This document shows, in pieces, positions 1-64,000 of a stretch of DNA of 64,000 nucleotides. This stretch comes from Nonomuraea sp. NEAU-A123. Lineage in GTDB: Bacteria; Actinomycetota; Actinomycetes; Streptosporangiales; Streptosporangiaceae. The stretch's first letter is position 1; every line of letters starts with the position of its first letter. Under the pieces are notes generated by a model, which saw only the letters and a program-made list of their open reading frames with translations, had not been told where the DNA came from and made no database searches. A program made the translations under genes and the position numbers. The DNA is taken from the NCBI RefSeq assembly GCF_018603905.1, contig NZ_JAHFZZ010000002.1, positions 744,001 through 808,000 on the forward strand. Direction: 5' to 3'.

Positions 1-1
1 C

Positions 2-706
2 GAGGACCCCTCGATCGAGCACGACCTGGTCGAGGACCTGATGCGCAGTTGCGACGGGGTGCTGCTCTGCTCCCCCCGCATGGGGCGCGCCGACCTGGTC
101 GTCCTGACCGCCCGGGACCACCCGCTCGTCCTGCTCGACCGGATAGTCCCCGGCCTGGCCGCGCCCGCGATCTCCGCCGACTTCTTCGGCGGGATGATGC
201 TGATCTGCGGCCACCTCGCGCAACTGGGCCACCGCCAGGTCGCCTACCTGAGCGGGCCCGAGGTGTCCTGGGCCAACGCCGAGCGGATCAGGGCGCTGGA
301 GGCGGCCAAGGCGTTCGGCCTCTCCGTCACGATCCTGCCGTGCGGGTCCACCAGCAGTTGCGGGTACGCGGCCGCCGCCGAGGTGGCCGGCACCGGCGCC
401 ACCGCGCTCACCACCTACAACGACCTGGTGGCTCTGGGGGCGGTGACCCGGATGCGCGAGCTCGGGGTGCGGGTTCCGGAGGAGCTGTCGGTGGTCGGGT
501 TCGACGACATCGCGCTGGATCACGTGGCGCACACGGGCCTGACCACGGTGTCGACACCCCGGGGACAGCTCGGCAGACAGGCGGCCGAGATGCTGGAAAC
601 CCTCATGACCGAGCGGCACGACGGGGAGCCGGTGTACCTGCCGATGGAACTGCACGTCCGCGACAGCACCGCGCCGCCCCGCGTGACACGGGAACCGGCC
701 GAGTGA
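2..706 (+). CDS. LacI-family transcriptional regulator, C-terminal part (5' truncated by window edge)
   Basis: The reading frame is open from the first bases, so the helix-turn-helix end lies outside the window and only the last 234 residues are present. They form the sugar-binding, periplasmic-binding-protein-like core of a LacI/GalR regulator: the late hallmark VVGFDDIAL is present, followed by LTTVSTP and the closing dimer helix. The next gene on the same strand begins behind a perfect LacI-type operator at 782-793, so this protein is the obvious candidate to bind it and respond to a sugar or glycoside. The family call is firm; ligand and operator are inferred. Confidence 0.9.
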   Translation, partial: EDPSIEHDLVEDLMRSCDGVLLCSPRMGRADLVVLTARDHPLVLLDRIVPGLAAPAISADFFGGMMLICGHLAQLGHRQVAYLSGPEVSWANAERIRALEAAKAFGLSVTILPCGSTSSCGYAAAAEVAGTGATALTTYNDLVALGAVTRMRELGVRVPEELSVVGFDDIALDHVAHTGLTTVSTPRGQLGRQAAEMLETLMTERHDGEPVYLPMELHVRDSTAPPRVTREPAE

Positions 707-745
707 CCGTACGGTCGCATCTTTCTGCGTCCGGGCGGCCGGCTG

Positions 746-793
746 TTGACAATTGAGGGCGGCGGCGGGAACCCTGTCTGTGAAAGCGCTTTC
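746..793 (+). promoter_or_regulatory. Promoter with LacI-type operator before the DUF2264 gene
   Basis: A perfect TTGACA -35 hexamer lies at 746-751, though no good -10 follows. The perfect 12-base palindrome GAAAGCGCTTTC is at 782-793, inside TGAAAGCGCTTTCC, which fits the central-CG operators of LacI/GalR regulators. It sits where the transcription start would be, so a bound repressor would block initiation. The LacI gene ending 39 bases before the -35 is the likely regulator. Confidence 0.7.
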
Positions 794-812
794 CCACCGG
801 AGGAGTGAGCCT

Positions 813-2651
813 GTGGACACCGACGACCGCGCAGGGCGGCCTGGCAGCGACCGAGACGACCTACGGCTTCAGGTCCTTGACCTGGTCGCGCCGCTGATCT
901 CCCGGTTCAGCCCGGGCAGGGGGCGGCTGCGGCTGGGGTTCAACACGGCGCACTACGACCAGGCGGCCGCCGAGCTGGAAGCGTTTGCCCGCCCGCTGTG
1001 GGGGCTGGCGCCGCTGGCGGCCGGCGGCGGGACCTTCGATCACTGGGAGCTCTGGCGCGCCGGCCTCGCCACCGGGACCGACCCTGAGCACCCCGACTAC
1101 TGGGGCGCGGTCTTCGACCGGAACCAGCGGCTGGTCGAGACCGCCGCCATCGGCCTGGCGCTCGCCCTGGCCCCCGAGCAGATGTGGGACCCGCTGACCG
1201 GCCGGCAGCGCGACACGGTGGCCGCCTGGCTGCGGCACGCGGTCACCGTGGAGCCGAACAACAACAACTGGCTGTTCTTCCCGGTCATGGTGGGGCTCGG
1301 GCTCGACCGCGTCGGGGTCTCCCACGACCACGACGCCAACAGGGCCAGGCTCGACCGGCTGGAGGAGTTCGACCTCGGACGCGGGTGGTACTCCGACGGG
1401 CCCACCTGGCAGCGCGACTACTACATCCCGTTCGCCATGCACTACTACGGCCTCATCTACGCGGCGCTCGGCGACGACCCGGCCAGAGCCGAGCGCTTCC
1501 GCGAGCGGGCCGCGACGTTCGCCCAGGACTTCCAGCACTGGTTCACCAGCGAGGGGGTCGCCGTCCCGTTCGGCAGGAGCCTGACCTACCGCTTCGCGCA
1601 GTCGGCGTTCTGGGGGGCGCTGGCCTTCGCCGGGGTCGAGGCGCTGCCCTGGGAGGTGACCAAGGGACACCTGCTGCGGAACCTGCGCTGGTGGACCCAC
1701 CAGCCCATCCGCGACACCGCCGGGCTGCTCACCATCGGCTACGGCTACCCCCAGCCGCACATGGCCGAGCAGTACAACGCGCCCGGCTCGCCGTACTGGG
1801 CCATGAAGGCCTTCCTGCCGCTCGCCCTGCCCGCGGAGCATCCGTTCTGGGCCGCCAAGGAGGCCGACGCTCCCCCGCTGCCCGAGGTCAGCACCCAGCC
1901 GGAGGCGGGCGTGGCGCTGATGCGCTGCGAGGAGGGACGGCACGTGGTGCTGCTCAGCGCGGGACAGCGCAACCCGTGGGCACGGCACGGCGCGGCCAAG
2001 TACGCCAAGTTCGCCTACTCCACGCGTTTCGGCTTCAGCGTGCCCGCCGGGACGCTGAAGCTGGAGCAGGGCGCCTTCGACAGCACGCTGGCGCTCAGCG
2101 AGGACGGCGAACACTGGAGGCCGTGCGAGCTGCCGGACGACGCCTCCGCCTCCGACGGTGTGCTGCACGCGCGCTGGACTCCCTGGGACGACGTGGAGAT
2201 CGAGACCTGGCTGGTCGCCCTGCCCCCGTGGCACGTGCGGGTGCACCGGATCAGAACCGGGCGGGCGCTGCTTACGGCCGAGGGCGCCTTCGCGGTCGAC
2301 CGGGACCGGCCGCCCACCCGGGTCGACACCGGTCCCGGCCGGGCCAGGCTCGACTCGCCGCACGGCCTGTGCGTGATCGAGGACCTGCACGGCCGGCGGG
2401 AGGGTGAGCTGGTCGTGGCCCTGCCCGGCACCAACGTGTTCGCCGCGCGTACCACGATCCCCACGCTGAAGGGCGACCTGCCGCCCGGCGAGCACCTGCT
2501 GGCCTGCGCAGTCATCGGCCTGGAGGGCACGGACTCGGCTTCGACTTCGACTTCGGCGTCGGGACCGGACACCTCGGGCGAAGACGGGTGGCCGGAGCCT
2601 CCCGCGTGGGATTCCATCGAGCCTCTGCTCAGCCCGCCGCCCACGCCATGA
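813..2651 (+). CDS. DUF2264 domain protein, putative alpha/alpha-barrel glycan-related enzyme
   Basis: The 612-residue protein is recognisable as DUF2264 from its opening (FARPLWGLAPLAAGGG), the asparagine run in EPNNNNWLFFP, and the aromatic stretch GPTWQRDYYIPFAMHYYG. Members are predicted (alpha/alpha)-barrel proteins found near polysaccharide-degradation genes; no reaction is established that I can name. The frame is open upstream to 753, but GTG 813 is preferred because GGAGGAG ends eight bases before it and the operator would otherwise lie inside the gene. The last 40 or so residues are Ser/Thr/Pro-rich and look disordered. There is no signal peptide, so it is probably cytoplasmic. The operator suggests sugar-responsive control. 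Confidence 0.8.
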   Translation: MDTDDRAGRPGSDRDDLRLQVLDLVAPLISRFSPGRGRLRLGFNTAHYDQAAAELEAFARPLWGLAPLAAGGGTFDHWELWRAGLATGTDPEHPDYWGAVFDRNQRLVETAAIGLALALAPEQMWDPLTGRQRDTVAAWLRHAVTVEPNNNNWLFFPVMVGLGLDRVGVSHDHDANRARLDRLEEFDLGRGWYSDGPTWQRDYYIPFAMHYYGLIYAALGDDPARAERFRERAATFAQDFQHWFTSEGVAVPFGRSLTYRFAQSAFWGALAFAGVEALPWEVTKGHLLRNLRWWTHQPIRDTAGLLTIGYGYPQPHMAEQYNAPGSPYWAMKAFLPLALPAEHPFWAAKEADAPPLPEVSTQPEAGVALMRCEEGRHVVLLSAGQRNPWARHGAAKYAKFAYSTRFGFSVPAGTLKLEQGAFDSTLALSEDGEHWRPCELPDDASASDGVLHARWTPWDDVEIETWLVALPPWHVRVHRIRTGRALLTAEGAFAVDRDRPPTRVDTGPGRARLDSPHGLCVIEDLHGRREGELVVALPGTNVFAARTTIPTLKGDLPPGEHLLACAVIGLEGTDSASTSTSASGPDTSGEDGWPEPPAWDSIEPLLSPPPTP

Positions 2652-2976
2652 GGCCGGATTCCGGCCGCACGCCGCGCCTCCGCAGCGACCATCCGGTGCG
2701 CGCGGCCGCCACGACCGCCTGCTCCGGGAACACGGAATCCTGGGTCAACCGACCGGTGGGAATATTGCGTTGCGTGGCGGCGCTGAGCGTCCCACTATGG
2801 TCCTCATGTTCAGGCACGATCACCTCGCGACGCCCGCCAGCGCGGGCGCGTTCGAGCGTGCCTGCGACGGCCTGGAGCGCTGACCTCTTCCCGTAAGTCC
2901 TGTGGTGACCCGGCGGGGGGAGGTAGTCGGCCCGTGCGGGTCACAGCACATCCAGGACTCCAAGAGGAAGAACATC
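2652..2976. other. Intergenic region between DUF2264 gene and tuf
   Basis: No convincing gene is present in either direction; the short open frames here have no family signature and poor start sites. The only clear element is the tuf ribosome binding site AGAGGAAG, just before ATG 2977. I see no clear -35/-10 pair or strong hairpin, although a stand-alone tuf must be transcribed from somewhere here. Confidence 0.5.
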
Positions 2977-4161
2977 ATGGCCAAGCAGGCCTATGTCCGT
3001 AACAAGCCGCATCTCAACATCGGCACGATGGGCCACGTCGACCACGGCAAGACGACGCTGACCGCCGCGATCACCAAGGTGCTCGCGCAGCGGGGTCAGG
3101 CGACGTACACGCCGTTCGAGCGGATCGACCGCACGCCCGAGGAGGCCGTGCGCGGCATCACGATCAACATCTCGCACGTCGAGTACGAGACCGACACCAG
3201 GCACTACGCCCACGTGGACATGCCGGGCCACGCCGACTACGTGAAGAACATGATCACGGGGGCGGCGCAGCTCGACGGCGCGATCCTCGTCGTGTCCGCC
3301 CAGGACGGCATCATGCCGCAGACCAGGGAGCATGTGCTGCTCGCCCGGCGCGTCGGCGTCAAGCACCTGGTCGTCGCGGTCAACAAGGCCGACGGCGCCG
3401 ACCCGGAGCTCACCGACCTGGTGGAACTGGAGCTGCACGACCTGCTCGCCGAGCACGGCTACCGGGACGTCCCGATGGTCCGGGTCTCCGGGCTGCGGGC
3501 GCTGGAAGGCGACCCCGAGTGGACGGCGTCGATCGGCACGCTGCTTCAGGCGGTCGACGACCACATCCCGGTGCCGGTGCGGTACGTGGACGCGCCGTTC
3601 CTGATGCCGGTGGAGAACGTGCTCACGGTCACCGGCCGGGGCACGGTCGTCACGGGCGCCATCGAGCGCGGCACGGTCCGCGTGGGCGACTCGGTGGGCG
3701 TCGTCGGGTTCGACGACGGCCTCGGGTCCGACGGTGGTTTCACCGCCGTAGTGACCGGGGTGGAGACGTTCGGCAAGACGATGGAGCGGGGTGAGGCGGG
3801 CGACAACGCCGCCGTACTGCTGCGCGGTGTCCGCCGCGACCAGGTGCGGCGGGGCATGGTGCTGGCCGCGCCCGGCAGCCAGCGGGCTCGCCGGTCGTTC
3901 ACCGCCCGCATCTACCTCCTCACGCCCGAGGAGGGCGGCCGGCGCCGGCCGGTCGCGTCCGGCTACCGGCCGCAGTTCTACCTGCGCACGACCGACGTAC
4001 CCGGCGAGCTCGTCCTGGACGACCCCGCCCAGCCGGGCGACACGGTCGAGGTGCAGGTAGAGCTGGGCAAGGCGGTCGCTCTGGAGCCGGGCCTCGGCTT
4101 CGCGATCCGCGAGGGCGGCCTGACGGTCGGCGCGGGCACAGTACTCGACGTACCTGCTTGA
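2977..4161 (+). CDS. tuf: Elongation factor Tu, divergent stand-alone paralog
   Basis: The 394-residue protein is a full-length EF-Tu. GTPase motifs are GHVDHGKT (19-26), the effector Thr62 in ITINISH, DMPGH (81-85; usually DCPGH), NKAD (136-139; usually NKCD) and SGL (171-173; usually SAL). Domains 2 and 3 are complete ([25 protein letters not shown]). It is not next to rpsL, rpsG or fusA, so it is not the str-operon copy. Substitutions fall on antibiotic contact positions: Arg125 stands at E. coli Gln124 (kirromycin site) and Ala279 at E. coli Gly275 (a GE2270A resistance position). It is therefore like the second, elfamycin-tolerant EF-Tu of some actinomycetes. Resistance is inferred; the family call is certain. 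Confidence 0.95.
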
Positions 4162-4188
4162 CGACGGTCGCGAAGTAGCCACCCTTTG

Positions 4189-4232
4189 TGGCCTGCCCAC
4201 AGTCGGCCCCTCGCTGCGCTGTGGGCAGGCCA
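4189..4232 (+). terminator. Strong hairpin after tuf
   Basis: Perfect 14-base inverted repeat, TGGCCTGCCCACAG at 4189-4202 and its complement at 4219-4232, with a 16-base loop, starting 27 bases after the tuf stop. No T-run follows, as is usual for actinomycete terminators. Confidence 0.75.
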
Positions 4233-4292
4233 TCTTGGCTTGGTCGTTCGTCGCAAGTCGAGCAGGACTTGGTACAGCCGAAAATAGATATC

Positions 4293-4676
4293 TCAGCCTG
4301 TCAGCGAAGCGTCATCTTCGATACGTTCAAAAATATCCGCGTCGGTCTCACGCTGCCACTCGGGAAGATCCTCCCAATCGGCCACATAAGACGGCTTTGG
4401 AGTTTCAATGTGCTTATGGATTTGAGCGATCCAGCACAGGGCCACGAAGCGGCCTCTCTGTTCGCGGGTCAGCTTTGCGGTGCTGCCGGCGCTGATCTCG
4501 ACGAAGGTCCGCACTTGGTGGTAGACGGCGGCAGCAGCTTCGCGTTCCCATTCGGGGGTCTCCTCCCAGGGGGTGACGTAGGAAGGCTTGGGTTCGCCCG
4601 GGTAGTGCTTGTTCACCCCGGCGATCCAGGCTTCGCGGAAAGTGCGGCCCGGCTCGTCTGTCCCAGACTGCATCAT
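4293..4676 (-). CDS. Small conserved protein with two tandem PKPSYV-WE-PEW repeats
   Basis: This 127-residue protein belongs to no family with a function I know. It consists of two copies of a roughly 43-residue unit. Copy 1 (about residues 13-56) has WIAGVNKHY, PKPSYVTPWEETPEWERE and an alanine-rich helix; copy 2 (about 76-118) has WIAQIHKHI, PKPSYVADWEDLPEWQRE and DADIF. The spacing of Trp, Pro and acidic residues resembles RyR-like small domains, but that is a weak guess. Two consecutive ATGs (4674-4676 and 4671-4673) follow GAGAGG. It is divergent from the XRE gene across a 124-base gap carrying GTCCCAGA repeats, so the two are probably co-regulated. I recall similar proteins beside XRE/DUF397 genes in other actinomycetes. 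Confidence 0.75.
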   Translation of the reverse strand: MMQSGTDEPGRTFREAWIAGVNKHYPGEPKPSYVTPWEETPEWEREAAAAVYHQVRTFVEISAGSTAKLTREQRGRFVALCWIAQIHKHIETPKPSYVADWEDLPEWQRETDADIFERIEDDASLTG

Positions 4677-4746
4677 GGTCCTCTCGGTGGTGGGTGGGAG
4701 CCGACAGGCGGGTGAACTGCGGGAAAAGTCCCAGAGCGGTCCCAGA
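4660..4746. promoter_or_regulatory. Three GTCCCAGA direct repeats in the divergent promoter region
   Basis: GTCCCAGA occurs at 4660-4667, 4728-4735 and 4739-4746. The last two are 11 bases apart, one helical turn, and the first overlaps the start of the minus-strand gene. This placement fits a regulator binding cooperatively to one face of the DNA between two divergent genes; the XRE protein encoded from 4801 is the natural candidate. No protein has been shown to bind. Confidence 0.5.
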
Positions 4747-4800
4747 CTTTCGCTGGTACTAAGCCAGAAAGCTGGAATGGACCTGGCGCAGGGAGCAGTG

Positions 4801-5622
4801 ATGCCACCACTTAAAGAGCTGGACCCAACTGCCAGCCCAACAGCGCGTTTCGGTGCGGAGCTACGCAAATACCGACTCGCTGCAAATTTGACTCAGAGCC
4901 AGCTCGCCGATCGCATCGGCTACAGCAAAAGCCGCATCGGCAATGTGGAGCGCGGCGATGAGAATCCCACACGCGAATTGATCGAGCTCTGCGAAAAGGC
5001 GCTCGGCCTGGAGGGAGCGTTGCTCACCTACTGGCCGGCCATCAGCGGCAAAGGCATGCCTGACTGGTATCGGCAGTGGCCGCCGATCGAGCGGAAGGCA
5101 GATCAGATCATCAGCGTCGCACCGCTGATCGTGCCAGGGCTGGCGCAGACCGAGGAGTACGCTCGCGCGATCTTCTCCGGGGAGCCGGACTCGACGCCTC
5201 AACAAGTGGAGGAGGCAGTACAGGCCCGCCTGGAACGGCAGGCCATCTTCGTCCGGCCCGAGCCGCCCAAGTACCTCGCCGTCGTGGATGAAGGCATCCT
5301 GTATCGTCCGATTGGAGACGGTTCTGTGACCCGTCGCCAGCTGGAACATCTGATCGTCATGGCCGAGAACAACTGGTTCAGCGTCCAGCTCGTCCCATAC
5401 GAGGCCTTGTGTACGGCAGTGCTGGTGGGCCCGGTTGTCTTGGCGCAGGAGAACGGAGTGCCGACCGCCGCGTACGTCGAATCAGCCCTTCACGGTCGCG
5501 TCATCGACAAACCCGAAGAGATCAAGCGGCTCGTGGGCAGGCTCGAATGCGTGCGCAAGGCGGCACTCCCCGAGTACCTCTCAATGCAGCGCATCAAGGG
5601 GAGAGTTGCAGCGTGGAGCTGA
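4801..5622 (+). CDS. XRE-family helix-turn-helix regulator with DUF5753 C-terminal domain
   Basis: The 273-residue protein has an N-terminal Cro/C1-type HTH (about 18-70; LAANLTQSQLADRIGYSKS followed by IGNVERG) and the long C-terminal DUF5753-type region (about 95-270; VPGLAQTEEYARAI, VVDEGILYRPIG). This is the architecture of the many actinomycete regulators paired with DUF397 proteins (WhiJ/BldB-associated type). ATG 4801 is preferred because GGGAG lies five bases before it; ATG 4777 in the same frame is possible. It overlaps the DUF397 start by 10 bases, implying translational coupling. It is likely autoregulatory and acts with its small partner. Target genes are unknown. Confidence 0.9.
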   Translation: MPPLKELDPTASPTARFGAELRKYRLAANLTQSQLADRIGYSKSRIGNVERGDENPTRELIELCEKALGLEGALLTYWPAISGKGMPDWYRQWPPIERKADQIISVAPLIVPGLAQTEEYARAIFSGEPDSTPQQVEEAVQARLERQAIFVRPEPPKYLAVVDEGILYRPIGDGSVTRRQLEHLIVMAENNWFSVQLVPYEALCTAVLVGPVVLAQENGVPTAAYVESALHGRVIDKPEEIKRLVGRLECVRKAALPEYLSMQRIKGRVAAWS

Positions 5623-5831
5623 GCGAAAGAATCACCAGGGAGATCGCAGACCCGGCGGGGTGGATCACCGCGTCAAGTGGCCAGGGCGGCGAGTGCCTGG
5701 AGGCCAAGCACCTGTCCGACGGCCGCGTCGCCCTGCGCGACACAGAGCAGCCCGACATCCAGCCGTGGGTTCTCCGCCGGGCCGTCTGGGACAAGTTCAT
5801 AACCGGCGCGAAGAACGGCCTGTTCGACTGA
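5613..5831 (+). CDS. DUF397 domain protein, partner of the upstream XRE regulator
   Basis: The 72-residue acidic protein matches DUF397: ITASSGQGGECLEA in the first half, then VALRDTEQP and the closing WDKFITGAKNGLFD. Such proteins almost always follow an XRE/DUF5753 gene and are thought to modulate it, possibly as an antagonist, in developmental or antibiotic control. The GTG start lies within the end of the regulator gene and has a GGGGAGAG site before it. A hairpin follows the stop, which closes a two-gene unit. Confidence 0.88.
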   Translation: MELSERITREIADPAGWITASSGQGGECLEAKHLSDGRVALRDTEQPDIQPWVLRRAVWDKFITGAKNGLFD

Positions 5832-5832
5832 C

Positions 5833-5870
5833 CACGCGGCCCCTGGCGATCTGCCCGGGGCCGTCGCGTG
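5833..5870 (+). terminator. Hairpin after the XRE-DUF397 pair
   Basis: The left arm CACGCGGCCCC (5833-5843) pairs with GGGGCCGTCGCGTG (5857-5870) with a small bulge. It begins two bases after the DUF397 stop. The rest of the 263-base gap to the P450 gene shows no further gene. Confidence 0.5.
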
Positions 5871-6094
5871 TCTTGCCGCGTTCGATCCCTCGGGTTGGGC
5901 ACCCCGCTGAAGGTGGCCAAGAGCACCTGACATTCGCGATTCACAGTCTGAGTACTTGCCGTCACCGCCGGTATACGTGATGCTTACTGACCTCTTGAGC
6001 TAATCGGCGCAAAGCTCCCAGAACGCGTCACTCGTGCGGTCGAATCACACCGACGTGGCGAAGGGAGCGGCAACCAGAGAGGTAGTACGTCCCC

Positions 6095-7480
6095 GTGAGT
6101 CATGGCACGTGGCCCCAGCAGCCCACCGAAACACTAGCGTCGACCTCCATAGAACCGCTGCTGACCAGGGACTACGACGCCGATCCCGCACTCGTGCACG
6201 AACGCCTGCGCGGCAAGTACGGACCGGTCGCCCCGGTCGATCTCCTCGGGGTGCCGGTCTGGTTCGTCCTCGGCTATGAGGACGTGCTGCGCGTCCTGCA
6301 GAACGCGGGCGGCATCTGGAGCAAGCACGTGGACCGGTGGCACGCCTACGTGGAGGGCCGGGTGCCGGCGGACTGGCCCCTGCTCCCCGTCTTCCAGGTC
6401 AACAGCTCGGCATTCCAGGAGGGCACCGCACAGCGCGAGTTGCGGGCCGCGTGGACCAGTGCGCTCGTACCGTTCCAGGACCAGTCCCAAGCGCAGGCGA
6501 AGAAGTTGGAACACGCCATCGTGCGCTACGCCGACGACCTCCTCGACGTGCTGACGGAAGGCGGCTCCACGGGATGGGCGGACCTGGCCGCGCAGTACGC
6601 GCGGCCGCTCCCGCTGATGGTCGCCAACCGCCTGCTCGGCTTCACCGCGGCGCGCGGCGAGGACGTGGTGATGGACATCTGGCGGATGATCGACGCCGGG
6701 CCCGACGCGCCCGCGGCGTTCGAGCGTCTGTACGCCGCCATGAGGGAGCTCGCGGCCACCAAGCGGGACCATCCCGGAGACGACCTGCCCTCCTACATGA
6801 TCCAGGCCAAGCCGGACTTCACGCTGGACGAGCTGGCCCGCGAGCTCCTCATGCTGCCCGGCCTGCTGGACTTCACCGCCAGCCTCGTCTGCAACGTGGT
6901 CGTCGAGGTCATCTCGAACCCGGACGTGCGGGAGAGCCTGTCGGTGGGTTCGATCGACGAGACGGTGAATCGGGTCGCCCTGCTCAATCCGCCGATGGCC
7001 AACCTGACCTTCCGGTTCCCGATGACGGACGTGAAGCTGGGCAACTACACGATCGCCGCCGGCGATCCGGTGATGCTCTCCGTCGCGGCCGCCCACGCCG
7101 ACCCGCGGTTCGCCGGGGCGATCGATCGGCAGGCCATCCGCAGCACCCGCGCGCACATGGCTTGGGGAGCGGGACCGCACGCCTGCCTGGGTCAGCGGCT
7201 GGCGACCCAGATCACCATCATCGCCGTGCGCCGGCTCTTCGACCGGTTCTCCAAGATCAAGCTCGCGCTTCCGGCCGATCAGCTGCCCTGGCGCCCGTCC
7301 CCCTTCATGCGAGCGCTGCGGTCCCTGCCCGTCCAGTACCAACTCGCCGGCGACCACGTCCACGCGCGTACCGCCGGTCCTGCCGAGGCGCAGCCGTCCC
7401 GATCGGATGAGGCCGCCGGACGACCGGCACCTCGTTCCCCACTGTGGAATTTCCTGCGCGGGCTGCGTCGCCCACGATAA
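6095..7480 (+). CDS. Cytochrome P450, CYP157-like, lacking the E-x-x-R motif
   Basis: A 461-residue soluble P450. The heme-cysteine loop is AWGAGPHACLGQRLA, with Trp where Phe is usual. The K-helix region reads SIDETVNRVALLNPP: no E-x-x-R is formed under either possible alignment. The I-helix (LPGLLDFTASLV) also departs from A-G-x-x-T. Overall it resembles the CYP157 family, which is also known for altered E-x-x-R and usually sits in conservons; shared stretches include YGPVAPVDLLGVPVWFVLGY and the closing LPWRPSPFMRALRSLPV. No conservon genes (histidine kinase, roadblock, DUF742, GTPase) are nearby, so this is an orphan. An Arg/Pro-rich tail of about 45 residues follows. GTG 6095 has AGAGAGG 12 bases upstream. 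Substrate unknown. Confidence 0.85.
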   Translation: MSHGTWPQQPTETLASTSIEPLLTRDYDADPALVHERLRGKYGPVAPVDLLGVPVWFVLGYEDVLRVLQNAGGIWSKHVDRWHAYVEGRVPADWPLLPVFQVNSSAFQEGTAQRELRAAWTSALVPFQDQSQAQAKKLEHAIVRYADDLLDVLTEGGSTGWADLAAQYARPLPLMVANRLLGFTAARGEDVVMDIWRMIDAGPDAPAAFERLYAAMRELAATKRDHPGDDLPSYMIQAKPDFTLDELARELLMLPGLLDFTASLVCNVVVEVISNPDVRESLSVGSIDETVNRVALLNPPMANLTFRFPMTDVKLGNYTIAAGDPVMLSVAAAHADPRFAGAIDRQAIRSTRAHMAWGAGPHACLGQRLATQITIIAVRRLFDRFSKIKLALPADQLPWRPSPFMRALRSLPVQYQLAGDHVHARTAGPAEAQPSRSDEAAGRPAPRSPLWNFLRGLRRPR

Positions 7481-7525
7481 GGAACCGTCATTGGTACCGG
7501 CCCCGGCTCTCGCGGCCGGGTCCCG

Positions 7526-8335
7526 TCAGGCGCGGGTCCCGGTGGCGAATCGGACCGTGCGGGGTAGCACGAACGTCTCGTACGCCAGGGCGTCTTCCAG
7601 GGCCGCCCGGGCCTCCGGGTGCAGGTATTCGGGGATGGTCTCCAGGGAGGCACGGCGGGCGGCCGACCACAGCCAGTCCCATACCTGGCCGGCCTCGACG
7701 ATCACCTCGAACACCACGTCCTCACAGCGGACCCCGTCCAGGCCGCCCTCCTCGAGCAGTTCGGTCAGTTCTTCGGCCGTGCTGAGGGTGCGGTGGAAGG
7801 GGGCGGTGCCTGCGGCTGTGGTGTACGGGGCCAGGGCTCGCGCCACCCGGCCGAGCAGCTCGATCTCGGCCGGGCTCGCCTGGGCCAGCAGGCTGGCGGC
7901 CAGCCGTCCGCCGGGCCGGAGCAGGCCGGTCATGGAGCATACGGCGGTCAGCGGGTCGGGCAGGAAGTACAGCATCATCCCGGCCAGGACGACGTCGAAC
8001 CGCTCTCCGGGCAGGAGCTCCTCGGCCCGTTCGGCGTCACCCTGGAGGACGGTGGCGTGTGTCAGGCCGTGTCGCTCGATCTCGGCCGCTGTGGCCGCGA
8101 CCATCCCCGGGGCAAGGTCCAGCCCGACCACGCGGCCCGTCGGCCCGACCGCCCCGGCCGCCGGGATGAGTGAGGCGCCGGTGCCGCATCCGGCGTCCAG
8201 GACCCGGTCGCCCGGCTCTGGGGCGGCCTGGCGTACCAGCTCGGCGGCCACCGGGCCGAAGAACGGCACACCGACCTGTTCGTAGGTGCCGGACGCGCGG
8301 TCGAACACACCGGCCATGTACTGCTTGGCATCCAT
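7526..8335 (-). CDS. Class I SAM-dependent methyltransferase
   Basis: The 269-residue protein has motif I as VLDAGCGTGAS (about 45-55), the acidic ribose-binding residue in VVGLDLAPGMV, QGDAERAEE, and FDVVLAGMMLYFLPDP followed by LRPGGRLAAS, the standard Rossmann methyltransferase order. The opening (MAGVFDRASGTYEQVGVPFFGP) resembles UbiE/COQ5-like small-molecule methyltransferases. The start has an excellent AAGGAG site. The C-terminal third is unassigned. It lies downstream of the beta-galactosidase gene on the same strand with an 87-base gap containing only a weak hairpin. Substrate unknown. Confidence 0.85.
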   Translation of the reverse strand: MDAKQYMAGVFDRASGTYEQVGVPFFGPVAAELVRQAAPEPGDRVLDAGCGTGASLIPAAGAVGPTGRVVGLDLAPGMVAATAAEIERHGLTHATVLQGDAERAEELLPGERFDVVLAGMMLYFLPDPLTAVCSMTGLLRPGGRLAASLLAQASPAEIELLGRVARALAPYTTAAGTAPFHRTLSTAEELTELLEEGGLDGVRCEDVVFEVIVEAGQVWDWLWSAARRASLETIPEYLHPEARAALEDALAYETFVLPRTVRFATGTRA

Positions 8336-8422
8336 GACGTCTCCTTGCGACAGAGGGGGGTTACGGGGGGCAGGCCATCAGGCCCCGGACCATCGGGTCC
8401 GAGGCCGTCAGACTCGACGCCG

Positions 8423-11242
<2,820 letters not shown>

Positions 11243-12589
11243 TCAGCGATGAGTTTCGTGTCCGTACCGGAGCAGTCGTCGGTTCACCTGCTTGCGCTCC
11301 TGCTGGAGCTCGCGGACCGTCCTGGCCACGAACCGCAGCAGGGCCGGGCGATCGGTGCCAGAGCGCAGCAGCGCTCGGGCCGTCCAACCGGCCAGGCGCG
11401 GCGTGGTGAGCGCCTCGGCCGGGCGGATGATCCGGGAGTAGATGTCAAGGAATCGGGTCATCAGGGCGGGGTCGGCGCGCAGGGCGCGGTGCATCTCGAC
11501 GTCGAGCGGGCCGACCGGGTCGGCGCGGCCGGTGCGGTCGGTCCAGTAGAACGCCTCCAGGCACTCCCGGTCCCGCCGCCGCTCCCACTGCGCGAGCACC
11601 GCGTCCACCCCGCCCGCGGAAAGATCGGGAAGGCCGGCGAGCGACTCCCCCAAGAGGCGGCCGAAGCGGAGGGCGTCGCGGATGCCCTGCGCGGTGACCG
11701 GGTCCTTGAAGTGCCCGGCGTCTCCCACCAGCGCCCATCCCGGCCCCGCCGACACCCGGAAGTACGACTCCAGCCCCGCCGCGCCGAACACGCGAGACCG
11801 CCGCGCACACCCCCGCAACCGCTCCCCCAAACCCGGCAACAACTCATCGATCGTCCTGTCGTACTCTTTCTCGGGATATTTCCGGAAATCGGTGGTGCGT
11901 GCGTCCGGCGGCATCAGCAGCACCAACGTCAGCCCGCCGTCACACGGAAAGGCGGTCCCCAGCTCCGCCCCCTGCCGCCACTGCGACGCGACCGCCCGCA
12001 GCGGCTCGTGCGGATCAGCGAAGTAGGCGTAGTAGCAGGCCCGCCCGTCCCTCCGGCTCAGGTACGGGTCAGCCGCCCCGACGAGACGGGCCACCGTGGA
12101 CCGCCGTCCGTCGGCCCCGACGACGACCGGCGCGCGCAGCGCGTAGGAGCGCCCGCCTCGCTCGTTCACCTCGACCCCGGCGACCCGTCCCTCGGCGGAG
12201 AGCAGCCCGGTCACCCGGGTCCCCTCACGCACCTCCGCCCCCGCGGCCCGGGCGGTCTCCACGAGCGCCAGGTCCAGCCCGGCCCGCCGGACGCACAGCG
12301 CGTACGAGATCCCGTCGACCGCGCTGTACCCGCCGACGGCCCGCACGCCCGGGATCTCGACGGAGGCCAGCGGCAGCCGGGGCGCGCCCAGCGCCGCCAC
12401 CCGGTCCAGCGCGCCGAGCCGGGCGAGCTCGGCCAGGCCGCCCGGCCACATGAGGTGAGTGGAGATCGTCGGCGAGGGGAAGCGCGCGGAGTCGACCGCG
12501 ATGACCTTGCGGCCCGCCCGGGCCAGGGCGATGGCGGCGGCCGACCCCGCGCACCGGGCGCCGACGATCACCACGTCGGCGTCCGTCAT
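11243..12589 (-). CDS. FAD-dependent oxidoreductase, PHBH fold (geranylgeranyl-reductase-like)
   Basis: The 448-residue flavoprotein has an N-terminal FAD loop VVIVGARCAGSAAAIALARAG, then PTISTHLMWPGG and an R-A-G-L-D motif (VRRAGLDLAL), VVGADGRRSTVARLVGA (DG motif), and GDAGHFKDPVTAQGIRDALR (GD motif), in the order of the p-hydroxybenzoate hydroxylase/geranylgeranyl reductase superfamily. It may hydroxylate or reduce a terpenoid or aromatic. Its ATG overlaps the preceding gene's stop as ATGA, so it is translationally coupled to the Tat-targeted oxidoreductase; an ATG six bases earlier (12595) is an alternative. The pairing suggests both act on one isoprenoid-like substrate, which is inference. 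Confidence 0.85.
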   Translation of the reverse strand: MTDADVVIVGARCAGSAAAIALARAGRKVIAVDSARFPSPTISTHLMWPGGLAELARLGALDRVAALGAPRLPLASVEIPGVRAVGGYSAVDGISYALCVRRAGLDLALVETARAAGAEVREGTRVTGLLSAEGRVAGVEVNERGGRSYALRAPVVVGADGRRSTVARLVGAADPYLSRRDGRACYYAYFADPHEPLRAVASQWRQGAELGTAFPCDGGLTLVLLMPPDARTTDFRKYPEKEYDRTIDELLPGLGERLRGCARRSRVFGAAGLESYFRVSAGPGWALVGDAGHFKDPVTAQGIRDALRFGRLLGESLAGLPDLSAGGVDAVLAQWERRRDRECLEAFYWTDRTGRADPVGPLDVEMHRALRADPALMTRFLDIYSRIIRPAEALTTPRLAGWTARALLRSGTDRPALLRFVARTVRELQQERKQVNRRLLRYGHETHR

Positions 12590-14280
12590 GGCCATCGCGT
12601 GTCGCGGATGTCCCACTTGTTGGGCAGGCCGAGCCGGTAGCGCAGCTTGTCCTCGGCCTTGTCCAGCTCGAACAGCGGCGAGCGGTAAAGCTGGTGCACC
12701 GAACACCGCGCCGCGCTGGACCCGGCGGCGTCCAGCAGGGCGTTGACCGCCTGGCGAGCCCCCTGGTTCGCGCCTTCCATGGTGGTGACGTTGATCGGCG
12801 TGCGGACCCAGTCCCCGGCCAGGAACAGGTTCGGGATGGCGGTCTTGGAGTCGGGCCGGTCGCTCCAGGAGCCGGGGTGCTGGATGAACAGCGGCTCGTC
12901 GTTCGTGCCGCTCTGGATCGCCGGGTCGAGGAACCAGGAGTAGAGCAGGTCGTCGGTGACCTCGGGGATGTGGGCCTTGATCTCGCTCCAGGTCTCGGTG
13001 GCGATCTCCTGCGGCGTGCAGTCCTTGGCCTGCTTGCCGTTGAACGTGCCCGGCGTGAACCAGTCGGAGATGATCGTCGACAGGCAGTCCTTGACGGTGC
13101 CGTCGCCGTACGTCGAGAAGTCGCGGTTCCAGAACTGGGCCTGGCTGATCGAGGTGACGGCCCAGGCGGAGTCGACGTAGTTGACGTGGCCAGGGGTCAG
13201 CGGCAGCTCCTTCTTGAGGTAGAACATCAGGCCGTTCATCCAGTCCTGCCGCAACCGGGCGATCCCGGCCAGCCGGGGGTCGGCGGCGACCAGCGCGGGC
13301 GTGATGAGCCGGGTGGCACGCTCCGACGGCATGGCGACGATGAACCAGTCGGCGCTGATCGTCCCCGAGGCCCCGGCCGTCGCCCCGGTGATCCGCCCGC
13401 CGGACAGGGTGAGGCCGTCCACGGTCCAGCCGACGTTGAACTGGACGCCCTTCGAGCGGAGGTAGGCCACCCACGGGTCGATCCACATCTCGCTGGTGGC
13501 GCCGTCGAGCACCCGGTCGATCGAGCCGCCGGGCTCGTTGCCGAGGCCGAGGGCGCTCCACAGCGTGGCCTCGCCGACCAGGCCGATCGAGTGCGTGCTG
13601 GCGTCCTTGGACTTGGTGGCCGCGAGGTTGCGTACGGTGCCGTCGGCGACGATCTTGTTGTACTCGTCGGAGAACCAGTCGGCCCGGATGAAGTCGGCCC
13701 AGGTGATGCGGTCCCACTGGCCGAGGCGCCGCTCGTCGCTGCTGGTGGCGTACACGGCGATCTTCTGCGCGAAGAACGACGCCTCGGTCAGCGAGATCTT
13801 GTAGATGGTCTGCAGACCGGAGATCAGCGTCGCGATGAGGCTGTCGAGCGAGTAGATGCTGGGGTTGGTCGGCAGGGGGAACGGGAAGGGCGCGGTCAGG
13901 TCGGGGCGGTCCTGGCGGGCCAGCAGGTAGGAGGTGGCGCGGGTCAGGTTGCCCCAGCAGCCCTGCGCGTTGCCGGGGAACGGCGTGCGCCGCATCGTGT
14001 CGGTGAGGTCGAAGTAGAAGCCGGGGAAGAAGCGGAAGCCGTGCTCGCCGGGTAACCCGCCGGGCGCCTGGATGCTGCGGGCCTTGCCGCCCAGGGCCTT
14101 GCGCTCGTACACGGTGACCTCGAAGCCGCGTTCGATCAGCTCGTGGGCGGCCGACAGCCCGGCCACACCGCCGCCCAGGACGGCCACCCGCTTTCCCGGC
14201 GCCTGCGCGGCGCCCAGGACGCCGACGGTCGCTGCCGCTGCGGTGATCTTGAAGAAGTCTCTGCGCGTCCCCTCACTCAT
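12586..14280 (-). CDS. Tat-exported FAD-dependent oxidoreductase, phytoene desaturase/hydroxysqualene dehydroxylase-like
   Basis: The 564-residue protein begins with a twin-arginine signal (RRDFFKITAAAATVG), followed by an FAD dinucleotide fold (VAVLGGGVAGLSAAHELIERG, then VTVYERKALGGKARS) of the amine oxidase/phytoene desaturase superfamily. GEHGFRFFPGFYFDLTDTM and the C-terminal NLFLAGDW with TTMEGANQGARQAVNAL fit the HpnE-like branch. Members act on long isoprenoids such as hydroxysqualene, and the Tat signal implies work at the outer membrane face. ATG 14280 has a GGAGG site. A TetR gene is divergent, and twin palindromes at 14329-14364 lie between them, so this is probably the repressor's target. 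Exact substrate is not provable here. Confidence 0.8.
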   Translation of the reverse strand: MSEGTRRDFFKITAAAATVGVLGAAQAPGKRVAVLGGGVAGLSAAHELIERGFEVTVYERKALGGKARSIQAPGGLPGEHGFRFFPGFYFDLTDTMRRTPFPGNAQGCWGNLTRATSYLLARQDRPDLTAPFPFPLPTNPSIYSLDSLIATLISGLQTIYKISLTEASFFAQKIAVYATSSDERRLGQWDRITWADFIRADWFSDEYNKIVADGTVRNLAATKSKDASTHSIGLVGEATLWSALGLGNEPGGSIDRVLDGATSEMWIDPWVAYLRSKGVQFNVGWTVDGLTLSGGRITGATAGASGTISADWFIVAMPSERATRLITPALVAADPRLAGIARLRQDWMNGLMFYLKKELPLTPGHVNYVDSAWAVTSISQAQFWNRDFSTYGDGTVKDCLSTIISDWFTPGTFNGKQAKDCTPQEIATETWSEIKAHIPEVTDDLLYSWFLDPAIQSGTNDEPLFIQHPGSWSDRPDSKTAIPNLFLAGDWVRTPINVTTMEGANQGARQAVNALLDAAGSSAARCSVHQLYRSPLFELDKAEDKLRYRLGLPNKWDIRDTRWP

Positions 14281-14328
14281 GTCGCCTCCAAGGCGTGAGG
14301 TGGCTTTGCAGAGATTCGTAACACGTTG

Positions 14329-14364
14329 TTGGCGCTCCGCCAATAGGGATTGGCGGCGCGCCAA
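14329..14364. promoter_or_regulatory. Double TetR-type operator, two TTGGCG-N3-CGCCAA boxes
   Basis: Two 15-base palindromes, TTGGCG-ctc-CGCCAA at 14329-14343 and TTGGCG-gcg-CGCCAA at 14350-14364, have centres 21 bases apart (two helical turns). Together they form a larger near-perfect inverted repeat spanning 14328-14365. They lie between the TetR start and the divergent Tat-oxidoreductase start. This is the arrangement expected for cooperative binding of two TetR dimers. Confidence 0.8.
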
Positions 14365-14381
14365 CCGGGAAAAAATCCGGC

Positions 14382-14981
14382 GTGGAACGGATGGACCCCG
14401 ACGACCGCCGGCAACAGATCCTGGACCGTGCGCGGACGATGTTCCGCGAGCGTCCCTACGGGGAGGTGTCCAACACCGAGATCGCGGCCGCGGCCGGGGT
14501 CAGCCGGGGGCTGCTCAACCACTACTTCGGCACCAAGCGCGAGCTCTATCTGGCGGCGGTGGCCGAGCTGCTGAGCGTGCCGCCGGTGCCGGTGCCCGAG
14601 TACGTCGAGGGCGCGAGCGTGCGCGACCGGGTCTGCGAGAGCGTCCACGGCTGGCTGGAGCTGCTCGAACGCAACCAGGAGACCTGGCTGGCCGCCCTGG
14701 GCACGGGCGGCGACCCCGAGCTGGAACGGATCGTCGACGCGGCCAGGGAGCGGGTGGTGGACCACATCATCGAGGTGGTCGGCCTCGGGCCGGTGGCCCG
14801 GTCACGACCGGAGGTGCGCGGGATGCTGCGCGGGTTCAGCGGCATGGCGGAGGCCACCTCGTCGGAGTGGCTCAGGCGCGGGCGGCTGACCCGGCATCAG
14901 GTGCACGTGTTTCTGGAGGAGGCGCTGGTCGGGCTGCTCGTCGACATCATCCCGCGCGTGCTGGACGACCCCCAGCCGTGA
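14382..14981 (+). CDS. TetR-family transcriptional regulator
   Basis: The 199-residue regulator has a TetR HTH at about 10-57 (ILDRARTMFRERPYGEVSNTEIAAAAGVSRGLLNHYFGTK in outline) and an all-helical ligand domain. GTG 14382 opens the frame; ATG 14391 three codons later is equally plausible. It faces the Tat-oxidoreductase/flavoprotein operon, with the double palindrome immediately upstream of its start, so autorepression and control of that operon are expected. The 3' end overlaps the convergent peptidase gene by 35 bases. The ligand is unknown; a lipid or isoprenoid would suit the neighbours. Confidence 0.9.
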   Translation: MERMDPDDRRQQILDRARTMFRERPYGEVSNTEIAAAAGVSRGLLNHYFGTKRELYLAAVAELLSVPPVPVPEYVEGASVRDRVCESVHGWLELLERNQETWLAALGTGGDPELERIVDAARERVVDHIIEVVGLGPVARSRPEVRGMLRGFSGMAEATSSEWLRRGRLTRHQVHVFLEEALVGLLVDIIPRVLDDPQP

Positions 14982-16161
14982 GATATCCGGCCAGCAGCGC
15001 CTCGGCCGTGGCCGCCACGGCGTCCTCGCGCGGCAGGAAGTCCGGGCTGTGCAGCCCGGCACCGGTGTCGACGCCGACGAACATCATCAGCGACGGCATC
15101 ACCGACGCGTAGGCCGCGAAGTCGTCCGCGCCGCATGAGCGCAGCTCCTCGGTGACCGTCCATCCCTGGTGCCGCAGCAGTTCCCCGCTCTGTACGGCCA
15201 GCGCCTCGTCATTGGCGAGCACCGGCTCGCCCAGCAGCACGCGTACCTCGCCGTGGCAGCCGTGCGCCCTGGCCACGTCCTCGACCACCTGGGTGAACCG
15301 GTCGTGCAGGCCGCGGCGCCACGGCTCGGACATGGTCCGCAGCGTCCCCCTGGCCACGGCCTCGCCGGGGATGGCGTTCGGCGCCGTACCGGCGTTGACC
15401 ATGCCGAACGTGACCACGGTGGGCACCATCGGGTCGGCGGCCCGGCTGACCAGTTGCTGGGCGGCCACGATGATCTGGGACAGGGCGACGACCGGGTCGC
15501 GGGCCAGGTGGGGATAGGCGGCGTGGCCCTCGGAACCCCTGACGGTCAGCTCGAACTCGTCGGCCGAGGCGTTGACCGCGCCCGGCGTGCAGGACATCAC
15601 GCCGGAGGCGAGCACGGGCTGGACGTGCGCGCCGATCATGGCCCGTACCTGATGGCGGTCGAGCACGCCGGACTCGACCACGTCGAAGGCGCCGGAGGGG
15701 TAGCTCTCCTCGCGCGGCTGCAGCACCACGACCAGCGGCGCGACCGCGTCCCAGCTCCAGTAGGGCGTCCTCTCGGGGGAATCCACGCCCTCGTCCACGG
15801 TGGCGCGGACCTTCGACACCGCGCGGGCCAGAGCGACGACGGCGGCCAGGTGCACGTCGTGGCCGCAGGCGTGCATGGCGCCGTTCGTGGCGGCCCAGCG
15901 GACGCTGGTGCGCTCGGCGATCGGCAGCGCGTCCAGCTCCCCGCGCACGCCGACCGCGGGGCCGGGGCCGCCGATCCTGATCACGGCGCCGGTGCCGGCC
16001 ACATACTCCACGAGGCCGCCCGGCAGCGCGTCGAGCACCCGTTTGAGCGTCGGCCCCTCCTTCCCCGACACGCACGGCCGCGCGTGCAGCTCCCGCCTGA
16101 GCTCCGCGGCCGCGGGCAGTTCGGCTCGCAGCGCCTCGCGCAACAGTTCCCCCGGACTCAC
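14947..16161 (-). CDS. M20-family metallopeptidase/amidohydrolase (hippurate hydrolase-like)
   Basis: The 404-residue protein has the M20D signature: Asp77 in GELDALP, the metal ligands in HACGHDVH (97-104), QPREES, the dimerisation-domain motif EGHAAYPHLARDP, and LHSPDF near the C terminus. These enzymes release acyl or aromatic acyl groups from amino acids, or act on indole-acetyl and similar conjugates, using two divalent metals. GTG 16161 has a GAGGGGAG site eight bases upstream. It follows an amidohydrolase gene by 55 bases on the same strand, so the two probably form an operon for degrading an amide-linked compound. Confidence 0.88.
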   Translation of the reverse strand: MSPGELLREALRAELPAAAELRRELHARPCVSGKEGPTLKRVLDALPGGLVEYVAGTGAVIRIGGPGPAVGVRGELDALPIAERTSVRWAATNGAMHACGHDVHLAAVVALARAVSKVRATVDEGVDSPERTPYWSWDAVAPLVVVLQPREESYPSGAFDVVESGVLDRHQVRAMIGAHVQPVLASGVMSCTPGAVNASADEFELTVRGSEGHAAYPHLARDPVVALSQIIVAAQQLVSRAADPMVPTVVTFGMVNAGTAPNAIPGEAVARGTLRTMSEPWRRGLHDRFTQVVEDVARAHGCHGEVRVLLGEPVLANDEALAVQSGELLRHQGWTVTEELRSCGADDFAAYASVMPSLMMFVGVDTGAGLHSPDFLPREDAVAATAEALLAGYLTAGGRPARAG

Positions 16162-16216
16162 TCACGTACTCCCCTCGTCACTTCTGTCTCCCCCGCTGCC
16201 CATTCCTCCGCGTTCC

Positions 16217-17338
16217 TCACGTTCCCGGGCCCAGGTCGTACACGCGGCGGGCGTTCTCGGCCCCCACCATGGTCGCCACCCGCACCGCCTGAGCGGCCGA
16301 CCACTCGCCGTCGGCCACGAGGCCGCCGAGCACCCGGCCCATCGCCCGCCGCCACAGCTCGGCCCCGAGATGGTGCAGCTCGGCGGGCCCCCAGGCGTCG
16401 GAGGAGAAGAGAATCTTGGCGAACGGCGCCAGCTCCAGGCTCTCCGCCACCACTTCCGCGCTGCGCGCGCCGGTGTAGGTGACGCCCAGGCCCACGTCGA
16501 AGTACACGTTCGGATAGGCCTGGGCGAGGAACCCGGCATGCCGCTGGTACGGGTAGCAGTGCAGCAACAGCAGCGGCACCCCCGTCGGCTCGGCCAACTC
16601 GATCAACCCGCGCAGCAGCAGCGGGTCGGACCGGCGCAGGTCCACGTCGGGATCGCCGAAGCCGGTGTGGAACTGCAGGGGCAGCCCGAGCTCGAGACCG
16701 GCCCAGATGATGTGGCGCAGCAGCACCGGATCCCGGAGCCGGCCGCCCTCCGCCAGCCACCGGCCCGCCGCCTCGGCCACCTCGTCCGGGCCCGGCGGCG
16801 CGGGGTCGAAGTCGAGGCCGTGGCGGTAGGCGGCGATGGTCTTGAGCCCGCGGGCCGTGCGGGTGCGTTCGTGGAGCGCCTCGGCGAACCGTCCGGCGAA
16901 CCCGGCCGCGTCACCGCCGGCGACCTGCTCGGCCACCGACTCCAGGCGGACGATCTCGTCGGCGGGCTTGCCGCTGACCTCCGCCATGCCCGCCGGGCTG
17001 AGGATCTCCTCGCCCCGGTAGCCGGTCTCCACGAGGAAGTGGCCCACCCCGCCGGCCGCCAGCAGCCGCCTGTTGACCTCGGCCGCGCCCAGCCTGACCC
17101 GCCTGGCCAGGTATTCCTCGGGCGTGGCGTACGGGTCGAGGCCGAGCACGGGCGCGCAGTGGCGCAGGATCGCGTGGCCGACCTGGGAGTCGAACTGGGT
17201 CATCCAGTGCGGCACCGGCCGGTCCGACTCGGTGATCAGCTCCTCGAACGCGGTGCGCGTCAGGTCGCGGACGGTGGCTCCATGCACGTGGTGGTCGACC
17301 AGGGCGAGCCGTTCGATGGTCTCCACGAGGTCGGTCAT
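16217..17338 (-). CDS. Amidohydrolase-family TIM-barrel protein (FluG N-terminal domain-like)
   Basis: The 373-residue protein has a metal H-x-H early (DHHVHG, about 15-20), a mid-barrel His in LPLQFHTGFGDPD, LLLLHCYPY, and the late Asp in LFSSDAWGPAE, which together define an amidohydrolase-2-type barrel. The overall pattern resembles the amidohydrolase half of FluG-like proteins, usually linked to glutamine-synthetase-like enzymes, but no such partner is here. ATG 17338 is chosen; GTG 17362 in frame would start inside an inverted repeat that looks like the terminator of the preceding gene. It is likely co-transcribed with the M20 peptidase gene. Substrate unknown. Confidence 0.75.
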   Translation of the reverse strand: MTDLVETIERLALVDHHVHGATVRDLTRTAFEELITESDRPVPHWMTQFDSQVGHAILRHCAPVLGLDPYATPEEYLARRVRLGAAEVNRRLLAAGGVGHFLVETGYRGEEILSPAGMAEVSGKPADEIVRLESVAEQVAGGDAAGFAGRFAEALHERTRTARGLKTIAAYRHGLDFDPAPPGPDEVAEAAGRWLAEGGRLRDPVLLRHIIWAGLELGLPLQFHTGFGDPDVDLRRSDPLLLRGLIELAEPTGVPLLLLHCYPYQRHAGFLAQAYPNVYFDVGLGVTYTGARSAEVVAESLELAPFAKILFSSDAWGPAELHHLGAELWRRAMGRVLGGLVADGEWSAAQAVRVATMVGAENARRVYDLGPGT

Positions 17339-17349
17339 AGCCTCATTGT

Positions 17350-17376
17350 GGGGGTCACCCACACGTGGTGACCCCC
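17350..17376 (-). terminator. Inverted repeat after the phosphodiester glycosidase gene
   Basis: Perfect 10-base arms GGGGGTCACC (17350-17359) and GGTGACCCCC (17367-17376) with a 7-base loop. It starts 11 bases beyond the stop of the large gene on the minus strand and just before the start of the amidohydrolase. A terminator is most likely; an operator for the amidohydrolase operon is the alternative. Confidence 0.6.
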
Positions 17377-17387
17377 ACCGCCTGAGG

Positions 17388-20300
17388 TCAGCCGGCCGCG
17401 TTGGCGGTCAGCGCGACCGTCGCCTGGCGGGTGACGCCGCTGACCGTCAGCGCGACCGTCACCTGCCCCTTGCGCAGCGCCGTGAGCGTCCCCGTCGCGG
17501 GGTCGAGCACGGCGATGTCCCAGGGCTTGGCGCTCTGCCGCGACCCGATGTGCAGGTTCGGCGAGCCCGACCACGCCACGGACACCGGGTAGGCGGCGGG
17601 CACCACCCGGGTGCCCTGCGTGAGCGTGGCCGTCACGGCCGCCGCCTTGCCGACCTGCACGCTCGCGGGGGCCGTGAGCGCGAGGTCGTCCACGTGCGGC
17701 CGGACCTGTGCGCCGAGCCAGTCGGGCGCGTCGGCGAACCAGTTGCGCTTGACGTGCTCGGCCTCCTTGGCCGTCACCGGGTCGACGCCCCACAGCGACC
17801 AGCCGGTGAAGCCGCCGTCGTCGGCCGCGGTGGCCGGGTTCTTGCCGGAGTTGCCGTTGATGAAGTACGGCACCGCGTCGACGTGCGCGGCGTTGAACGT
17901 GCCGACGTGAGCCCCGATGTAGGCGGCGCCCTTGCCGGTACTCCGCTGGAAGTCGGCCAGCCAGCCCTCGACCAGCGCGGCCTCCTTGCGGTCTCCGAGC
18001 TGACTGCCCTTGCCGGGCGTGGGGTCGCGCGGCGGCACGTGGAACAGCACCGCCACCGAGCCGACGGACGCGTCACGGGCCGCCGCGTCGAGCTGGGCGC
18101 GGAGCATGGCGACCTGGTCGAAGCCGCCGCCCCGGAGGTTCAGCCGCGAGGTGTCGAGCGTGACGAAGCGCGTGCCCTTGTGGTCGAACGTCTGGTACGT
18201 GTCGCCGAAGACGGCCTTGAAGTTGTCGATCTTGCCGCCCATCACCTCGTGGTTGCCCGGGATGTAGTGGTACGGCAGCGTCCCGCCGAGCTCCTCGTCG
18301 AGGATCTTCTTGGCCAGCGCGAAGTCCTCGGGTGACGCCTCGTCCACCAGGTCACCGTTGATCAGCAGGAAGTCCGGCTGGGCGGCCTTGATCTCCCGCA
18401 GCGTACGGCGGGCGTTCTTGACGATGTCGCTGTCCGGGTCGCGGGCGACGAACTGGGCGTCCGACATGACGGCGAACCGCCACGGCATCGTGGCCACGTC
18501 GGGCTTGACGACCGGGTCGGCGACCTTCTGGGCGGGCGGCGCCGTCACCGACGGCGGCACCTTGGCCACCAGGCCGTCGATGAGGATCTCGTTGGTGTAC
18601 TTCTGGTCGGCCTTGGTCTCGGCCACGTAGAAGCGCCGCAGCTTGAGCGGGTAGTTGATGCCGGGCGGCACGGCGAACTCGACGTACTTCCAGCCGGTCC
18701 AGGTCATGTACGGGCCGCGCAGGATCTGCGACTGCCCCTGGCCGTCGTAGAACTCCAGGCTGGGCCACTCGCCCTTGCCGGTGGAGTTGATCCACAGGCC
18801 GAACGCCTGCGGCTGCCCCGCCACCTCGATCTGCTGCGGCGGGCTGGCGTAGGCGGCGCGGGTCGCGGTGGACTGGGTGAAGTCGTACGACAGCTTGAGC
18901 CCGCCCCCGCTCTGGCCGGGCGCGGCCGACAGCGAGCCGGTGGCCCGGGCGGCGGCGAAGTTCCACTGGGCCGCGTTCTCGAAGTCGGCGACCGGCTTGT
19001 CCTCGAAGCCCACGGTGACGGGCACGGCGGTGCTGATCTTGCCGACCTTGGCGGTGATCAGCCCGGCCGTGGTCGCCTTCTTGGACTTGACGGTGAAGTA
19101 GCCCTGGTCGGCGGGCGTCACCTCGAAGGCGTCGTGGTCGTAGTCGAGGGTGAGGTCGGCCGGTTCGATGGGCGCGGTGTTGCCGTTGTGGTCGTAGCCG
19201 ACGACGCCGAACGTGGCCGTGCCGTCCGTGCCGGCCAGGCCGACCCGGTCCACGGTGGTGCCGAGCCGCTGCAGTGGCTGCAGCACGGTGAGCCCCAGGG
19301 TGCCCTTGGCGCCGCCGCGCGAGGCGGTGACCGTCGTCTGGCCGGGGAGCAGGGCATGGAATCTGCCGTCGCGGATGACTCCGTGGACCGCCGGCTCGGC
19401 GCGCCAGGACGGGGTCCCGGCCGCCGGGCCGTACGTCTCGTCGTAGCCGGCGGCGGTCAGCCGCCGCGTGAGGCCGGGGAAGACGCGGTCGGGGCGGCCA
19501 CCGGCGATGGGGGCGGCGCCGGGCGCCTTGTCGGGGTCGCCGGCCGTCTCCAGCCAGAAGCCCTTGAGCTTGCCGCTGCCCTCGGGGGCGAACAGGGCCA
19601 GGCCGTTCGGCACGTGGCGCTCGCCGCCGTCGGACGGGCTGTTCTCGACCTGGACGTCGGCGGAGCCGGGCTCGCGGGCGAGCATGGTGGAGGAGCCGCC
19701 GCCGTCGAGGTTGAGCGCGTTCGCGGCGCCAAGCTCGACCATCATGGCGGCCAGCTCGTTGAGCGTGACGCCGCGGCTGTCGGCCTGACGGCCGTCCACG
19801 GTCAGCAGGTACATCTTCCTGCCGTCGGCGGAGAAGCCGACCGCGGTGCGCGGGTGCGCGGCCGGATCGGTGGAGTTCTGTACGGCGCCGTCCTTGACCA
19901 GGACGTAGTTGCCGCCGACCGCGGCCTTGACCGCCTTGCCGTCCGACGACTTCGGCTGGTACTTCACGTCGACCTTGTCGCCGGACTTCAACCCGGCCAG
20001 GGCCGCGGCGCCGGCGTCGCGGCCGAGCAGGATCGTGGTGCCCGCCGGGATCGGGCCGGTGCCGGGCGCCTGCCGTACCGCCGAGACGACCCCGTCGACC
20101 AGCTCGACCTCGGTCACGGCGGTGGCGCCCTCGACGGCGCGGGCCCGGTTGTAGGAGCCCCACAGCGGCGTGAACAGGCCGACGCCGCCCGCCTGGATGA
20201 TCTGGTTGAACTGGGTGAGCGTGATCGGCGCGCCGCCCGCGGGGGTGGCGGTGCCCTCGAAGTACATGTTCAGCACCCGCCCGAGGCCGTCGCCGGTGAT

Positions 20301-20774
20301 CGCGACGGCCTTGTCATGGCCGGAGGCGGGCGACTGGACGAGCGTGCCGTTCTGGATGCCGATGCCCAGGGCGGCGCCGGAGCTGTTGATGTCGAAGAAG
20401 TCGCCGTTGACGGCGGCGACGGCGTGAGCCCGTTTGGCCGGCCCGGACAGCGGCTCGGTCTTGGACACCTCGCCGGAGTAGACGTAGTCGGCCTTCGCGG
20501 CGCCCAGGTCGGCGGTGACGGCGTCGGCCCGCAGCCAGCCGAGCTCGTCGTAGCGGTCGAACGAGGTCAGCGAGATGCCGGGGGCCACCGGCCGGGTCTT
20601 CTTGGCCGTCTCCAACTGCTTGCCGGTGACGGCCTGGGTCAGCAGCGTGGAGGGGGGCGGGTAGGACGACGCCTTGAGCGCGTCCTCGACGGGGGGTTGG
20701 GGATCTGCCTGCGCGGGCGCGGCGATCCCTAAGACGAGCGCGGCCGCGGCGGCCGCGTAGCGGAGGGTGTGCAC
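17388..20774 (-). CDS. Secreted phosphodiester glycosidase (NAGPA domain) fused to a metallophosphoesterase
   Basis: The 1,128-residue protein starts with a Sec signal peptide (a 23-residue leader ending APAQA). Residues about 60-400 form a NAGPA/DUF2233 domain (AVNGDFFDI; signature LNLDGGGSSTML near 354), which removes N-acetylglucosamine from phosphodiesters or acts similarly on surface sugars. A beta-rich linker follows. A calcineurin-like phosphoesterase begins near 766 with MSDAQF (Gln where His is usual), NGDLVDE and PGNHE (near 840), LFHVPP, and GAHVG instead of GHTH. A BIG-like domain ends the protein. It is probably extracellular, releasing phosphate and sugar from cell-wall phosphodiesters. 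GTG 20774 is chosen because the signal peptide begins there; the ribosome binding site is weak. Confidence 0.85.
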   Translation of the reverse strand: MHTLRYAAAAAALVLGIAAPAQADPQPPVEDALKASSYPPPSTLLTQAVTGKQLETAKKTRPVAPGISLTSFDRYDELGWLRADAVTADLGAAKADYVYSGEVSKTEPLSGPAKRAHAVAAVNGDFFDINSSGAALGIGIQNGTLVQSPASGHDKAVAITGDGLGRVLNMYFEGTATPAGGAPITLTQFNQIIQAGGVGLFTPLWGSYNRARAVEGATAVTEVELVDGVVSAVRQAPGTGPIPAGTTILLGRDAGAAALAGLKSGDKVDVKYQPKSSDGKAVKAAVGGNYVLVKDGAVQNSTDPAAHPRTAVGFSADGRKMYLLTVDGRQADSRGVTLNELAAMMVELGAANALNLDGGGSSTMLAREPGSADVQVENSPSDGGERHVPNGLALFAPEGSGKLKGFWLETAGDPDKAPGAAPIAGGRPDRVFPGLTRRLTAAGYDETYGPAAGTPSWRAEPAVHGVIRDGRFHALLPGQTTVTASRGGAKGTLGLTVLQPLQRLGTTVDRVGLAGTDGTATFGVVGYDHNGNTAPIEPADLTLDYDHDAFEVTPADQGYFTVKSKKATTAGLITAKVGKISTAVPVTVGFEDKPVADFENAAQWNFAAARATGSLSAAPGQSGGGLKLSYDFTQSTATRAAYASPPQQIEVAGQPQAFGLWINSTGKGEWPSLEFYDGQGQSQILRGPYMTWTGWKYVEFAVPPGINYPLKLRRFYVAETKADQKYTNEILIDGLVAKVPPSVTAPPAQKVADPVVKPDVATMPWRFAVMSDAQFVARDPDSDIVKNARRTLREIKAAQPDFLLINGDLVDEASPEDFALAKKILDEELGGTLPYHYIPGNHEVMGGKIDNFKAVFGDTYQTFDHKGTRFVTLDTSRLNLRGGGFDQVAMLRAQLDAAARDASVGSVAVLFHVPPRDPTPGKGSQLGDRKEAALVEGWLADFQRSTGKGAAYIGAHVGTFNAAHVDAVPYFINGNSGKNPATAADDGGFTGWSLWGVDPVTAKEAEHVKRNWFADAPDWLGAQVRPHVDDLALTAPASVQVGKAAAVTATLTQGTRVVPAAYPVSVAWSGSPNLHIGSRQSAKPWDIAVLDPATGTLTALRKGQVTVALTVSGVTRQATVALTANAAG

Positions 20775-21004
20775 GACCGAACTCAATCGTTCGTGGTTAT
20801 AACTTTCAAGACTTGACGGTGAACTAAAGAAAAATTTCAGCCCGTACGCGTTGTGGGATCTCTGGTACCCGAGGTGCGTCTGCGACGGAAGGGCAGTTAC
20901 ATAGCAATCCAAAATCACCCATCACTGGCGTTGTTTCCCTCATCGGCGCAGACTGGAAAGACGGCGATCCCGTAGAGCAGCATCCGTGGAGCAGTGGAGC
21001 ACCC
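20775..21004. other. Divergent intergenic region, locally AT-rich
   Basis: No gene is evident. The segment from about 20790 to 20850 is unusually AT-rich and probably holds promoters. On the minus strand, TTCACC followed after 16 bases by TATAAC (-35/-10-like) would serve the large secreted enzyme. On the plus strand, a GGAG lies six bases before GTG 21005. Confidence 0.4.
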
Positions 21005-21700
21005 GTGGACAATCAGCTAGATCACATGCCGGTTCTGTCACGCGGCAGGCATCGCAACCCGAAGCGCGGCGCCTGTTTCATGGAGCTGGCGTCCTACCTA
21101 GCCGGAGAGCGGTGGAGTGACCACCCGGCCTGCACGCACCCGCTGCTGGCCGCACTCGCCCGCTTGGTCAACGACAACACCAGCGACGCGAACCGGGGCC
21201 GGCTCGTGCGTCTCGTCCCTTCGATCATCGACCTGGCCTCCGACGACCTCCGGGTGGACGCCCGGATCGCGCTGCGATGCGCGACGACCGCGCTGCCGGT
21301 CTCCGCGGCCGAACGTCAGCTCGCGCTCGCGGTGTCGGTCCTGGCGGCCGAGGAGATGCTGGCCCGGCTCGACGGCAGCGCGTCGGATCAGCCGAACTCG
21401 GGCCGGTTCAGCCCGATTCCGTTGAGCGAGGAGAGCCAGCTCGCGATGGCGCAGGTCCCGCACGCGGCGGAGCAGGCCAGGCGCTTCAGCCGCGCCGCCC
21501 GGATCACGGAGAAGGGCTTCCGCCGGTACGCCGCGCCGAACGCGGTGCAGCTCTCGGTGGTGGGCATCGTCCAGGCGTGCATCACCGACCCGGACACCCT
21601 GCTGCGCAACCTGCTGACCGGGGTCATCGAGGACTGCACGGCCCTGATCCGCGACACGACCACCGAAACCCCGCGACTCCCCACCCCCACCCGCGTCTGA
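21005..21700 (+). CDS. Conserved hypothetical protein
   Basis: The 231-residue soluble protein has no domain I recognise. It is mostly helical, with an Arg-rich N terminus (RGRHRNPKRGACF), a Leu/Ala-rich centre containing LIDLASDDLRVDARIALRCATTALPVSAAERQ in outline, and a C-terminal helix ending in LIRDTT. No catalytic pattern or membrane segment is seen. It is transcribed away from the large secreted enzyme and towards the convergent Uma2 gene. Codon-position GC bias supports real coding. The GTG start with GGAG upstream is reasonable, though ATGs 21 and 75 bases downstream are possible. Confidence 0.65.
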   Translation: MDNQLDHMPVLSRGRHRNPKRGACFMELASYLAGERWSDHPACTHPLLAALARLVNDNTSDANRGRLVRLVPSIIDLASDDLRVDARIALRCATTALPVSAAERQLALAVSVLAAEEMLARLDGSASDQPNSGRFSPIPLSEESQLAMAQVPHAAEQARRFSRAARITEKGFRRYAAPNAVQLSVVGIVQACITDPDTLLRNLLTGVIEDCTALIRDTTTETPRLPTPTRV

Positions 21701-21736
21701 CCGCCTTTTGGGGAGGCGCCACGCCTCCCCACCGGC

Positions 21737-22366
21737 TCAGGCATTGAGCAGGTCCGCCGGATCGAAGTCCGCGGCGAACGGGTCCGAGATCGTCAACCTC
21801 TCCCCCGCCCCGGCCCGAGCGCTCACCTCGTAACCGTCCGCCCTCAGCTCCAGCACCTCGACGCGCGGAATGCCCGCGCCTTCGAGCTCGACCCGCATGA
21901 AGACGGGAATGCCCGCCGCCGCGTACTTGAGCGGCTTGACCTCGTAGTCGCGCCGGTGATTGCCCGGTCCGGGACTCACGATCTCGGCCACGGCGGCGAC
22001 CTCCGAGGCGGGAAAAATCACCATCCGGGACATGACCAGGTCTCGGGGCAGCACCACGATGTCGGGAATGAGCCCGTCTTCCCCGACGGCCACGTTGGCC
22101 GCCTCGACCACCACGAGATCCGCTCCGGCCGCCTTCGCCGCCGAGGCGAGCACGGTCCGCAGACCGCCCGCGCACAATGCGTGCAGCCCCATGGCCGCAG
22201 GACTCACGACGAAGCTCCCGTCGATCAACTCGATGCGCTCCCCGGAGTCGGGCAGCTTGAGCCAGTCATCGACGGTGTAACCGGCAGCGTGGGCCAGCGG
22301 GAAGAGTCTCGTGCGCCGGGGCGGGCGATGTGCGGACAGCCAGCCTTCATCGGGCAGAGCGCTCAT
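21737..22366 (-). CDS. Uma2-family (DUF820) PD-(D/E)XK nuclease-like protein
   Basis: The 209-residue protein matches the Uma2/DUF820 family: GYTVDDWLKLPDSGERIELIDGSFVV in outline at the N terminus, PDIVVLPRD, then AEIVSPGPGNHRRDYEVKPLKYAAAGIPVFMRVE, carrying the D...E-x-V..K pattern of the restriction-endonuclease fold. Such genes occur in many copies in actinomycetes and cyanobacteria, and their role is unknown. ATG 22366 is chosen with GGAAGG upstream; ATG 22384 is possible. There is no partner gene suggesting a restriction or toxin system. Confidence 0.85.
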   Translation of the reverse strand: MSALPDEGWLSAHRPPRRTRLFPLAHAAGYTVDDWLKLPDSGERIELIDGSFVVSPAAMGLHALCAGGLRTVLASAAKAAGADLVVVEAANVAVGEDGLIPDIVVLPRDLVMSRMVIFPASEVAAVAEIVSPGPGNHRRDYEVKPLKYAAAGIPVFMRVELEGAGIPRVEVLELRADGYEVSARAGAGERLTISDPFAADFDPADLLNA

Positions 22367-22476
22367 CTCATCGCCGCCTTCCATATGACCGAGTCTCGCA
22401 CGCCGACCCGGCCTCATCCATGCGATTCGCCTCTCCGGATCCGTACGGCGGGAAGCCCTGGTCCCCACGCCCGTGG

Positions 22477-23628
22477 TCAGGCCGGGGCGGCGAGCACGCG
22501 GGTGATCTCCGCCTGGCGGGCGCCCAGGCCGGCCGCGAAGGCGGCCTTCCTGGCCGAGTCGCTTTCCATCTCGTTGAGCAGGATCGCATGGGCGTGGTCC
22601 TGCACGAATCGCACCCGTGGCAGGCGCCGGGCCATGAACGCCGCGAGCGCGTCGGGGACCGACCGCGTGGCGTCGAGCTCGGCGGCCAGCACCAACGCGT
22701 CCTCCATGGCCATGCCCGCCCCCTGGGCCAGGTGCGGGGTGACGGCGTGGGCCGCGTCGCCGATCAGCACGACTCTCCCCCGGTACCACGGCGCGGGCAG
22801 GACCACCTCCTGCAACGGCGCCCAATGGATGTGGCCGTGGAGGCCGTCGCCGGAGGAGTCGATGGAATCGCGAATGCGGCCGATGATCCCGCCGAACCCG
22901 GCCAGCCGTCCGCGCAACCGGTCGGCCATGTGACCGCGGTCGAGCCTGAAGCCGGGCTCGGTCTGCTCCACGACGAGCAGATACATCAGGTCCCGGTTGA
23001 GATGAATCACGGTCGCCTTCGCCGCCGCCCCGTTCCAGTACTCGCTGTAGGTCAGCTCGGGTGGCCGGGGCACCGCCATCCGCCAGCAGGCGTATCCGGT
23101 TTCGATGGGATCGTAGCGTCCGCCGAACAGGTGCGCGCGCATGGCCGAACGGATGCCGTCGGCCGCCACGACCAGGTCGTAGGTGCCGACTGCGCCATCG
23201 GTGAAGACGACCCGTACCCCGTCGGCCAGCTCGGTGAACGAGCGCCAGCTGCCACCGAGCCGGATCCGGACGCCGGCCTTCTCCGCCGCCGCCGTCATGA
23301 TGTCGTGCAGGTCGGCCCGGGTCATGGAGATCTGGAAGGGCACGTCCGGCGGGTTCTCGGGTTCGAAGACGGCGATCAGCGAGCCGGATTGGTCGTAGCG
23401 CCGGATGCCCCGATATTGGTAGCCCTTCGCCACCACCTCCTCCAGCACGCCGAGCGCCCGCAGAGCTCGCAGAGCGTTGGCCGGATGGTTCAAGCCGACC
23501 CCGACCGTGGTGTTGATCTGCTTGATCTCGACCAGGTCTACCGACCAGCCTCGGCCGCCCAGGGCGGTGGCCGCGGCGAGACCGCCGATCCCGGCGCCGA
23601 CGACCAGCGCCCGGCGTTCGCGGCTCAC
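22477..23628 (-). CDS. FAD-dependent aromatic hydroxylase (3-hydroxybenzoate 6-hydroxylase/salicylate hydroxylase-like)
   Basis: The 383-residue class A flavin monooxygenase has ALVVGAGIGGLAAATAL for FAD, the RADLHDIM segment, the DG motif in VVAADGIRSAMRAHLFG, and the GD motif GDAAHAVTPHLAQGAGMAMEDA near 284. Enzymes of this group hydroxylate phenolic acids with NAD(P)H and oxygen. Its GTG overlaps the stop of the metallo-hydrolase gene as GTGA, so it is the last gene of a three-gene operon (extradiol dioxygenase, MBL hydrolase, hydroxylase). That set fits ring hydroxylation followed by ring opening. Exact substrate is unknown. Confidence 0.85.
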   Translation of the reverse strand: MSRERRALVVGAGIGGLAAATALGGRGWSVDLVEIKQINTTVGVGLNHPANALRALRALGVLEEVVAKGYQYRGIRRYDQSGSLIAVFEPENPPDVPFQISMTRADLHDIMTAAAEKAGVRIRLGGSWRSFTELADGVRVVFTDGAVGTYDLVVAADGIRSAMRAHLFGGRYDPIETGYACWRMAVPRPPELTYSEYWNGAAAKATVIHLNRDLMYLLVVEQTEPGFRLDRGHMADRLRGRLAGFGGIIGRIRDSIDSSGDGLHGHIHWAPLQEVVLPAPWYRGRVVLIGDAAHAVTPHLAQGAGMAMEDALVLAAELDATRSVPDALAAFMARRLPRVRFVQDHAHAILLNEMESDSARKAAFAAGLGARQAEITRVLAAPA

Positions 23629-24569
23629 GCGTGGCACCGCAGGGGACGACCGCCGTTGAGGGCGATCATGTCGCGTCGCGTCGCGACCAGGTCGATTTCC
23701 GCGCCACGGGGGGCGCCGTCGATCTCGGCGTAGGCGCGATGGAGGTTGGCGACCAGCCGTTCCCCGTCGAGCAGGTGTCCGAAGGGATGCGGGCCGGCGT
23801 CGCGGGCGGCTCGCAGCGGCGTCCTGCCCCCGCGGTGCCCGCTGACGGCGAGATCCTGTACGAACGTCAGGTAGTCGATCATGAGGTCGAAGATCTCCGG
23901 GCCGCATACGTCGCCGTGGCCGGGAACGACGGTGCGCGGACGCAGTTCCCGCAGGTCCCGGAGCACGTCAAGCGATCCGGCCACTGAACCGGCCGAGACC
24001 AGTGGCGCGCCGCCGTTGAAGGCGAGATCCCCGGTGTAGAGCACCGAGTGCTCCGGGATCCAGACGATCGAGTCGTCGGTCGTGTGCGCGGGGGTGCCCA
24101 CCCACCGCACCTCGCACCGGACGTCGTCCGCCCAGACGGTGACGCCCTGGTCGTAGGTGAGGAAGGGAGGAGCGGGCTCCAGCGCACCCCAGTTCACGTC
24201 CGGGAACGGGCCGGCGGGGTCGGGCGTCGTGGGGGCGTACCGCAGCATCATCTCCCGGGTGCGTTCGTGCGCGACGATGGTGGCGCCGCGAAACTGGTAG
24301 TTGCCGTTGGTGTGGTCGGTGTGCCAGTGCGTGTTGATCAGTGTCGAGACGGGGCGATCCGACACCTCGGAGATGGCGGCGCGCAGCCCGCGCGTGCGCG
24401 CCTCCGTCGCGGCCGAGTCGATGACGATCACCGTGTCACGGGTGACCAGGAAACCGCTGTTGTTGACGAACCAGCCGCCGTCCGGCTGGATGAAGGCGTG
24501 GACACCGGGAGCTATCTCCTCGGTCCGCGGCGGTCCGGCTGATGTGATCGTGTTGATGCTGGTGGCCAC
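23625..24569 (-). CDS. Metallo-beta-lactamase-fold hydrolase
   Basis: The 314-residue protein has the MBL metal motif HWHTDH (81-86), with later ligands in GTPAHTTDDSIVWIPEHSVLYTGDLAF and VPGHGDVCGPE, so both zinc sites appear complete. It belongs to the broad single-domain hydrolase branch. In this context it could hydrolyse a lactone, thioester or ring-cleavage product. Two starts compete: ATG 24608 forms an ATGA overlap with the dioxygenase gene but lacks a ribosome binding site, while GTG 24569 has AGGA five bases upstream and is used here. It is the middle gene of the dioxygenase operon. Confidence 0.82.
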   Translation of the reverse strand: MATSINTITSAGPPRTEEIAPGVHAFIQPDGGWFVNNSGFLVTRDTVIVIDSAATEARTRGLRAAISEVSDRPVSTLINTHWHTDHTNGNYQFRGATIVAHERTREMMLRYAPTTPDPAGPFPDVNWGALEPAPPFLTYDQGVTVWADDVRCEVRWVGTPAHTTDDSIVWIPEHSVLYTGDLAFNGGAPLVSAGSVAGSLDVLRDLRELRPRTVVPGHGDVCGPEIFDLMIDYLTFVQDLAVSGHRGGRTPLRAARDAGPHPFGHLLDGERLVANLHRAYAEIDGAPRGAEIDLVATRRDMIALNGGRPLRCHA

Positions 24570-24604
24570 TGTTTCCTGCCCTCGATGAGTCGGTGCCCGG
24601 CCGC

Positions 24605-25642
24605 TCATAGCGGTGGCGGCGTCCAGAGGCCGCCGTCGGCGTCGGTCGCCGAATCGAGGGCGTACAGGTCCTCCAGTCCGCCGGCCGTCCCCCACTGGTC
24701 GTAGTAGTCCGGGCTGCCCGGCCAGACCCGGGGCGTCCAGGCGTCCTCGTCGAGGATCTGCTCCAGTTCCGTGGTGTACTCCACCACGTTGCCGTGCGGA
24801 TCGGCGAAGTAGGAGAAGGTGTTGTCGCCGGCACTGTGCCTGCCCGGTCCCCACAGCGGCCGGTGCCCTTGCCTGACCAACCGGCCCGTGCCGCGCAGGT
24901 ATTCGTCCAGGCCGCGCATCTCGAACGAGATGTGGTTGAGCGACACCTTGGTGCGCTGTGCGATCGCGAGGCTGTGGTGGTCGGTGGAGCAGCGCAGGAA
25001 CGCCATTCTGCCGGTGAGCCAGTCGGAGAGGCGAAAGCCGAGGTGGGTCTCGTAGAACGCCTTCGTCGCGTTGACGTCGGTGCTGTTCACCACCACATGA
25101 CTGAGCCTGCGCGGCACCGCCTCGCCCGGTTCGAGCTCTCGGAACGGCTTCGGCGCGACGTCACTGGAGACCTCGATGACCCGGCCGTCCAGATCGAAGA
25201 ACCGCAGGCCGTATCCGCCGCCCGGGGTGTCCAGGGTGCCGGGCTCCCGCACGATCCGCACCCCGGCGACGCCCAGCCGTTCACCGAGCGCGTCGACCGC
25301 GGCGGCGTCTCGCGCGCCGAAGGAGATGACGTCGACCCGCTTCGCACCGGCCTGCCGCAACCGGATGACGTACGGCTCGGGCGCGCCCACCGACCCGAGG
25401 AAAACGACGCCGTCACCGTCGGCGATCGGGTAAAGGCCCCACATGCCCGCGTAGAAGGCCACCGCCTCACGCAGGTCGGGCACGGCCACGCCGACGTACC
25501 TCAGGTGGGTGACCGGTGATCGCGCCGCGGCCAGCGACGGCGCCTCCAACGCTCGCGGCGCGAGGGGCGGAAGGGGGCGCTGCGCGAACGTCGGCGGTTG
25601 CGCGATCACGGGGCCGGATACGGCGGTGGAGCTGTCGGACAT
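24605..25642 (-). CDS. Extradiol ring-cleavage dioxygenase, two-domain VOC type
   Basis: The 345-residue protein carries two VOC half-domains (about 45-160 and 178-300) as in type I extradiol dioxygenases. The iron ligands are His182 (LSHVVV), His237 (LNHISFE) and Glu288 (GNVVEYT), so the active C-terminal domain is intact; the N-terminal half has lost its metal site as usual. It would open a catechol-type ring next to a hydroxyl. It is the first gene of its operon, with GAGAGG before ATG, and faces a MarR gene. The shared region carries an 8-base-arm palindrome and a TGTCGACA box, so both MarR and GntR control are likely. Confidence 0.88.
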   Translation of the reverse strand: MSDSSTAVSGPVIAQPPTFAQRPLPPLAPRALEAPSLAAARSPVTHLRYVGVAVPDLREAVAFYAGMWGLYPIADGDGVVFLGSVGAPEPYVIRLRQAGAKRVDVISFGARDAAAVDALGERLGVAGVRIVREPGTLDTPGGGYGLRFFDLDGRVIEVSSDVAPKPFRELEPGEAVPRRLSHVVVNSTDVNATKAFYETHLGFRLSDWLTGRMAFLRCSTDHHSLAIAQRTKVSLNHISFEMRGLDEYLRGTGRLVRQGHRPLWGPGRHSAGDNTFSYFADPHGNVVEYTTELEQILDEDAWTPRVWPGSPDYYDQWGTAGGLEDLYALDSATDADGGLWTPPPL

Positions 25643-25709
25643 TGTCGCCTCTCAGCAGATTCCTGGGTGGGGCACGTTGGGTACGATCGTCTTCACATGT
25701 ACAACTGTC

Positions 25710-25731
25710 AAGTAGTTGACGTAAACTACTT
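25710..25731. promoter_or_regulatory. MarR-type palindromic operator
   Basis: Perfect inverted repeat AAGTAGTT (25710-25717), spacer GACGTA, AACTACTT (25724-25731), lying between the dioxygenase operon and the MarR gene. Length and AT content suit a MarR-family dimer. It differs from the TGTCGACA boxes, one of which lies nine bases further along. Confidence 0.75.
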
Positions 25732-25736
25732 TCGCT

Positions 25737-25750
25737 AAATGTCGACACTA
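25737..25750. promoter_or_regulatory. TGTCGACA box 1 (dioxygenase operon / marR)
   Basis: Reads aaaTGTCGACActa. It sits 95 bases upstream of the dioxygenase start and 38 before the MarR start, next to the MarR-type palindrome. It is one of eleven intergenic copies, assigned to the GntR regulator encoded from 32490. Confidence 0.7.
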
Positions 25751-25787
25751 CTTAAAGGTCCACAGGGCCCACCAGAAGGGACGCGCC

Positions 25788-26297
25788 TTGTCCGGGACAT
25801 CGCCGACCGGCCCGATCGCCGTACGTGAGACCACGGAAAGGATCATGTATCTGATCCACCGCACCAGAGTCGCGACCGCGGAGGCGGTCAACGCGGAGCT
25901 GGCCGACCTCGGACTCAACGGCACGCTGTCGCTGATCTTGGAGACCATCTTCGAACTCGGCGAGACCAATGCCGCCGAGCTGGCGCGCCGCTGCCTGGTC
26001 ACCCGGCAGGCGCTCACCGGACCGCTCAATGACCTGCAGTCACGCGGGCTCGTACAGCGGCCGGAACCGTCCACCCGCGTGCGGGTGCGCCCGATCACGC
26101 TGACCGCCGAGGGGCGCGAGGCCGCCGGGATCGCGCGGCTGCGGGTGGGCGAGGCGGAACGCCGGTCGATCGCATCGTTCGAACAGGGCGAACTCGATCA
26201 GTTGCGCCGCCTGCTGACCCGGCACGCCGCCGCATGGGAGGAGCTCGCGCGGGACGGCGCCGCGCCCCGGGGGCGAGCGCCACGGTCCGCCTGGTGA
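25788..26297 (+). CDS. MarR-family transcriptional regulator
   Basis: The 169-residue protein has a MarR winged helix: TNAAELARRCLVTRQALTGPLNDLQSRGLV in outline as the HTH, with the wing around RPEPSTRVRVRPITLT and the closing helix. It starts at TTG 25788, eight bases after GAAGGG; no better start exists before MYLIHRT. MarR proteins often sense phenolic compounds and repress the adjacent catabolic operon, here the dioxygenase, MBL and hydroxylase genes transcribed the other way. It stands between that operon and the larger GntR-associated set, so it may tie the two together. Confidence 0.88.
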   Translation: MSGTSPTGPIAVRETTERIMYLIHRTRVATAEAVNAELADLGLNGTLSLILETIFELGETNAAELARRCLVTRQALTGPLNDLQSRGLVQRPEPSTRVRVRPITLTAEGREAAGIARLRVGEAERRSIASFEQGELDQLRRLLTRHAAAWEELARDGAAPRGRAPRSAW

Positions 26298-26330
26298 CGG
26301 CACGCACTAGCCATGAGAGCAAAGTGATAT

Positions 26331-26344
26331 TAGTGTCGACACTC
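26331..26344. promoter_or_regulatory. TGTCGACA box 2 (FAH/amidohydrolase/FAH/metallolyase operon)
   Basis: Reads tagTGTCGACActc, with a perfect 12-base palindrome AGTGTCGACACT at 26332-26343. It lies 100 bases upstream of the TTG start of the FAH gene, the first of four plus-strand genes. Confidence 0.72.
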
Positions 26345-26443
26345 GCCCGTTGCGTCAGGGCGCGGACGGAGGGCACGACCCGGCGTTCCACGGCCTGGTC
26401 CACGCTCGTTCTGCCTTCGATCTCATCCGGGGGGATTACCCGA

Positions 26444-27469
26444 TTGTGCGCTTTCAGCTTTGAGAACACCCCTGCCGACGGCTTCGCGCTGGCCAGGTTC
26501 GCGGTCGCGGGCCGCCCAGTCGTCGGTGTTGTCGTGGATGGCACGGCCTATCCGCTGGGAGCCGCACCGGCTCCCGAGTACGCCTCGGTCACCTCGATCG
26601 AGGAACTGCTGCCGGAATGGGACACACACGTGGACCGCCTTCACGCGTGGGCCGGGAGGCTTCGGGCGGGGTCCGTCGCCACCCTGCCCATCACCACCGG
26701 CACCGCCGACGTGCTGGCGCCCACGCGGCCGGCCGGCATCTTCCAGGCGGCGGCCAACTATCGCAAGCACGTCGTCGATCTGATGGTCGCCTCACCACGC
26801 CCCGAACACCGCGATCTGACCGAACCGGAGCGGCGGGCCTTCGCGACGCGCATGATGGACGAACGCGCCGCCTCCGGCACCCCCACCGTCTTCTGCGGCC
26901 TTCCGTCGAGCCTGTCCGGCCCGTACGACGACGTGGTGATCCCCCACATCACCGAGCAGTGCGACTGGGAGTTGGAGCTGGCGGCGGTGATCGGCCGTCC
27001 CGCCCGATACGTCTCGCGCGACTCGGCACTGGAGTTCGTCGCCGGATACACGATCGTCAACGACATCACGATGCGCGATCGGCTTTATCCGAGCGGGGAC
27101 AGCGCGCGGGGCCCGGACTGGCTGGCGTGCAAGGGCGCGCCCACCTTCCTCCCGGTCGGCCCACTGGTCGTCCCCGCGAGGTACGTCCCCGATCCGATGG
27201 CCCTGACCATCACGCTGAGGCTCAACGACGTGGTGATGCAGCACGAGGCGACCGCGGACATGATCTTCGATCTGCCCAGGCTGATCGAGCACGCCTCACG
27301 GTACGCACGGCTACTCCCCGGAGACCTGCTGCTCACCGGATCCCCGGCCGGCAACGGCGTGCACCACGGCCGTTTCCTCCAGGACGGCGACGTGATGGAG
27401 GGACGGATCACCGGGCTCGGCGTCCAGCGGACCCCGGCGGTCGCCGAGCGCCGGGCATCCGCGACATGA
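26444..27469 (+). CDS. Fumarylacetoacetate hydrolase family protein (copy 1)
   Basis: The 341-residue protein has an N-terminal cap and a C-terminal FAH barrel. Metal ligands are in WELELAAVIGRP (E-x-E near 174-178) and GYTIVNDITMRD (Asp near 205); a Lys-Gly pair follows in ACKGAPTFLPVGPL, and LLTGSPAGNG is the closing loop. FAH enzymes hydrolyse acylpyruvates or decarboxylate/hydrate 2-oxo acids after ring cleavage. TTG 26444 is used because GGGGGGA lies eight bases before it and no ATG or GTG is better. It overlaps the next gene as ATGA. The box at 26334 lies in its promoter. Confidence 0.85.
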   Translation: MCAFSFENTPADGFALARFAVAGRPVVGVVVDGTAYPLGAAPAPEYASVTSIEELLPEWDTHVDRLHAWAGRLRAGSVATLPITTGTADVLAPTRPAGIFQAAANYRKHVVDLMVASPRPEHRDLTEPERRAFATRMMDERAASGTPTVFCGLPSSLSGPYDDVVIPHITEQCDWELELAAVIGRPARYVSRDSALEFVAGYTIVNDITMRDRLYPSGDSARGPDWLACKGAPTFLPVGPLVVPARYVPDPMALTITLRLNDVVMQHEATADMIFDLPRLIEHASRYARLLPGDLLLTGSPAGNGVHHGRFLQDGDVMEGRITGLGVQRTPAVAERRASAT

Positions 27470-28497
27470 TCGACGTCCACGCGCATCTGGGCGTGCCGGA
27501 GGCCGAGCGGCTGGCCGCCGCCGACGCCGGTTTCACCGCACACCAGTCGGCCGTCCGCGCGCGTTACCGGGATCCGAGCACCGCCGCCCACATGCGCTCG
27601 GTCGCGCCGGAGTGGGAGCGGCTGCTCACCGACCTCGGCGAGCGCGTCACGTGGATGGACCGGGCCGGGGTGGACGTCCAGCTGGTGTCGGTCAACCCCG
27701 GGCAGTACCACTATTGGGCCGCACCCGCGACGGCGGCCGCGCTGGTGCGAGTGATCAACGGGCGGCTGGCGGCGGCCGCCGACGCCCACCCCGACCGGCT
27801 GCTGGCGCTCGGCACGGTCGCCCTGCAACACCCCGAACTCGCCGCCGCCCAGCTTCACCATGCGGTCCACGAACTCGGCATGGTCGGTGTGCAGATCTCC
27901 ACCAACGCCGCCGGCCGTGACCTGTCGGCACCCGACCTGGAGCCACTCTGGCACGCCGCCGAGGAGTGCGACGCGGTGATCTTCCTTCATCCGCTGGGCT
28001 GCCCGCAGCTCACCGACCGGCTCGCCCCGGCCTATCTGAACAACATCGTCGGCCAGCCGATGGAGACCACGATCGCCATCTCCCACCTGATCTTCACCGG
28101 AGTACTGGATCGCCATCCGGGGCTTCGCCTGTGCGCCGCGCACGGCGGCGGCTACCTGCCGCACTACCTGGGGCGCGCTGAGCACGCCTATGCCGTCCGG
28201 CCCGACAGCCGCACGATGGCGCACCCGCCGGGGCACTACCTGCGACGGATGTGGTTCGACTCGGTGGTGCACTCGCCGGCGGTGGCCCGTTCCCTCATCG
28301 ACGTCGTGGGGGCCGACAGGCTCGTCGTCGGCACCGACTACCCCTTCGACATGGGCGACGCAGACCCAGGCGTGCTGATCGAGGCGATCCCGGGACTCGA
28401 CGGCGCCGAACGCGCGGCGATCCGTACCGGCAACGTGCGGGCACTCCTCGGCCGCCACGCCGACCGGTTGCCCGCCCCCTCTGCCCGACCGATCTAA
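27466..28497 (+). CDS. Amidohydrolase-2 family decarboxylase/hydrolase (ACMSD-like)
   Basis: The 343-residue TIM barrel has H-x-H at residues 5 and 7 (DVHAHL), a His in VIFLHPLG, CAAHGGGYLPHY (near 224), and the invariant Asp in VVGTDYPFDMG (near 289). This is the layout of 2-amino-3-carboxymuconate-semialdehyde decarboxylase, gamma-resorcylate decarboxylase and related non-oxidative decarboxylases. It most likely removes CO2 from an aromatic acid or a ring-cleavage product. It begins with an ATGA overlap on the FAH gene and is followed by a second FAH gene, fitting a run of ring-fission steps. Confidence 0.85.
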   Translation: MIDVHAHLGVPEAERLAAADAGFTAHQSAVRARYRDPSTAAHMRSVAPEWERLLTDLGERVTWMDRAGVDVQLVSVNPGQYHYWAAPATAAALVRVINGRLAAAADAHPDRLLALGTVALQHPELAAAQLHHAVHELGMVGVQISTNAAGRDLSAPDLEPLWHAAEECDAVIFLHPLGCPQLTDRLAPAYLNNIVGQPMETTIAISHLIFTGVLDRHPGLRLCAAHGGGYLPHYLGRAEHAYAVRPDSRTMAHPPGHYLRRMWFDSVVHSPAVARSLIDVVGADRLVVGTDYPFDMGDADPGVLIEAIPGLDGAERAAIRTGNVRALLGRHADRLPAPSARPI

Positions 28498-28507
28498 GGA
28501 GACGCCC

Positions 28508-29467
28508 ATGCGCTGGTCCACCTACCGGTCCCCGCTCGACGGACGCGAGCACATCGCCGTGCTGCGCGACGGCCTGCTGCACGGTTGCCGCTCGCACACC
28601 CGGCTCCTGGATCTGCTGCGCGACGACAGCGTCACCCTGTGCGAGGCGGGGCAGAACACCCTCGCCGACCCGCTGGAACGGCTCAGCGTCGCCGACGCCG
28701 ATCTGCTCGCCCCCATCCCGGTGCCGCCCTCGATCCGGGACTTCATGGCCTTCGAGGACCACCTGAAGCCGATTCTGCGCGCCCGCGGCGCCGCCATCGA
28801 TCCGGCCTGGTACGAGATCCCCGCCTTCTACTTCACCAACCCCGCCGCCACCCTGGGGCCCACCGACGACGTTCCCGTCGCCCCGGGAGCCGTGGAGCTG
28901 GACTACGAACTGGAGGTGGCCGCCGTGATCGGGCGGCCTGGCCGCGACCTCACACCAAGGTCCGCCGAGGCGCACATCGCCGGATATGTGCTGATGTGCG
29001 ATTGGAGCGCGCGAGACCTGCAGCGCCGCGAACGCGGCGTCGGCCTCGGCCCGGTGAAAGGTAAGGACTGGGCCACCAGCTTCGGCCCGTACCTCGTGAC
29101 CGCCGACGAACTGCCGACCCGCCACGCCGAACCGGGCCCGGAGCTGACGATGCGCGCCGAGGTCAACGGCCGCGCCTACTCCCAAGGCAGGCTCGGCGAC
29201 CTGTACTGGTCGTTCGGCGAAATGATCAGCTACGCCTCGCGCGGAACCGAGGTCCGGCCAGGCGACATCATCGGCAGCGGAACGGTCGGCACCGGCTGCA
29301 TCGCCGACCTGGCCGCACGCCACAGCCCCGAGGAGTACCCCTGGCTGTCGGCGGGCGACCGCGTACGGCTGGCGGCCGACGAGCTGGGCGCGATCGACTG
29401 CGTCCTGGTGCCCGGCCCACCGGTGATCCCGCTACGCCTGGCCGGGGACCTGCGGAAAGGGGAGTGA
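28508..29467 (+). CDS. Fumarylacetoacetate hydrolase family protein (copy 2)
   Basis: The 319-residue protein begins MRWSTYRSP and has a cap region followed by the FAH barrel. Metal ligands are in DYELEVAAVIGRPGRD (near 132) and CDWSARDLQ (Asp near 163), with GPVKGKDWATSFGPYLVT and the closing GSGTVGTGCI loop. The SARDLQRRE pattern groups it with fumarylacetoacetases proper rather than the 2-hydroxyhepta-dienedioate isomerases. A perfect AAGGAG precedes ATG. It follows the ACMSD-like gene by ten bases and precedes the metallolyase by six, so it is part of the same four-gene operon. Confidence 0.87.
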   Translation: MRWSTYRSPLDGREHIAVLRDGLLHGCRSHTRLLDLLRDDSVTLCEAGQNTLADPLERLSVADADLLAPIPVPPSIRDFMAFEDHLKPILRARGAAIDPAWYEIPAFYFTNPAATLGPTDDVPVAPGAVELDYELEVAAVIGRPGRDLTPRSAEAHIAGYVLMCDWSARDLQRRERGVGLGPVKGKDWATSFGPYLVTADELPTRHAEPGPELTMRAEVNGRAYSQGRLGDLYWSFGEMISYASRGTEVRPGDIIGSGTVGTGCIADLAARHSPEEYPWLSAGDRVRLAADELGAIDCVLVPGPPVIPLRLAGDLRKGE

Positions 29468-29473
29468 GGAAAG

Positions 29474-30832
29474 GTGGACGACCGGCTGAGCAAACCCGAG
29501 ATCTTCACCGCCGACGAGATCCGCCGGTACAGGGCCGACATCGCCGGCGTGCGCGAGCCGGGGGCGTACGAGCCGGGCCGGTGGTCGGTGAGCCCGCTGA
29601 ACCGCGCCCCCGAGATCGTCGGCCCGATGCCCTCCCGGGTCAGGCTCCGGGACGTCACCTTGCGAGCGATCGACGCGCTCCCCGGCGTTGGGGTGGATCC
29701 ACAGGCCAAGCGCGCGTTCCTGAGGCGGCTCGTACACGCGGGAGTGCCCGAGGTCGTCACCGCCGGGGCACGGGGCAGGTCCGCCGAGGACTTGCGCGCC
29801 GACATCGAGACGATCAAAAGCGAGGACCCCCGCTGCCGTACGACCTGCCCGATGGTCCTGGACCGGGACGATCTGGCGGCGCCCGCGGCGGCCGGCTACG
29901 ACGCGGTGCAGATCTGGGTGCCGCCATGGGGCGAGGCGTCGCGGATCTACGAGGGATCGGTGCACACCTCCGCGTGGAACGGCGCGGACTGGCGGAAGCC
30001 GGGACTGCCCCGCGATCGCGACGGTTTCGTCCGCCGCGCCGCCGAACTGATCGAACGGGCCCGGGAGTGTGGCCTGGAGGTCACCGCGCCGCTGCTGATG
30101 GTCTCCTACCTGACCGCCGAACGGCTCGGCGAGACCTGCGCGACACTCGCCGACGCGGGAGCCGACGAGATCGCGCTGTTCGACGGTCCAGGCGGGATGG
30201 GACCGGAGGCGATCGCCCAGCTGGTCGGCCTGGTCAAACTCGCGGCCCCGCAGGTTCGCGTCGGCGTCCACCCGCACAACTCCTTCGGCCTGGCCGTCGC
30301 GAACGCGATCGCCGCCGCGCGGGCGGGAGCGGAGGTGATCGAGGTGTCGGTCAACGGATACTGCGGCGGACCGGGCAATGCCGACCTCGCGTCCACGGTC
30401 GCGGCCTGCGAAGCGCTGTACGGCGTGCGCACCGGCGTACGCGCCGGCCAGCTCAAGGCGCTCTCCCGCGCGGGCGTCGACCTGACCGGCTACGACATCG
30501 CCCACAACCATCCGATCACCGGTGACAAGGTCTACAACTGGGGTGGCCTGGATTTCATGACGCAGGAGACCATCGTCGACGAATTGCTGCACAACGCCAT
30601 CGCCCCGTCCTGGTCGGGCGGCCACCTAAGGGTCTCCCTGACACAGGCGAGCGGGCCGTTCACGATGTGGGACAAGCTCGCCGAGCTTGGCCTACGGCTA
30701 CCCGTCGCCCAGGTCGCCGCCGTGCTGGAGCGATGCAAGGCGGAGATGGCACGTCTGGGCCGGCTGCTGAACGACGACGAGATCATCGCCGTCGCCCGGC
30801 GCGCCACCCTCACCGAGGTGGATCCGCGCTGA
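29474..30832 (+). CDS. DRE-TIM metallolyase-like protein (HMGL/isopropylmalate synthase superfamily), copy 1
   Basis: The 452-residue protein has the barrel of the HMG-CoA lyase/alpha-isopropylmalate synthase/4-hydroxy-2-oxovalerate aldolase superfamily. The first strand reads RLRDVTLRAIDALPG, with Asp60 and Arg64, but the usual R-D-G-E-Q becomes R-A-I-D-A. The metal histidines are His266 and His268 in VGVHPHNSFGLA, and VNGYCGGPGNADL carries the conserved Asn302. The 50-residue opening, with FTADEIRRYRADI and AYEPGRWSVSPLNR, is not typical of the superfamily. It could condense or cleave an oxo acid, like the aldolase ending meta-cleavage pathways. A paralog is encoded from 36627. The end overlaps the convergent oxidase gene by 23 bases. 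Confidence 0.75.
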   Translation: MDDRLSKPEIFTADEIRRYRADIAGVREPGAYEPGRWSVSPLNRAPEIVGPMPSRVRLRDVTLRAIDALPGVGVDPQAKRAFLRRLVHAGVPEVVTAGARGRSAEDLRADIETIKSEDPRCRTTCPMVLDRDDLAAPAAAGYDAVQIWVPPWGEASRIYEGSVHTSAWNGADWRKPGLPRDRDGFVRRAAELIERARECGLEVTAPLLMVSYLTAERLGETCATLADAGADEIALFDGPGGMGPEAIAQLVGLVKLAAPQVRVGVHPHNSFGLAVANAIAAARAGAEVIEVSVNGYCGGPGNADLASTVAACEALYGVRTGVRAGQLKALSRAGVDLTGYDIAHNHPITGDKVYNWGGLDFMTQETIVDELLHNAIAPSWSGGHLRVSLTQASGPFTMWDKLAELGLRLPVAQVAAVLERCKAEMARLGRLLNDDEIIAVARRATLTEVDPR

Positions 30833-32255
30833 GCTCAGCTCCTTGTGCCGTCGTGGCGCCGTCTCCCGGAGCGGGGTGGAGCGACGGGGCGGCGCGGGCG
30901 TAGGCGGTGGTCGACTCGGCCGGGGTCATGTAGGAACGGAACAGGCCGTCGGGGTCGTAGACGGCGCGGATCTTCTCCAGACGGACGGCGTTCTCCGGGC
31001 TGAGACCGTGGTCGAAGCGGTCGGCCACGTTGTTGTCAGAGAACTGCAGGCCCTGGGACAGGTGCTGGATCTCGCTGAGTGTGCCGTGGACCCACCGCTC
31101 GCGGTCGAGGTCGTCGGCCGGGTCGCTCCAGCCGGAGTTCGGGGAGAGATACACCTTGGCCTGGGAGGACCAGCACGCGCGAGGGGTGGTGGGGTGGTGT
31201 CCCCAGAGCATCCACAGGACGAAGTCGTTGTCTCCGGGGATCGTGTCGAGCATCTGGCGGGCGGCGCCGACGATCTCGCTCGCCGGTCCGCCGGCCCAGA
31301 TGCCGTCGAGCGCCCAGCGCAGCCCGGCGGGGGTGAGGCGGTCGGCGATGTCGTACAGCTCCACGATCGAGGTCTCCCGGTTGACCGTCGCGCGGAGGGC
31401 CCGGTCGCGGAAGGGGATCTGTTCGAGAGACTCAAGGAGGTCCTCGCCCGTCTCCTCGGTGCAGAACGCCGTCGCGGTCAGGGACGCGGCGTGCACGCCG
31501 AGACCCGGTGTGAAGCCGACCTTCGCCGAGATCTCCACGGCCGGTGACAGCGTCTCCAGATGGTCGTACGACCACCGCAGCAGCTCGTCCCGCAGCTCCA
31601 GCGGATAGGTGTGCACGGTCCGGAGGATCTTGCTGGCGCGTGGGTGGACGTCGAGGTGGAACCGGGTGACGACGCCGAAGAAACCGGGGCCGCTGCCGCG
31701 CGCCGCCCAGAGCAGGTCGGGGTGGTTCTCGTCGTCGGCGTGCACGAGTTCGCCGTCGGCGAGGACCACGTCGATCGCGCGGATGCTCAGGCAGGCGGGG
31801 CCCCAATAGCGGGAGTTCCAGCCGTAGCCGCCGCCGAGGATGAAGCCGCCGATGCCCACGGTCGGCGCGTGCCCGGTGGGGAAGAACAGGCCGTGCTCGT
31901 ACAGGAGGTCGTTGAGTGCCGGCCCCTTGACCGCTGGACCCACCGCGGCGACTCGACCGGGGACGTCCAGCTCGATGTCCTGGAGGCGCGACAGGTCGAT
32001 CAGCAGCCCGCCATCACGCACGCCGTTGCCGACCCAGCTGTGGCCGCCCGACCGGATGCTGACCCGCAGCCCTTCGGCCAGGGCCAGCCGGACCGCCCGG
32101 ACCACGTCGTCCTCGGTTTCGGCCAGGACGATGACGGCAGGGTAACGGTCGGGCTTGCGGGCGTTCCACACCGCGTCGAGCCGCGCCTGCTCGTAACCGC
32201 TCTCGCCCCGCCGCAGTACGCTGCCCGGAGCATGGTCGGTCATCGGATCGGACAA
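30810..32255 (-). CDS. FAD-linked oxidase, berberine-bridge-enzyme-like (copy 1)
   Basis: The 481-residue protein has the PCMH-type FAD domain: VSIRSGGHSWVGNGV (His near 68, the usual site of covalent FAD attachment), LIDLSRLQDIELD, FFPTGHAPTVGIGGFILGGGYGWNSR and FGVVTRFHLDV, and ends with the BBE segment YDPDGLFRSYMTP. Such enzymes oxidise alcohols, phenols or ring systems with oxygen. No signal peptide is seen, so it is cytoplasmic. TTG 32255 is chosen with AAGGAGG just upstream; ATG 32243 is possible. It is divergent from the GntR gene, with two TGTCGACA boxes between. A close paralog is encoded from 50704. Confidence 0.85.
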   Translation of the reverse strand: MSDPMTDHAPGSVLRRGESGYEQARLDAVWNARKPDRYPAVIVLAETEDDVVRAVRLALAEGLRVSIRSGGHSWVGNGVRDGGLLIDLSRLQDIELDVPGRVAAVGPAVKGPALNDLLYEHGLFFPTGHAPTVGIGGFILGGGYGWNSRYWGPACLSIRAIDVVLADGELVHADDENHPDLLWAARGSGPGFFGVVTRFHLDVHPRASKILRTVHTYPLELRDELLRWSYDHLETLSPAVEISAKVGFTPGLGVHAASLTATAFCTEETGEDLLESLEQIPFRDRALRATVNRETSIVELYDIADRLTPAGLRWALDGIWAGGPASEIVGAARQMLDTIPGDNDFVLWMLWGHHPTTPRACWSSQAKVYLSPNSGWSDPADDLDRERWVHGTLSEIQHLSQGLQFSDNNVADRFDHGLSPENAVRLEKIRAVYDPDGLFRSYMTPAESTTAYARAAPSLHPAPGDGATTAQGAELSADPPR

Positions 32256-32312
32256 GGCGCCTCCTTGGTTGAAGACGGACATAGCGCATGATGAGTACCG
32301 GAAACTGGACTG

Positions 32313-32326
32313 TACTGTCGACACTA
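32313..32326. promoter_or_regulatory. TGTCGACA box 3 (flavin oxidase promoter)
   Basis: Reads tacTGTCGACActa. It is 58 bases upstream of the flavin oxidase start in the divergent region shared with gntR. Confidence 0.72.
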
Positions 32327-32376
32327 AGCTGCGTCAATGTGGATAAGACCGCCTTTCTTCGTGTTTGACCGTAAGA

Positions 32377-32390
32377 TGCTGTCGACAGTA
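32377..32390. promoter_or_regulatory. TGTCGACA box 4 (gntR promoter)
   Basis: Reads tgcTGTCGACAgta, with the 12-base perfect palindrome CTGTCGACAG plus flanking bases. It lies 100 bases upstream of the GntR start and 64 from box 3, suggesting autoregulation. Confidence 0.72.
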
Positions 32391-32489
32391 GGTTCAGCTC
32401 GTATCGATGGAGAGTCGTAAGCTCACGTACGCGCGCGAGCATGCGTAAGCTCCGATGTGACGGCGCGAGCGCGATGGCGGGAGACGGCG

Positions 32490-33293
32490 ATGGGGCAGGG
32501 GCTGGGCCAGATCGACGACGTGCGGCAGCCGGACGCGGAGCAATCGGGACAGCCGGTCTCCGGGCAGCCGGCGGAGCCTGTCCCCAATCGGGCCACCGAG
32601 TTGGTCCGCCTGCTGAAACTGACCGAGCGGCGCGAGCCCGCGGTGATCGAGGTGGCCACCTGGGTGGGGCTGGGCATCATCGAGGGCCGCCTGCGGCCCG
32701 GCGAGGATCTCAACAGCGTCGAGTTGTCGCATCGCTTCAACAGCAGCCGGACGCCGGTCCGCGAGGCGCTCATGCTGCTGGAGCAGGAGGGCCTTGTCGA
32801 GATACGGGCCCGCCGCAGGCCGCGCGTCGCCGCCTTCACGCCGCAGCGGGTGCGGGAGATCTATTATGTGCGCGGGCATCTGCTGGGGCTGGTCGGCCAG
32901 TTGGTGGCCGAGCATGCCTCCGACGACGACCTTGCCGACCTGCGCGAGCGCCTCGGCGAGATGCAGGAGCGTGCGGATGCCGGCGACATCGACGGCTACT
33001 TCTGGCGACATGTCGCGCTACAAGAGCGGATGACGGATATCGGCGGCAACGAGACCTTGAAGGGCATTCTCGACTCGCTGGCCCTACGCACCCTCATCCT
33101 GCGCCACGCCAGCCTCGCCCAGCCGGGCCGCCTGCGGGCCAGCGTCGCCGACCAGGTGCGCATCATCGAGGCGATCGAGCAGCGCGACGGCGAACTGGCC
33201 GCCATGCTGCTCCTGCGGGCGACGCACGCGGCGCTCGCCGCCATCGAGGCCGGCGGCTGGTCGGAGCGGAGCGCGAGCGACGAGAACGGCTGA
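32490..33293 (+). CDS. GntR-family regulator, FadR/FCD subfamily, probable master regulator of the catabolic island
   Basis: The 267-residue protein has an extended N terminus, a GntR winged helix (about 60-125; LRPGEDLNSVELSHRFNSSRTPVREALMLLEQEG in outline) and an all-helical FCD ligand domain (about 135-255; RVREIYYVRGHLLGL, then HVALQERM and the late IIEAIEQRD helix). FCD regulators bind short palindromes of the type T-GT-N-AC-A and are released by small carboxylic acids. TGTCGACA fits that rule and occurs eleven times between genes of this island, twice in front of this gene. ATG 32490 is chosen with GGGAG upstream; GTG 32457 is possible. The family is firm; regulation of the whole set is a strong inference. 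Confidence 0.9.
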   Translation: MGQGLGQIDDVRQPDAEQSGQPVSGQPAEPVPNRATELVRLLKLTERREPAVIEVATWVGLGIIEGRLRPGEDLNSVELSHRFNSSRTPVREALMLLEQEGLVEIRARRRPRVAAFTPQRVREIYYVRGHLLGLVGQLVAEHASDDDLADLRERLGEMQERADAGDIDGYFWRHVALQERMTDIGGNETLKGILDSLALRTLILRHASLAQPGRLRASVADQVRIIEAIEQRDGELAAMLLLRATHAALAAIEAGGWSERSASDENG

Positions 33294-33353
33294 CCCGCCA
33301 AGCGATCGGCGAACGCCGGGCAATCGTGATCCGCAGTGGTACGGGGACCGCGG

Positions 33354-34298
33354 TCAGAAGCCGAAGAACTCGGCAGGGTTGTCCACGAGCAGCCGGGTGA
33401 GCAGGTCACGCCCGGGAGCGATCTCGGCGAGCAGGTCGACGAGCAGTCCGTCGTCGGGGGCGTCGCCGGCGATGTTGGGATGGGGGAAGTCCGTGCCCCA
33501 CAGCACGCGTTCGGGGCAGTGCCGCACCAGCAGGGCGGCGAGGGCGACCGCGTCGGCGTACGGGGGGCCCTGCATGGAGACCCGGTCGATACCGCTGACC
33601 TTGACCCATACGTTGCCCGAGTCGAGGAGCGCGCGCAGCGTGCGGACCGCATGGCCGTCGAGGCCCTCAGAGATGTCGACACGACCCATGTGGTCGATGA
33701 CGACCGGGGCGGAGAACGACTCGATCAGCGCGCGATGCTCGACGACGCCGCTGCCTTGGACGTGGATCTCGGCGTGCCAGCCGAAGTCCGCGACCCTGCC
33801 CGTCACCCGGGCGATCTCGTCCGCGGTGGGCGGCCGGCGCAGGTGGGGCAGGAAGTTCAGCCGGAAGCCGCGGACCCCGGCCTGATGCAGCCGCTCGATC
33901 TCCGCGGGGGCCGTCGCCTCTCCGATCAGGGCGACTCCCCGCAACCGGCCGCCGCCCGCGGCGAGCGTGTCGAGCAACACGGTATGGTCCGAGCCGTTGC
34001 ACGCCGACTGCACGACCACCGCCCGGGTCAGGCCGAGATGCTCGTGGAGCGCCGCGACCTTCTCCTTGGGGACGTCCACGGGGGTGAACGCGCGATCAGG
34101 GGCGTAGGGGAAGACGTCGCCGGGGCCGAAGACATGGCAGTGCGCGTCGCAACTGTCCGGTGGGAGCACGATGGACGGCTTCCGCGGCGCGGGATGTGGC
34201 GGCGGGTTGCCGGGCGAAGGCGTGAAGAGCGGCGCGGACAGCTCGGTAGGCACCAAAGCCCGCTGCGTGGCCGCGGTCGCGAGCGGGCGCTCAGTCAC
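33354..34298 (-). CDS. 2-pyrone-4,6-dicarboxylate lactonase-like amidohydrolase (LigI-like)
   Basis: The 314-residue protein has a proline-rich lead of about 45 residues, then DAHCHVFGPG (H-x-H at 53/55) and FPYAPDRAFTPVDVPKEKV, a stretch very like LigI, the lactonase opening 2-pyrone-4,6-dicarboxylate. RAVVVQSACNGSDH, FRLNFLPH, WHAEIHVQG, VIDHMGR and LWGTDFPHPN (metal Asp) complete the barrel. LigI-like enzymes, including 4-sulfomuconolactone hydrolase, open lactones formed after ring cleavage. The start overlaps the SDR gene's end by eight bases, so it is the third gene of a CMD-SDR-lactonase operon. No LigAB-type dioxygenase is seen nearby, so the true lactone may differ. Confidence 0.82.
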   Translation of the reverse strand: MTERPLATAATQRALVPTELSAPLFTPSPGNPPPHPAPRKPSIVLPPDSCDAHCHVFGPGDVFPYAPDRAFTPVDVPKEKVAALHEHLGLTRAVVVQSACNGSDHTVLLDTLAAGGGRLRGVALIGEATAPAEIERLHQAGVRGFRLNFLPHLRRPPTADEIARVTGRVADFGWHAEIHVQGSGVVEHRALIESFSAPVVIDHMGRVDISEGLDGHAVRTLRALLDSGNVWVKVSGIDRVSMQGPPYADAVALAALLVRHCPERVLWGTDFPHPNIAGDAPDDGLLVDLLAEIAPGRDLLTRLLVDNPAEFFGF

Positions 34299-35091
34299 AG
34301 CGGGCCGTCATTCCGCCGTCGACCACGATCTCCGTGCCCGTGACGAAGCGGGCCTCGTCGGAGGCCAGGAAGAGCGCGGCGTACGCGGTGTCGCGGCCGT
34401 CGCCCATGAAGCCGAGCGGGATGCGTGCCTGCCGTTGCGCCAGCAGTTTCCCGACGTCGCCCCCGGCCCGCTGGCCCGCCAGCCGTGCTTCGACCATGGG
34501 CGTGTGCAACTGGCCGGGCACCACCGTGTTGACCCGGACGCCGGCCGGGGCGTACTGCACGGCCGTCACTCGCGAGAACTGGATGATCCCCGCCTTCGCC
34601 GCCGCGTACCCCACCTGCGCCGCGCCGGTCCACCGCAGGCCGGAGGCCGAGGCCGTGTTGACGATCGCCCCGCCTCCGCCTGCCGCCATGACCGGGATGA
34701 CATGACGGCACGCCAGGAAGACGCTGGTCAGGTTGATGTCGAGCTGCGACTGCCAGTCTTCCGTGCTCAGCTCGGCCGCACCGCCCGGTCTCGACCCGCC
34801 GATGTTGTTGACCAGGATGTCGACCCGGCCCGCCTGCTCGACGACGGCGGCGACCAGCGCGGCGATGTCGGCCTCGGCGGTGAGGTCGGCCAGGCGGGTC
34901 ACGGCGGTGCCGCCCTCGTCACGGATCTGCTGCGCGGTGACGTCGAGCGACTCCTCGTCGCGGTCGGCGAGGAAGACGGTCGCCCCCTCCCGCGCGAAGA
35001 TCACGGCGGTGGCCCTGCCGTTGCCCCAGCCGGGCCCGGCGCTGCCCGCGCCACCGATGATCGCGATCTTGCCCGCCAGCCGGCCGCTCAT
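34291..35091 (-). CDS. Short-chain dehydrogenase/reductase (SDR copy 1)
   Basis: The 266-residue SDR has a stretched cofactor loop (GGAGSAGPGWGNGRA), NNIGG, IVNTASASG, the catalytic YAAAK and the usual FLASDEARFVTGTEIVVDGGM end. The classic oxidoreductase fold is intact, while the insertion of Pro-Gly-Trp in the glycine loop is unusual. Asp44 in FLADRDEES favours NAD over NADP. It is the middle gene of a three-gene operon, overlapping both neighbours (ATGA upstream, eight bases downstream). It probably oxidises an alcohol, or reduces a ketone, made by the partners. Confidence 0.88.
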   Translation of the reverse strand: MSGRLAGKIAIIGGAGSAGPGWGNGRATAVIFAREGATVFLADRDEESLDVTAQQIRDEGGTAVTRLADLTAEADIAALVAAVVEQAGRVDILVNNIGGSRPGGAAELSTEDWQSQLDINLTSVFLACRHVIPVMAAGGGGAIVNTASASGLRWTGAAQVGYAAAKAGIIQFSRVTAVQYAPAGVRVNTVVPGQLHTPMVEARLAGQRAGGDVGKLLAQRQARIPLGFMGDGRDTAYAALFLASDEARFVTGTEIVVDGGMTARCD

Positions 35092-35672
35092 CGCGCCATC
35101 CGCGTGGCCGCCGGAGATCCGACCTGCAGGGCGACCAGGAACCTGGACACCATGTTGTACGCCGCGACCGTGGCTGTCAGCTCGACCAACTCCTTCTCGG
35201 TGAAGTGGGGACGGAGCGCGTCGAAAACCTCATCGGAGACGTGAACGTCTATCGTCACGGCGTCGGCGTAGGCGATCGCCAAGCGCTGGACCTCGCTGAA
35301 GACCGAATCGGAGACCGAATCGGAGACCGAATCGCGGAGCGGACCGGATGCCGAGCCGGAGATGGGGACGGCCATGCGCTTGACGGCATCGAGTTGCGCG
35401 TCGTTCAGACCGGCACGGCGCGCGTCGGGCTCGTGCGCCGCCCACTCGTAGTCCGCCCGGTTGAGCACCGCGATCCGCAGGATCACCAGCTCGCGGATCA
35501 TGTCCGGCAGACTCATACGCCGCCGGACGGCCCCGAGAAAGCTGTTCCAGCCGTCGGCGAGCTGCGGGCTGTGCAGGAGCATCTCGTCCAGTGGGTGAAG
35601 GGTGCCGCCGCGTCGCGCCCGTATCCGCGCGGCGATCTCGTCGGTCCCTTCCATGCCGGGAAGGCGTGCCAC
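35088..35672 (-). CDS. Carboxymuconolactone decarboxylase family protein without catalytic cysteines
   Basis: The 194-residue protein belongs to the CMD/AhpD fold: LPDMIRELVILRIAVLNRADYEWAAHEPDARRAGL in outline, then FTEKELVELTATVAAYNMVSRFLVAL. No cysteine is present at all, so it is not a peroxidase-like AhpD. The E-W-x-x-H pattern fits the PcaC-like branch, which acts on muconolactones. Residues about 114-126 are a (DSVS) repeat made by a 12-base in-frame DNA repeat. GTG 35672 has GAGAGGA seven bases upstream. It is first in its operon, with box 5 about 48 bases before the start. Confidence 0.82.
   Translation of the reverse strand: MARLPGMEGTDEIAARIRARRGGTLHPLDEMLLHSPQLADGWNSFLGAVRRRMSLPDMIRELVILRIAVLNRADYEWAAHEPDARRAGLNDAQLDAVKRMAVPISGSASGPLRDSVSDSVSDSVFSEVQRLAIAYADAVTIDVHVSDEVFDALRPHFTEKELVELTATVAAYNMVSRFLVALQVGSPAATRMAR
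35301..35336. repeat. Three 12-base tandem repeats inside the CMD gene
   Basis: GACCGAATCGGA at 35301-35312 and 35313-35324, and GACCGAATCGCG at 35325-35336. The unit is four codons, so copy changes would lengthen or shorten a DSVS linker without shifting the frame. Confidence 0.9.
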
Positions 35673-35719
35673 TCGGATTCCTCTCGTTGGATTCTCGGCT
35701 TGCGCCGATAGTTCTAGCC

Positions 35720-35733
35720 TAGTGTCGACAGAA
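35720..35733. promoter_or_regulatory. TGTCGACA box 5 (CMD-SDR-lactonase operon)
   Basis: Reads tagTGTCGACAgaa, 48 bases upstream of the CMD start in the divergent region shared with the next SDR operon. Confidence 0.72.
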
Positions 35734-35793
35734 TGTAAATCTCTCTGGCCAATCTGGGGAAGTATTCCCCTCCTGCGCGGCTACAGTTGCTGA

Positions 35794-35807
35794 TAGTGTC
35801 GACATAC
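35794..35807. promoter_or_regulatory. TGTCGACA box 6 (SDR-metallolyase operon)
   Basis: Reads tagTGTCGACAtac, 24 bases upstream of the SDR start and 74 from box 5. One box per divergent promoter repeats the pattern at gntR. Confidence 0.72.
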
Positions 35808-35830
35808 CAACGTGGAGGGCAGAGGCAGCC

Positions 35831-36601
35831 ATGCCAGATCGACTGACCGGCAAGATCGCGCTCGTGACGGGTATCGGGGCCGGGATCGGGCGTGGGATAG
35901 CGCTCCGGTTCGCGGCGGAGGGCGCCACCGTCATCGGCTGCGACATCAACCCCGAATCGGCCGAGGCGACAGTCGAGAAGGCGCGCGCGGACGGCTTGGA
36001 GCTCACCTCGATCCACCCGATCGACCTGACCAGGCCCGCCGACGCCACCCGGTTCGCCGACGCCGCCGCCGCGTACGGCCGGGCCGACGTCCTCGTCAAC
36101 GCCGGGGCGATCGCCCCCCACATGGCGCCGATCGACGAGATGGACTTCGAGACCCAGTGGCGGCCGACCATCGCCGGTGAGGTCGATCTGGTCTTCCTCG
36201 CCTGCCAGGCCGCGTGGCCACACCTCGTCGCCGGCGGACGGGCGTCGATCATCAACTTCGCCTCGGTCAACTCCTTCCGTGGCAGCCGCCAGATGGCGAT
36301 GGTCGCGCACTGCGCGGGCAAGGGCGCCGTGCTGGCCATGACCCGGCAACTCGCCGTCGAAGGCGGGCCGTACGGGATCAGGGCCAACACGATCGCGCCC
36401 GGCCTGGTGCAAACCTCCGCCACCGCGGCGGCCGGGGCCACCACGGGCGGACTGTCGGAGACGATCGTCTCCCGGACCCTGCTCGGCCGGCTCGGCACGC
36501 CCGACGACATCGCCTGGCTCGCCGTGTACCTGGCATCCGACGAGTCGAGCTGGGTGACCGGGTCCAACTTCACCGTCGACGGCGGCGTCACCGCCGCCTG
36601 A
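35831..36601 (+). CDS. SDR-family protein with His in place of the catalytic Tyr (SDR copy 2)
   Basis: The 256-residue SDR has a normal NAD loop (TGIGAGIGRGIAL, Asp38), NAGAIAPH and a normal C terminus (LASDESSWVTGSNFTVDGGV). The active-site segment reads VAHCAGKGAV, so the Tyr of Y-x-x-x-K is His160 while Lys164 is kept, and the loop before it is two residues longer than in FabG. I recall other SDRs with a similar A-H-x-x-x-K, so it may be a real subgroup with different chemistry. It is first of two plus-strand genes, 25 bases before the second metallolyase, with box 6 in its promoter. Confidence 0.83.
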   Translation: MPDRLTGKIALVTGIGAGIGRGIALRFAAEGATVIGCDINPESAEATVEKARADGLELTSIHPIDLTRPADATRFADAAAAYGRADVLVNAGAIAPHMAPIDEMDFETQWRPTIAGEVDLVFLACQAAWPHLVAGGRASIINFASVNSFRGSRQMAMVAHCAGKGAVLAMTRQLAVEGGPYGIRANTIAPGLVQTSATAAAGATTGGLSETIVSRTLLGRLGTPDDIAWLAVYLASDESSWVTGSNFTVDGGVTAA

Positions 36602-36626
36602 CACGCCCCGTCTTTGGAGGACGTCT

Positions 36627-37952
36627 GTGGATAAACCACCCGTTTTCACCGCCGACGAGATCGCCCGCTTCCGGGCCGAGCTTGCCGAGAAGCGCGTGCC
36701 CGGGGCGTACGAACCAGGCCGCTGGTCGGTGAGCCCGCTCAATCGCGACCCATCCGTCGCCGGGCCGCTCCCTGGCGAGATCCGGCTGCGGGACGCGACG
36801 CTGCGCTCGGTCGAGACCCTGCCCGGGGTGGTGGCCACCGAGGAGGCCAAGGCGGACTACCTGCGCCGACTCGTCCGGGCCGGCGTGGGCGAGGTGGTCA
36901 CCGCCGGGGTCGCCGGGCGGGACGACGACGCGCTGAAGGCCGAGGTCGGCGTGCTGAAGGAGGAGAACCCGGACTGCCGGGCGGTCTGCCCGCTGCTGTT
37001 CACCCCGGCCGACATCGACCGCGCCTGGCGGGCCGGATACGACGCCGCGCAGATCTGGGTGCAGGGATTCGGCGAGACGTCGCTCATCTACCAGCGCGTC
37101 TACGGCCAGGCGTGGAACGGCGAGGAATGGCGCACCGAGAAGACCCCGCGCGACCGGGCCGCCGTGCTGCGCCGCGCCGTCCCGCTGATCGAGCACGCGC
37201 GGTCACGAGGTCTGGAGGTCGCCACGCCCATGCTGATGGTGTCCTACCTGACCGACGAGATGCTTCAGGAGTCCGCCGCGGTCCTCACCGGCGCGGGCGC
37301 GACCGAGCTGACGCTCTTCGACGGGCCGGGCGCGATGAGCCCTGAGGCGTTCGGACATCTCGTCCGCCGCACGAAGGAGCTCGCCCCCGGAACGCGGGTG
37401 GGCCTGCACCCGCACAACACCTTCGGCCTCGCCGTCGCCTGCGCCGTGTCGGCGGCCCGCGCCGGTGCCGACGTCATCGAGCTGTCGGTGAACGGCTACT
37501 GCGGCGGCCCCGGCAACGCCGACCTCGCCGCCACCGCCGTCGCCTTCGAGGTCCTGTACGGCGTGCGTACCGGGATCCGTACCGAGCACCTCACCGCCCT
37601 GGCCCGGGCGGGCGAGGCCCTGACCGGCTACCAGGTCGCCTGGAACCATCCCGTGACCGGCACCGACGCGTTCAGCTGGGGCGGCATGGACCTCATCACG
37701 CAGGAGACGACCGTCGACCCGCTGCTGCACAACTGCCTGGAGCCGGCCCTGGTCGGCAACGAGCGCAAGGTCCCCTTCACCTTGGACAGCGGCGGCTACA
37801 CCCTCGCCGACAAGCTCGAACGCCTCGGCGTCGAGATCACCCACGAGCAGGCCGACCGGGTCCTGGCGGCCGCCCGGCACACCATGATCGCGGAGGGCCG
37901 CCTCCTGACCGACGCCGAGCTCGCCGCCATCGCCAAGACGATCATCTCCTGA
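36627..37952 (+). CDS. DRE-TIM metallolyase-like protein, copy 2
   Basis: The 441-residue protein is a clear paralog of the one encoded from 29474. It shares the opening (FTADEIARFRAEL, AYEPGRWSVSPLNR), IRLRDATLRSVETLPG with the same loss of R-D-G-E-Q, MLMVSYLTDE, LFDGPGAMSPE, the metal motif GLHPHNTFGLA, and VNGYCGGPGNADLA. The C-terminal 120 residues, where this superfamily varies most, differ more: WNHPVTGTDAFSWGGMDLITQET is kept but the tail diverges. Two copies in one regulon suggest two related C-C bond steps or two substrates. GTG 36627 has TTGGAGG upstream. The gene converges on the esterase gene, 16 bases away. Confidence 0.75.
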   Translation: MDKPPVFTADEIARFRAELAEKRVPGAYEPGRWSVSPLNRDPSVAGPLPGEIRLRDATLRSVETLPGVVATEEAKADYLRRLVRAGVGEVVTAGVAGRDDDALKAEVGVLKEENPDCRAVCPLLFTPADIDRAWRAGYDAAQIWVQGFGETSLIYQRVYGQAWNGEEWRTEKTPRDRAAVLRRAVPLIEHARSRGLEVATPMLMVSYLTDEMLQESAAVLTGAGATELTLFDGPGAMSPEAFGHLVRRTKELAPGTRVGLHPHNTFGLAVACAVSAARAGADVIELSVNGYCGGPGNADLAATAVAFEVLYGVRTGIRTEHLTALARAGEALTGYQVAWNHPVTGTDAFSWGGMDLITQETTVDPLLHNCLEPALVGNERKVPFTLDSGGYTLADKLERLGVEITHEQADRVLAAARHTMIAEGRLLTDAELAAIAKTIIS

Positions 37953-37968
37953 CCGGCCCCGTATCGAG

Positions 37969-39480
37969 TCAGATGGGGCGGGGCAGGCCGTCGAGAAGGC
38001 GCATCGCGTCGAGACGGTCGGTCGTGCCACGGGAGATCCCGGTGTCGCCGAAGACGAGCACCGGCGAGGTGTCGCCTCCGGTGAAGGTGTCCCAGACGGG
38101 CAGCGTGCCGCCGTTCGGGTCGGCGTGCGTCACGAAGCGCGCCCAGGCGTCGCCCATCGCCGCGGCAAGCTCACGGTCGGCGTCCTCCCAGGGCCATGCC
38201 AGCCGGTGCAGGTTGTCCCCGGTGTACGGCAGCTCGGCCGTGTGGAAGACGCCGTAGCCCGGCCTGCCGTCGGGGGGCGGGGCCAGGTCCAGACCGGCGG
38301 GCAGCGGAGGCGTATGGGCGAAGCGGTACATCCAGGTAGGCGCGCCCGTGGTCGCGGTGTGCGTCGTGGCCCAGCGCCAGACGGGGTACACGAACCGGGT
38401 CTCCCCCGTGAACAGCCGCGCCGACCGGGCGGCCTCGACCGGGTCGCCGGTGGGGTAGACCCCGGCGAAGTCCGCGGCGTGGCGGGCGGCCACGTCGGCG
38501 GCGGCGCCGGGACGGGTGTAGACGCTGCCCTCGTCGGTGTTGGAGCCGACCAGCAGGGGCACCGGGTGCTGGCCGCCCGCCTCGAACACGTGCTGGGTGT
38601 CGCGGACCAGCACCCGCCCGTCGACGACCGGGCCGAAGTGGCCCTTGAGGATCAGCTCCACACCGGAAACCCGGCGCAGCCCGGCCAGGTCGCGTCCGCC
38701 GAGCTCGGCGGCGTACCGCATCCCTTGCTCCTGCGCCGCAGCCTGGTCCGGCATCGGGCCTTCGGCCCGGTAGATCCCGGCGGCGCTCTGCCCGATCGCG
38801 GCGCGGAACAGCGAGCGGGTCCCCGGCGCGGCCATCAGGTGGCAGACGTGGGCCGCTCCGGCGGAGTTGCCGGCGACCGTGACTTTCGCCGGGTCGCCGC
38901 CGAAGGCCGCGATGTTGTCGCGCACCCAGGTCAGGGCGGCGACGATGTCGAGCAGGCCGTAGTTTCCCGAGGCGCCGTGCTCGTCCTCCGCGGCGAGTTC
39001 CGGATGGGCCAGGAAGCCCAGGGCGCCCAGCCGATAGTTGAGCGTCACGACGACGACGCCGCGACCGGCGATCGCCCGTCCGTCGTGGATGTCCTGCGAC
39101 CCGTGGCCGTACCGGTTGCCGCCGCCGTGGAGCCATACCATCACCGGCAGCGCGGCGGATCGGGACGGCTCCGGTGTCCACACGTTGGCGTACAGGCAGT
39201 CCTCGCTGATCATCAGGGGCCGGCGGTCGTTGAAGTTGACCTGGTAGATGATCGAGTCGCGGGGCGGCTGGGACTGGAGGGGGGCCGGGCCGAACTCCAG
39301 CGCCGGACGCTCCCCGTCCCAGGAGTCCGGACGCCGCGGTGGCCGCCATCGCCAGGGCCCGACCGGGGGCGCGCCGAACGGGACGCCGCGGAACACCGCG
39401 ACCCCGTCCTCCCATCGTCCGAGCAGCCGCCCGGTCTCGATCGAGACACCGGGCCCCGTCCTGGCACCGCCGCCGGTCAT
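37969..39480 (-). CDS. Type B carboxylesterase
   Basis: The 503-residue alpha/beta hydrolase has the type B layout: ISEDCLYANVWTPE, oxyanion hole in WLHGGGNRYG (near 120), nucleophile Ser in VAGNSAGAAH (near 204), acid Glu in VGSNTDEGS (near 313) and His in VFHTAELPY (near 411). It hydrolyses carboxylic esters of bulky alcohols or phenols. No signal peptide is seen, so the ester must be imported; the regulon's ABC importer would provide that. Its start overlaps the amidohydrolase gene as ATGA, making it the last of four minus-strand genes under box 7. An esterase here suggests the imported compound is an ester. Confidence 0.88.
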   Translation of the reverse strand: MTGGGARTGPGVSIETGRLLGRWEDGVAVFRGVPFGAPPVGPWRWRPPRRPDSWDGERPALEFGPAPLQSQPPRDSIIYQVNFNDRRPLMISEDCLYANVWTPEPSRSAALPVMVWLHGGGNRYGHGSQDIHDGRAIAGRGVVVVTLNYRLGALGFLAHPELAAEDEHGASGNYGLLDIVAALTWVRDNIAAFGGDPAKVTVAGNSAGAAHVCHLMAAPGTRSLFRAAIGQSAAGIYRAEGPMPDQAAAQEQGMRYAAELGGRDLAGLRRVSGVELILKGHFGPVVDGRVLVRDTQHVFEAGGQHPVPLLVGSNTDEGSVYTRPGAAADVAARHAADFAGVYPTGDPVEAARSARLFTGETRFVYPVWRWATTHTATTGAPTWMYRFAHTPPLPAGLDLAPPPDGRPGYGVFHTAELPYTGDNLHRLAWPWEDADRELAAAMGDAWARFVTHADPNGGTLPVWDTFTGGDTSPVLVFGDTGISRGTTDRLDAMRLLDGLPRPI

Positions 39481-40766
39481 GCGCCCTCGAAGGCGTGGGT
39501 GGTGCGCCCGGTCGGGGCCTTGTGGAAGCGGCCGTCCTTCATGATGGCGAGGAGGCGGTCGCGGTCCTGGAGGATGCCGATGTCGTCGAGGGGGTCGCCA
39601 TCGACGAGCACGAGGTCGGCCAGGTAGCCCTCACGGATCAGGCCCAGTTCGTCGGCCATGCCCATGATCTGCCCGCCGTACAGAGTGGCCGCCCGCAACG
39701 CCTCGGCGGGGGTGAATCCGAACCACTCGACGAACAGCCGCAGGTCACGGGTGTTGCGTCCGACCGGGTTCCAAGGGAAGCCGTAGTCACCGCCGGGCAG
39801 CACCCGGACGCCCCTGCGGACCAGTTCGGGGACGACCTCCTTGATCGCGCTCGCGGTCGGCTCGACTTCCATGCCCTCCTCGGGCTCGGCACCGCTCTCG
39901 TACAGGTTGGCGTAGACGATCCCCGGAGTTGGAGCGACGAAGACCCGGTCGCGGGCTGCCTCCAGGAGGTCGAGCGCCTCCTCGTCGGCGAACGTGCAGT
40001 GGTAGACCGCCCGGATTCCGTGCCGGACCGCCATCTTGATCGACTCGGCGGCGTGGGCATGGGCGGTGAGCCAGATCCCGCGGTCGCGGGCGACCTCGGC
40101 GGCGACGGCCACCTCCTCCTCGGTGAACTGCACGATCCGGGAGGTGCCCGCGACCACCGCGCTCTCGCCCGAGAGCGACAGCTTGACGATGTCGACCCCG
40201 AGGTCGGCCATCTGGCCGACGAACCGGCGGATCGACTCAGGGTCGGACGCGCGGTGTTCGACGCCGGGGAAGTCGTACACCCCGGGAGCGACCATGCCGG
40301 CGCTGCCCTCCCACGAGGCCGCCCTGAGGCGCGGTCCGGGCATCCAGCCTTCGCCGAAGGCCTTGCGCGCGGCGATCTCGGTGCGCGGCAGCCGGTTGCC
40401 GCCGGAGTAGGCACTGGTGATCCCCGAGTCCAGCAGCACCCGCCCGGCGTGCGCCACCAGCAGTGCCTTCTCCTCGTCGGGCTCGTCGCGCCTGGGCGAA
40501 CGGTGCTCGATCGTCGACCCGAACCCGAGGTGCGCGTGGGCGTCGACGAGCCCGGGGATCAGTGTGGCACCGGCCCCGTCGACCACCCGGGCACCGGCCC
40601 GCCGACCGGCCGGTACGTGGCCGGCGACCACGCTGACGCGGTTGCCGGTGACGAGCACCTCACCGGGGAAGGGATCCCGCCCCGTGCCGTCGAAGATCTG
40701 CACGTCGGTGAAGAGGGTGTCATCGGGCACCGGCATCGCTGTCTGCTCCTGGTCTATGTGCGTCAT
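39477..40766 (-). CDS. Metal-dependent amidohydrolase (imidazolonepropionase/prolidase-like)
   Basis: The 429-residue protein has the composite amidohydrolase form, a small beta-sandwich at both ends around a TIM barrel. Motifs in order are GLVDAHAHLG (near 75), VKLSLSGES (candidate carboxylated Lys, near 196), TAHAHAAES (near 236), VYHCTF, and GGDYGFPW with the catalytic Asp. ADLVLVDGDPLDDI closes the sandwich. Relatives cleave cyclic or linear amides, lactams or enol-lactones; none has a ring-cleavage role I can assign. ATG 40766 overlaps the FAH stop as ATGA; ATG 40736 is an alternative. It is third in its operon. Confidence 0.82.
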   Translation of the reverse strand: MTHIDQEQTAMPVPDDTLFTDVQIFDGTGRDPFPGEVLVTGNRVSVVAGHVPAGRRAGARVVDGAGATLIPGLVDAHAHLGFGSTIEHRSPRRDEPDEEKALLVAHAGRVLLDSGITSAYSGGNRLPRTEIAARKAFGEGWMPGPRLRAASWEGSAGMVAPGVYDFPGVEHRASDPESIRRFVGQMADLGVDIVKLSLSGESAVVAGTSRIVQFTEEEVAVAAEVARDRGIWLTAHAHAAESIKMAVRHGIRAVYHCTFADEEALDLLEAARDRVFVAPTPGIVYANLYESGAEPEEGMEVEPTASAIKEVVPELVRRGVRVLPGGDYGFPWNPVGRNTRDLRLFVEWFGFTPAEALRAATLYGGQIMGMADELGLIREGYLADLVLVDGDPLDDIGILQDRDRLLAIMKDGRFHKAPTGRTTHAFEGA

Positions 40767-41626
40767 CGATGTGCGGAGGCTCCGGACGCGGCCCGGAAGG
40801 TGTGCCGCATCTCCCCGAGGCCCTCGATCCTGCTGACCAGTACGTCGCCGGGCGCGAGGAAGCGCTGCGGGGTGCGCCGGTTGCCGACGCCGGCGGGGGT
40901 GCCGGTGAAGATCAGGTCACCGGGGAACAGCGGGCAGATCGCGCTGAGGAAGGCCACCAGCCTGGGCACCGGGAAGATCATGTTCGAGGTGCGGTCGTGC
41001 TGGACGACCATGTCCGACAGCTCGCAGGTGAGCTCCAGGTCGTCGCGGTCGGCCACCTCGTCGAGGCTGACGAGGGCCGGGCCGACCGGGCCGAACCCGG
41101 GAAAGGACTTGCCGAGGGAGAACTGCGGGGGCCGGCCGGCGAGCTGGACGATCCGCTCGGACAGGTCCTGCCCGACGCTCAGCGCCACGACGGGATCCCA
41201 TCCGTTCTCCACGGGCACGCGGTAGGCGGGCCGGCCGACGACGGCGACCATCTCCAGCTCCCAGTCGACGTTGCCCGCCGGCAACCCGATCGTGGTGGCC
41301 GGCCCGGTGAGGCAGCTCGGGAACTTGGTGAACACCAGCGGCTCGGTGGGCTCGGCGTACCCCGCCTCGGCGGTGTGCGGGCGGTAGTTCAGGGCGATCG
41401 CGAAGACCTGCCTGGGGTTCGGCACCGGGGTGAGCAGGTCGGCTTCGTCGTACGGCCGCGCGGCTGCCGGATCCAGGCCCGCCGACCAGTCGAGCAGGTC
41501 GTCCCACTGGTCGAACAACCTGTCCGGGTCGGCGGCGAAACGGCCACCACTGACGGCCGCCACGTCCGCGGCCCGGCCGTCCGCGGTCAGCAGCACCAGG
41601 CGGCCGGCCAGGTTCGCGATCCTCAC
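40763..41626 (-). CDS. Fumarylacetoacetate hydrolase family protein (copy 3)
   Basis: The 287-residue single-barrel protein has VFAIALNYRPHTAEAG, DWELEMVAVVGRP (metal E-x-E), ALSVGQDLSERIVQ (third ligand Asp), LGKSFPGFGPVGP and LIFTGTPAGVGN, the full FAH order. The Gly-Gln before the Asp replaces the common N-D, a mild departure. The GTG start lies seven bases after the stop of copy 4 and the ribosome binding site is weak, so translation may depend on coupling. Two FAH genes in tandem suggest successive hydrolysis or isomerisation steps, or a heteromeric enzyme. Confidence 0.84.
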   Translation of the reverse strand: MRIANLAGRLVLLTADGRAADVAAVSGGRFAADPDRLFDQWDDLLDWSAGLDPAAARPYDEADLLTPVPNPRQVFAIALNYRPHTAEAGYAEPTEPLVFTKFPSCLTGPATTIGLPAGNVDWELEMVAVVGRPAYRVPVENGWDPVVALSVGQDLSERIVQLAGRPPQFSLGKSFPGFGPVGPALVSLDEVADRDDLELTCELSDMVVQHDRTSNMIFPVPRLVAFLSAICPLFPGDLIFTGTPAGVGNRRTPQRFLAPGDVLVSRIEGLGEMRHTFRAASGASAHR

Positions 41627-41633
41627 CTGCGGA

Positions 41634-42506
41634 TCACACCCACTGCTCGGCGGGCGGGGCGTCGGTGCCGTGAGCCTCTCGCCACGACACCACCCGGTTG
41701 CGCAACACGCCCAGGCCTTCGATCTCGGCCTCCACCACGTCGCCGGGCTTGAGGTAGTTGGCGAAGGGATCGTCCGTACTGGCCGCCACACCGGCGATGG
41801 TACCGGTGGTGATGAGGTCACCGGCACTGTAGACCTGCGGCGAGTGGTAGGCCACCAACTGCGGGAGCGACACCGACATCCGCGAGGTGTTCGACTTCTG
41901 CCGCACGTCGCCGTTGACCCGCAGCTCCATGTCCAGATCGTGCGGGTCGCCGATTTCGTCGGCGGTGACGATGTACGGCCCGATGGGACAGAAGGTGTCG
42001 ATGGCCTTGGAGAAGGAGAACACCCCCGACTGCATCTCCCTGCGCTGGATGTCCCGCGCGGTGATGTCGTTGAAGATCAGGTAGCCGGCGATGTGCTCGA
42101 CGGCCTGCTCGGCGGTGAAGAATTTGCCCGGACGGCCGATCACCACGGCCAGCTCCAGCTCGTAGTCCAGCTCACGGGTCAGATTGTCCGGGTAGACGAT
42201 CGCGTCCTCCGGCCCGATGATCGCATCGACGTTCTGGAAGAACACGATGCCCTTGTTGACCGGATGCGACCAGTCGACCCGGACCAGGTCCTCATGATGT
42301 TCACGGAAGTTGCCCGCGGTGTGGAAGAACTTCTTGGGCACGATCGGCGCGCGCAACCGCACCTCCGACAGCCGGAACCGGCGCCCGGTCTCCTCGACCG
42401 CACCACCACGTTCGAAGTACTCGCGCATCGACGTGACATCGAACTCGACGACGTCCTCTTCGGCGATCCGGCCGACAAGACCATCGTCGAACGTCACCAG
42501 CTTCAT
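41634..42506 (-). CDS. Fumarylacetoacetate hydrolase family protein (copy 4)
   Basis: The 290-residue protein has KKFFHTAGNFREHHED, DYELELAVVIGRPGKF (metal E-x-E), YLIFNDITARDIQRRE (third ligand), DTFCPIGPYIVTADE and the closing ITTGTIAGVA loop. The T-A-R-D-I-Q-R-R-E segment resembles copy 2. ATG 42506 is chosen because GGAGG lies five bases upstream; ATG 42533, earlier in the frame, would fall inside the TGTCGACA box. It is first of four genes (FAH, FAH, amidohydrolase, esterase). Confidence 0.86.
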   Translation of the reverse strand: MKLVTFDDGLVGRIAEEDVVEFDVTSMREYFERGGAVEETGRRFRLSEVRLRAPIVPKKFFHTAGNFREHHEDLVRVDWSHPVNKGIVFFQNVDAIIGPEDAIVYPDNLTRELDYELELAVVIGRPGKFFTAEQAVEHIAGYLIFNDITARDIQRREMQSGVFSFSKAIDTFCPIGPYIVTADEIGDPHDLDMELRVNGDVRQKSNTSRMSVSLPQLVAYHSPQVYSAGDLITTGTIAGVAASTDDPFANYLKPGDVVEAEIEGLGVLRNRVVSWREAHGTDAPPAEQWV

Positions 42507-42521
42507 CTGTCCTCCGTTGAT

Positions 42522-42535
42522 AAATGTCGACACTT
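42522..42535. promoter_or_regulatory. TGTCGACA box 7 (FAH-FAH-amidohydrolase-esterase operon)
   Basis: Reads aaaTGTCGACActt, only 16 bases upstream of the FAH copy 4 start, so it probably overlaps or follows the transcription start. Confidence 0.72.
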
Positions 42536-42698
42536 ATCCTCTCTAGGGCTCTCCTGCTATGTCAAGCGAGGACGTGTACGCGAGCGTACGATGGGACGAA
42601 AGACCGCTATGGACATCGCCAATCGGGTGGACTAGCGTCCCTTTCGCGCTCATGACAGCAAATTTTCACATCCCGCAGGCGAAGCGGCGAGGAGGTCT

Positions 42699-42712
42699 TA
42701 GTGTCGACATGG
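42699..42712. promoter_or_regulatory. TGTCGACA box 8, overlapping the start codon of an SDR gene
   Basis: Reads tagTGTCGACAtgg. The GTG start codon at 42701 is inside the box, which also encodes the first codons V-S-T-W. The ribosome binding site GAGGAGG is five bases upstream, so the start assignment is good. Confidence 0.7.
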
Positions 42713-43459
42713 CTAGGGCTCGGCGGACGGCGCGCGGTCGTCGCCGGGGCCGGCGGGATCGGTGGCGCCGTCGCCGTCGCGCTGGCGGACGCCGGGGCTG
42801 AGGTGGTCGTCCTCGACATCGACGAGGCAGGGCTCGCGAAGATCGAGCGCCCGTCGGCGGAAGGGTCGGGGGGAATCTCCGGGCTGGCCGCCGACCTCAC
42901 CTCTCCCGCCGCCTGCCGTGCCGCGCTCGGCGAGGCGGCCGGGCGTCTGGGTGGCCTCGAGGTGTTCGTCCACGCCGTCGGGGCGAACGATCGCCGGCCG
43001 GTCCTCGACGTCACCGACGAGACCTGGGAGAAGATCGTCACGATCAATCTCAGCAGCGGCTTCTGGCTCGGCCAGGCCGCGGGCGCCCTGATGGTGCCAC
43101 GCGGCTACGGCCGGATCGTCTTCCTCTCCTCGGTCTCCGGACTGCTGGCGCACAAGGATCACTCCCCCTACGCCGCCACGAAGGGCGGGATCAATCAGCT
43201 CATGCGCGTCATGGCACGCGAGTGGGCCGCCTCCGGCGTCACCGTCAACGCCGTCGCCCCCGGCTATGTCGAGACCGACCTGACCCGCGCGTACCTCGCC
43301 AAGCCCGGAGTGCGCGAGTCCATGGAGTCCCTCGTGCCCGCCGGGCACCTCGGCACCCCTGAGGACCTCACCGGGCCCGTGCTGTTCCTCGCGTCCCAGC
43401 GGGCCTCCTTCGTCACCGGCCACGTCCTGTACGTCGACGGCGGCCGCACCCTCGTCTGA
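42701..43459 (+). CDS. Short-chain dehydrogenase/reductase (SDR copy 3)
   Basis: The 252-residue classic SDR has an NAD loop VVAGAGGIGGAVAVAL with acidic Asp39 (VVLDIDEAG), HAVGANDRR, IVFLSSVSG, the catalytic YAATK and a C-terminal FVTGHVLYVDGG. It probably interconverts an alcohol and ketone in the pathway. A GAGGAGG site lies five bases before the GTG. Uniquely, its start codon lies in a TGTCGACA box. It leads a plus-strand run of SDR, SDR and SnoaL-like genes, divergent from the FAH operon. Confidence 0.88.
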   Translation: MSTWLGLGGRRAVVAGAGGIGGAVAVALADAGAEVVVLDIDEAGLAKIERPSAEGSGGISGLAADLTSPAACRAALGEAAGRLGGLEVFVHAVGANDRRPVLDVTDETWEKIVTINLSSGFWLGQAAGALMVPRGYGRIVFLSSVSGLLAHKDHSPYAATKGGINQLMRVMAREWAASGVTVNAVAPGYVETDLTRAYLAKPGVRESMESLVPAGHLGTPEDLTGPVLFLASQRASFVTGHVLYVDGGRTLV

Positions 43460-43486
43460 CCAGACCACCCACTGCCAGGAGACAGC

Positions 43487-44269
43487 ATGACCACCCCCGT
43501 ATCGCGGCGTTTCGCCGGCAAGACCGTGCTCGTCACCGGCGCCGGCACCGGCTTCGGCGCGGAGATCGCCGTACGCGCCGCCCAAGAGGGCGCCGACGTC
43601 GCCATCCACTACCGCAGCTCGCGCGCGGGCGCGGAGGCCACCGCCGAACGCGTGACCGCGCTCGGACGCAAGGCGATCCTCGTCCAGGCCGACATCGCCG
43701 AGCGCGAGCAGATCAGCAGGATGGCCGACGAGGTGTGGTCGCACTTCGGCCGCGTCGACGCCGCCTTCAACAACGTCGGAGACGTCGCCCGCGACCAGAT
43801 GTCCTGGCGCGACATCACCGAGGAGTCGATCGACCATGTCCTGGCCGTGGACGTCAAGGGCACCCTGCTCTGCACCCACGAGTTCGGCTCCCGCATGCTG
43901 GACCAGGGCGGCGGCTCGATCGTCAACATCGGCTCGACCGTGGTGGCACGCGGCAGCGCCCGCGCCCCGCAGTACGCCGCCGCCAAGTACGGCATCATCG
44001 GCCTGACCAAGTCCTACGCGCACGCCTTCGCGCCGCTGGTCCGGGTCAACGTCTTCGCCCCCGGCTTCATCGAGACCGAGGCGACCCTCGGCCGTGAGGA
44101 CTGGAAGAACGGGCGCGGCGACCAACTCCGCAAGGCCACCCCGATGGGACGCATCCCCGGTCCCGCCGAGCTCGCCGGCACCGCCCTGTTCCTGGCCACC
44201 GAGGATGCCGGACACATCACCGGCGGCTTCCTCGTCGCCGACGGCGGCTACAACATGATCGGCGCCTGA
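43487..44269 (+). CDS. Short-chain dehydrogenase/reductase (SDR copy 4)
   Basis: The 260-residue SDR has TGAGTGFGAEIAVRAA with IHYRSSRAG, where Arg and Ser after the second strand suggest NADPH use. NNVGDVARD, IVNIGSTVVARGS, the catalytic QYAAAKYGI and GGFLVADGGYN follow. The pattern is close to FabG-like 3-oxoacyl reductases. The gene follows SDR copy 3 by 27 bases and precedes the SnoaL-like gene by 22. Having NAD- and NADP-type SDRs side by side would allow an oxidation and a reduction in one pathway. Confidence 0.87.
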   Translation: MTTPVSRRFAGKTVLVTGAGTGFGAEIAVRAAQEGADVAIHYRSSRAGAEATAERVTALGRKAILVQADIAEREQISRMADEVWSHFGRVDAAFNNVGDVARDQMSWRDITEESIDHVLAVDVKGTLLCTHEFGSRMLDQGGGSIVNIGSTVVARGSARAPQYAAAKYGIIGLTKSYAHAFAPLVRVNVFAPGFIETEATLGREDWKNGRGDQLRKATPMGRIPGPAELAGTALFLATEDAGHITGGFLVADGGYNMIGA

Positions 44270-44291
44270 CCCGCTCAGCCTGGAGGACCCG

Positions 44292-44720
44292 GTGACCCAA
44301 CTGACCGTCGAAGACCGCATCGAGATCGAAGAGCTGATCTCGCGGCTCTGTCACGCCCTCGACTTCAGCAGGCCAGAGGACTTCGTGGCCGTCTTCGTGC
44401 CGCACGGCGCGTTCCAGGCGACGACCTCGGCCAGATCGGGCGGCGCGGTCCGGTTCCGCCACGAGGGTCACGACGGGCTCCGAGCCTTCGCTGATGCCGC
44501 CGCCGCCAAGCGCGGCGGCCTCGGCCGGCACTGGACCGGCAACCTCGTCGTGCGGGGCGTTCCCGGCGGCGCCGAGGCCACGTCGTACGTCATGTTCCTG
44601 GAGATCGACCCCGGGACCGGAGAGCGGACGATCCCGCTCTCCGGCGTCCACCACGACGTCTTCACCCGTACGGAAGCGGGCTGGCGCTTCGTCGAACGCA
44701 CCATCGTCGCCGACTTCTGA
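44292..44720 (+). CDS. SnoaL-like (NTF2-fold) protein, copy 1
   Basis: The 142-residue protein is a small NTF2-fold cone: VEDRIEIEELISRLCHALDFSRPEDFVAVFVPHGAF in outline opens the helix-strand unit, HEGHDGLRAFAD follows, and the curved sheet ends with VFTRTEAGWRFVERTIVADF. Polar residues inside the cone (His32 in particular) could serve an isomerase, dehydratase or cyclase; relatives include SnoaL cyclases and scytalone dehydratase. It closes the SDR-SDR-SnoaL operon. It may act on a polycyclic or dihydroxy intermediate. Confidence 0.8.
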   Translation: MTQLTVEDRIEIEELISRLCHALDFSRPEDFVAVFVPHGAFQATTSARSGGAVRFRHEGHDGLRAFADAAAAKRGGLGRHWTGNLVVRGVPGGAEATSYVMFLEIDPGTGERTIPLSGVHHDVFTRTEAGWRFVERTIVADF

Positions 44721-44723
44721 CCG

Positions 44724-44744
44724 CCGCCGTGCGGGGCGGCGGCG
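44724..44744. terminator. GC-rich hairpin between convergent genes
   Basis: GCCGCCG (44724-44730) pairs with CGGCGGC (44738-44744) across a seven-base loop, and a 15-base G/C-rich segment is then repeated directly. It lies in the 39-base gap between the SnoaL-like gene and the VOC gene and could serve both. Confidence 0.5.
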
Positions 44745-44759
44745 TGCGGGGCGGCGGCG

Positions 44760-45176
44760 TCACTTGCGGTCGATCAGCTCGATGAGGTTGCCGTAGGGGT
44801 CGGCGACGAAGCAGACACGAGCGCCCGGGCGGGGAGAGGGGCCGGGTTCCATGCGGACGGTGGCACCGGCGCCGACGAGGCGGGCGAACTCCGCGTCGAC
44901 GTCTTCGACGCACAGGCAGATGTGCCCATAGCCGAGCGTGCCCGCGGCCGCGAGGGCGCTGTCCGGGGCGAGACCCGGCACGGCGCCGGGGCGATGCAGC
45001 AGCTCGATGCGGTAGCCGCTTTCGTGCAGGAGCATCACGCCGCGCAGGTCGGTGCCCGCGACCGCGAAGGCGGGGGCCGGGGTGAGGTCGAGGGTGTCGC
45101 AATACCACTCGGTCGCGGCCTCGAGGTCGGGTACGGAGATCCCGACATGGTCGAAACGGATCTTCTGCCTGCTCAT
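44760..45176 (-). CDS. Single-domain VOC (glyoxalase/bleomycin-resistance fold) protein
   Basis: The 138-residue protein has one pair of VOC modules: FDHVGISVPDLEAATEWYCDTL (metal His in FDHV), YRIELLHRPG (Glu), GHICLCVEDVDAEFARL (second His) and ADPYGNLIELIDRK (second Glu). All four positions of a metal site are present, unlike in binding-only proteins, so it is probably a lyase, isomerase or epimerase such as glyoxalase I or methylmalonyl-CoA epimerase. ATG 45176 has AGGTGG upstream. It is divergent from the alpha/beta hydrolase gene with only 39 bases between, and no TGTCGACA box is there. Confidence 0.83.
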   Translation of the reverse strand: MSRQKIRFDHVGISVPDLEAATEWYCDTLDLTPAPAFAVAGTDLRGVMLLHESGYRIELLHRPGAVPGLAPDSALAAAGTLGYGHICLCVEDVDAEFARLVGAGATVRMEPGPSPRPGARVCFVADPYGNLIELIDRK

Positions 45177-45215
45177 GGTGAACCACCTGTCGTCTGATCG
45201 GAAGGAGTACATGTC

Positions 45216-45989
45216 ATGGCCGCAGAACGTGCCCATACCGTCGTCAGGTACGACGACGTCGTCATCGACGTGATCTCGCAGGGACGGGGACCGGTCGTGC
45301 TGCTGGCGCCGTCACTCGGGCGGGGGGCGGAGGACTTCGACGCCGTGGCGGCGGACCTGGCGGCGGAGGGATTCCGGGTCCTCCGACCGCAGCCGCGCGG
45401 CGCCGGGGCGTCGGCCGGGCCCATGACGGGGCTGAGCTACCGCGACTGGGCGGCCGACCTCGCCGCCGTGATCGCGGCCGAGCGGGCCGGTCCGGCCGTC
45501 CTGGTCGGGCACGCGGCGGGCAGCCGGTACGCCCGGGCGGCGGCGGCCTACCACCCGGAACTCGTCCGCGGCGTGGTGGTTGCCGCGGCGTCGGCCGATC
45601 GGCCTCCCCCCGCGGACCTCGCGGCGGCACTCACCGGCAGCGCGGACGCCTCCCTGGTGGACGACCGGCGGCTGGCGGCGCTCCGCGTCGCCTTCTTCGC
45701 GCCGGGAAACGACCCATCGCCATGGCTGCGGGGCTGGTTTCCCGCGACCCATCGGGCGCAGCGTGCGAGCGTCGAAAGCGACGGCTGGCGCTCCGGCGGC
45801 CGGGTGCCCCTGCTGGACCTCATCGCCGAGCGCGACCCCTGGCGACCGCCCGCCACCTGGTCCGAGCTCCAGGAAACGCTGGGCGACCGGGTCTCCACGG
45901 CCGTGATTCCCCAGGCCGCCCACGCGCTCTTCCCCGAGAGACCCCGGCAGGTCGTCCAGGCCGTGGCCGCCTGGATCCGCACACTCTGA
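45216..45989 (+). CDS. Alpha/beta-hydrolase fold protein with Ala at the nucleophile position
   Basis: The 257-residue protein has the alpha/beta hydrolase order: VVLLAPSLGRGAEDFDAV (oxyanion region), FRVLRPQPRGAGAS, the elbow LVGHAAGSRYARA, a cap around 150-200, VPLLDLIAERDPW (candidate acid) and IPQAAHALFPERP (His). The elbow reads G-H-A-A-G where G-x-S-x-G is expected, so the Ser nucleophile is absent. Cofactor-free dioxygenases, C-C lyases and some non-catalytic members keep the fold with altered residues. AAGGAG precedes the ATG. It may act on a ring-fission product by another mechanism, or be a binding protein. Confidence 0.8.
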   Translation: MAAERAHTVVRYDDVVIDVISQGRGPVVLLAPSLGRGAEDFDAVAADLAAEGFRVLRPQPRGAGASAGPMTGLSYRDWAADLAAVIAAERAGPAVLVGHAAGSRYARAAAAYHPELVRGVVVAAASADRPPPADLAAALTGSADASLVDDRRLAALRVAFFAPGNDPSPWLRGWFPATHRAQRASVESDGWRSGGRVPLLDLIAERDPWRPPATWSELQETLGDRVSTAVIPQAAHALFPERPRQVVQAVAAWIRTL

Positions 45990-46000
45990 CCGGCCCGGTA

Positions 46001-46120
46001 GCGGCCGCCCATACGGCGCCCTCACCGGTGCTGGCCGCCCGCACGACGCCCCCACCGGTGCCGGACGCCCGCACGACGCCCCCACCGGTACTAGCCACCC
46101 GCACGGCAGCCTCATGGGTG
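46001..46120. repeat. Four 30-base tandem repeats
   Basis: Units start at 46001, 46031, 46061 and 46091. Each has the plan (c/g)(t/c)(g/a)GCCGCCC-GCACG-CGCC-CCACCGGTG; units 2 and 3 are nearly identical, and 1 and 4 are degenerate. They fill the gap between the alpha/beta hydrolase gene and the ABC ATPase gene, and the last nine bases overlap the ATPase stop end. The unit is a multiple of three but lies outside any supported gene. Confidence 0.9.
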
Positions 46121-46960
46121 GACCGGCGACGCCGCTCCCGGCCGTACGGACGAATCGTTCCCGCCGCGGATGCGGGTCAGGACGCGCGTGCGCAGCTCGG
46201 CGAATCGGGGGTCGGCGCGGGTTTCGATCTGGTCGCGGCCGGCGCCGAGGTCCACGTCGAGGTCGTCGACGACGGTCGCGGGTTTGCCGCCGAGGACGAT
46301 CACGCGGTCACCGAGGTAGACGGCCTCGTCGATGTCGTGGGTGACGACGACGATCGAGATCCCCAGTTGCCTGCGCAGGGCGAGCGCGAGGTCCTCCAGG
46401 TCGAACCTCGCCTGGGCGTCGACCGAGCCGAAGGGCTCGTCCATGAGCAGTACCGGCGACTCGTAGGCGATGGCCCGGGCGATGGCCACCCGCTGCTGCA
46501 TGCCGCCCGACAACTGCCAGGGGTACTTGTCGCCCACATCCGCCAGCCCCACCGCGTCGAGGCTCTCGTCGGCGCGGCGACGCCGGACGTCCCGCTTGAC
46601 GCCAAGGCCCTGGAGAGGGAAGGCGACGTTGTCCCGGACCTTCATCCACGGCATCAACGAGCCCCGGTAGTCCTGGAACACGACGGCGATCTCGGCGAGG
46701 GGTTCGGTGACGGCCCGGTCGCCGTATCTGACGGTGCCCGATGTCGGCCGCATCAGGCCCGACAGGCAGCGCAACAGCGTCGTCTTGCCCGCGCCGGAGG
46801 GGCCCACGATGCACACGAACTCGCCCGGTTCGACACGGAGGGACAGCCCGGCCAGCACATGATGCGCGGCGCCGGCGTGGCCGTAGGACTTGGAGACGTC
46901 CTCGACGATCAGTGCGGCGCGCTCGTGGCCGACGGCGGAGCTGTTGGGACGCAGGTTCAT
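46112..46960 (-). CDS. ABC transporter ATP-binding protein (SsuB/TauB-like)
   Basis: The 282-residue ATPase has Walker A GPSGAGKTT (near 53), Q-loop VVFQDYRGSLMPW, signature LSGGMQQRVAIARA (near 150), Walker B VLLMDEPFG (near 170) and the switch VTHDIDEA. It groups with nitrate/sulfonate/taurine/aromatic-acid importers. It energises the import of the regulon's substrate together with the two permeases and the lipoprotein encoded upstream on the same strand. Its start is an ATGA overlap with permease 2. The 30-base repeats begin at its stop end. Confidence 0.93.
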   Translation of the reverse strand: MNLRPNSSAVGHERAALIVEDVSKSYGHAGAAHHVLAGLSLRVEPGEFVCIVGPSGAGKTTLLRCLSGLMRPTSGTVRYGDRAVTEPLAEIAVVFQDYRGSLMPWMKVRDNVAFPLQGLGVKRDVRRRRADESLDAVGLADVGDKYPWQLSGGMQQRVAIARAIAYESPVLLMDEPFGSVDAQARFDLEDLALALRRQLGISIVVVTHDIDEAVYLGDRVIVLGGKPATVVDDLDVDLGAGRDQIETRADPRFAELRTRVLTRIRGGNDSSVRPGAASPVHP

Positions 46961-47832
46961 GAGACCTCGTTCTGGTCGGCGTTCTGGTCGGCGTTCTGCA
47001 CGGCGTCGTGGCTGGGGTCTGAGCTGTGGCCGGCGTGCGTGCGGGCGGCCCGCCGGGCCCGTGGTGGGCGCTGGAAGTACCGGCCGAGCAGTGCGTGCTC
47101 GCAGACGAGGAGGAGCAGGCTCAGGCCGTAGCCGAGGATGCCGATCAGGATCGTGCCGGCCCAGGTGTCGGTCACCTGGAAGCTCGACCCGCTGCGCAGG
47201 ATGAAGTTGCCGAGCCCGACCGGCGAACCGTAGATCTCGCTGACCACCATCAGGACGACCGCCACCGACAGCGCGATCCGCACGCCGGCGAAGATCTGCG
47301 GCAGCGCTCCGGGCAGCACGACCTTCAGCAGGCGCAGCCGCCAGGGGATGCGGTAGCTCCGCGCGCTCTCCCGTACGGCGGGGTTGATGCCGTGCACGCC
47401 GCTGATGGTGTTGAGCAGGATCGGCCACAGCGCGCCGATGAAGATCAGTAGTACCTTCGGCGCGGCGCCGATGCCGAGCGTCAGGATGATGACGGGCACG
47501 AAGGCGACGGTGGGGGTGGCCCGGGCGAAGTCGAGCAACGGAGCGGTCGCCCGCCGCAGACGGTCGTACTCACCGATCACCGCCCCCAGGCCGACGCCGA
47601 CCACGGTCGCGATGACGGTCCCGAGGGCGATGTTACGCAGGCTGAAGACGAGGTCGCCCTTGAGGTCCCCCTCCGTGAGGCCCGTCCAGAGCGCTCCGGC
47701 CATCTCCGAAAGCGGCGGGAAGTAGAAGCTGCCGCTCCTCGCTGTGGCCACCCACAGGACGGCGACCACCACCACCGGCAGCCAGAGCTGCTTGAGGAAG
47801 GACCTGACGAGGCCGTTGGACACGATATGCAT
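46957..47832 (-). CDS. ABC transporter permease 2 (SsuC/TauC-like)
   Basis: The 291-residue membrane protein has about six transmembrane helices; the first is WLPVVVVAVLWVA and the last is ILIGILGYGLSLLLLVC. The EAA loop lies around SARSYRIPWRLRLLKVVLPGALPQIFAGVRIAL. It would form half of the importer channel. The C-terminal tail carries a 12-base in-frame repeat giving NADQNADQN. ATG 47832 has GAGGAGA just upstream. It follows permease 1 by ten bases and overlaps the ATPase gene. Confidence 0.9.
   Translation of the reverse strand: MHIVSNGLVRSFLKQLWLPVVVVAVLWVATARSGSFYFPPLSEMAGALWTGLTEGDLKGDLVFSLRNIALGTVIATVVGVGLGAVIGEYDRLRRATAPLLDFARATPTVAFVPVIILTLGIGAAPKVLLIFIGALWPILLNTISGVHGINPAVRESARSYRIPWRLRLLKVVLPGALPQIFAGVRIALSVAVVLMVVSEIYGSPVGLGNFILRSGSSFQVTDTWAGTILIGILGYGLSLLLLVCEHALLGRYFQRPPRARRAARTHAGHSSDPSHDAVQNADQNADQNEVS
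46969..47004. repeat. Three 12-base tandem repeats in the permease 2 C-terminus
   Basis: GTTCTGGTCGGC at 46969-46980 and 46981-46992, and GTTCTGCACGGC at 46993-47004. It is four codons long, so the reading frame is kept. It encodes the hydrophilic NADQ tail of permease 2. Confidence 0.9.
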
Positions 47833-47842
47833 TCTCCTCACC

Positions 47843-48676
47843 TCAGCTCGCCTGCGCCGGGGGCCGCCAGCGCAGCAGCCTGGTCTCCATGACACCTGAC
47901 AGCCGATTGATGGAGTAGCCGATCACGCCCGCCGTGATGATGTAGGCGTAGGCGGCGGCCGAGTTGCCGCTCTGCTGTTCCTGGGTGACCATGTGGCCGA
48001 TGCCGGGCAGGGTGGTCAGGATCTCCACCCCGATCGCCACCAGCACCGAGGTCGTCGCGGCCAGCCGCAGACCGGTCATGATCGATGGGAGGGCGCTCGG
48101 CAGGATCACGCGGCGGAAGCGGAGCAGCCGCGGAATCCGGTAGCCGCGGACGGTCTCCTGGATCATCGGCTCCACGCCGCGAGCGCCGTACTGCGCCTGC
48201 AGGAAGATCGGGAAGACGCAGGCGATGAACACGACCGTGGCCTTCATCCCCGATGTGGACCCGAGCACCAGCAGGAAGACCGGGAGCAGAGCGATGACGG
48301 GGAACGACCTGAGCACGTCCACCAGCAGCCGTGAGGACTGCTCGACGGCGGCGTAGGTCCCGCTCACCAGGCCGAGCGGGACGCCGATCACGATGGCCGC
48401 CGCGAGCCCGGCCACCGCGCCGCGCAGGGTGTCGCCGAGCGCGCCCCAGAACTCGCCCGTGCCCGCCATGGCGGCCAGTTCTCCCGCCACCGCGCGCGGG
48501 CCGGGCAGCGCGCTCGCGCTCACCATGCCCACGGCGCTGACCAGCGTCCAGACCGCGAGTACGAGCAGGAAACAGAGAAGCTGAAGCCATATGGTCTTGT
48601 CACGGCCGTCGCCGGCCTTCGAGCCCCGCGTGGACTCGTAGGCCGGCGCGGATCCTCGGCCGGTCGATGTCGCCAT
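47843..48676 (-). CDS. ABC transporter permease 1 (SsuC/TauC-like)
   Basis: The 277-residue membrane protein has a 30-residue charged start, then helices such as IWLQLLCFLLVLAVWTLVSAV and a C-terminal AYIITAGVIGYSINRL. The EAA loop is around RGYRIPRLLRFRRVILPSALPSIMTGLRLA. It differs clearly from permease 2, so the channel is probably a heterodimer, whereas most sulfonate-type importers use one permease twice. It lies between the substrate-binding lipoprotein and permease 2 in a four-gene operon. Confidence 0.9.
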   Translation of the reverse strand: MATSTGRGSAPAYESTRGSKAGDGRDKTIWLQLLCFLLVLAVWTLVSAVGMVSASALPGPRAVAGELAAMAGTGEFWGALGDTLRGAVAGLAAAIVIGVPLGLVSGTYAAVEQSSRLLVDVLRSFPVIALLPVFLLVLGSTSGMKATVVFIACVFPIFLQAQYGARGVEPMIQETVRGYRIPRLLRFRRVILPSALPSIMTGLRLAATTSVLVAIGVEILTTLPGIGHMVTQEQQSGNSAAAYAYIITAGVIGYSINRLSGVMETRLLRWRPPAQAS

Positions 48677-48734
48677 CAGTCGCCGCCTCGAAATCGATGT
48701 CGGTGTGCCGTGCTGACGCCGTTGTGCCGCCGGC

Positions 48735-49754
48735 TCAGCTGGAGGTCGTGGTGGTCGGGGCCTTGTCCCAGTAGAGGGAATCCTGGGCGGGTGCCGACTT
48801 GATCAAGCCGAAGGCGACCATCGAGGTGATGACCGTCGAGAGGGTCTTCGTGTTGATCTCTTTGCTGTAGATCTGGATGGTCCGCTTGGCGATGTAGTCG
48901 GCCGGCAGCTTGGTGTACTTGGTGTCGACCGCGCGCACGGCGTCGGGGTGGGAGTTGGCGTAGTCGATTCCCTTGGCCACCGCGCCGATGAACTTCTCCG
49001 CCACGGCGGGGTTCTTGGCCAGGAATTCGGTGCTGGAGAAGATCAGCGCCTGGGGCAGGCCCGGCAGCGCGTTCGTCCCCTCGCCGATGGCGCGCATGCC
49101 CGCGGCCTTGCCCGCGTCGTAGAACGTGGCGAAGGTGTAGGCGGCGTCGACCTTGCCCGTGCCCACGGCGTCGATCAGGGACGTCACCGGCAGCGCGACG
49201 AACTTGATCGTGCCGGGGTCGGCGCCCGCCTCCTTGGCCGAGTACTCGCAGATGAACTGGAGCGTACCCCCCAGGGCTGGCAGGCCGATGGTCTTGCCGC
49301 CGACGTCGGCGAAGGTCTTGATCGGGCTATCGGCCTTGACCAGCAGGCCGTCGGAGGGCGCGGTCTTGGTCGTGGAAGCCTGAAGCTGGGTGACGATCCT
49401 GACCGGCAGCTTCTGGGCTGCCGCCTTGAGGAATCCGGAGCTGTCAGTCATCGCGAACTGTGCCTCGCCGTTGGCCACCGAGGGCGCGTTCTGCGAGGTG
49501 TCCGCGGCCCCTTCCTTGATCGTGACGTTGAGGCCGGCCTCCTTGAAGAAGTTCTGGTCCTGCGCGATGAAGAGCGGCTCGAAGGTGGATCCGGTCGAGC
49601 GCAGGATCGTGACCGACGTCAGCCCGCCGGCGTCGGTCTTCACCTCGGAGCCGCCCGCGCCGCAGGCGGCGAGGGCGGTGACCGCGACGAGGACCGCGGC
49701 GGCGGCGCGGAGGCTACCGAGGGTGGGGCGGAGGACAATGCTCCGTGACGACAT
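48735..49754 (-). CDS. ABC transporter substrate-binding lipoprotein (NMT1/SsuA-like)
   Basis: The 339-residue protein starts with a lipoprotein signal ending in TALAAC, with Cys31 as the lipidation site. The mature part is an NMT1/SsuA-type periplasmic-binding fold: FIAQDQNFFKEAGLNV, VANGEAQFAMTDSSGFLKAA, TFADVGGKTIGLPALGGTLQF, VALPVTSLIDAVGTGKVDAAYTF. Relatives bind sulfonates, nitrate, thiamine precursors and aromatic acids such as phthalate. It is the first gene of the importer operon; ATG 49754 has AAAGGAG upstream, and boxes 9 and 10 lie 90-150 bases before it. The ligand is unknown but is presumably the compound degraded by the island. Confidence 0.92.
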   Translation of the reverse strand: MSSRSIVLRPTLGSLRAAAAVLVAVTALAACGAGGSEVKTDAGGLTSVTILRSTGSTFEPLFIAQDQNFFKEAGLNVTIKEGAADTSQNAPSVANGEAQFAMTDSSGFLKAAAQKLPVRIVTQLQASTTKTAPSDGLLVKADSPIKTFADVGGKTIGLPALGGTLQFICEYSAKEAGADPGTIKFVALPVTSLIDAVGTGKVDAAYTFATFYDAGKAAGMRAIGEGTNALPGLPQALIFSSTEFLAKNPAVAEKFIGAVAKGIDYANSHPDAVRAVDTKYTKLPADYIAKRTIQIYSKEINTKTLSTVITSMVAFGLIKSAPAQDSLYWDKAPTTTTSS

Positions 49755-49840
49755 TTGTGCTCCTTTGCCAACGCGTTGTCGCGGTGGTTCAGCGAGGGCT
49801 TCGACCGTGGCGAGTAACCAGCGGCAACGTGGCCGAAACA

Positions 49841-49854
49841 TACTGTCGACATTT
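49841..49854. promoter_or_regulatory. TGTCGACA box 9 (ABC importer operon)
   Basis: Reads tacTGTCGACAttt, 87 bases upstream of the lipoprotein start. Confidence 0.7.
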
Positions 49855-49889
49855 GCCTCCGTCAAGGCTTTGGCCGAAATCGACCCGAA

Positions 49890-49903
49890 TCCTGTCGACA
49901 CTC
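49890..49903. promoter_or_regulatory. TGTCGACA box 10 (ABC importer operon, second copy)
   Basis: Reads tccTGTCGACActc, 49 bases from box 9. Two boxes on one promoter could allow looping or cooperative binding. Confidence 0.65.
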
Positions 49904-50090
49904 CCCTTGTGGGCGAGTGGTCGAACGGCCTCGGAATCGCGGCCCACCACTCCCACGAACCCTCTCAGATAGCCCTCTGACATCGCCTTTGGAGCAAGAG
50001 CGGGGGCTTCGGCGAAGGCCGCGATCCGTCGGCCGACATGCGGAGGGCGGACCCTCGATTTCTCTTCCACTTTGCAGGGTTGACCCGCAT

Positions 50091-50104
50091 TACTGTCGAC
50101 ACTA
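50091..50104. promoter_or_regulatory. TGTCGACA box 11 (SnoaL-like/flavin oxidase operon)
   Basis: Reads tacTGTCGACActa, identical to box 3 over all 14 bases, and is 55 bases upstream of the SnoaL-like start. Both boxes precede BBE-type oxidase transcription units. Confidence 0.74.
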
Positions 50105-50158
50105 TGTTGCAAAGGGCGATGTGCTGAGGCCCCACGCCGACACGGGAGAGAGACCTTC

Positions 50159-50707
50159 ATGACCACCAAGGCCGGCGCCCGGACGCTCCCCCCGCAGGCA
50201 TGGGCCCACCGCCAGGGAAAAATCGACATGCGACCGCTCGAACCCGGCGACTGGAGTGCCGGAGCACTCGCCGCGCGGGCCCAGATCGCCGAGGCGTTCA
50301 ACCGATTCGCCACCGCGCACGACGAGGCCAGGGTCGACGTGGTTGTCTCGTGCTTCACCGAGGACACCGTCTTCGAGGTCGCCCAGGGCAAGGCGGAGCC
50401 GTTCACCAGCTTCACCGGCCGGGCCGAGCTGTTCGACCGGCTCACCCGGATCATCGCCGAGCAGGGCGACCAGCGCAGGCACGTGATGGGCAACATCCTC
50501 GTCGAACGGCTCGACCTGGCCGAGGGCACCGCCGCCGCGCTCGCCTTCAGCGTGGTGACCGTGGCGGCCGACGGGCTCACCCTCGGCGCGAGCGTGATCT
50601 ACACGGCCGAGTTGCGGCGGGAGGACGATGGCTGCTGGCGTTTCGCGTACTTCTTCATCGGCATGGACTCCTACTCCGGTGAGCGGCCGAAGGCCGGCGA
50701 GAAGTGA
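50159..50707 (+). CDS. SnoaL-like (SnoaL_4) protein, copy 2
   Basis: The 182-residue protein has a 40-residue lead and an NTF2-fold: ARAQIAEAFNRFATAHDEARVDVVVSCFTEDTVFEV in outline, then GNILVERLDL and the strand WRFAYFFIGMDSYSG. SnoaL_4 members include dehydratases and small subunits beside ring-hydroxylating systems; no large oxygenase subunit is present here. A GTGA overlap couples it to the flavin oxidase gene, implying work on the same intermediate. The far N terminus (MTTKAGARTLPPQ) may not be part of the fold; ATG 50228 is a possible later start. Confidence 0.8.
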   Translation: MTTKAGARTLPPQAWAHRQGKIDMRPLEPGDWSAGALAARAQIAEAFNRFATAHDEARVDVVVSCFTEDTVFEVAQGKAEPFTSFTGRAELFDRLTRIIAEQGDQRRHVMGNILVERLDLAEGTAAALAFSVVTVAADGLTLGASVIYTAELRREDDGCWRFAYFFIGMDSYSGERPKAGEK

Positions 50708-52041
50708 CCACAGGCGGGAGGAGTGAGTTCACCGGCCGTCTGGTGGGCCGCTACGACCCGGGCTACGAGCGACTGCGCCGCGCCGCCATCTGGAACGCCC
50801 GGCGCCCGGACCGCTTTCCCGACCTCATCCTGCTCGCCGCCGACGAGGCCGATGTCGCCAGGGGCGTACGGCTGGCGGCGGACCGCGGGATGCGGGTGGG
50901 CATCCGCTCCGGCGGGCACAGCTGGATCGCCAACGGCGTACGGAACGGCGGCCTGCTCATCGACCTGTCCCGGCTGGCGGAGATCCGGTTCGACGAGGCG
51001 ACCGGGCTGGTCGCGCTGGGACCCGCCGCCCGCGGTGCCGCCGTCGACGCCGCCCTCGCGCGGTTCGGCCGTTTCTTCCCCACCGGGCACGCGCCGAGCG
51101 TCGGCGTCGGCGGATTCCTCCTCGGCGGCGGGTATGGCTGGAACTCCCGCGTGCACGGGCCGGCCTGCCTCAGCATCGAGGCGGTCGACGTGGTCACCGC
51201 GACCGGTGAGATCGTGCGCGCCGACGCGGGCGAGCACCCCGGCCTGCTGTGGGCCGCCAGAGGCTGCGGACCCGGCTTCTTCGGTGTGGTCACCCGCTTC
51301 CATCTCCGTACGTACCGGCGACCGACGATCCATCGGGCGGTCCGGACCTACCCGCTCGATCGGCTCGACGAGGTGGTGACCTGGTCGCAGGAGACAGCCC
51401 CGTGGCTGCCCGCGCGGCTGGAGATCGCCATCAAGATCGGCGCCCCACCCGGGGAAGCGGAGAAGGTGATCACGATCGTCGGCACCGCGTTCGGCGAGGA
51501 CGGCGCGGCACTGCTCGACGCCCTCGCCGACGCTCCCTTCGCCTCGCCTACCGGCGACGGGTCACCGCCCTCGCCCATCACCATGGCGGACCTCTACGAG
51601 GAGTCGGGAAGGTGGTCGGAGGCCGGCCTGCGCTGGGCGGTCGACGGGATCTGGACCGACGGCCCGACCGCCGACGTGGTCGCGGGTACGCGGGCGATGG
51701 TCGAGGCGATCCCCGGCTCCGGCTCATTCGTGTTCATCCTGCCCTGGGGCGCCTACCGGGCCGACGTACCGGCCGCCTGGTCGGTGCAGGCGGCCAATTA
51801 CGTCTCTCCGGTGGCGGCATGGACGGACCCGGCCCTCGACGGCCGGCACCGCGCGTGGGTGACGGACACCACCAAGGCGATGGAGCCGGTGTCGCGCGGC
51901 GTCCAGTTCAGCGACGCCGATCCCGCCTCCCGCCCCGACTCGGGCCTGTCACCGCGATCCCAGAGCCGGTTGGCCGACCTTCGCCACCATTACGACCCCA
52001 ACCGCGTCTTCACCTCGTATTTGACCGCCGCCGACCTGTGA
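50704..52041 (+). CDS. FAD-linked oxidase, berberine-bridge-enzyme-like (copy 2)
   Basis: The 445-residue protein is a paralog of the oxidase encoded at 30810-32255. They share RSGGHSW (flavin-linking His), NGVR-x-GGLLIDLSRL, FFPTGHAPSVGVGGFLLGGGYGWNSR, GPACLSIEAVDVV and the BBE end YDPNRVFTSYLT, with differences mainly in the substrate-facing C-terminal half. It is likely an oxygen-using flavoenzyme on a related but different substrate. The GTG start overlaps the SnoaL-like stop as GTGA. It is the last gene of the TGTCGACA-associated island on this side. Confidence 0.87.
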   Translation: MTTGGRSEFTGRLVGRYDPGYERLRRAAIWNARRPDRFPDLILLAADEADVARGVRLAADRGMRVGIRSGGHSWIANGVRNGGLLIDLSRLAEIRFDEATGLVALGPAARGAAVDAALARFGRFFPTGHAPSVGVGGFLLGGGYGWNSRVHGPACLSIEAVDVVTATGEIVRADAGEHPGLLWAARGCGPGFFGVVTRFHLRTYRRPTIHRAVRTYPLDRLDEVVTWSQETAPWLPARLEIAIKIGAPPGEAEKVITIVGTAFGEDGAALLDALADAPFASPTGDGSPPSPITMADLYEESGRWSEAGLRWAVDGIWTDGPTADVVAGTRAMVEAIPGSGSFVFILPWGAYRADVPAAWSVQAANYVSPVAAWTDPALDGRHRAWVTDTTKAMEPVSRGVQFSDADPASRPDSGLSPRSQSRLADLRHHYDPNRVFTSYLTAADL

Positions 52042-52191
52042 CCCTCGGGGTGAGCGGGGGGTGAAGCATCCCGCACACACGTTCGCAACCCGCTGCTCCG
52101 CCGCAGGTCAGGGAAGCCTCCCCTTCGTTGCGGATCATCGTGATATCTGCCTAAATTTCGTACTAAGGCGTTATCGAAGCGGAGGACTTTC

Positions 52192-52914
52192 ATGACCATC
52201 GAGCTCGACCGGCCGTACTCTCCCGAGAGGCACCACCGCCACCGAGACGTGACCGGCGGCTGGCTGCGGCCGGCGGTGTTCGGGGCGATGGACGGGCTCG
52301 TGTCCAATTTCGCGTTGATCGCCGGAGTCGTGGGCGCGGCGGGTGCGGGGCGGGGTGCGGTGCTCGCCGGGTGCGCCGGGTTGATCGCGGGGGCGTGTTC
52401 GATGGCCGCGGGCGAGTACACGTCCGTGAAGTCGCAGACGGAGCTGATGCGGGCCGAGATCGCCGTGGAGCGTCGTGAGCTGGCCCGCGACCCCGAGGGG
52501 GAGCTGGCGGAGCTGACCGCGATCTACCGGGCCCGCGGGCTGGACGCCGAGCTGGCGGGGCGGGTGGCGGCGGGGCTGTCGGCCGACCCCGAGCAGGCGT
52601 TGCGCGTGCATGTGCGGGAAGAGCTGGGCGTCGATCCCGACGACCTGCCGTCGCCGTACGTCGCGGCCGGGTCGTCGTTCGGCGCGTTCGCGGCCGGGGC
52701 GCTGGTGCCGCTGGCGCCGTTCCTGTTCGGGGCGTCGGGGCTGGCGGTGGCGCTGGTGCTGAGCCTGGTGGCGCTGTTCGGGTTCGGTGCGGCGGTGGCG
52801 CGGATGACGGCCCGCCCGTGGTGGCTGGGCGGCCTGCGCCAGCTCGCGCTGGGCGCCGGGGCGGCCGCCGTGACGTTCGGCCTGGGCCACCTGCTGGGCG
52901 TCACCGTCTCATAA
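52192..52914 (+). CDS. VIT1/CCC1-family iron/manganese transporter
   Basis: The 240-residue membrane protein has the VIT/CCC1 order: FGAMDGLVSNFALIAGVVGA as helix 1, GCAGLIAGACSMAAGEYTSVKSQTELM as helix 2 with its conserved acidic end, a cytoplasmic helical loop (about 85-150) rich in Glu and Arg that binds metal in relatives, and three C-terminal helices ending in GLGHLLGVTVS. It moves Fe2+ or Mn2+ out of the cytoplasm by proton exchange. A GGAGG is upstream of ATG. No metal-responsive operator is clear in the 150-base gap before it. Confidence 0.9.
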   Translation: MTIELDRPYSPERHHRHRDVTGGWLRPAVFGAMDGLVSNFALIAGVVGAAGAGRGAVLAGCAGLIAGACSMAAGEYTSVKSQTELMRAEIAVERRELARDPEGELAELTAIYRARGLDAELAGRVAAGLSADPEQALRVHVREELGVDPDDLPSPYVAAGSSFGAFAAGALVPLAPFLFGASGLAVALVLSLVALFGFGAAVARMTARPWWLGGLRQLALGAGAAAVTFGLGHLLGVTVS

Positions 52915-52940
52915 GCGGCTACTCCAGCGTTCGTAGGCGG

Positions 52941-53253
52941 CTACGGCCGGGTGGCGTTGGCCAGGTTGACGCCGAGGGCGATGAGGGGCGCGCCCGTCAG
53001 CCCGTCGACCGCCTTCCGCACCGTCGGCCTGGCGAAGACCTTGCGCAGCGCCCCCACGATGTTGGCCACCAGGAGGAACCACAGCACGGTCCCCGCCAGG
53101 GCGATCACCGACAGCGTCAGCGTGTCGCCCATGGACGCACCCTCGCTGACGAACTTAGGCGGCTCCGACGACCTTGACGATGGTGAACGCCATCGCCGAG
53201 GCCGCCAGCATCACCACACCGGCGAAGGCCACCACTTGCGGCACAGAGGTCAT
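52941..53253 (-). pseudogene. Remnant of a LysE/RhtB-family amino-acid exporter gene
   Basis: Two pieces in different frames fit one LysE-type transporter. The first (ATG 53253 to TAA 53155, 32 residues) has FAGVVMLAASAMAFTIVKVVGAA, matching the segment before the conserved G-A-A-Y-L, where the Tyr codon is now TAA. The second (53132 to 52941, 63 residues) has LAGTVLWFLLVANIVGALR and GLTGAPLIALGVNLA, matching the C-terminal helices. A frameshift separates them, and the N-terminal third and the middle of the protein are missing. The relic lies between intact genes, so it is decay rather than a window-edge effect. Confidence 0.7.
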
Positions 53254-53277
53254 GACGCTCACCTTATGGAAGAAAAA

Positions 53278-53640
53278 TCAGCGCTTGCGGCTTTTCTTGA
53301 GGATCGCCCGGATGGTCAGCAGCAGCACGACGGCCACGATCTGGCCGCCGATGACGATGCGGTTGACGTCGACCGCCGGCTGCCAGCGGACGTCGCCGTC
53401 CTTGACCACGTACACCCCGGCGGGGATGGCGCCGTAACCGAACCCGCCGCCGCCGCCTTCGCCGCCGGGCACGGCGTCCGGCCCCGAGGAGGCCTCCTGC
53501 CTGCCCATGCCCCCGCCGCCGCCCTGGATGATCCGGGCGACGGGGATGACCGTGACGTCGCCCTGCTGAATCGGGTCGCCGAAGACCCGCTTGACGGTCA
53601 CGGAGTCCTTCGAGCGTTCCACTAATTCCATGAAGTTCAT
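53278..53640 (-). CDS. GerW-family (YtfJ-like) sporulation-related protein
   Basis: The 120-residue protein has the GerW/YtfJ pattern: VKRVFGDPIQQGDVTVIPVARI, two glycine-rich stretches in place of the usual Gly linker, GAIPAGVYVVKDGDVRWQPAVDVNRI, and a C-terminal membrane helix (VAVVLLLTIRAIL) followed by a basic tail. In Bacillus the family is needed for normal spore germination; in actinomycetes the role is unknown. ATG 53640 is preferred over GTG 53646. It lies 15 bases downstream of the alpha-galactosidase gene on the same strand. Confidence 0.85.
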   Translation of the reverse strand: MNFMELVERSKDSVTVKRVFGDPIQQGDVTVIPVARIIQGGGGGMGRQEASSGPDAVPGGEGGGGGFGYGAIPAGVYVVKDGDVRWQPAVDVNRIVIGGQIVAVVLLLTIRAILKKSRKR

Positions 53641-53655
53641 TCCCACATGCTGACC

Positions 53656-55752
53656 CTAGACCCGGCGCAGCACCACCATCTCGCTGCGGTAGTCGGGGCC
53701 GGAGTGGAACCACGTGGACAGGGTGAGCCCGTGGTGCATCAGCGTGGCCCCGTGCCAGGAGCCGTCGGGCCCCGCGTAGACGGCCGCCGGGTCGAGCCCG
53801 GCCAGCCGCAGCCGCCGGGGTGGCTGCTTGTCCAGCGCGAACGGGTTGTAGGCGAGCACGACCACCTGGTCGCCGAGCGTGTACTGGACGGCGGAGGCGG
53901 TCTCGCCCGGCGTCCCGGCCAGCCGGTGCAGCGTTCCGTGCTGGATCACCGGCCGGACCGCCTTGTAGTCGGCGATGAGCCGCCTGGCCTCGTCGAGATC
54001 CGCGGCGCTCCATCGGGTGAGGTCGCCGCCGACGCCGAGCGTGCCCGCCATGGCCACGTGGAAGCGGTAGCGCAGCGGCACCTCCCGGTGGGTGATCGGG
54101 TTGGGGCTGTCGGTCACCCAGCACGACATGGCGCTCGCCGGGTAGAGGTAGGAGAAGCCCCGCTGGATCACCTGCCGGTCGCGGGCGTCGGTGTTGTCGG
54201 AGGTCCACACCTGGTCCGTACGGTGCAGCATGCCGAAGTCGGCCCGGCCGCCACCGCCCGAGCAGGATTCGATCCGGAGCCGCGGATGGCGTCTGCGCAG
54301 CTCGTCCATGATCGCGTAGACGCCTCGGGTGTGCTCGATCCAGAGCAGGTCGCCGCCCTCGGCCCAGCCCGCCTGGCTGAAGCTGCGGTTCATGTCCCAC
54401 TTGAGGTAGTCCAGGCCGTACGCGCGGACGAGCTGGTCGAGCCAGCCGAGCGCCCACTGGCGCACGTCGTCGCGGGCGTAGTTGAGCACGAGCTGGTTGC
54501 GCATGGTGTCGCGGCGGCGCTCCGGGTAGTGCAGCACCCAGTCGGGGTTCTTCCGGTACAGGTCGCTGTCGGGGTTGACCATCTCGGGCTCGACCCAGAG
54601 CCCGGCGCGCAGGCCAAGGTCGTGTACGCCCTGGAAGAGGGGGCGCAGGCCGTCCGGGAAGCGCTCGGGGTTGGGCCACCAGTCGCCGAGCCCGCGCGTG
54701 TCGTCGGTGCGGGCGCCGAACCAGCCATCGTCCACCACGAACAGCTCCACGCCGAGATCGGCGGCGCGGCGGGCCAGGTCGAGCTGGCCCTGCTCGGTGA
54801 CGTCGAACCCGGTGGCCTCCCACGAGTTGTACAGGACGGGCCGTTCCTCACCGGGCGTGGGCAGGACGTGCTTGCGGGCGTAGTCGTGCCAGGCCCGGCT
54901 GGCGGCGCCGTACCCGCCGGCCGTGTGCAGGCCGAGCGCGGACGGGGTGCGCAGCGACGCGCCGGGGGCGAGCGGCCAGGTGAGGCCCTCGTGGCCGAAT
55001 CCGGCGCTCACCGCCACGTCGCCTTCGGGGCGGCGCTGCGTGGTGAGCCGCCACGAGCCGCTCCAGGCGAGCGCGACGGTCCAGACGTCGCCGGTGTCCT
55101 CGGTGGCGTCGCCGAGCATGATCCACGGGTTGGCCTTGTGCGAGGTGGTGCCGGTCCGGCTGCCGAACGTGGTCTCCCCCGCCGGCAGCTCGCCGCTCCG
55201 CAGGTGCGTCTCGCGGCCCCATCCGCCGGCGGCGCCGGTGTAGCGGAAGCCCGCCTGTTCGGGGATCACCCAGCTACCCGAGTCGAGCCGGCGCAGCCGT
55301 ACCGGCGCAGCCGACTCGTTGGTGACGCTCACCCAGCGCTCGACGACGTCGCAGTCGTCGTGGACCCGTACGTGCAGGCCCACCCGGAGGCCGTAGGCGT
55401 GGTCGCGCAGGACCACCTCCATCTCGTTCTCCCCGAGGACGGCGTCGTCGAAGCCGAGCTCGACGGAGCGGATCTCGCCCTCGTAGACGGCCTGGAGCGA
55501 GGGCACGCCCCAGCGCCGGCCGCCGTCGACGGGCAGCAGTTCGGACGCGTCGTCGGGGTCGAGGAAGCCGGTGACGATCCAGCCGGGGGCGTGCTCGGCG
55601 ACCTGGCCGAGGGCCGCGGCGGGTAGCCGCGGCCCCCAGTACCACTGCACGACACGGGTGTCCTCGCCGGATTCGACGCCGAAGACATAGGAGGTATTAC
55701 GGGTGAGTGCCGCCCAAGTGTGCTCGTGGGCCGGAACAGGGATGAGGGGCAT
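53656..55752 (-). CDS. Alpha-galactosidase, glycoside hydrolase family 36
   Basis: The 698-residue protein has an N-terminal beta-supersandwich (about 1-290) and a TIM barrel (about 300-640). Key motifs are NSWEATGFDVTE, LFVVDDGWFG, GLWVEPEMVN, the nucleophile Asp453 in YLKWDMNR, the SCSGGGGRAD segment and the acid/base Asp519 in WTSDNTDA. It hydrolyses terminal alpha-galactosides such as melibiose and raffinose. No signal peptide is present, so the sugar is imported first. ATG 55752 is used; GTG 55794 is possible. It follows zwf by 66 bases, with pgi further upstream, which suggests coordinated sugar use. Confidence 0.93.
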   Translation of the reverse strand: MPLIPVPAHEHTWAALTRNTSYVFGVESGEDTRVVQWYWGPRLPAAALGQVAEHAPGWIVTGFLDPDDASELLPVDGGRRWGVPSLQAVYEGEIRSVELGFDDAVLGENEMEVVLRDHAYGLRVGLHVRVHDDCDVVERWVSVTNESAAPVRLRRLDSGSWVIPEQAGFRYTGAAGGWGRETHLRSGELPAGETTFGSRTGTTSHKANPWIMLGDATEDTGDVWTVALAWSGSWRLTTQRRPEGDVAVSAGFGHEGLTWPLAPGASLRTPSALGLHTAGGYGAASRAWHDYARKHVLPTPGEERPVLYNSWEATGFDVTEQGQLDLARRAADLGVELFVVDDGWFGARTDDTRGLGDWWPNPERFPDGLRPLFQGVHDLGLRAGLWVEPEMVNPDSDLYRKNPDWVLHYPERRRDTMRNQLVLNYARDDVRQWALGWLDQLVRAYGLDYLKWDMNRSFSQAGWAEGGDLLWIEHTRGVYAIMDELRRRHPRLRIESCSGGGGRADFGMLHRTDQVWTSDNTDARDRQVIQRGFSYLYPASAMSCWVTDSPNPITHREVPLRYRFHVAMAGTLGVGGDLTRWSAADLDEARRLIADYKAVRPVIQHGTLHRLAGTPGETASAVQYTLGDQVVVLAYNPFALDKQPPRRLRLAGLDPAAVYAGPDGSWHGATLMHHGLTLSTWFHSGPDYRSEMVVLRRV

Positions 55753-55818
55753 GCCTGCGATCGTCGGACCTATCGGCCCCGCCGTCAATGCCACCCACCG
55801 GTCCCCGCCCGCCCGGGA

Positions 55819-57192
55819 TCAGTCGAAGGAGGTCGAGATCTCGTGCCACCCGCCGGGCGCGATCTTCTCGGCCTCCTTGGGCCCCCAGCTCCCCTTCGGG
55901 TACGGCAGCGGCCGGTCCGGCAGGTCGAGGATCGGCTGGACGATCCGCCACGACTCCTCCACCAGGTCGAACCGGGCGAACCGCCGGGGATCGCCACTCA
56001 CCGCGTCGGTCAGGATCCGCTGGTAGGCGGCCTCCAGCGGCCCGAACACCTTGGTGAAGTCGACGCTCACCGGCACCACCCGGGTCCGTTGCTGGCCGGG
56101 CTCCTTGGCCAGCACGTCGAAGGTCACCCCGGCGTCCGGCTGCAGCCGGAACCTGACCAGGTTGGGGCTCAGGTGCGGATCGTCCTCGAACAGCGTGACC
56201 GGCGGCTTGCGCAGCTCGGCGACGATCTCCAGGTCGGTCACCGGCAGCGCCTTGCCGGAGCGGATGCAGAACGGCACCCCGGCCCACCGCCAGTTGTCGA
56301 CGTAGGCGCGCAGCGCGACGAACGTCTCGGTGGTCGAGTCCTTCTTGACGCCCTTGGTGTCGAGGTAGCCCTCGTACTGGCCGCGGACCACGTCGGCGGG
56401 CGTGACGGCCTGGACGGCGCGCAGCACCCGCCACTTCTCGTCCAACTGGGCGCGGGCGTCCTTGGACGGCGGCGGGTCCATGGCCAGGATGGCGAGGAGT
56501 TGCATCAGGTGGTTCTGGACGACGTCGCGGATCGCGCCGTTGGCGTCGTAGAAGGCGCCCCGGTCGGCCACGTCGAAGTCCTCGGCCATGGTGATCTGGA
56601 TGCTGCGGATGTAGTTGCGGTTCCAGATGGGTTCGAGCAGCATGTTGGCGAACCTGAACACCATGAGGTCCTCGACCGGCTCCTTGCCCAGGAAGTGGTC
56701 GACCCGGCGCAGGTGGTCCTCGTCGAAATACTTCAGCAGCTCGGCGTTGAGCGCCCGGGCCGAGTCCAGGTCGCTGCCGAACGGCTTCTCCACGACGAGC
56801 CTGGCGTCCCTGTTGAGGCCCTCCCCGGCCAGCCCCTCGGCCACGGCCGTGAAGAACGCGGGCGGCACGGCCAGGTAGTGGACCAGGAACCCCTTGCCCG
56901 CCACCTCCTCGCGCAGCCGGGCGAACGTGGCGGAGTCGCGGTAGTCGCCCGCCACCAGCCGCAGGTTGCCCGCCAGCTTCTCGAACGCCGCGTCGTGCAC
57001 GCCGCCGCAGGCCGCGCGGGCGTGCTCGCGCAGCCCGTCGAGGTCCAGGTCGGTCTTGGCCACGCCGATGATCGGCAGATCGAGCTCGCCTCGGGCGGTG
57101 AGCTGGTAGAGGGCGGGCAGGAGCATCTTGCGCGCGAGGTCACCGGTGATGCCGAACAGGACGAGCGCACCCGCGCCCTTGATCACCTTCAC
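55819..57192 (-). CDS. zwf: Glucose-6-phosphate dehydrogenase
   Basis: The 457-residue protein has the coenzyme loop FGITGDLARK (13-22), EKPFGSD, and RVDHFLGKEPVEDL with the catalytic His, RGAFYDANGAIRDVVQNH and the closing WRIVQPI. It oxidises glucose-6-phosphate to 6-phosphogluconolactone with NADP or NAD, at the entry to the pentose phosphate pathway. The start is GTG 57192, one base after the pgi stop; a second GTG at 57186 has better spacing to GAGG. It is not in the usual actinomycete tal-zwf-opcA-pgl cluster, and so is probably a second isozyme. Confidence 0.95.
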   Translation of the reverse strand: MKVIKGAGALVLFGITGDLARKMLLPALYQLTARGELDLPIIGVAKTDLDLDGLREHARAACGGVHDAAFEKLAGNLRLVAGDYRDSATFARLREEVAGKGFLVHYLAVPPAFFTAVAEGLAGEGLNRDARLVVEKPFGSDLDSARALNAELLKYFDEDHLRRVDHFLGKEPVEDLMVFRFANMLLEPIWNRNYIRSIQITMAEDFDVADRGAFYDANGAIRDVVQNHLMQLLAILAMDPPPSKDARAQLDEKWRVLRAVQAVTPADVVRGQYEGYLDTKGVKKDSTTETFVALRAYVDNWRWAGVPFCIRSGKALPVTDLEIVAELRKPPVTLFEDDPHLSPNLVRFRLQPDAGVTFDVLAKEPGQQRTRVVPVSVDFTKVFGPLEAAYQRILTDAVSGDPRRFARFDLVEESWRIVQPILDLPDRPLPYPKGSWGPKEAEKIAPGGWHEISTSFD

Positions 57193-57193
57193 C

Positions 57194-58825
<1,632 letters not shown>

Positions 58826-58858
58826 TCTTCCTCCTGATGCCGTCAAGCCGATCACATT

Positions 58859-58891
58859 AGTCCCGTACCCGGGAAGATATCGCGCGGGACT
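58859..58891 (-). terminator. Possible weak hairpin after the dehydratase gene
   Basis: AGTCCCG (58859-58865) pairs with CGGGACT (58885-58891) around a large loop that includes an inner ACCCGGG. It lies between the dehydratase stop and the pgi start. It could separate the two units, but support is modest. Confidence 0.35.
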
Positions 58892-58896
58892 CCAGG

Positions 58897-60603
58897 TCAG
58901 TGGGATTCCCTGCCCACGGCGTCCCCACTCGAACCTGTGAGGAAGTCCAGGTCGACGCCCTTGTCGGCCTGCATGACGTGGTCGACGTACAGGCGCTCCC
59001 AGCCGCGCCGCGGGGCGGCGTACCCGTTCACGACCGGCTCCCTGGCCGCCAGCTCGGCGGCGGGGACGTCGACGTCGAGGCGCCTGGCCGCGACGTCGAG
59101 GACGATCGGGTCGCCGGTCCGCACCCGGGCGAGCGGCCCGCCGGCCGCCGCCTCGGGCGCGGTGTGCAGCACGACCGTGCCGTACGCGGTGCCGCTCATC
59201 CGGGCGTCGCTGATGCGGACCATGTCGCGCACGCCCTTGGCCAGCAGTTTCGCGGGCAGCGGCAGGTTGCCGACCTCGGGCATGCCCGGGTAGCCCTTGG
59301 GCCCGCAGCCGCGCAGCACCAGCACCGACGTCTCGTCGACGTCCAGGTCCGGCGAGTCGAGCCGGGCGTTGAGGTCCTCGACGCTGTCGAACACGACCGC
59401 CCGGCCGCGGTGGCTCAGCAGTTCGGGCGAGGCGGCGGCGGGCTTGATCACCGCGCCGTCCGGCGCGAGGTTGCCGCGTAGCACCGCGATCCCGGCATCG
59501 GGCAGCAGCGGGTCGGCGCGCCGTCGGATGACGCTCTCGTCCCAGATCTCCGCGCCGGCGAGGTGCGCCACGAGCGGACGGCCGCTGACGGTCAGCGCCG
59601 CCGGATCGAGCAGGTCCTCGACCTCCTTCAGTACGGCCGCCAGCCCGCCCGCCCTGAACAGGTCGTCCATCAGGTGCCGCCCCGCGGGCTGGAGGTCGGC
59701 CAGCAGCGGCACCCCGCGGCCGGTCCGGTCGAAGTCGTCCAGCTCCAGCTTGACGCCGAGGCGCCCGGCGATGGCCAGCAGGTGCACGACGGCGTTCGTG
59801 GAGCCGCCGATCGCGGCCAGCGTCACGATCGCGTTGAGGAACGATCCCCTGGTCATCACCTGACTCGGCCGGCGCTCCTCCTTCACCAGCTCGACGGCGA
59901 GGCCGCCGGTCTCGTGGGCGCGTTCGAGCAGTCTGCTGTCGGGGGCGGGGATGCCCGCCGTGCCGGGGAGCGTCATGCCGAGGGCCTCGGCTACGCAGGC
60001 CATGGTGGAGGCGGTGCCCATCGTGTTGCAGTGGCCGCGGCTGCGGATCATCGACGACTCCGAGCGCAGGAACGCCTCGCCGGACAGCGTCCCCGCGCGT
60101 ACCTCCTCGCTCAGCCGCCACACGTCGGTGCCGCAGCCGAGCGGGACGCCGCGGAAGTGACCGGTCAGCATCGGGCCGCCGGGCACCACCACGGCGGGCA
60201 GGTCCACCGAGGCGGCGGCCATCAGCAGCGCCGGGATGGTCTTGTCGCAGCCGCCGAGCAGCACCACGCCGTCGATCGGGTTGGCGCGCAGCATCTCCTC
60301 GGTGGCCATGGCGGCCAGGTTGCGCCAGAGCATCGCGGTGGGCCGGACGTTCGTCTCGCCGAGGGAGACGACGGGCAGGTTGAGCGGGACGCCGCCGGCC
60401 GCCCACACGCCCTGCTTGACGCTGTCGGCCACCTCGTCGAGGTGGGAGTTGCACGGGGTGAGGTCGGAGGCGGTGTTCGCGATCGCGATGTGCGGACGGT
60501 CCCCGTCGAACGCGGCGTCCGGCAGGCCGCGGCGCATCCAGGCGCGATGGATGTAGGAGTTGCGGTCATGGCCCGAGTACCAGCGTGAGCTGCGGAGCGG
60601 CAT
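58897..60603 (-). CDS. IlvD/Edd-family dehydratase, probable sugar-acid (aldonate) dehydratase
   Basis: The 568-residue protein has the Fe-S cysteine set Cys51 (LTPCNSHL), Cys119 (LLGGCDKT) and Cys192 (RGHCNTMG), and a C-terminal swivelling domain with [18 protein letters not shown] and [11 protein letters not shown]. The start [21 protein letters not shown] matches the arabonate/xylonate dehydratase branch rather than IlvD for valine biosynthesis. It would convert an aldonate to a 2-keto-3-deoxy acid. ATG 60603 has AGGA seven bases upstream. It leads a same-strand series into pgi and zwf, although a possible hairpin lies between. Confidence 0.87.
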
Positions 60604-60640
60604 GCCCTCATCCTGGCATCCCGCCATTTGACGATGAAAC

Positions 60641-60670
60641 CGGCGGCCCGTGCGGAGGCACGGGCCGCCG
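60641..60670 (-). terminator. Strong hairpin in the gap before the dehydratase gene
   Basis: Perfect 13-base arms CGGCGGCCCGTGC (60641-60653) and GCACGGGCCGCCG (60658-60670) with a four-base loop. It lies beyond the stop of the large helical protein on the minus strand and is a probable terminator for it. Confidence 0.75.
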
Positions 60671-60674
60671 GGGG

Positions 60675-60708
60675 CGTGATCTCACCGGCCGCCGGGCGTG
60701 AGATCACG
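60675..60708. promoter_or_regulatory. Inverted repeat CGTGATCTCAC...GTGAGATCACG
   Basis: Perfect 11-base arms (60675-60685 and 60698-60708) with a 12-base GC-rich centre. It is 72 bases upstream of the dehydratase start and beside the terminator-like hairpin. It may be a long operator for the dehydratase/pgi/zwf series, or a second hairpin. Confidence 0.45.
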
Positions 60709-60735
60709 ATCCTGGGTGGATACATCTCTTAAGGC

Positions 60736-60765
60736 GTTCCATCCTGTTCCATCCCGTTCCATTCA
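60736..60765. repeat. Three 10-base tandem repeats
   Basis: GTTCCATCCT, GTTCCATCCC and GTTCCATTCA at 60736, 60746 and 60756. They abut and include the stop codon of the helical protein gene on the minus strand. Confidence 0.85.
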
Positions 60766-62649
60766 CGCTGGGTGATAGCTACATCGCACCCCCGTCTGTA
60801 CGGCGCCGCGCAGCCGCTCCCCGATGACCGGATCGGCCTCACCGATACGCACCAGGGCCCGCCTGATGGCCTTGCCCACGGCGATCCTGGCTCGCTCCTC
60901 GCTGCCCGCGAACTGACGCGCCCGCCCGGCCAGCCCGGTGGCGGCGGCCAGCTCGTCGATCAGCCAGTCGCGCTCGGCCCGCAGCGTGGCGGCCCGCTGG
61001 AGATCGTGCATCGCCTCCATTTCGTCGATCTCGGCCTGCAGCCCGGACAGCCGCCGCTTGTAGGTCTGCCTGGCCTGCTCGTCCAGCACCGGCTGGGCGG
61101 ACTCGGCGGCGTCGCTCGCCGCCGCGCCCGCGGCCAGGTCCACGGCCGGGATCTCGCGACCGGGGTTGGCCAGCAGGGTCGCCAGGTGGGCCATCCCCAC
61201 GATGTGCTCGACGAGCACGGACCGGCCGTCCAGCTCGATCCGCCACTTGCGGCCACGGCGCACGCAGACGACCTCCGCCGCCGGTGGCACCGGACAGTCG
61301 GCAGGCAGCGCCATCCCCATCGACGCGGCCTCCTGCCGGGCCAGTGCCAGGATCCTGCGCGACTCCTCGGTCCCGCGCAGGGCCTGGCCGAGCCGGAGGC
61401 GGGAGAGCACGACGGCGGGCCAGTGCCCCAGCGCGAGGTTCTCGTGCACGGCGGCCCGCAGGTGGGCGATCGCCTTGTCGGTCTCGCCACAGGTCAGCAT
61501 GGCCACGCCGAGTGGATGGTGAACCGAGCCGAGGCAGGTGACACCCAGGCTGACGATGACGGGCAGCCGCTCGAAGGGGCGGAGCACGGCGTAGATCTCG
61601 GCCGCCGTGCCGGCGTCGCCGAGCAGGTACGCCGCCTCGATCCCGCCGTACATCGAGATGAGCCAGGTACTGGAGCGCGGCAGCACCGTCAGATCCTGAC
61701 CGCGCAGCCGGGCCAGCGCTCCCGCCGCCAGCCGCCGCTCCCCCGCGGTGGCCGCGGACACCGCGAGCACCGCCAGCAACGACCTGTCCACCTCGCTGAG
61801 GTCCGGCGAGTTGACCAGGTCCGTCACCATCGGGACGAGTTCGGCGGCGCGTCCCTGATACCAGCGGATGGCCGCGATCTGACCCGCGTACCAGCCCGCG
61901 CTGTCGATGTCACCGGCGGCCGCTCCCCGATCGGCGCAGGTGCCGGCCATCGCCTCGGCCTCGGACAGCCGGCCGCCCCTGATGCTGAACATGACCTCCA
62001 TCGCGTCCACGACGAACCCGACCGCCAGATGGTCCTCCTTCGACAGCAGCCCGCGTAGTTCCGCCAGCGCCCGCTCGGCATGCGGGTCGGCGGCCAGCAC
62101 CAGGTCCACGGTCCGCCAGAGCAGCCCCATCAGCAGATCGCCCCGGCGCCCGGTCCGCTGCGCCTCCTCGATCAGCTCCTGGGCCAGCGCCAGGCGTAGG
62201 GCGCCGTGCTCGGGCCCCAGAACGCAGTGGTGGGCCAGGCTCAGCGCCTCGGCCAGCGCGACGGGATCGCCGGCCCGCCTGGCCTCCTCGACCATGGCCA
62301 GGATCCTGTCCTGCCCGCCGCTGCGGTAGTCGTCCTCGCCGGCCAGCCGTACCCGCAGCCGTAAGGCCAGTGAGGACTGTGGTCCGACCAGCGCCAGAGC
62401 CTGGCGCTGACGGGTGCGCACCACGGCCGCCTCGGCTGCGGTCCGATGCTCGTGCACCCACAGGCCGCCCAGCCCGAGCGCGGCCCGCGCCATTCCGTCC
62501 ATGTCACCCTGCTGTTCGGCCTCCTGATAGGCGACGTCGAACCACCGGCGGGCCGCCCGCAGGCTGCCCTCCACATATAGTGCGTGCTCTCCTGACAGCA
62601 ACGACATCTCGATGCCGTCGTGTACCGCCAATCCCCGCGATCCGCCCAC
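60763..62649 (-). CDS. Large helical-repeat protein with actinobacterial regulator-type C-terminal domain
   Basis: The 628-residue protein is almost wholly helical, with TPR-like helix pairs from about 10 to 430 (for example RAARRWFDVAYQEAEQQGDM). The last 200 residues match a domain I know from the C termini of actinomycete ATPase/regulator proteins: a short beta unit (WRIELDGRSVLVEHIVGMAHLATLL), a long coiled helix (YKRRLSGLQAEIDEMEAMHDLQRAATLRAERDWL in outline), ERARIAVGKAIRRALVRI and TGVRCSYHP at the end. No ATPase motif or HTH is present. GTG 62649 is used with GGAGG six bases upstream; ATG 62718 is an alternative. The function is unknown and is probably protein-protein signalling. Confidence 0.7.
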   Translation of the reverse strand: MGGSRGLAVHDGIEMSLLSGEHALYVEGSLRAARRWFDVAYQEAEQQGDMDGMARAALGLGGLWVHEHRTAAEAAVVRTRQRQALALVGPQSSLALRLRVRLAGEDDYRSGGQDRILAMVEEARRAGDPVALAEALSLAHHCVLGPEHGALRLALAQELIEEAQRTGRRGDLLMGLLWRTVDLVLAADPHAERALAELRGLLSKEDHLAVGFVVDAMEVMFSIRGGRLSEAEAMAGTCADRGAAAGDIDSAGWYAGQIAAIRWYQGRAAELVPMVTDLVNSPDLSEVDRSLLAVLAVSAATAGERRLAAGALARLRGQDLTVLPRSSTWLISMYGGIEAAYLLGDAGTAAEIYAVLRPFERLPVIVSLGVTCLGSVHHPLGVAMLTCGETDKAIAHLRAAVHENLALGHWPAVVLSRLRLGQALRGTEESRRILALARQEAASMGMALPADCPVPPAAEVVCVRRGRKWRIELDGRSVLVEHIVGMAHLATLLANPGREIPAVDLAAGAAASDAAESAQPVLDEQARQTYKRRLSGLQAEIDEMEAMHDLQRAATLRAERDWLIDELAAATGLAGRARQFAGSEERARIAVGKAIRRALVRIGEADPVIGERLRGAVQTGVRCSYHPA

Positions 62650-62781
62650 AGGCGTCCTCCGCACCCCGTTGTGGCAGCACGCGTACAACGCGTACTTCCA
62701 GCGACTGCGGCCCCCCATCGCTATGACGGATGCTAACCGAATGGGGTTCAACTAGGTGGCAGCAAATTCAACTAAATCCGC

Positions 62782-63165
62782 TCAGGAGATTTCCATCGCG
62801 ATCCGTACGGCGGTGCCGCCCGGTCCGGTGGTGATGGCCACGCGGTCGGCCAGGCGGCGTATCACCCATATCCCCCAGCCGCCGGGCGCCGCGGGCACGG
62901 GCGGGTCGGGCTTGGCGAGGTAACGGGAGGGCAGGCCGGGGCCGGAGTCGCGGACCTCGCAGAGCAGGCTCACGCCCTCGCGCCACAGGCGCAGGCGCCC
63001 ACGGCCGCCTCCGTGGAGGACCACGTTGGCCACCGCCTCGTTCACCACGATCACCAGGTCGGCGGCGCGTTCACCGCGCAGGCCGTGCTCGTCCGCGAGC
63101 CTGAGCGCGGCGAGGCGCGCCCGCGCCAAGTCGCTCTCGGTGAAATCCATCGCGAACGTGTCCAT
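62782..63165 (-). CDS. Anti-sigma factor-type ATP-binding protein (RsbW/SpoIIAB-like HATPase)
   Basis: The 127-residue GHKL-type ATPase has the N box VNEAVANVVLHGG (Asn42), the G1 box VRDSGPGLP (Asp73) and the G2 box GGWGIWVIRRLAD. Single-domain proteins of this kind hold sigma factors and phosphorylate anti-anti-sigma partners in partner-switching systems. ATG 63165 has AAGGGGG nine bases upstream. No sigma factor or STAS-domain gene is adjacent, so the partner is encoded elsewhere. It is divergent from the phosphoketolase gene. Confidence 0.88.
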   Translation of the reverse strand: MDTFAMDFTESDLARARLAALRLADEHGLRGERAADLVIVVNEAVANVVLHGGGRGRLRLWREGVSLLCEVRDSGPGLPSRYLAKPDPPVPAAPGGWGIWVIRRLADRVAITTGPGGTAVRIAMEIS

Positions 63166-63273
63166 CGTGCGGAGCCCCCTTGACCTCTCGGTCCGCCGGC
63201 ACAACCTCACTTCTGCCACAGGAAGCGACTTCTAATCTGGTTGAGCGGCGTTTCTGGAGGAATCAGCAAAGAC

Positions 63274-64000
63274 ATGGAGCGAATAGACGCTTACTGGCGC
63301 GCGGCAAACTATCTGTCGGTAGGCCAGATATATCTACTGGACAATCCACTACTAACGACGCCATTGACCCCAGAGCACATCAAACCCCGCCTGCTGGGTC
63401 ATTGGGGCACCACACCGGGGCTGAACTTCTGCTTCGCCCATCTCAACCGGGTCATCCGCGAACGCGACCAGGACCTGATCTACATCGCCGGCCCCGGCCA
63501 CGGCGGTCCCGCCGCGGTGGCGCACGCCTGGCTGGAGGGCACCTACTCCGAACGCTATCCGGACGTCTCTCAGGACGCGGCCGGGATGCGGCGGCTGTTC
63601 CGGCAGTTCTCCTTCCCGGGCGGCATCCCCAGCCATGTCGCCCCGGAGACACCCGGCTCCATCCACGAGGGCGGCGAGCTGGGCTACTCACTCGCGCACG
63701 CCTACGGCGCCGCCTTCGACAACCCCGGCCTGGTCGTGGCCTGCGTCGTGGGCGACGGCGAAGCCGAGACCGGGCCGCTGGCCGCGAGCTGGCATTCCAA
63801 CAAGCTGCTCGACCCGGCCCGCGACGGCGCGGTGCTGCCGATCCTGCACCTGAACGGCTACAAGATCGCCAACCCCACCGTACTGGCCCGCATCCCCGCC
63901 CAGACGCTGGTCGCGCTCATGGAGGGGTACGGCTACCGCCCCCACCTGGTCGGCCCCGACCACCAGGAGATGGCCGACACGCTCGACACCGTCTTCGACC
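63274..64000 (+). CDS. xfp: Phosphoketolase, N-terminal part (3' truncated by window edge)
   Basis: The frame is open from ATG 63274 to the window end, 242 residues of an enzyme usually near 790-800. It starts [20 protein letters not shown], as in xylulose-5-phosphate/fructose-6-phosphate phosphoketolases, and has the thiamine diphosphate motifs [15 protein letters not shown] (near 73), [21 protein letters not shown] in outline, [16 protein letters not shown] and [12 protein letters not shown]. It splits sugar phosphates to acetyl phosphate and an aldose phosphate. GGAGGAA lies 11 bases upstream. The first 30 codons are clearly AT-richer than the rest, which keeps the start region open. Confidence 0.93.

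What the first reader, a model, noticed from the sequence alone, without database searches (positions are those of the whole stretch)
25737..50104. Eleven TGTCGACA palindromes define a GntR-type regulon across a 25-kb catabolic island
The perfect 8-base palindrome TGTCGACA occurs between genes with cores at 25740, 26334, 32316, 32380, 35723, 35797, 42525, 42702, 49844, 49893 and 50094, with shared flanks giving TA(G/C)TGTCGACA(C/G)TA. Every one lies in a promoter region of the island, often one per gene in each divergent pair. Elsewhere I found by eye only two copies, both inside genes. By chance an 8-mer is expected about once per 65 kb. A FadR/FCD GntR regulator gene (32490-33293) sits in the middle with two boxes in front of it, and FCD operators have the form T-GT-N-AC-A, which this box fits. 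About 25 genes would be under one signal.
Basis: partly seen in the sequence, partly recalled or inferred. Interest (0 to 1): 0.85.

Follow-up and report, generated by a model that had tools for sequence, protein, structure and literature searches.

The report
GntR operator boxes of catabolic island
Eleven copies of the palindrome TGTCGACA lie at the upstream ends of genes in a 24-kb island of a likely actinomycete genome, and the same palindrome clusters around relatives of the island's own GntR-family gene in several bacterial phyla, so the protein made by that gene likely binds the boxes and would switch the predicted degradation genes on and off together.

Summary
TGTCGACA occurs 13 times in the window (shuffle mean 1.04): eleven at upstream ends of island genes, two inside genes. 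The 12.74-Mb genome has 104 copies; with the flank WAN, 15 of its 19 half-sites are in the island. Around GntR relatives TGTCGACA ranks first of 256 palindromic 8-mers in 17 actinobacterial and in 16 more distant loci; around 47 relatives of 30-37% identity TGTATACA is first. All 38 loci whose GntR has two sequence marks hold the box, none TGTATACA; of 53 loci without both marks 39 hold TGTATACA. Neighbouring boxes lie near whole helical turns apart in 41 of 43 pairs (weaker, 7 of 9 runs, allowing for ancestry), which suggests cooperating dimers. The core is known: Pseudomonas PrpR, also FCD, has the predicted motif ATTGTCGACAAT. Corrections: the TA flank is loose (9 of 11 boxes, either side); box 8 overlaps a likely start codon; the published fuller FadR form TKGT/ACMA does not fit; a MarR-family gene was missed. 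Binding, repression and inducer are untested.

The parts
32490..33293 (+). GntR-family regulator, FCD domain (possible earlier start GTG 32457)
   Evidence: Pfam GntR 2.9e-12 and FCD 2.3e-19; model pLDDT 83, Foldseek to FCD structures incl. PmiR 7xp1 and Atu1419-DNA 6za3
25740..25747 (.). box 1, between extradiol dioxygenase gene (-) and MarR gene (+)
26334..26341 (.). box 2, between MarR gene and FAA hydrolase gene (start 26444 TTG, or 26333 GTG which the box overlaps)
32316..32323 (.). box 3, about 34 bp before the FAD oxidase start 32282 (-); 64 bp from box 4
32380..32387 (.). box 4, 110 bp before the gntR ATG
35723..35730 (.). box 5, before CMD gene 35088-35672 (-); 74 bp from box 6
35797..35804 (.). 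box 6, 34 bp before SDR gene 35831 (+)
42702..42709 (.). box 8, overlaps the likely GTG start codon of SDR gene 42701; box before this gene in 11 of 11 mapped loci
49844..49851 (.). box 9, about 90 bp before the binding-protein start 49754 (-); 49 bp from box 10 (out of phase)
49893..49900 (.). box 10
50094..50101 (.). box 11, 65 bp before SnoaL gene 50159 (+)
22477..25642 (-). extradiol dioxygenase, metallo-beta-lactamase-fold hydrolase, FAD monooxygenase (likely operon from box 1)
26444..30832 (+). FAA hydrolase, Amidohydro_2, FAA hydrolase, HMGL-like (likely operon from box 2; start uncertain)
30810..32282 (-). FAD_binding_4 oxidase
33354..35672 (-). Amidohydro_2 (2-pyrone-4,6-dicarboxylate hydrolase-like), SDR, CMD family
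35831..37952 (+). SDR and HMGL-like (isopropylmalate-synthase-like)
37969..42506 (-). carboxylesterase, Amidohydro_1, two FAA hydrolases
42701..44720 (+). two SDRs and a SnoaL-like protein
44760..49754 (-). glyoxalase-like, unnamed ORF 45312-46115, ABC transporter (ATPase, two permeases, NMT1/SsuA-like binding protein)
50159..52041 (+). SnoaL-like and FAD_binding_4 oxidase (EncM-like)
25788..26297 (+). MarR-family regulator between boxes 1 and 2 (start 25788 TTG or 25845 ATG); rival or second regulator
   Evidence: Pfam MarR_2 9.8e-8; weak HpaR/Saro_0803 likeness below cut-offs; starts

Best explanation
The GntR/FCD protein encoded at 32490-33293 likely binds TGTCGACA as a dimer and would act as a repressor of the whole predicted catabolic island, including its own gene, until a pathway metabolite releases it. 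Three of the five divergent gaps hold two boxes, one holds one and one holds three; paired boxes likely lie on the same face of the helix so that two dimers would bind cooperatively or bridge. Shown by calls: the boxes, their near-confinement to the island, their co-occurrence with this GntR subfamily across phyla, the mostly whole-turn spacing. Inferred: binding, repression, cooperation, an aromatic-type substrate, release by a metabolite.
For: Box almost confined to the island. Around GntR relatives TGTCGACA is first of 256 palindromic 8-mers: 82 against 6.3 expected in 17 actinobacterial loci (17 of 17 with two or more), 35 against 3.6 in 16 more distant loci (11 of 16 with one or more, 9 with two or more); in 47 loci of 30-37% relatives TGTATACA is first (41 against 1.6, 38 of 47 loci) and TGTCGACA 30th. 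Of 91 loci, 38 have both sequence marks: 38 of 38 have the box, 35 two or more, 0 TGTATACA; of the other 53, 16 have one or more boxes, 5 two or more, 39 TGTATACA. In 20 mapped sources boxes stand before first genes of operons (FAA hydrolase 11 of 11, SDR 11 of 11, gntR 18 of 20, second SDR 9 of 15) and not before inner genes (FAA hydrolase 3: 0 of 11; SDRd: 0 of 11; esterase: 0 of 15). Spacing: 41 of 43 pairs within 2 bp of a multiple of 10.5. Precedents (passages or sections read): PrpR/PA0797, a repressor, predicted motif ATTGTCGACAAT, gel shift of a 250-bp region (PMC9765439); Atu1419, operator ATGTATACAT, tetramer that loops DNA (PMC7797058). PmiR (7xp1) and Atu1419-DNA (6za3) are among the five best fold matches.
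Against: No binding or expression data. The loci were fetched by GntR, so other regulators in them were not tested; in L064 two boxes stand just before an IclR-type gene about 7 kb from gntR. The sequence marks were chosen after seeing the groups. Four relatives of 43-50% identity (L049, L050, L056, L058) have no exact box; L049 and L050 have AAAGTGT(A/G)GACACTTA before gntR. Two actinobacterial loci (L035, L036) have no box within 220 bp of gntR. In several loci the boxes lie 5-10 kb from gntR. Window boxes 9 and 10 are 49 bp apart, out of phase. Allowing for ancestry the phasing is weaker: 15 of 17 distinct spacings (7e-5), 7 of 9 runs (0.03). PmiR lacks both marks in the alignment, so they are not the only way to read this core.
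Confidence: 0.85

Rival explanations
1. The MarR-family protein at 25788-26297 reads the boxes, or shares the control of the island with GntR.
For: Its gene lies between boxes 1 and 2 and it has weak likeness (below cut-offs) to HpaR, a regulator of aromatic catabolism. A palindrome AGTAGTT-N6-AACTACT stands at 25711-25730 beside box 1, and a further half-site ACTACT at 25747 overlaps the last base and flank of box 1.
Against: No MarR relative (over 60 bits) was among the matched ORFs of the 33 loci L035-L067, 28 of which hold a box; these loci reach at most 10 kb to each side. Its likely own palindrome occurs once in the window. It may still co-regulate the extradiol dioxygenase operon.
Confidence: 0.1
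2. GntR binds the boxes, but mostly as an activator or as single independent dimers; the whole-turn spacing is inherited rather than selected.
For: Distances of boxes to starts vary widely (extrapolated starts, roughly +31 to -176 bp). Suvorova 2015 describes divergons in which each of two FadR-type sites serves its own operon (PMC4494728). Many 51-53-bp spacings come from related Streptomyces.
Against: The same promoter shows near-whole-turn steps between species: gntR 52-53, 62-64, 86; SDR 51, 74; CMD 63, 74, 114; transporter ATPase 53, 64, 74. The fold relative PrpR is a repressor (PMC9765439).
Confidence: 0.3
3. The boxes are not operators but a repeat or a compositional accident.
For: In other genomes TGTCGACA pairs occur without this GntR, some as parts of a conserved 76-77-bp element (L120-L123).
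Against: Flanks differ between boxes, 15 of 19 flanked half-sites of the genome are in the island, and boxes stand before first genes of operons and not before the inner genes tested.
Confidence: 0.02

Closest known systems
PrpR (PA0797) of Pseudomonas aeruginosa, GntR/FCD; that it is the PmiR of PDB 7xp0/7xp1 is recalled
   Same: Same eight-base core in its predicted operator ATTGTCGACAAT; FCD fold; repressor of a carboxylate pathway (PMC9765439). PmiR 7xp0 is the best PDB sequence match (named).
   Different: Flanks AT instead of A(G/C); 29% identity to 7xp1; no NSV or RRRPR marks; His residues where this protein has Q178, Q222, A244; published as regulator of the prp genes, not of an island with eleven boxes.
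Atu1419 of Agrobacterium fabrum, VanR-class FCD tetramer
   Same: FCD fold, short palindrome with TGT/ACA ends, two sites in one divergent region, proposed looping (PMC7797058).
   Different: Centre TA (ATGTATACAT), not CG; three His bind zinc; site distance 190 bp, here mostly 51-75 bp.
FadR-subfamily divergons with double sites (Suvorova 2015, PMC4494728)
   Same: Two sites in a divergent gap, either shared or one per operon; [quoted passage not shown]
   Different: No GTCGAC in its main text; helical phasing is not mentioned in the two sections read (10 and 16); supplements not read.
HypR of Streptomyces coelicolor
   Same: Actinobacterial FCD repressor of a catabolic regulon (PMC6608401, passages read).
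   Different: Binds CTNTGC(A/C)ATGTCAC, has the three metal-binding His, scattered targets.

Membership tests
GntR family, FCD (FadR/VanR) subfamily | GntR winged helix plus FCD domain | tested here: met
   Pfam GntR 46.5 bits (cut-off 27), FCD 70.5 (24.3); fold matches
VanR-type FCD | six-helix effector domain, no domain swap | tested here: inconclusive
   closer in fold to VanR-type members named in PMC7797058 or (TMq 0.55-0.72: 7xp1, 9isw, 6za3, 4p9f and others) than to E. coli FadR (1hw1, 0.46); the model has seven helices after the linker if the short one 202-209 counts
Metal-binding FCD group | three conserved metal-binding His | tested here: not met
   positions hold Q178, Q222, A244 (alignments); Q222 and A244 invariant, Q178 at least 90% in 17 homologues; that the aligned His bind metal is inferred from TM0439/HypR (PMC6608401)
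PrpR/PmiR orthologue | same operator core | tested here: met
   TGTCGACA core
PrpR/PmiR orthologue | linked to methylcitrate cycle genes, high identity | tested here: not met
   29% identity; no citrate-synthase, PrpD or PrpB-type domain among the Pfam hits of the 30 ORFs scanned
PhnR (TIGR03338) | NCBIfam equivalog cut-off 271.5 bits | tested here: not met
   105.5 bits
Operator bound by this GntR | direct binding | not testable with these tools
   no wet experiment

The most novel reading that the evidence does not exclude
A trans-phylum subfamily of FCD regulators that has lost the metal-binding histidines, reads a CpG-centred palindrome with an altered wing (R-R-R-P-R-V), and controls whole catabolic islands through operator pairs kept in helical phase, so that dimers on the two halves of each divergent promoter bridge and silence both genes together; the cargo genes change between phyla while the box does not.
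Probability: 0.38. Interest if true: 0.65.

Novelty: new variant of a known kind. Interest (0 to 1): 0.52.

Why it matters
It gives a widespread regulator subfamily, for which my searches found no study, a concrete operator, a protein signature that goes with it and a list of likely controlled enzymes, so that orphan degradation islands in Streptomyces, Nocardioides, Nonomuraea-like and other genomes can be delimited from sequence. The contrast between TGTCGACA and TGTATACA readers with nearly the same recognition helix (SRTPVREALM) is a clean case for finding what reads the centre of a GntR operator.

Tried and rejected
That the TA flank is a -10 element fused to the operator: TA is upstream of the nearest box in 25 of 68 cases and downstream in 20 of 68, no clear asymmetry, rejected. 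That wing residue R112 alone decides the CG centre: the four boxless near relatives have Y or H there, but L116/L166 has Q and boxes and PmiR has another wing, so it stays a guess. That two boxes alone detect the system: 19 of 394 genomes of the class have a pair, own included; in the 7 loci of such pairs that I checked (L119-L123, L133, L134) no GntR helix lay within about 1.5 kb. Naming the substrate: a literature search listed nothing that looked like this cluster; the enzymes suggest ring-cleavage products but no substrate could be fixed. The box in print: (listings). Of the four papers with TGTCGACA and GntR I looked at the passage in two: PrpR is a true motif, the other a primer; of the 74, 40 were listed and none opened except PMC9765439. 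A search for 7XP0 found no paper.
Full report
Observation. TGTCGACA occurs 13 times in the window (1.04 expected; 0 of 100 shuffles reach 13). Eleven copies are the ones listed; 549 and 33674 are inside genes. The window lies in a 12.74-Mb genome of 82 contigs with 104 copies; the reversed control word has 34. With the loose flank WAN there are 19 half-sites, 15 of them in the island. Of the other four, three lie in long coding-like frames and only L033 looks intergenic. The organism is likely a Nonomuraea: the best protein match, 97% identical, carries that name.

Island. Pfam, NCBIfam and PDB searches show four FAA hydrolases, two Amidohydro_2 proteins (one close to 2-pyrone-4,6-dicarboxylate hydrolase, E 1e-69), two HMGL-like proteins, four SDRs, two FAD_binding_4 oxidases (one searched against the PDB, nearest EncM), a carboxylesterase, an Amidohydro_1, an extradiol dioxygenase, a flavin monooxygenase, a metallo-beta-lactamase-fold protein, a CMD protein, SnoaL-like proteins and an SsuA/NMT1-type ABC transporter. 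This points to breakdown of an aromatic or lactone-type compound; the substrate is unknown. At E up to 1e-30 the GntR gene was found in 4 of 98 relatives, its own genome included, and in 0 of 53 other congeners, so the island is likely accessory. In the Streptomyces group 13 of 392 genomes have a match at E up to 1e-45.

Link of GntR and box. I grouped them by identity and taxon. In 17 actinobacterial loci TGTCGACA is the most over-represented of 256 palindromic 8-mers (82 against 6.3; 17 of 17 loci have two or more). In 16 further loci with 37-53% identity it is again first (35 against 3.6; 11 of 16 with one or more, 9 with two or more). In 47 loci with 30-37% identity it is 30th, and TGTATACA is first (41 against 1.6; 38 of 47 loci). 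TGTATACA is the core of the published Atu1419 operator ATGTATACAT (PMC7797058, passages and sections 21 and 23 read), which suggests that the method finds true operators.

Protein marks. Both groups share, nearly without change, the recognition helix SRTPVREALM. Of 29 sequences grouped by TGTCGACA (one, L074, probably by chance), 28 have N75, 27 S76, 28 V77, 28 R110, 28 P111 and 27 R112; of 36 grouped by TGTATACA, 32 have D75, 36 E76, 34 G110, 36 A111 and 31 V or I112. The marks were chosen after this comparison, as LNSV(D/E/Q)L with small variants and a wing R(R/K)RP(R/Q/T/I)V. Over 91 loci: 38 have both marks, 38 of 38 have one or more boxes, 35 two or more, 0 TGTATACA; 53 do not, of which 16 have one or more boxes, 5 two or more, 39 TGTATACA. 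Three loci have one mark only (L053, with boxes; L056 and L058, without). L049 and L050 have no exact box; at the same place before gntR they have AAAGTGTAGACACTTA and AAAGTGTGGACACTTA. In Atu1419 Arg45 and Thr46 of this helix touch the guanine and a central base, and Glu34 the backbone (paper; by my alignment these correspond to R87, T88 and S76).

Where the boxes lie. Among 20 sources with mapped gene starts boxes stand before the FAA hydrolase FAH4 in 11 of 11, the SDR opposite it in 11 of 11, gntR in 18 of 20, a second SDR in 9 of 15, the binding protein in 3 of 3, CMD in 3 of 16 and the ATPase in 3 of 6; before inner genes of the operons they are rare or absent (FAH3 0 of 11, SDRd 0 of 11, esterase 0 of 15, Amidohydro_1 2 of 14, permeases 0 of 5 each). 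In other organisms the genes near the boxes differ: thiolases, an IclR-type gene right beside two boxes, SnoaL/ring-hydroxylase-like and AMP-binding proteins in Sphingosinithalassobacter; Ldh_2, Iso_dh and a transporter in a Chloroflexi MAG; UbiD and molybdopterin enzymes in Streptosporangium. So the box follows the regulator rather than one set of enzymes.

Spacing. Among 167 non-redundant boxes there are 43 neighbouring pairs up to 130 bp apart: 49, 51-53, 61-64, 74-75, 86, 95, 104-106, 114, 119. At a period of 10.5 bp R is 0.78 and the phase near zero; 10.75 fits slightly better (0.81). 41 of 43 lie within 2 bp of a whole number of 10.5-bp turns (chance 41%); 15 of 17 distinct values (7e-5); 7 of 9 runs (0.03). 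The first number is inflated by shared ancestry; the last is the cautious one. Exceptions are 49 (window boxes 9-10) and 119. The wider gaps of the window (177 and 201 bp) were not part of the test. Within one promoter the spacing changes by near-whole turns: 52-53, 62-64 and 86 before gntR; 51 and 74 before the SDR gene; 63, 74 and 114 before CMD; 53, 64 and 74 before the ATPase. This fits same-face binding and a dimer-dimer contact, as in the looping Atu1419 tetramer, but it is not proof.

Ligand side. AlphaFold2 gives a model with pLDDT 83 and pTM 0.72, closest to FCD proteins of the VanR kind. Where PmiR and a Brucella relative have histidines, this protein has Q178, Q222 and A244, conserved in its homologues. 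So a metal-free effector pocket is predicted.

Literature. P. aeruginosa PrpR (PA0797) has the predicted motif ATTGTCGACAAT, represses the prp genes and shifts a 250-bp fragment holding it (PMC9765439; passages read). That it is the PmiR of 7xp0/7xp1 is recalled. Therefore the core operator is not new for the FCD family. No paper on this subfamily or on such an island was seen (search listings of an open-licence library only).

Verdict. New here are the trans-phylum operator-protein link, the two-operator contrast, the lost metal site and the helical phasing. Binding, sign of control and inducer remain to be tested. On checking, I lowered the probability of the boldest reading slightly (0.40 to 0.38) because one promoter that I had counted for whole-turn jumps (61 bp in L039) could not be tied to the SDR gene.

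Noticed in passing
25711-25730: Palindrome AGTAGTT-GACGTA-AACTACT beside box 1, with a further half-site ACTACT at 25747 overlapping the flank of box 1: likely the operator of the MarR gene, perhaps competing with GntR.
   Followed up: partly
   Followed up: no
L156, L157, L169, L170: In several Streptomyces-group genomes two GntR paralogues with the same sequence marks stand 6-7 kb apart in convergent orientation, with boxes mostly several kb away.
   Followed up: partly
L049:9852, L050:9852: Ktedonobacter relatives carry AAAGTGT(A/G)GACACTTA before gntR, an operator-like site with a changed centre, together with a changed wing (RRRPY).
   Followed up: partly
42701-42709 and 26333-26341: Two boxes overlap in-frame GTG codons (GTG TCG ACA): the likely start of an SDR gene and a possible start of the FAA hydrolase frame.
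   Followed up: partly
L064:2010-2978: Two boxes 106 bp apart stand just before an IclR-type gene, about 7 kb from the gntR relative; a second regulator may be a target there.
   Followed up: no
57243-58676: Several short frames on the + strand have an odd codon-position GC pattern (about 0.45/0.66/0.99) beside long - strand genes; probably not coding in that frame.
   Followed up: no
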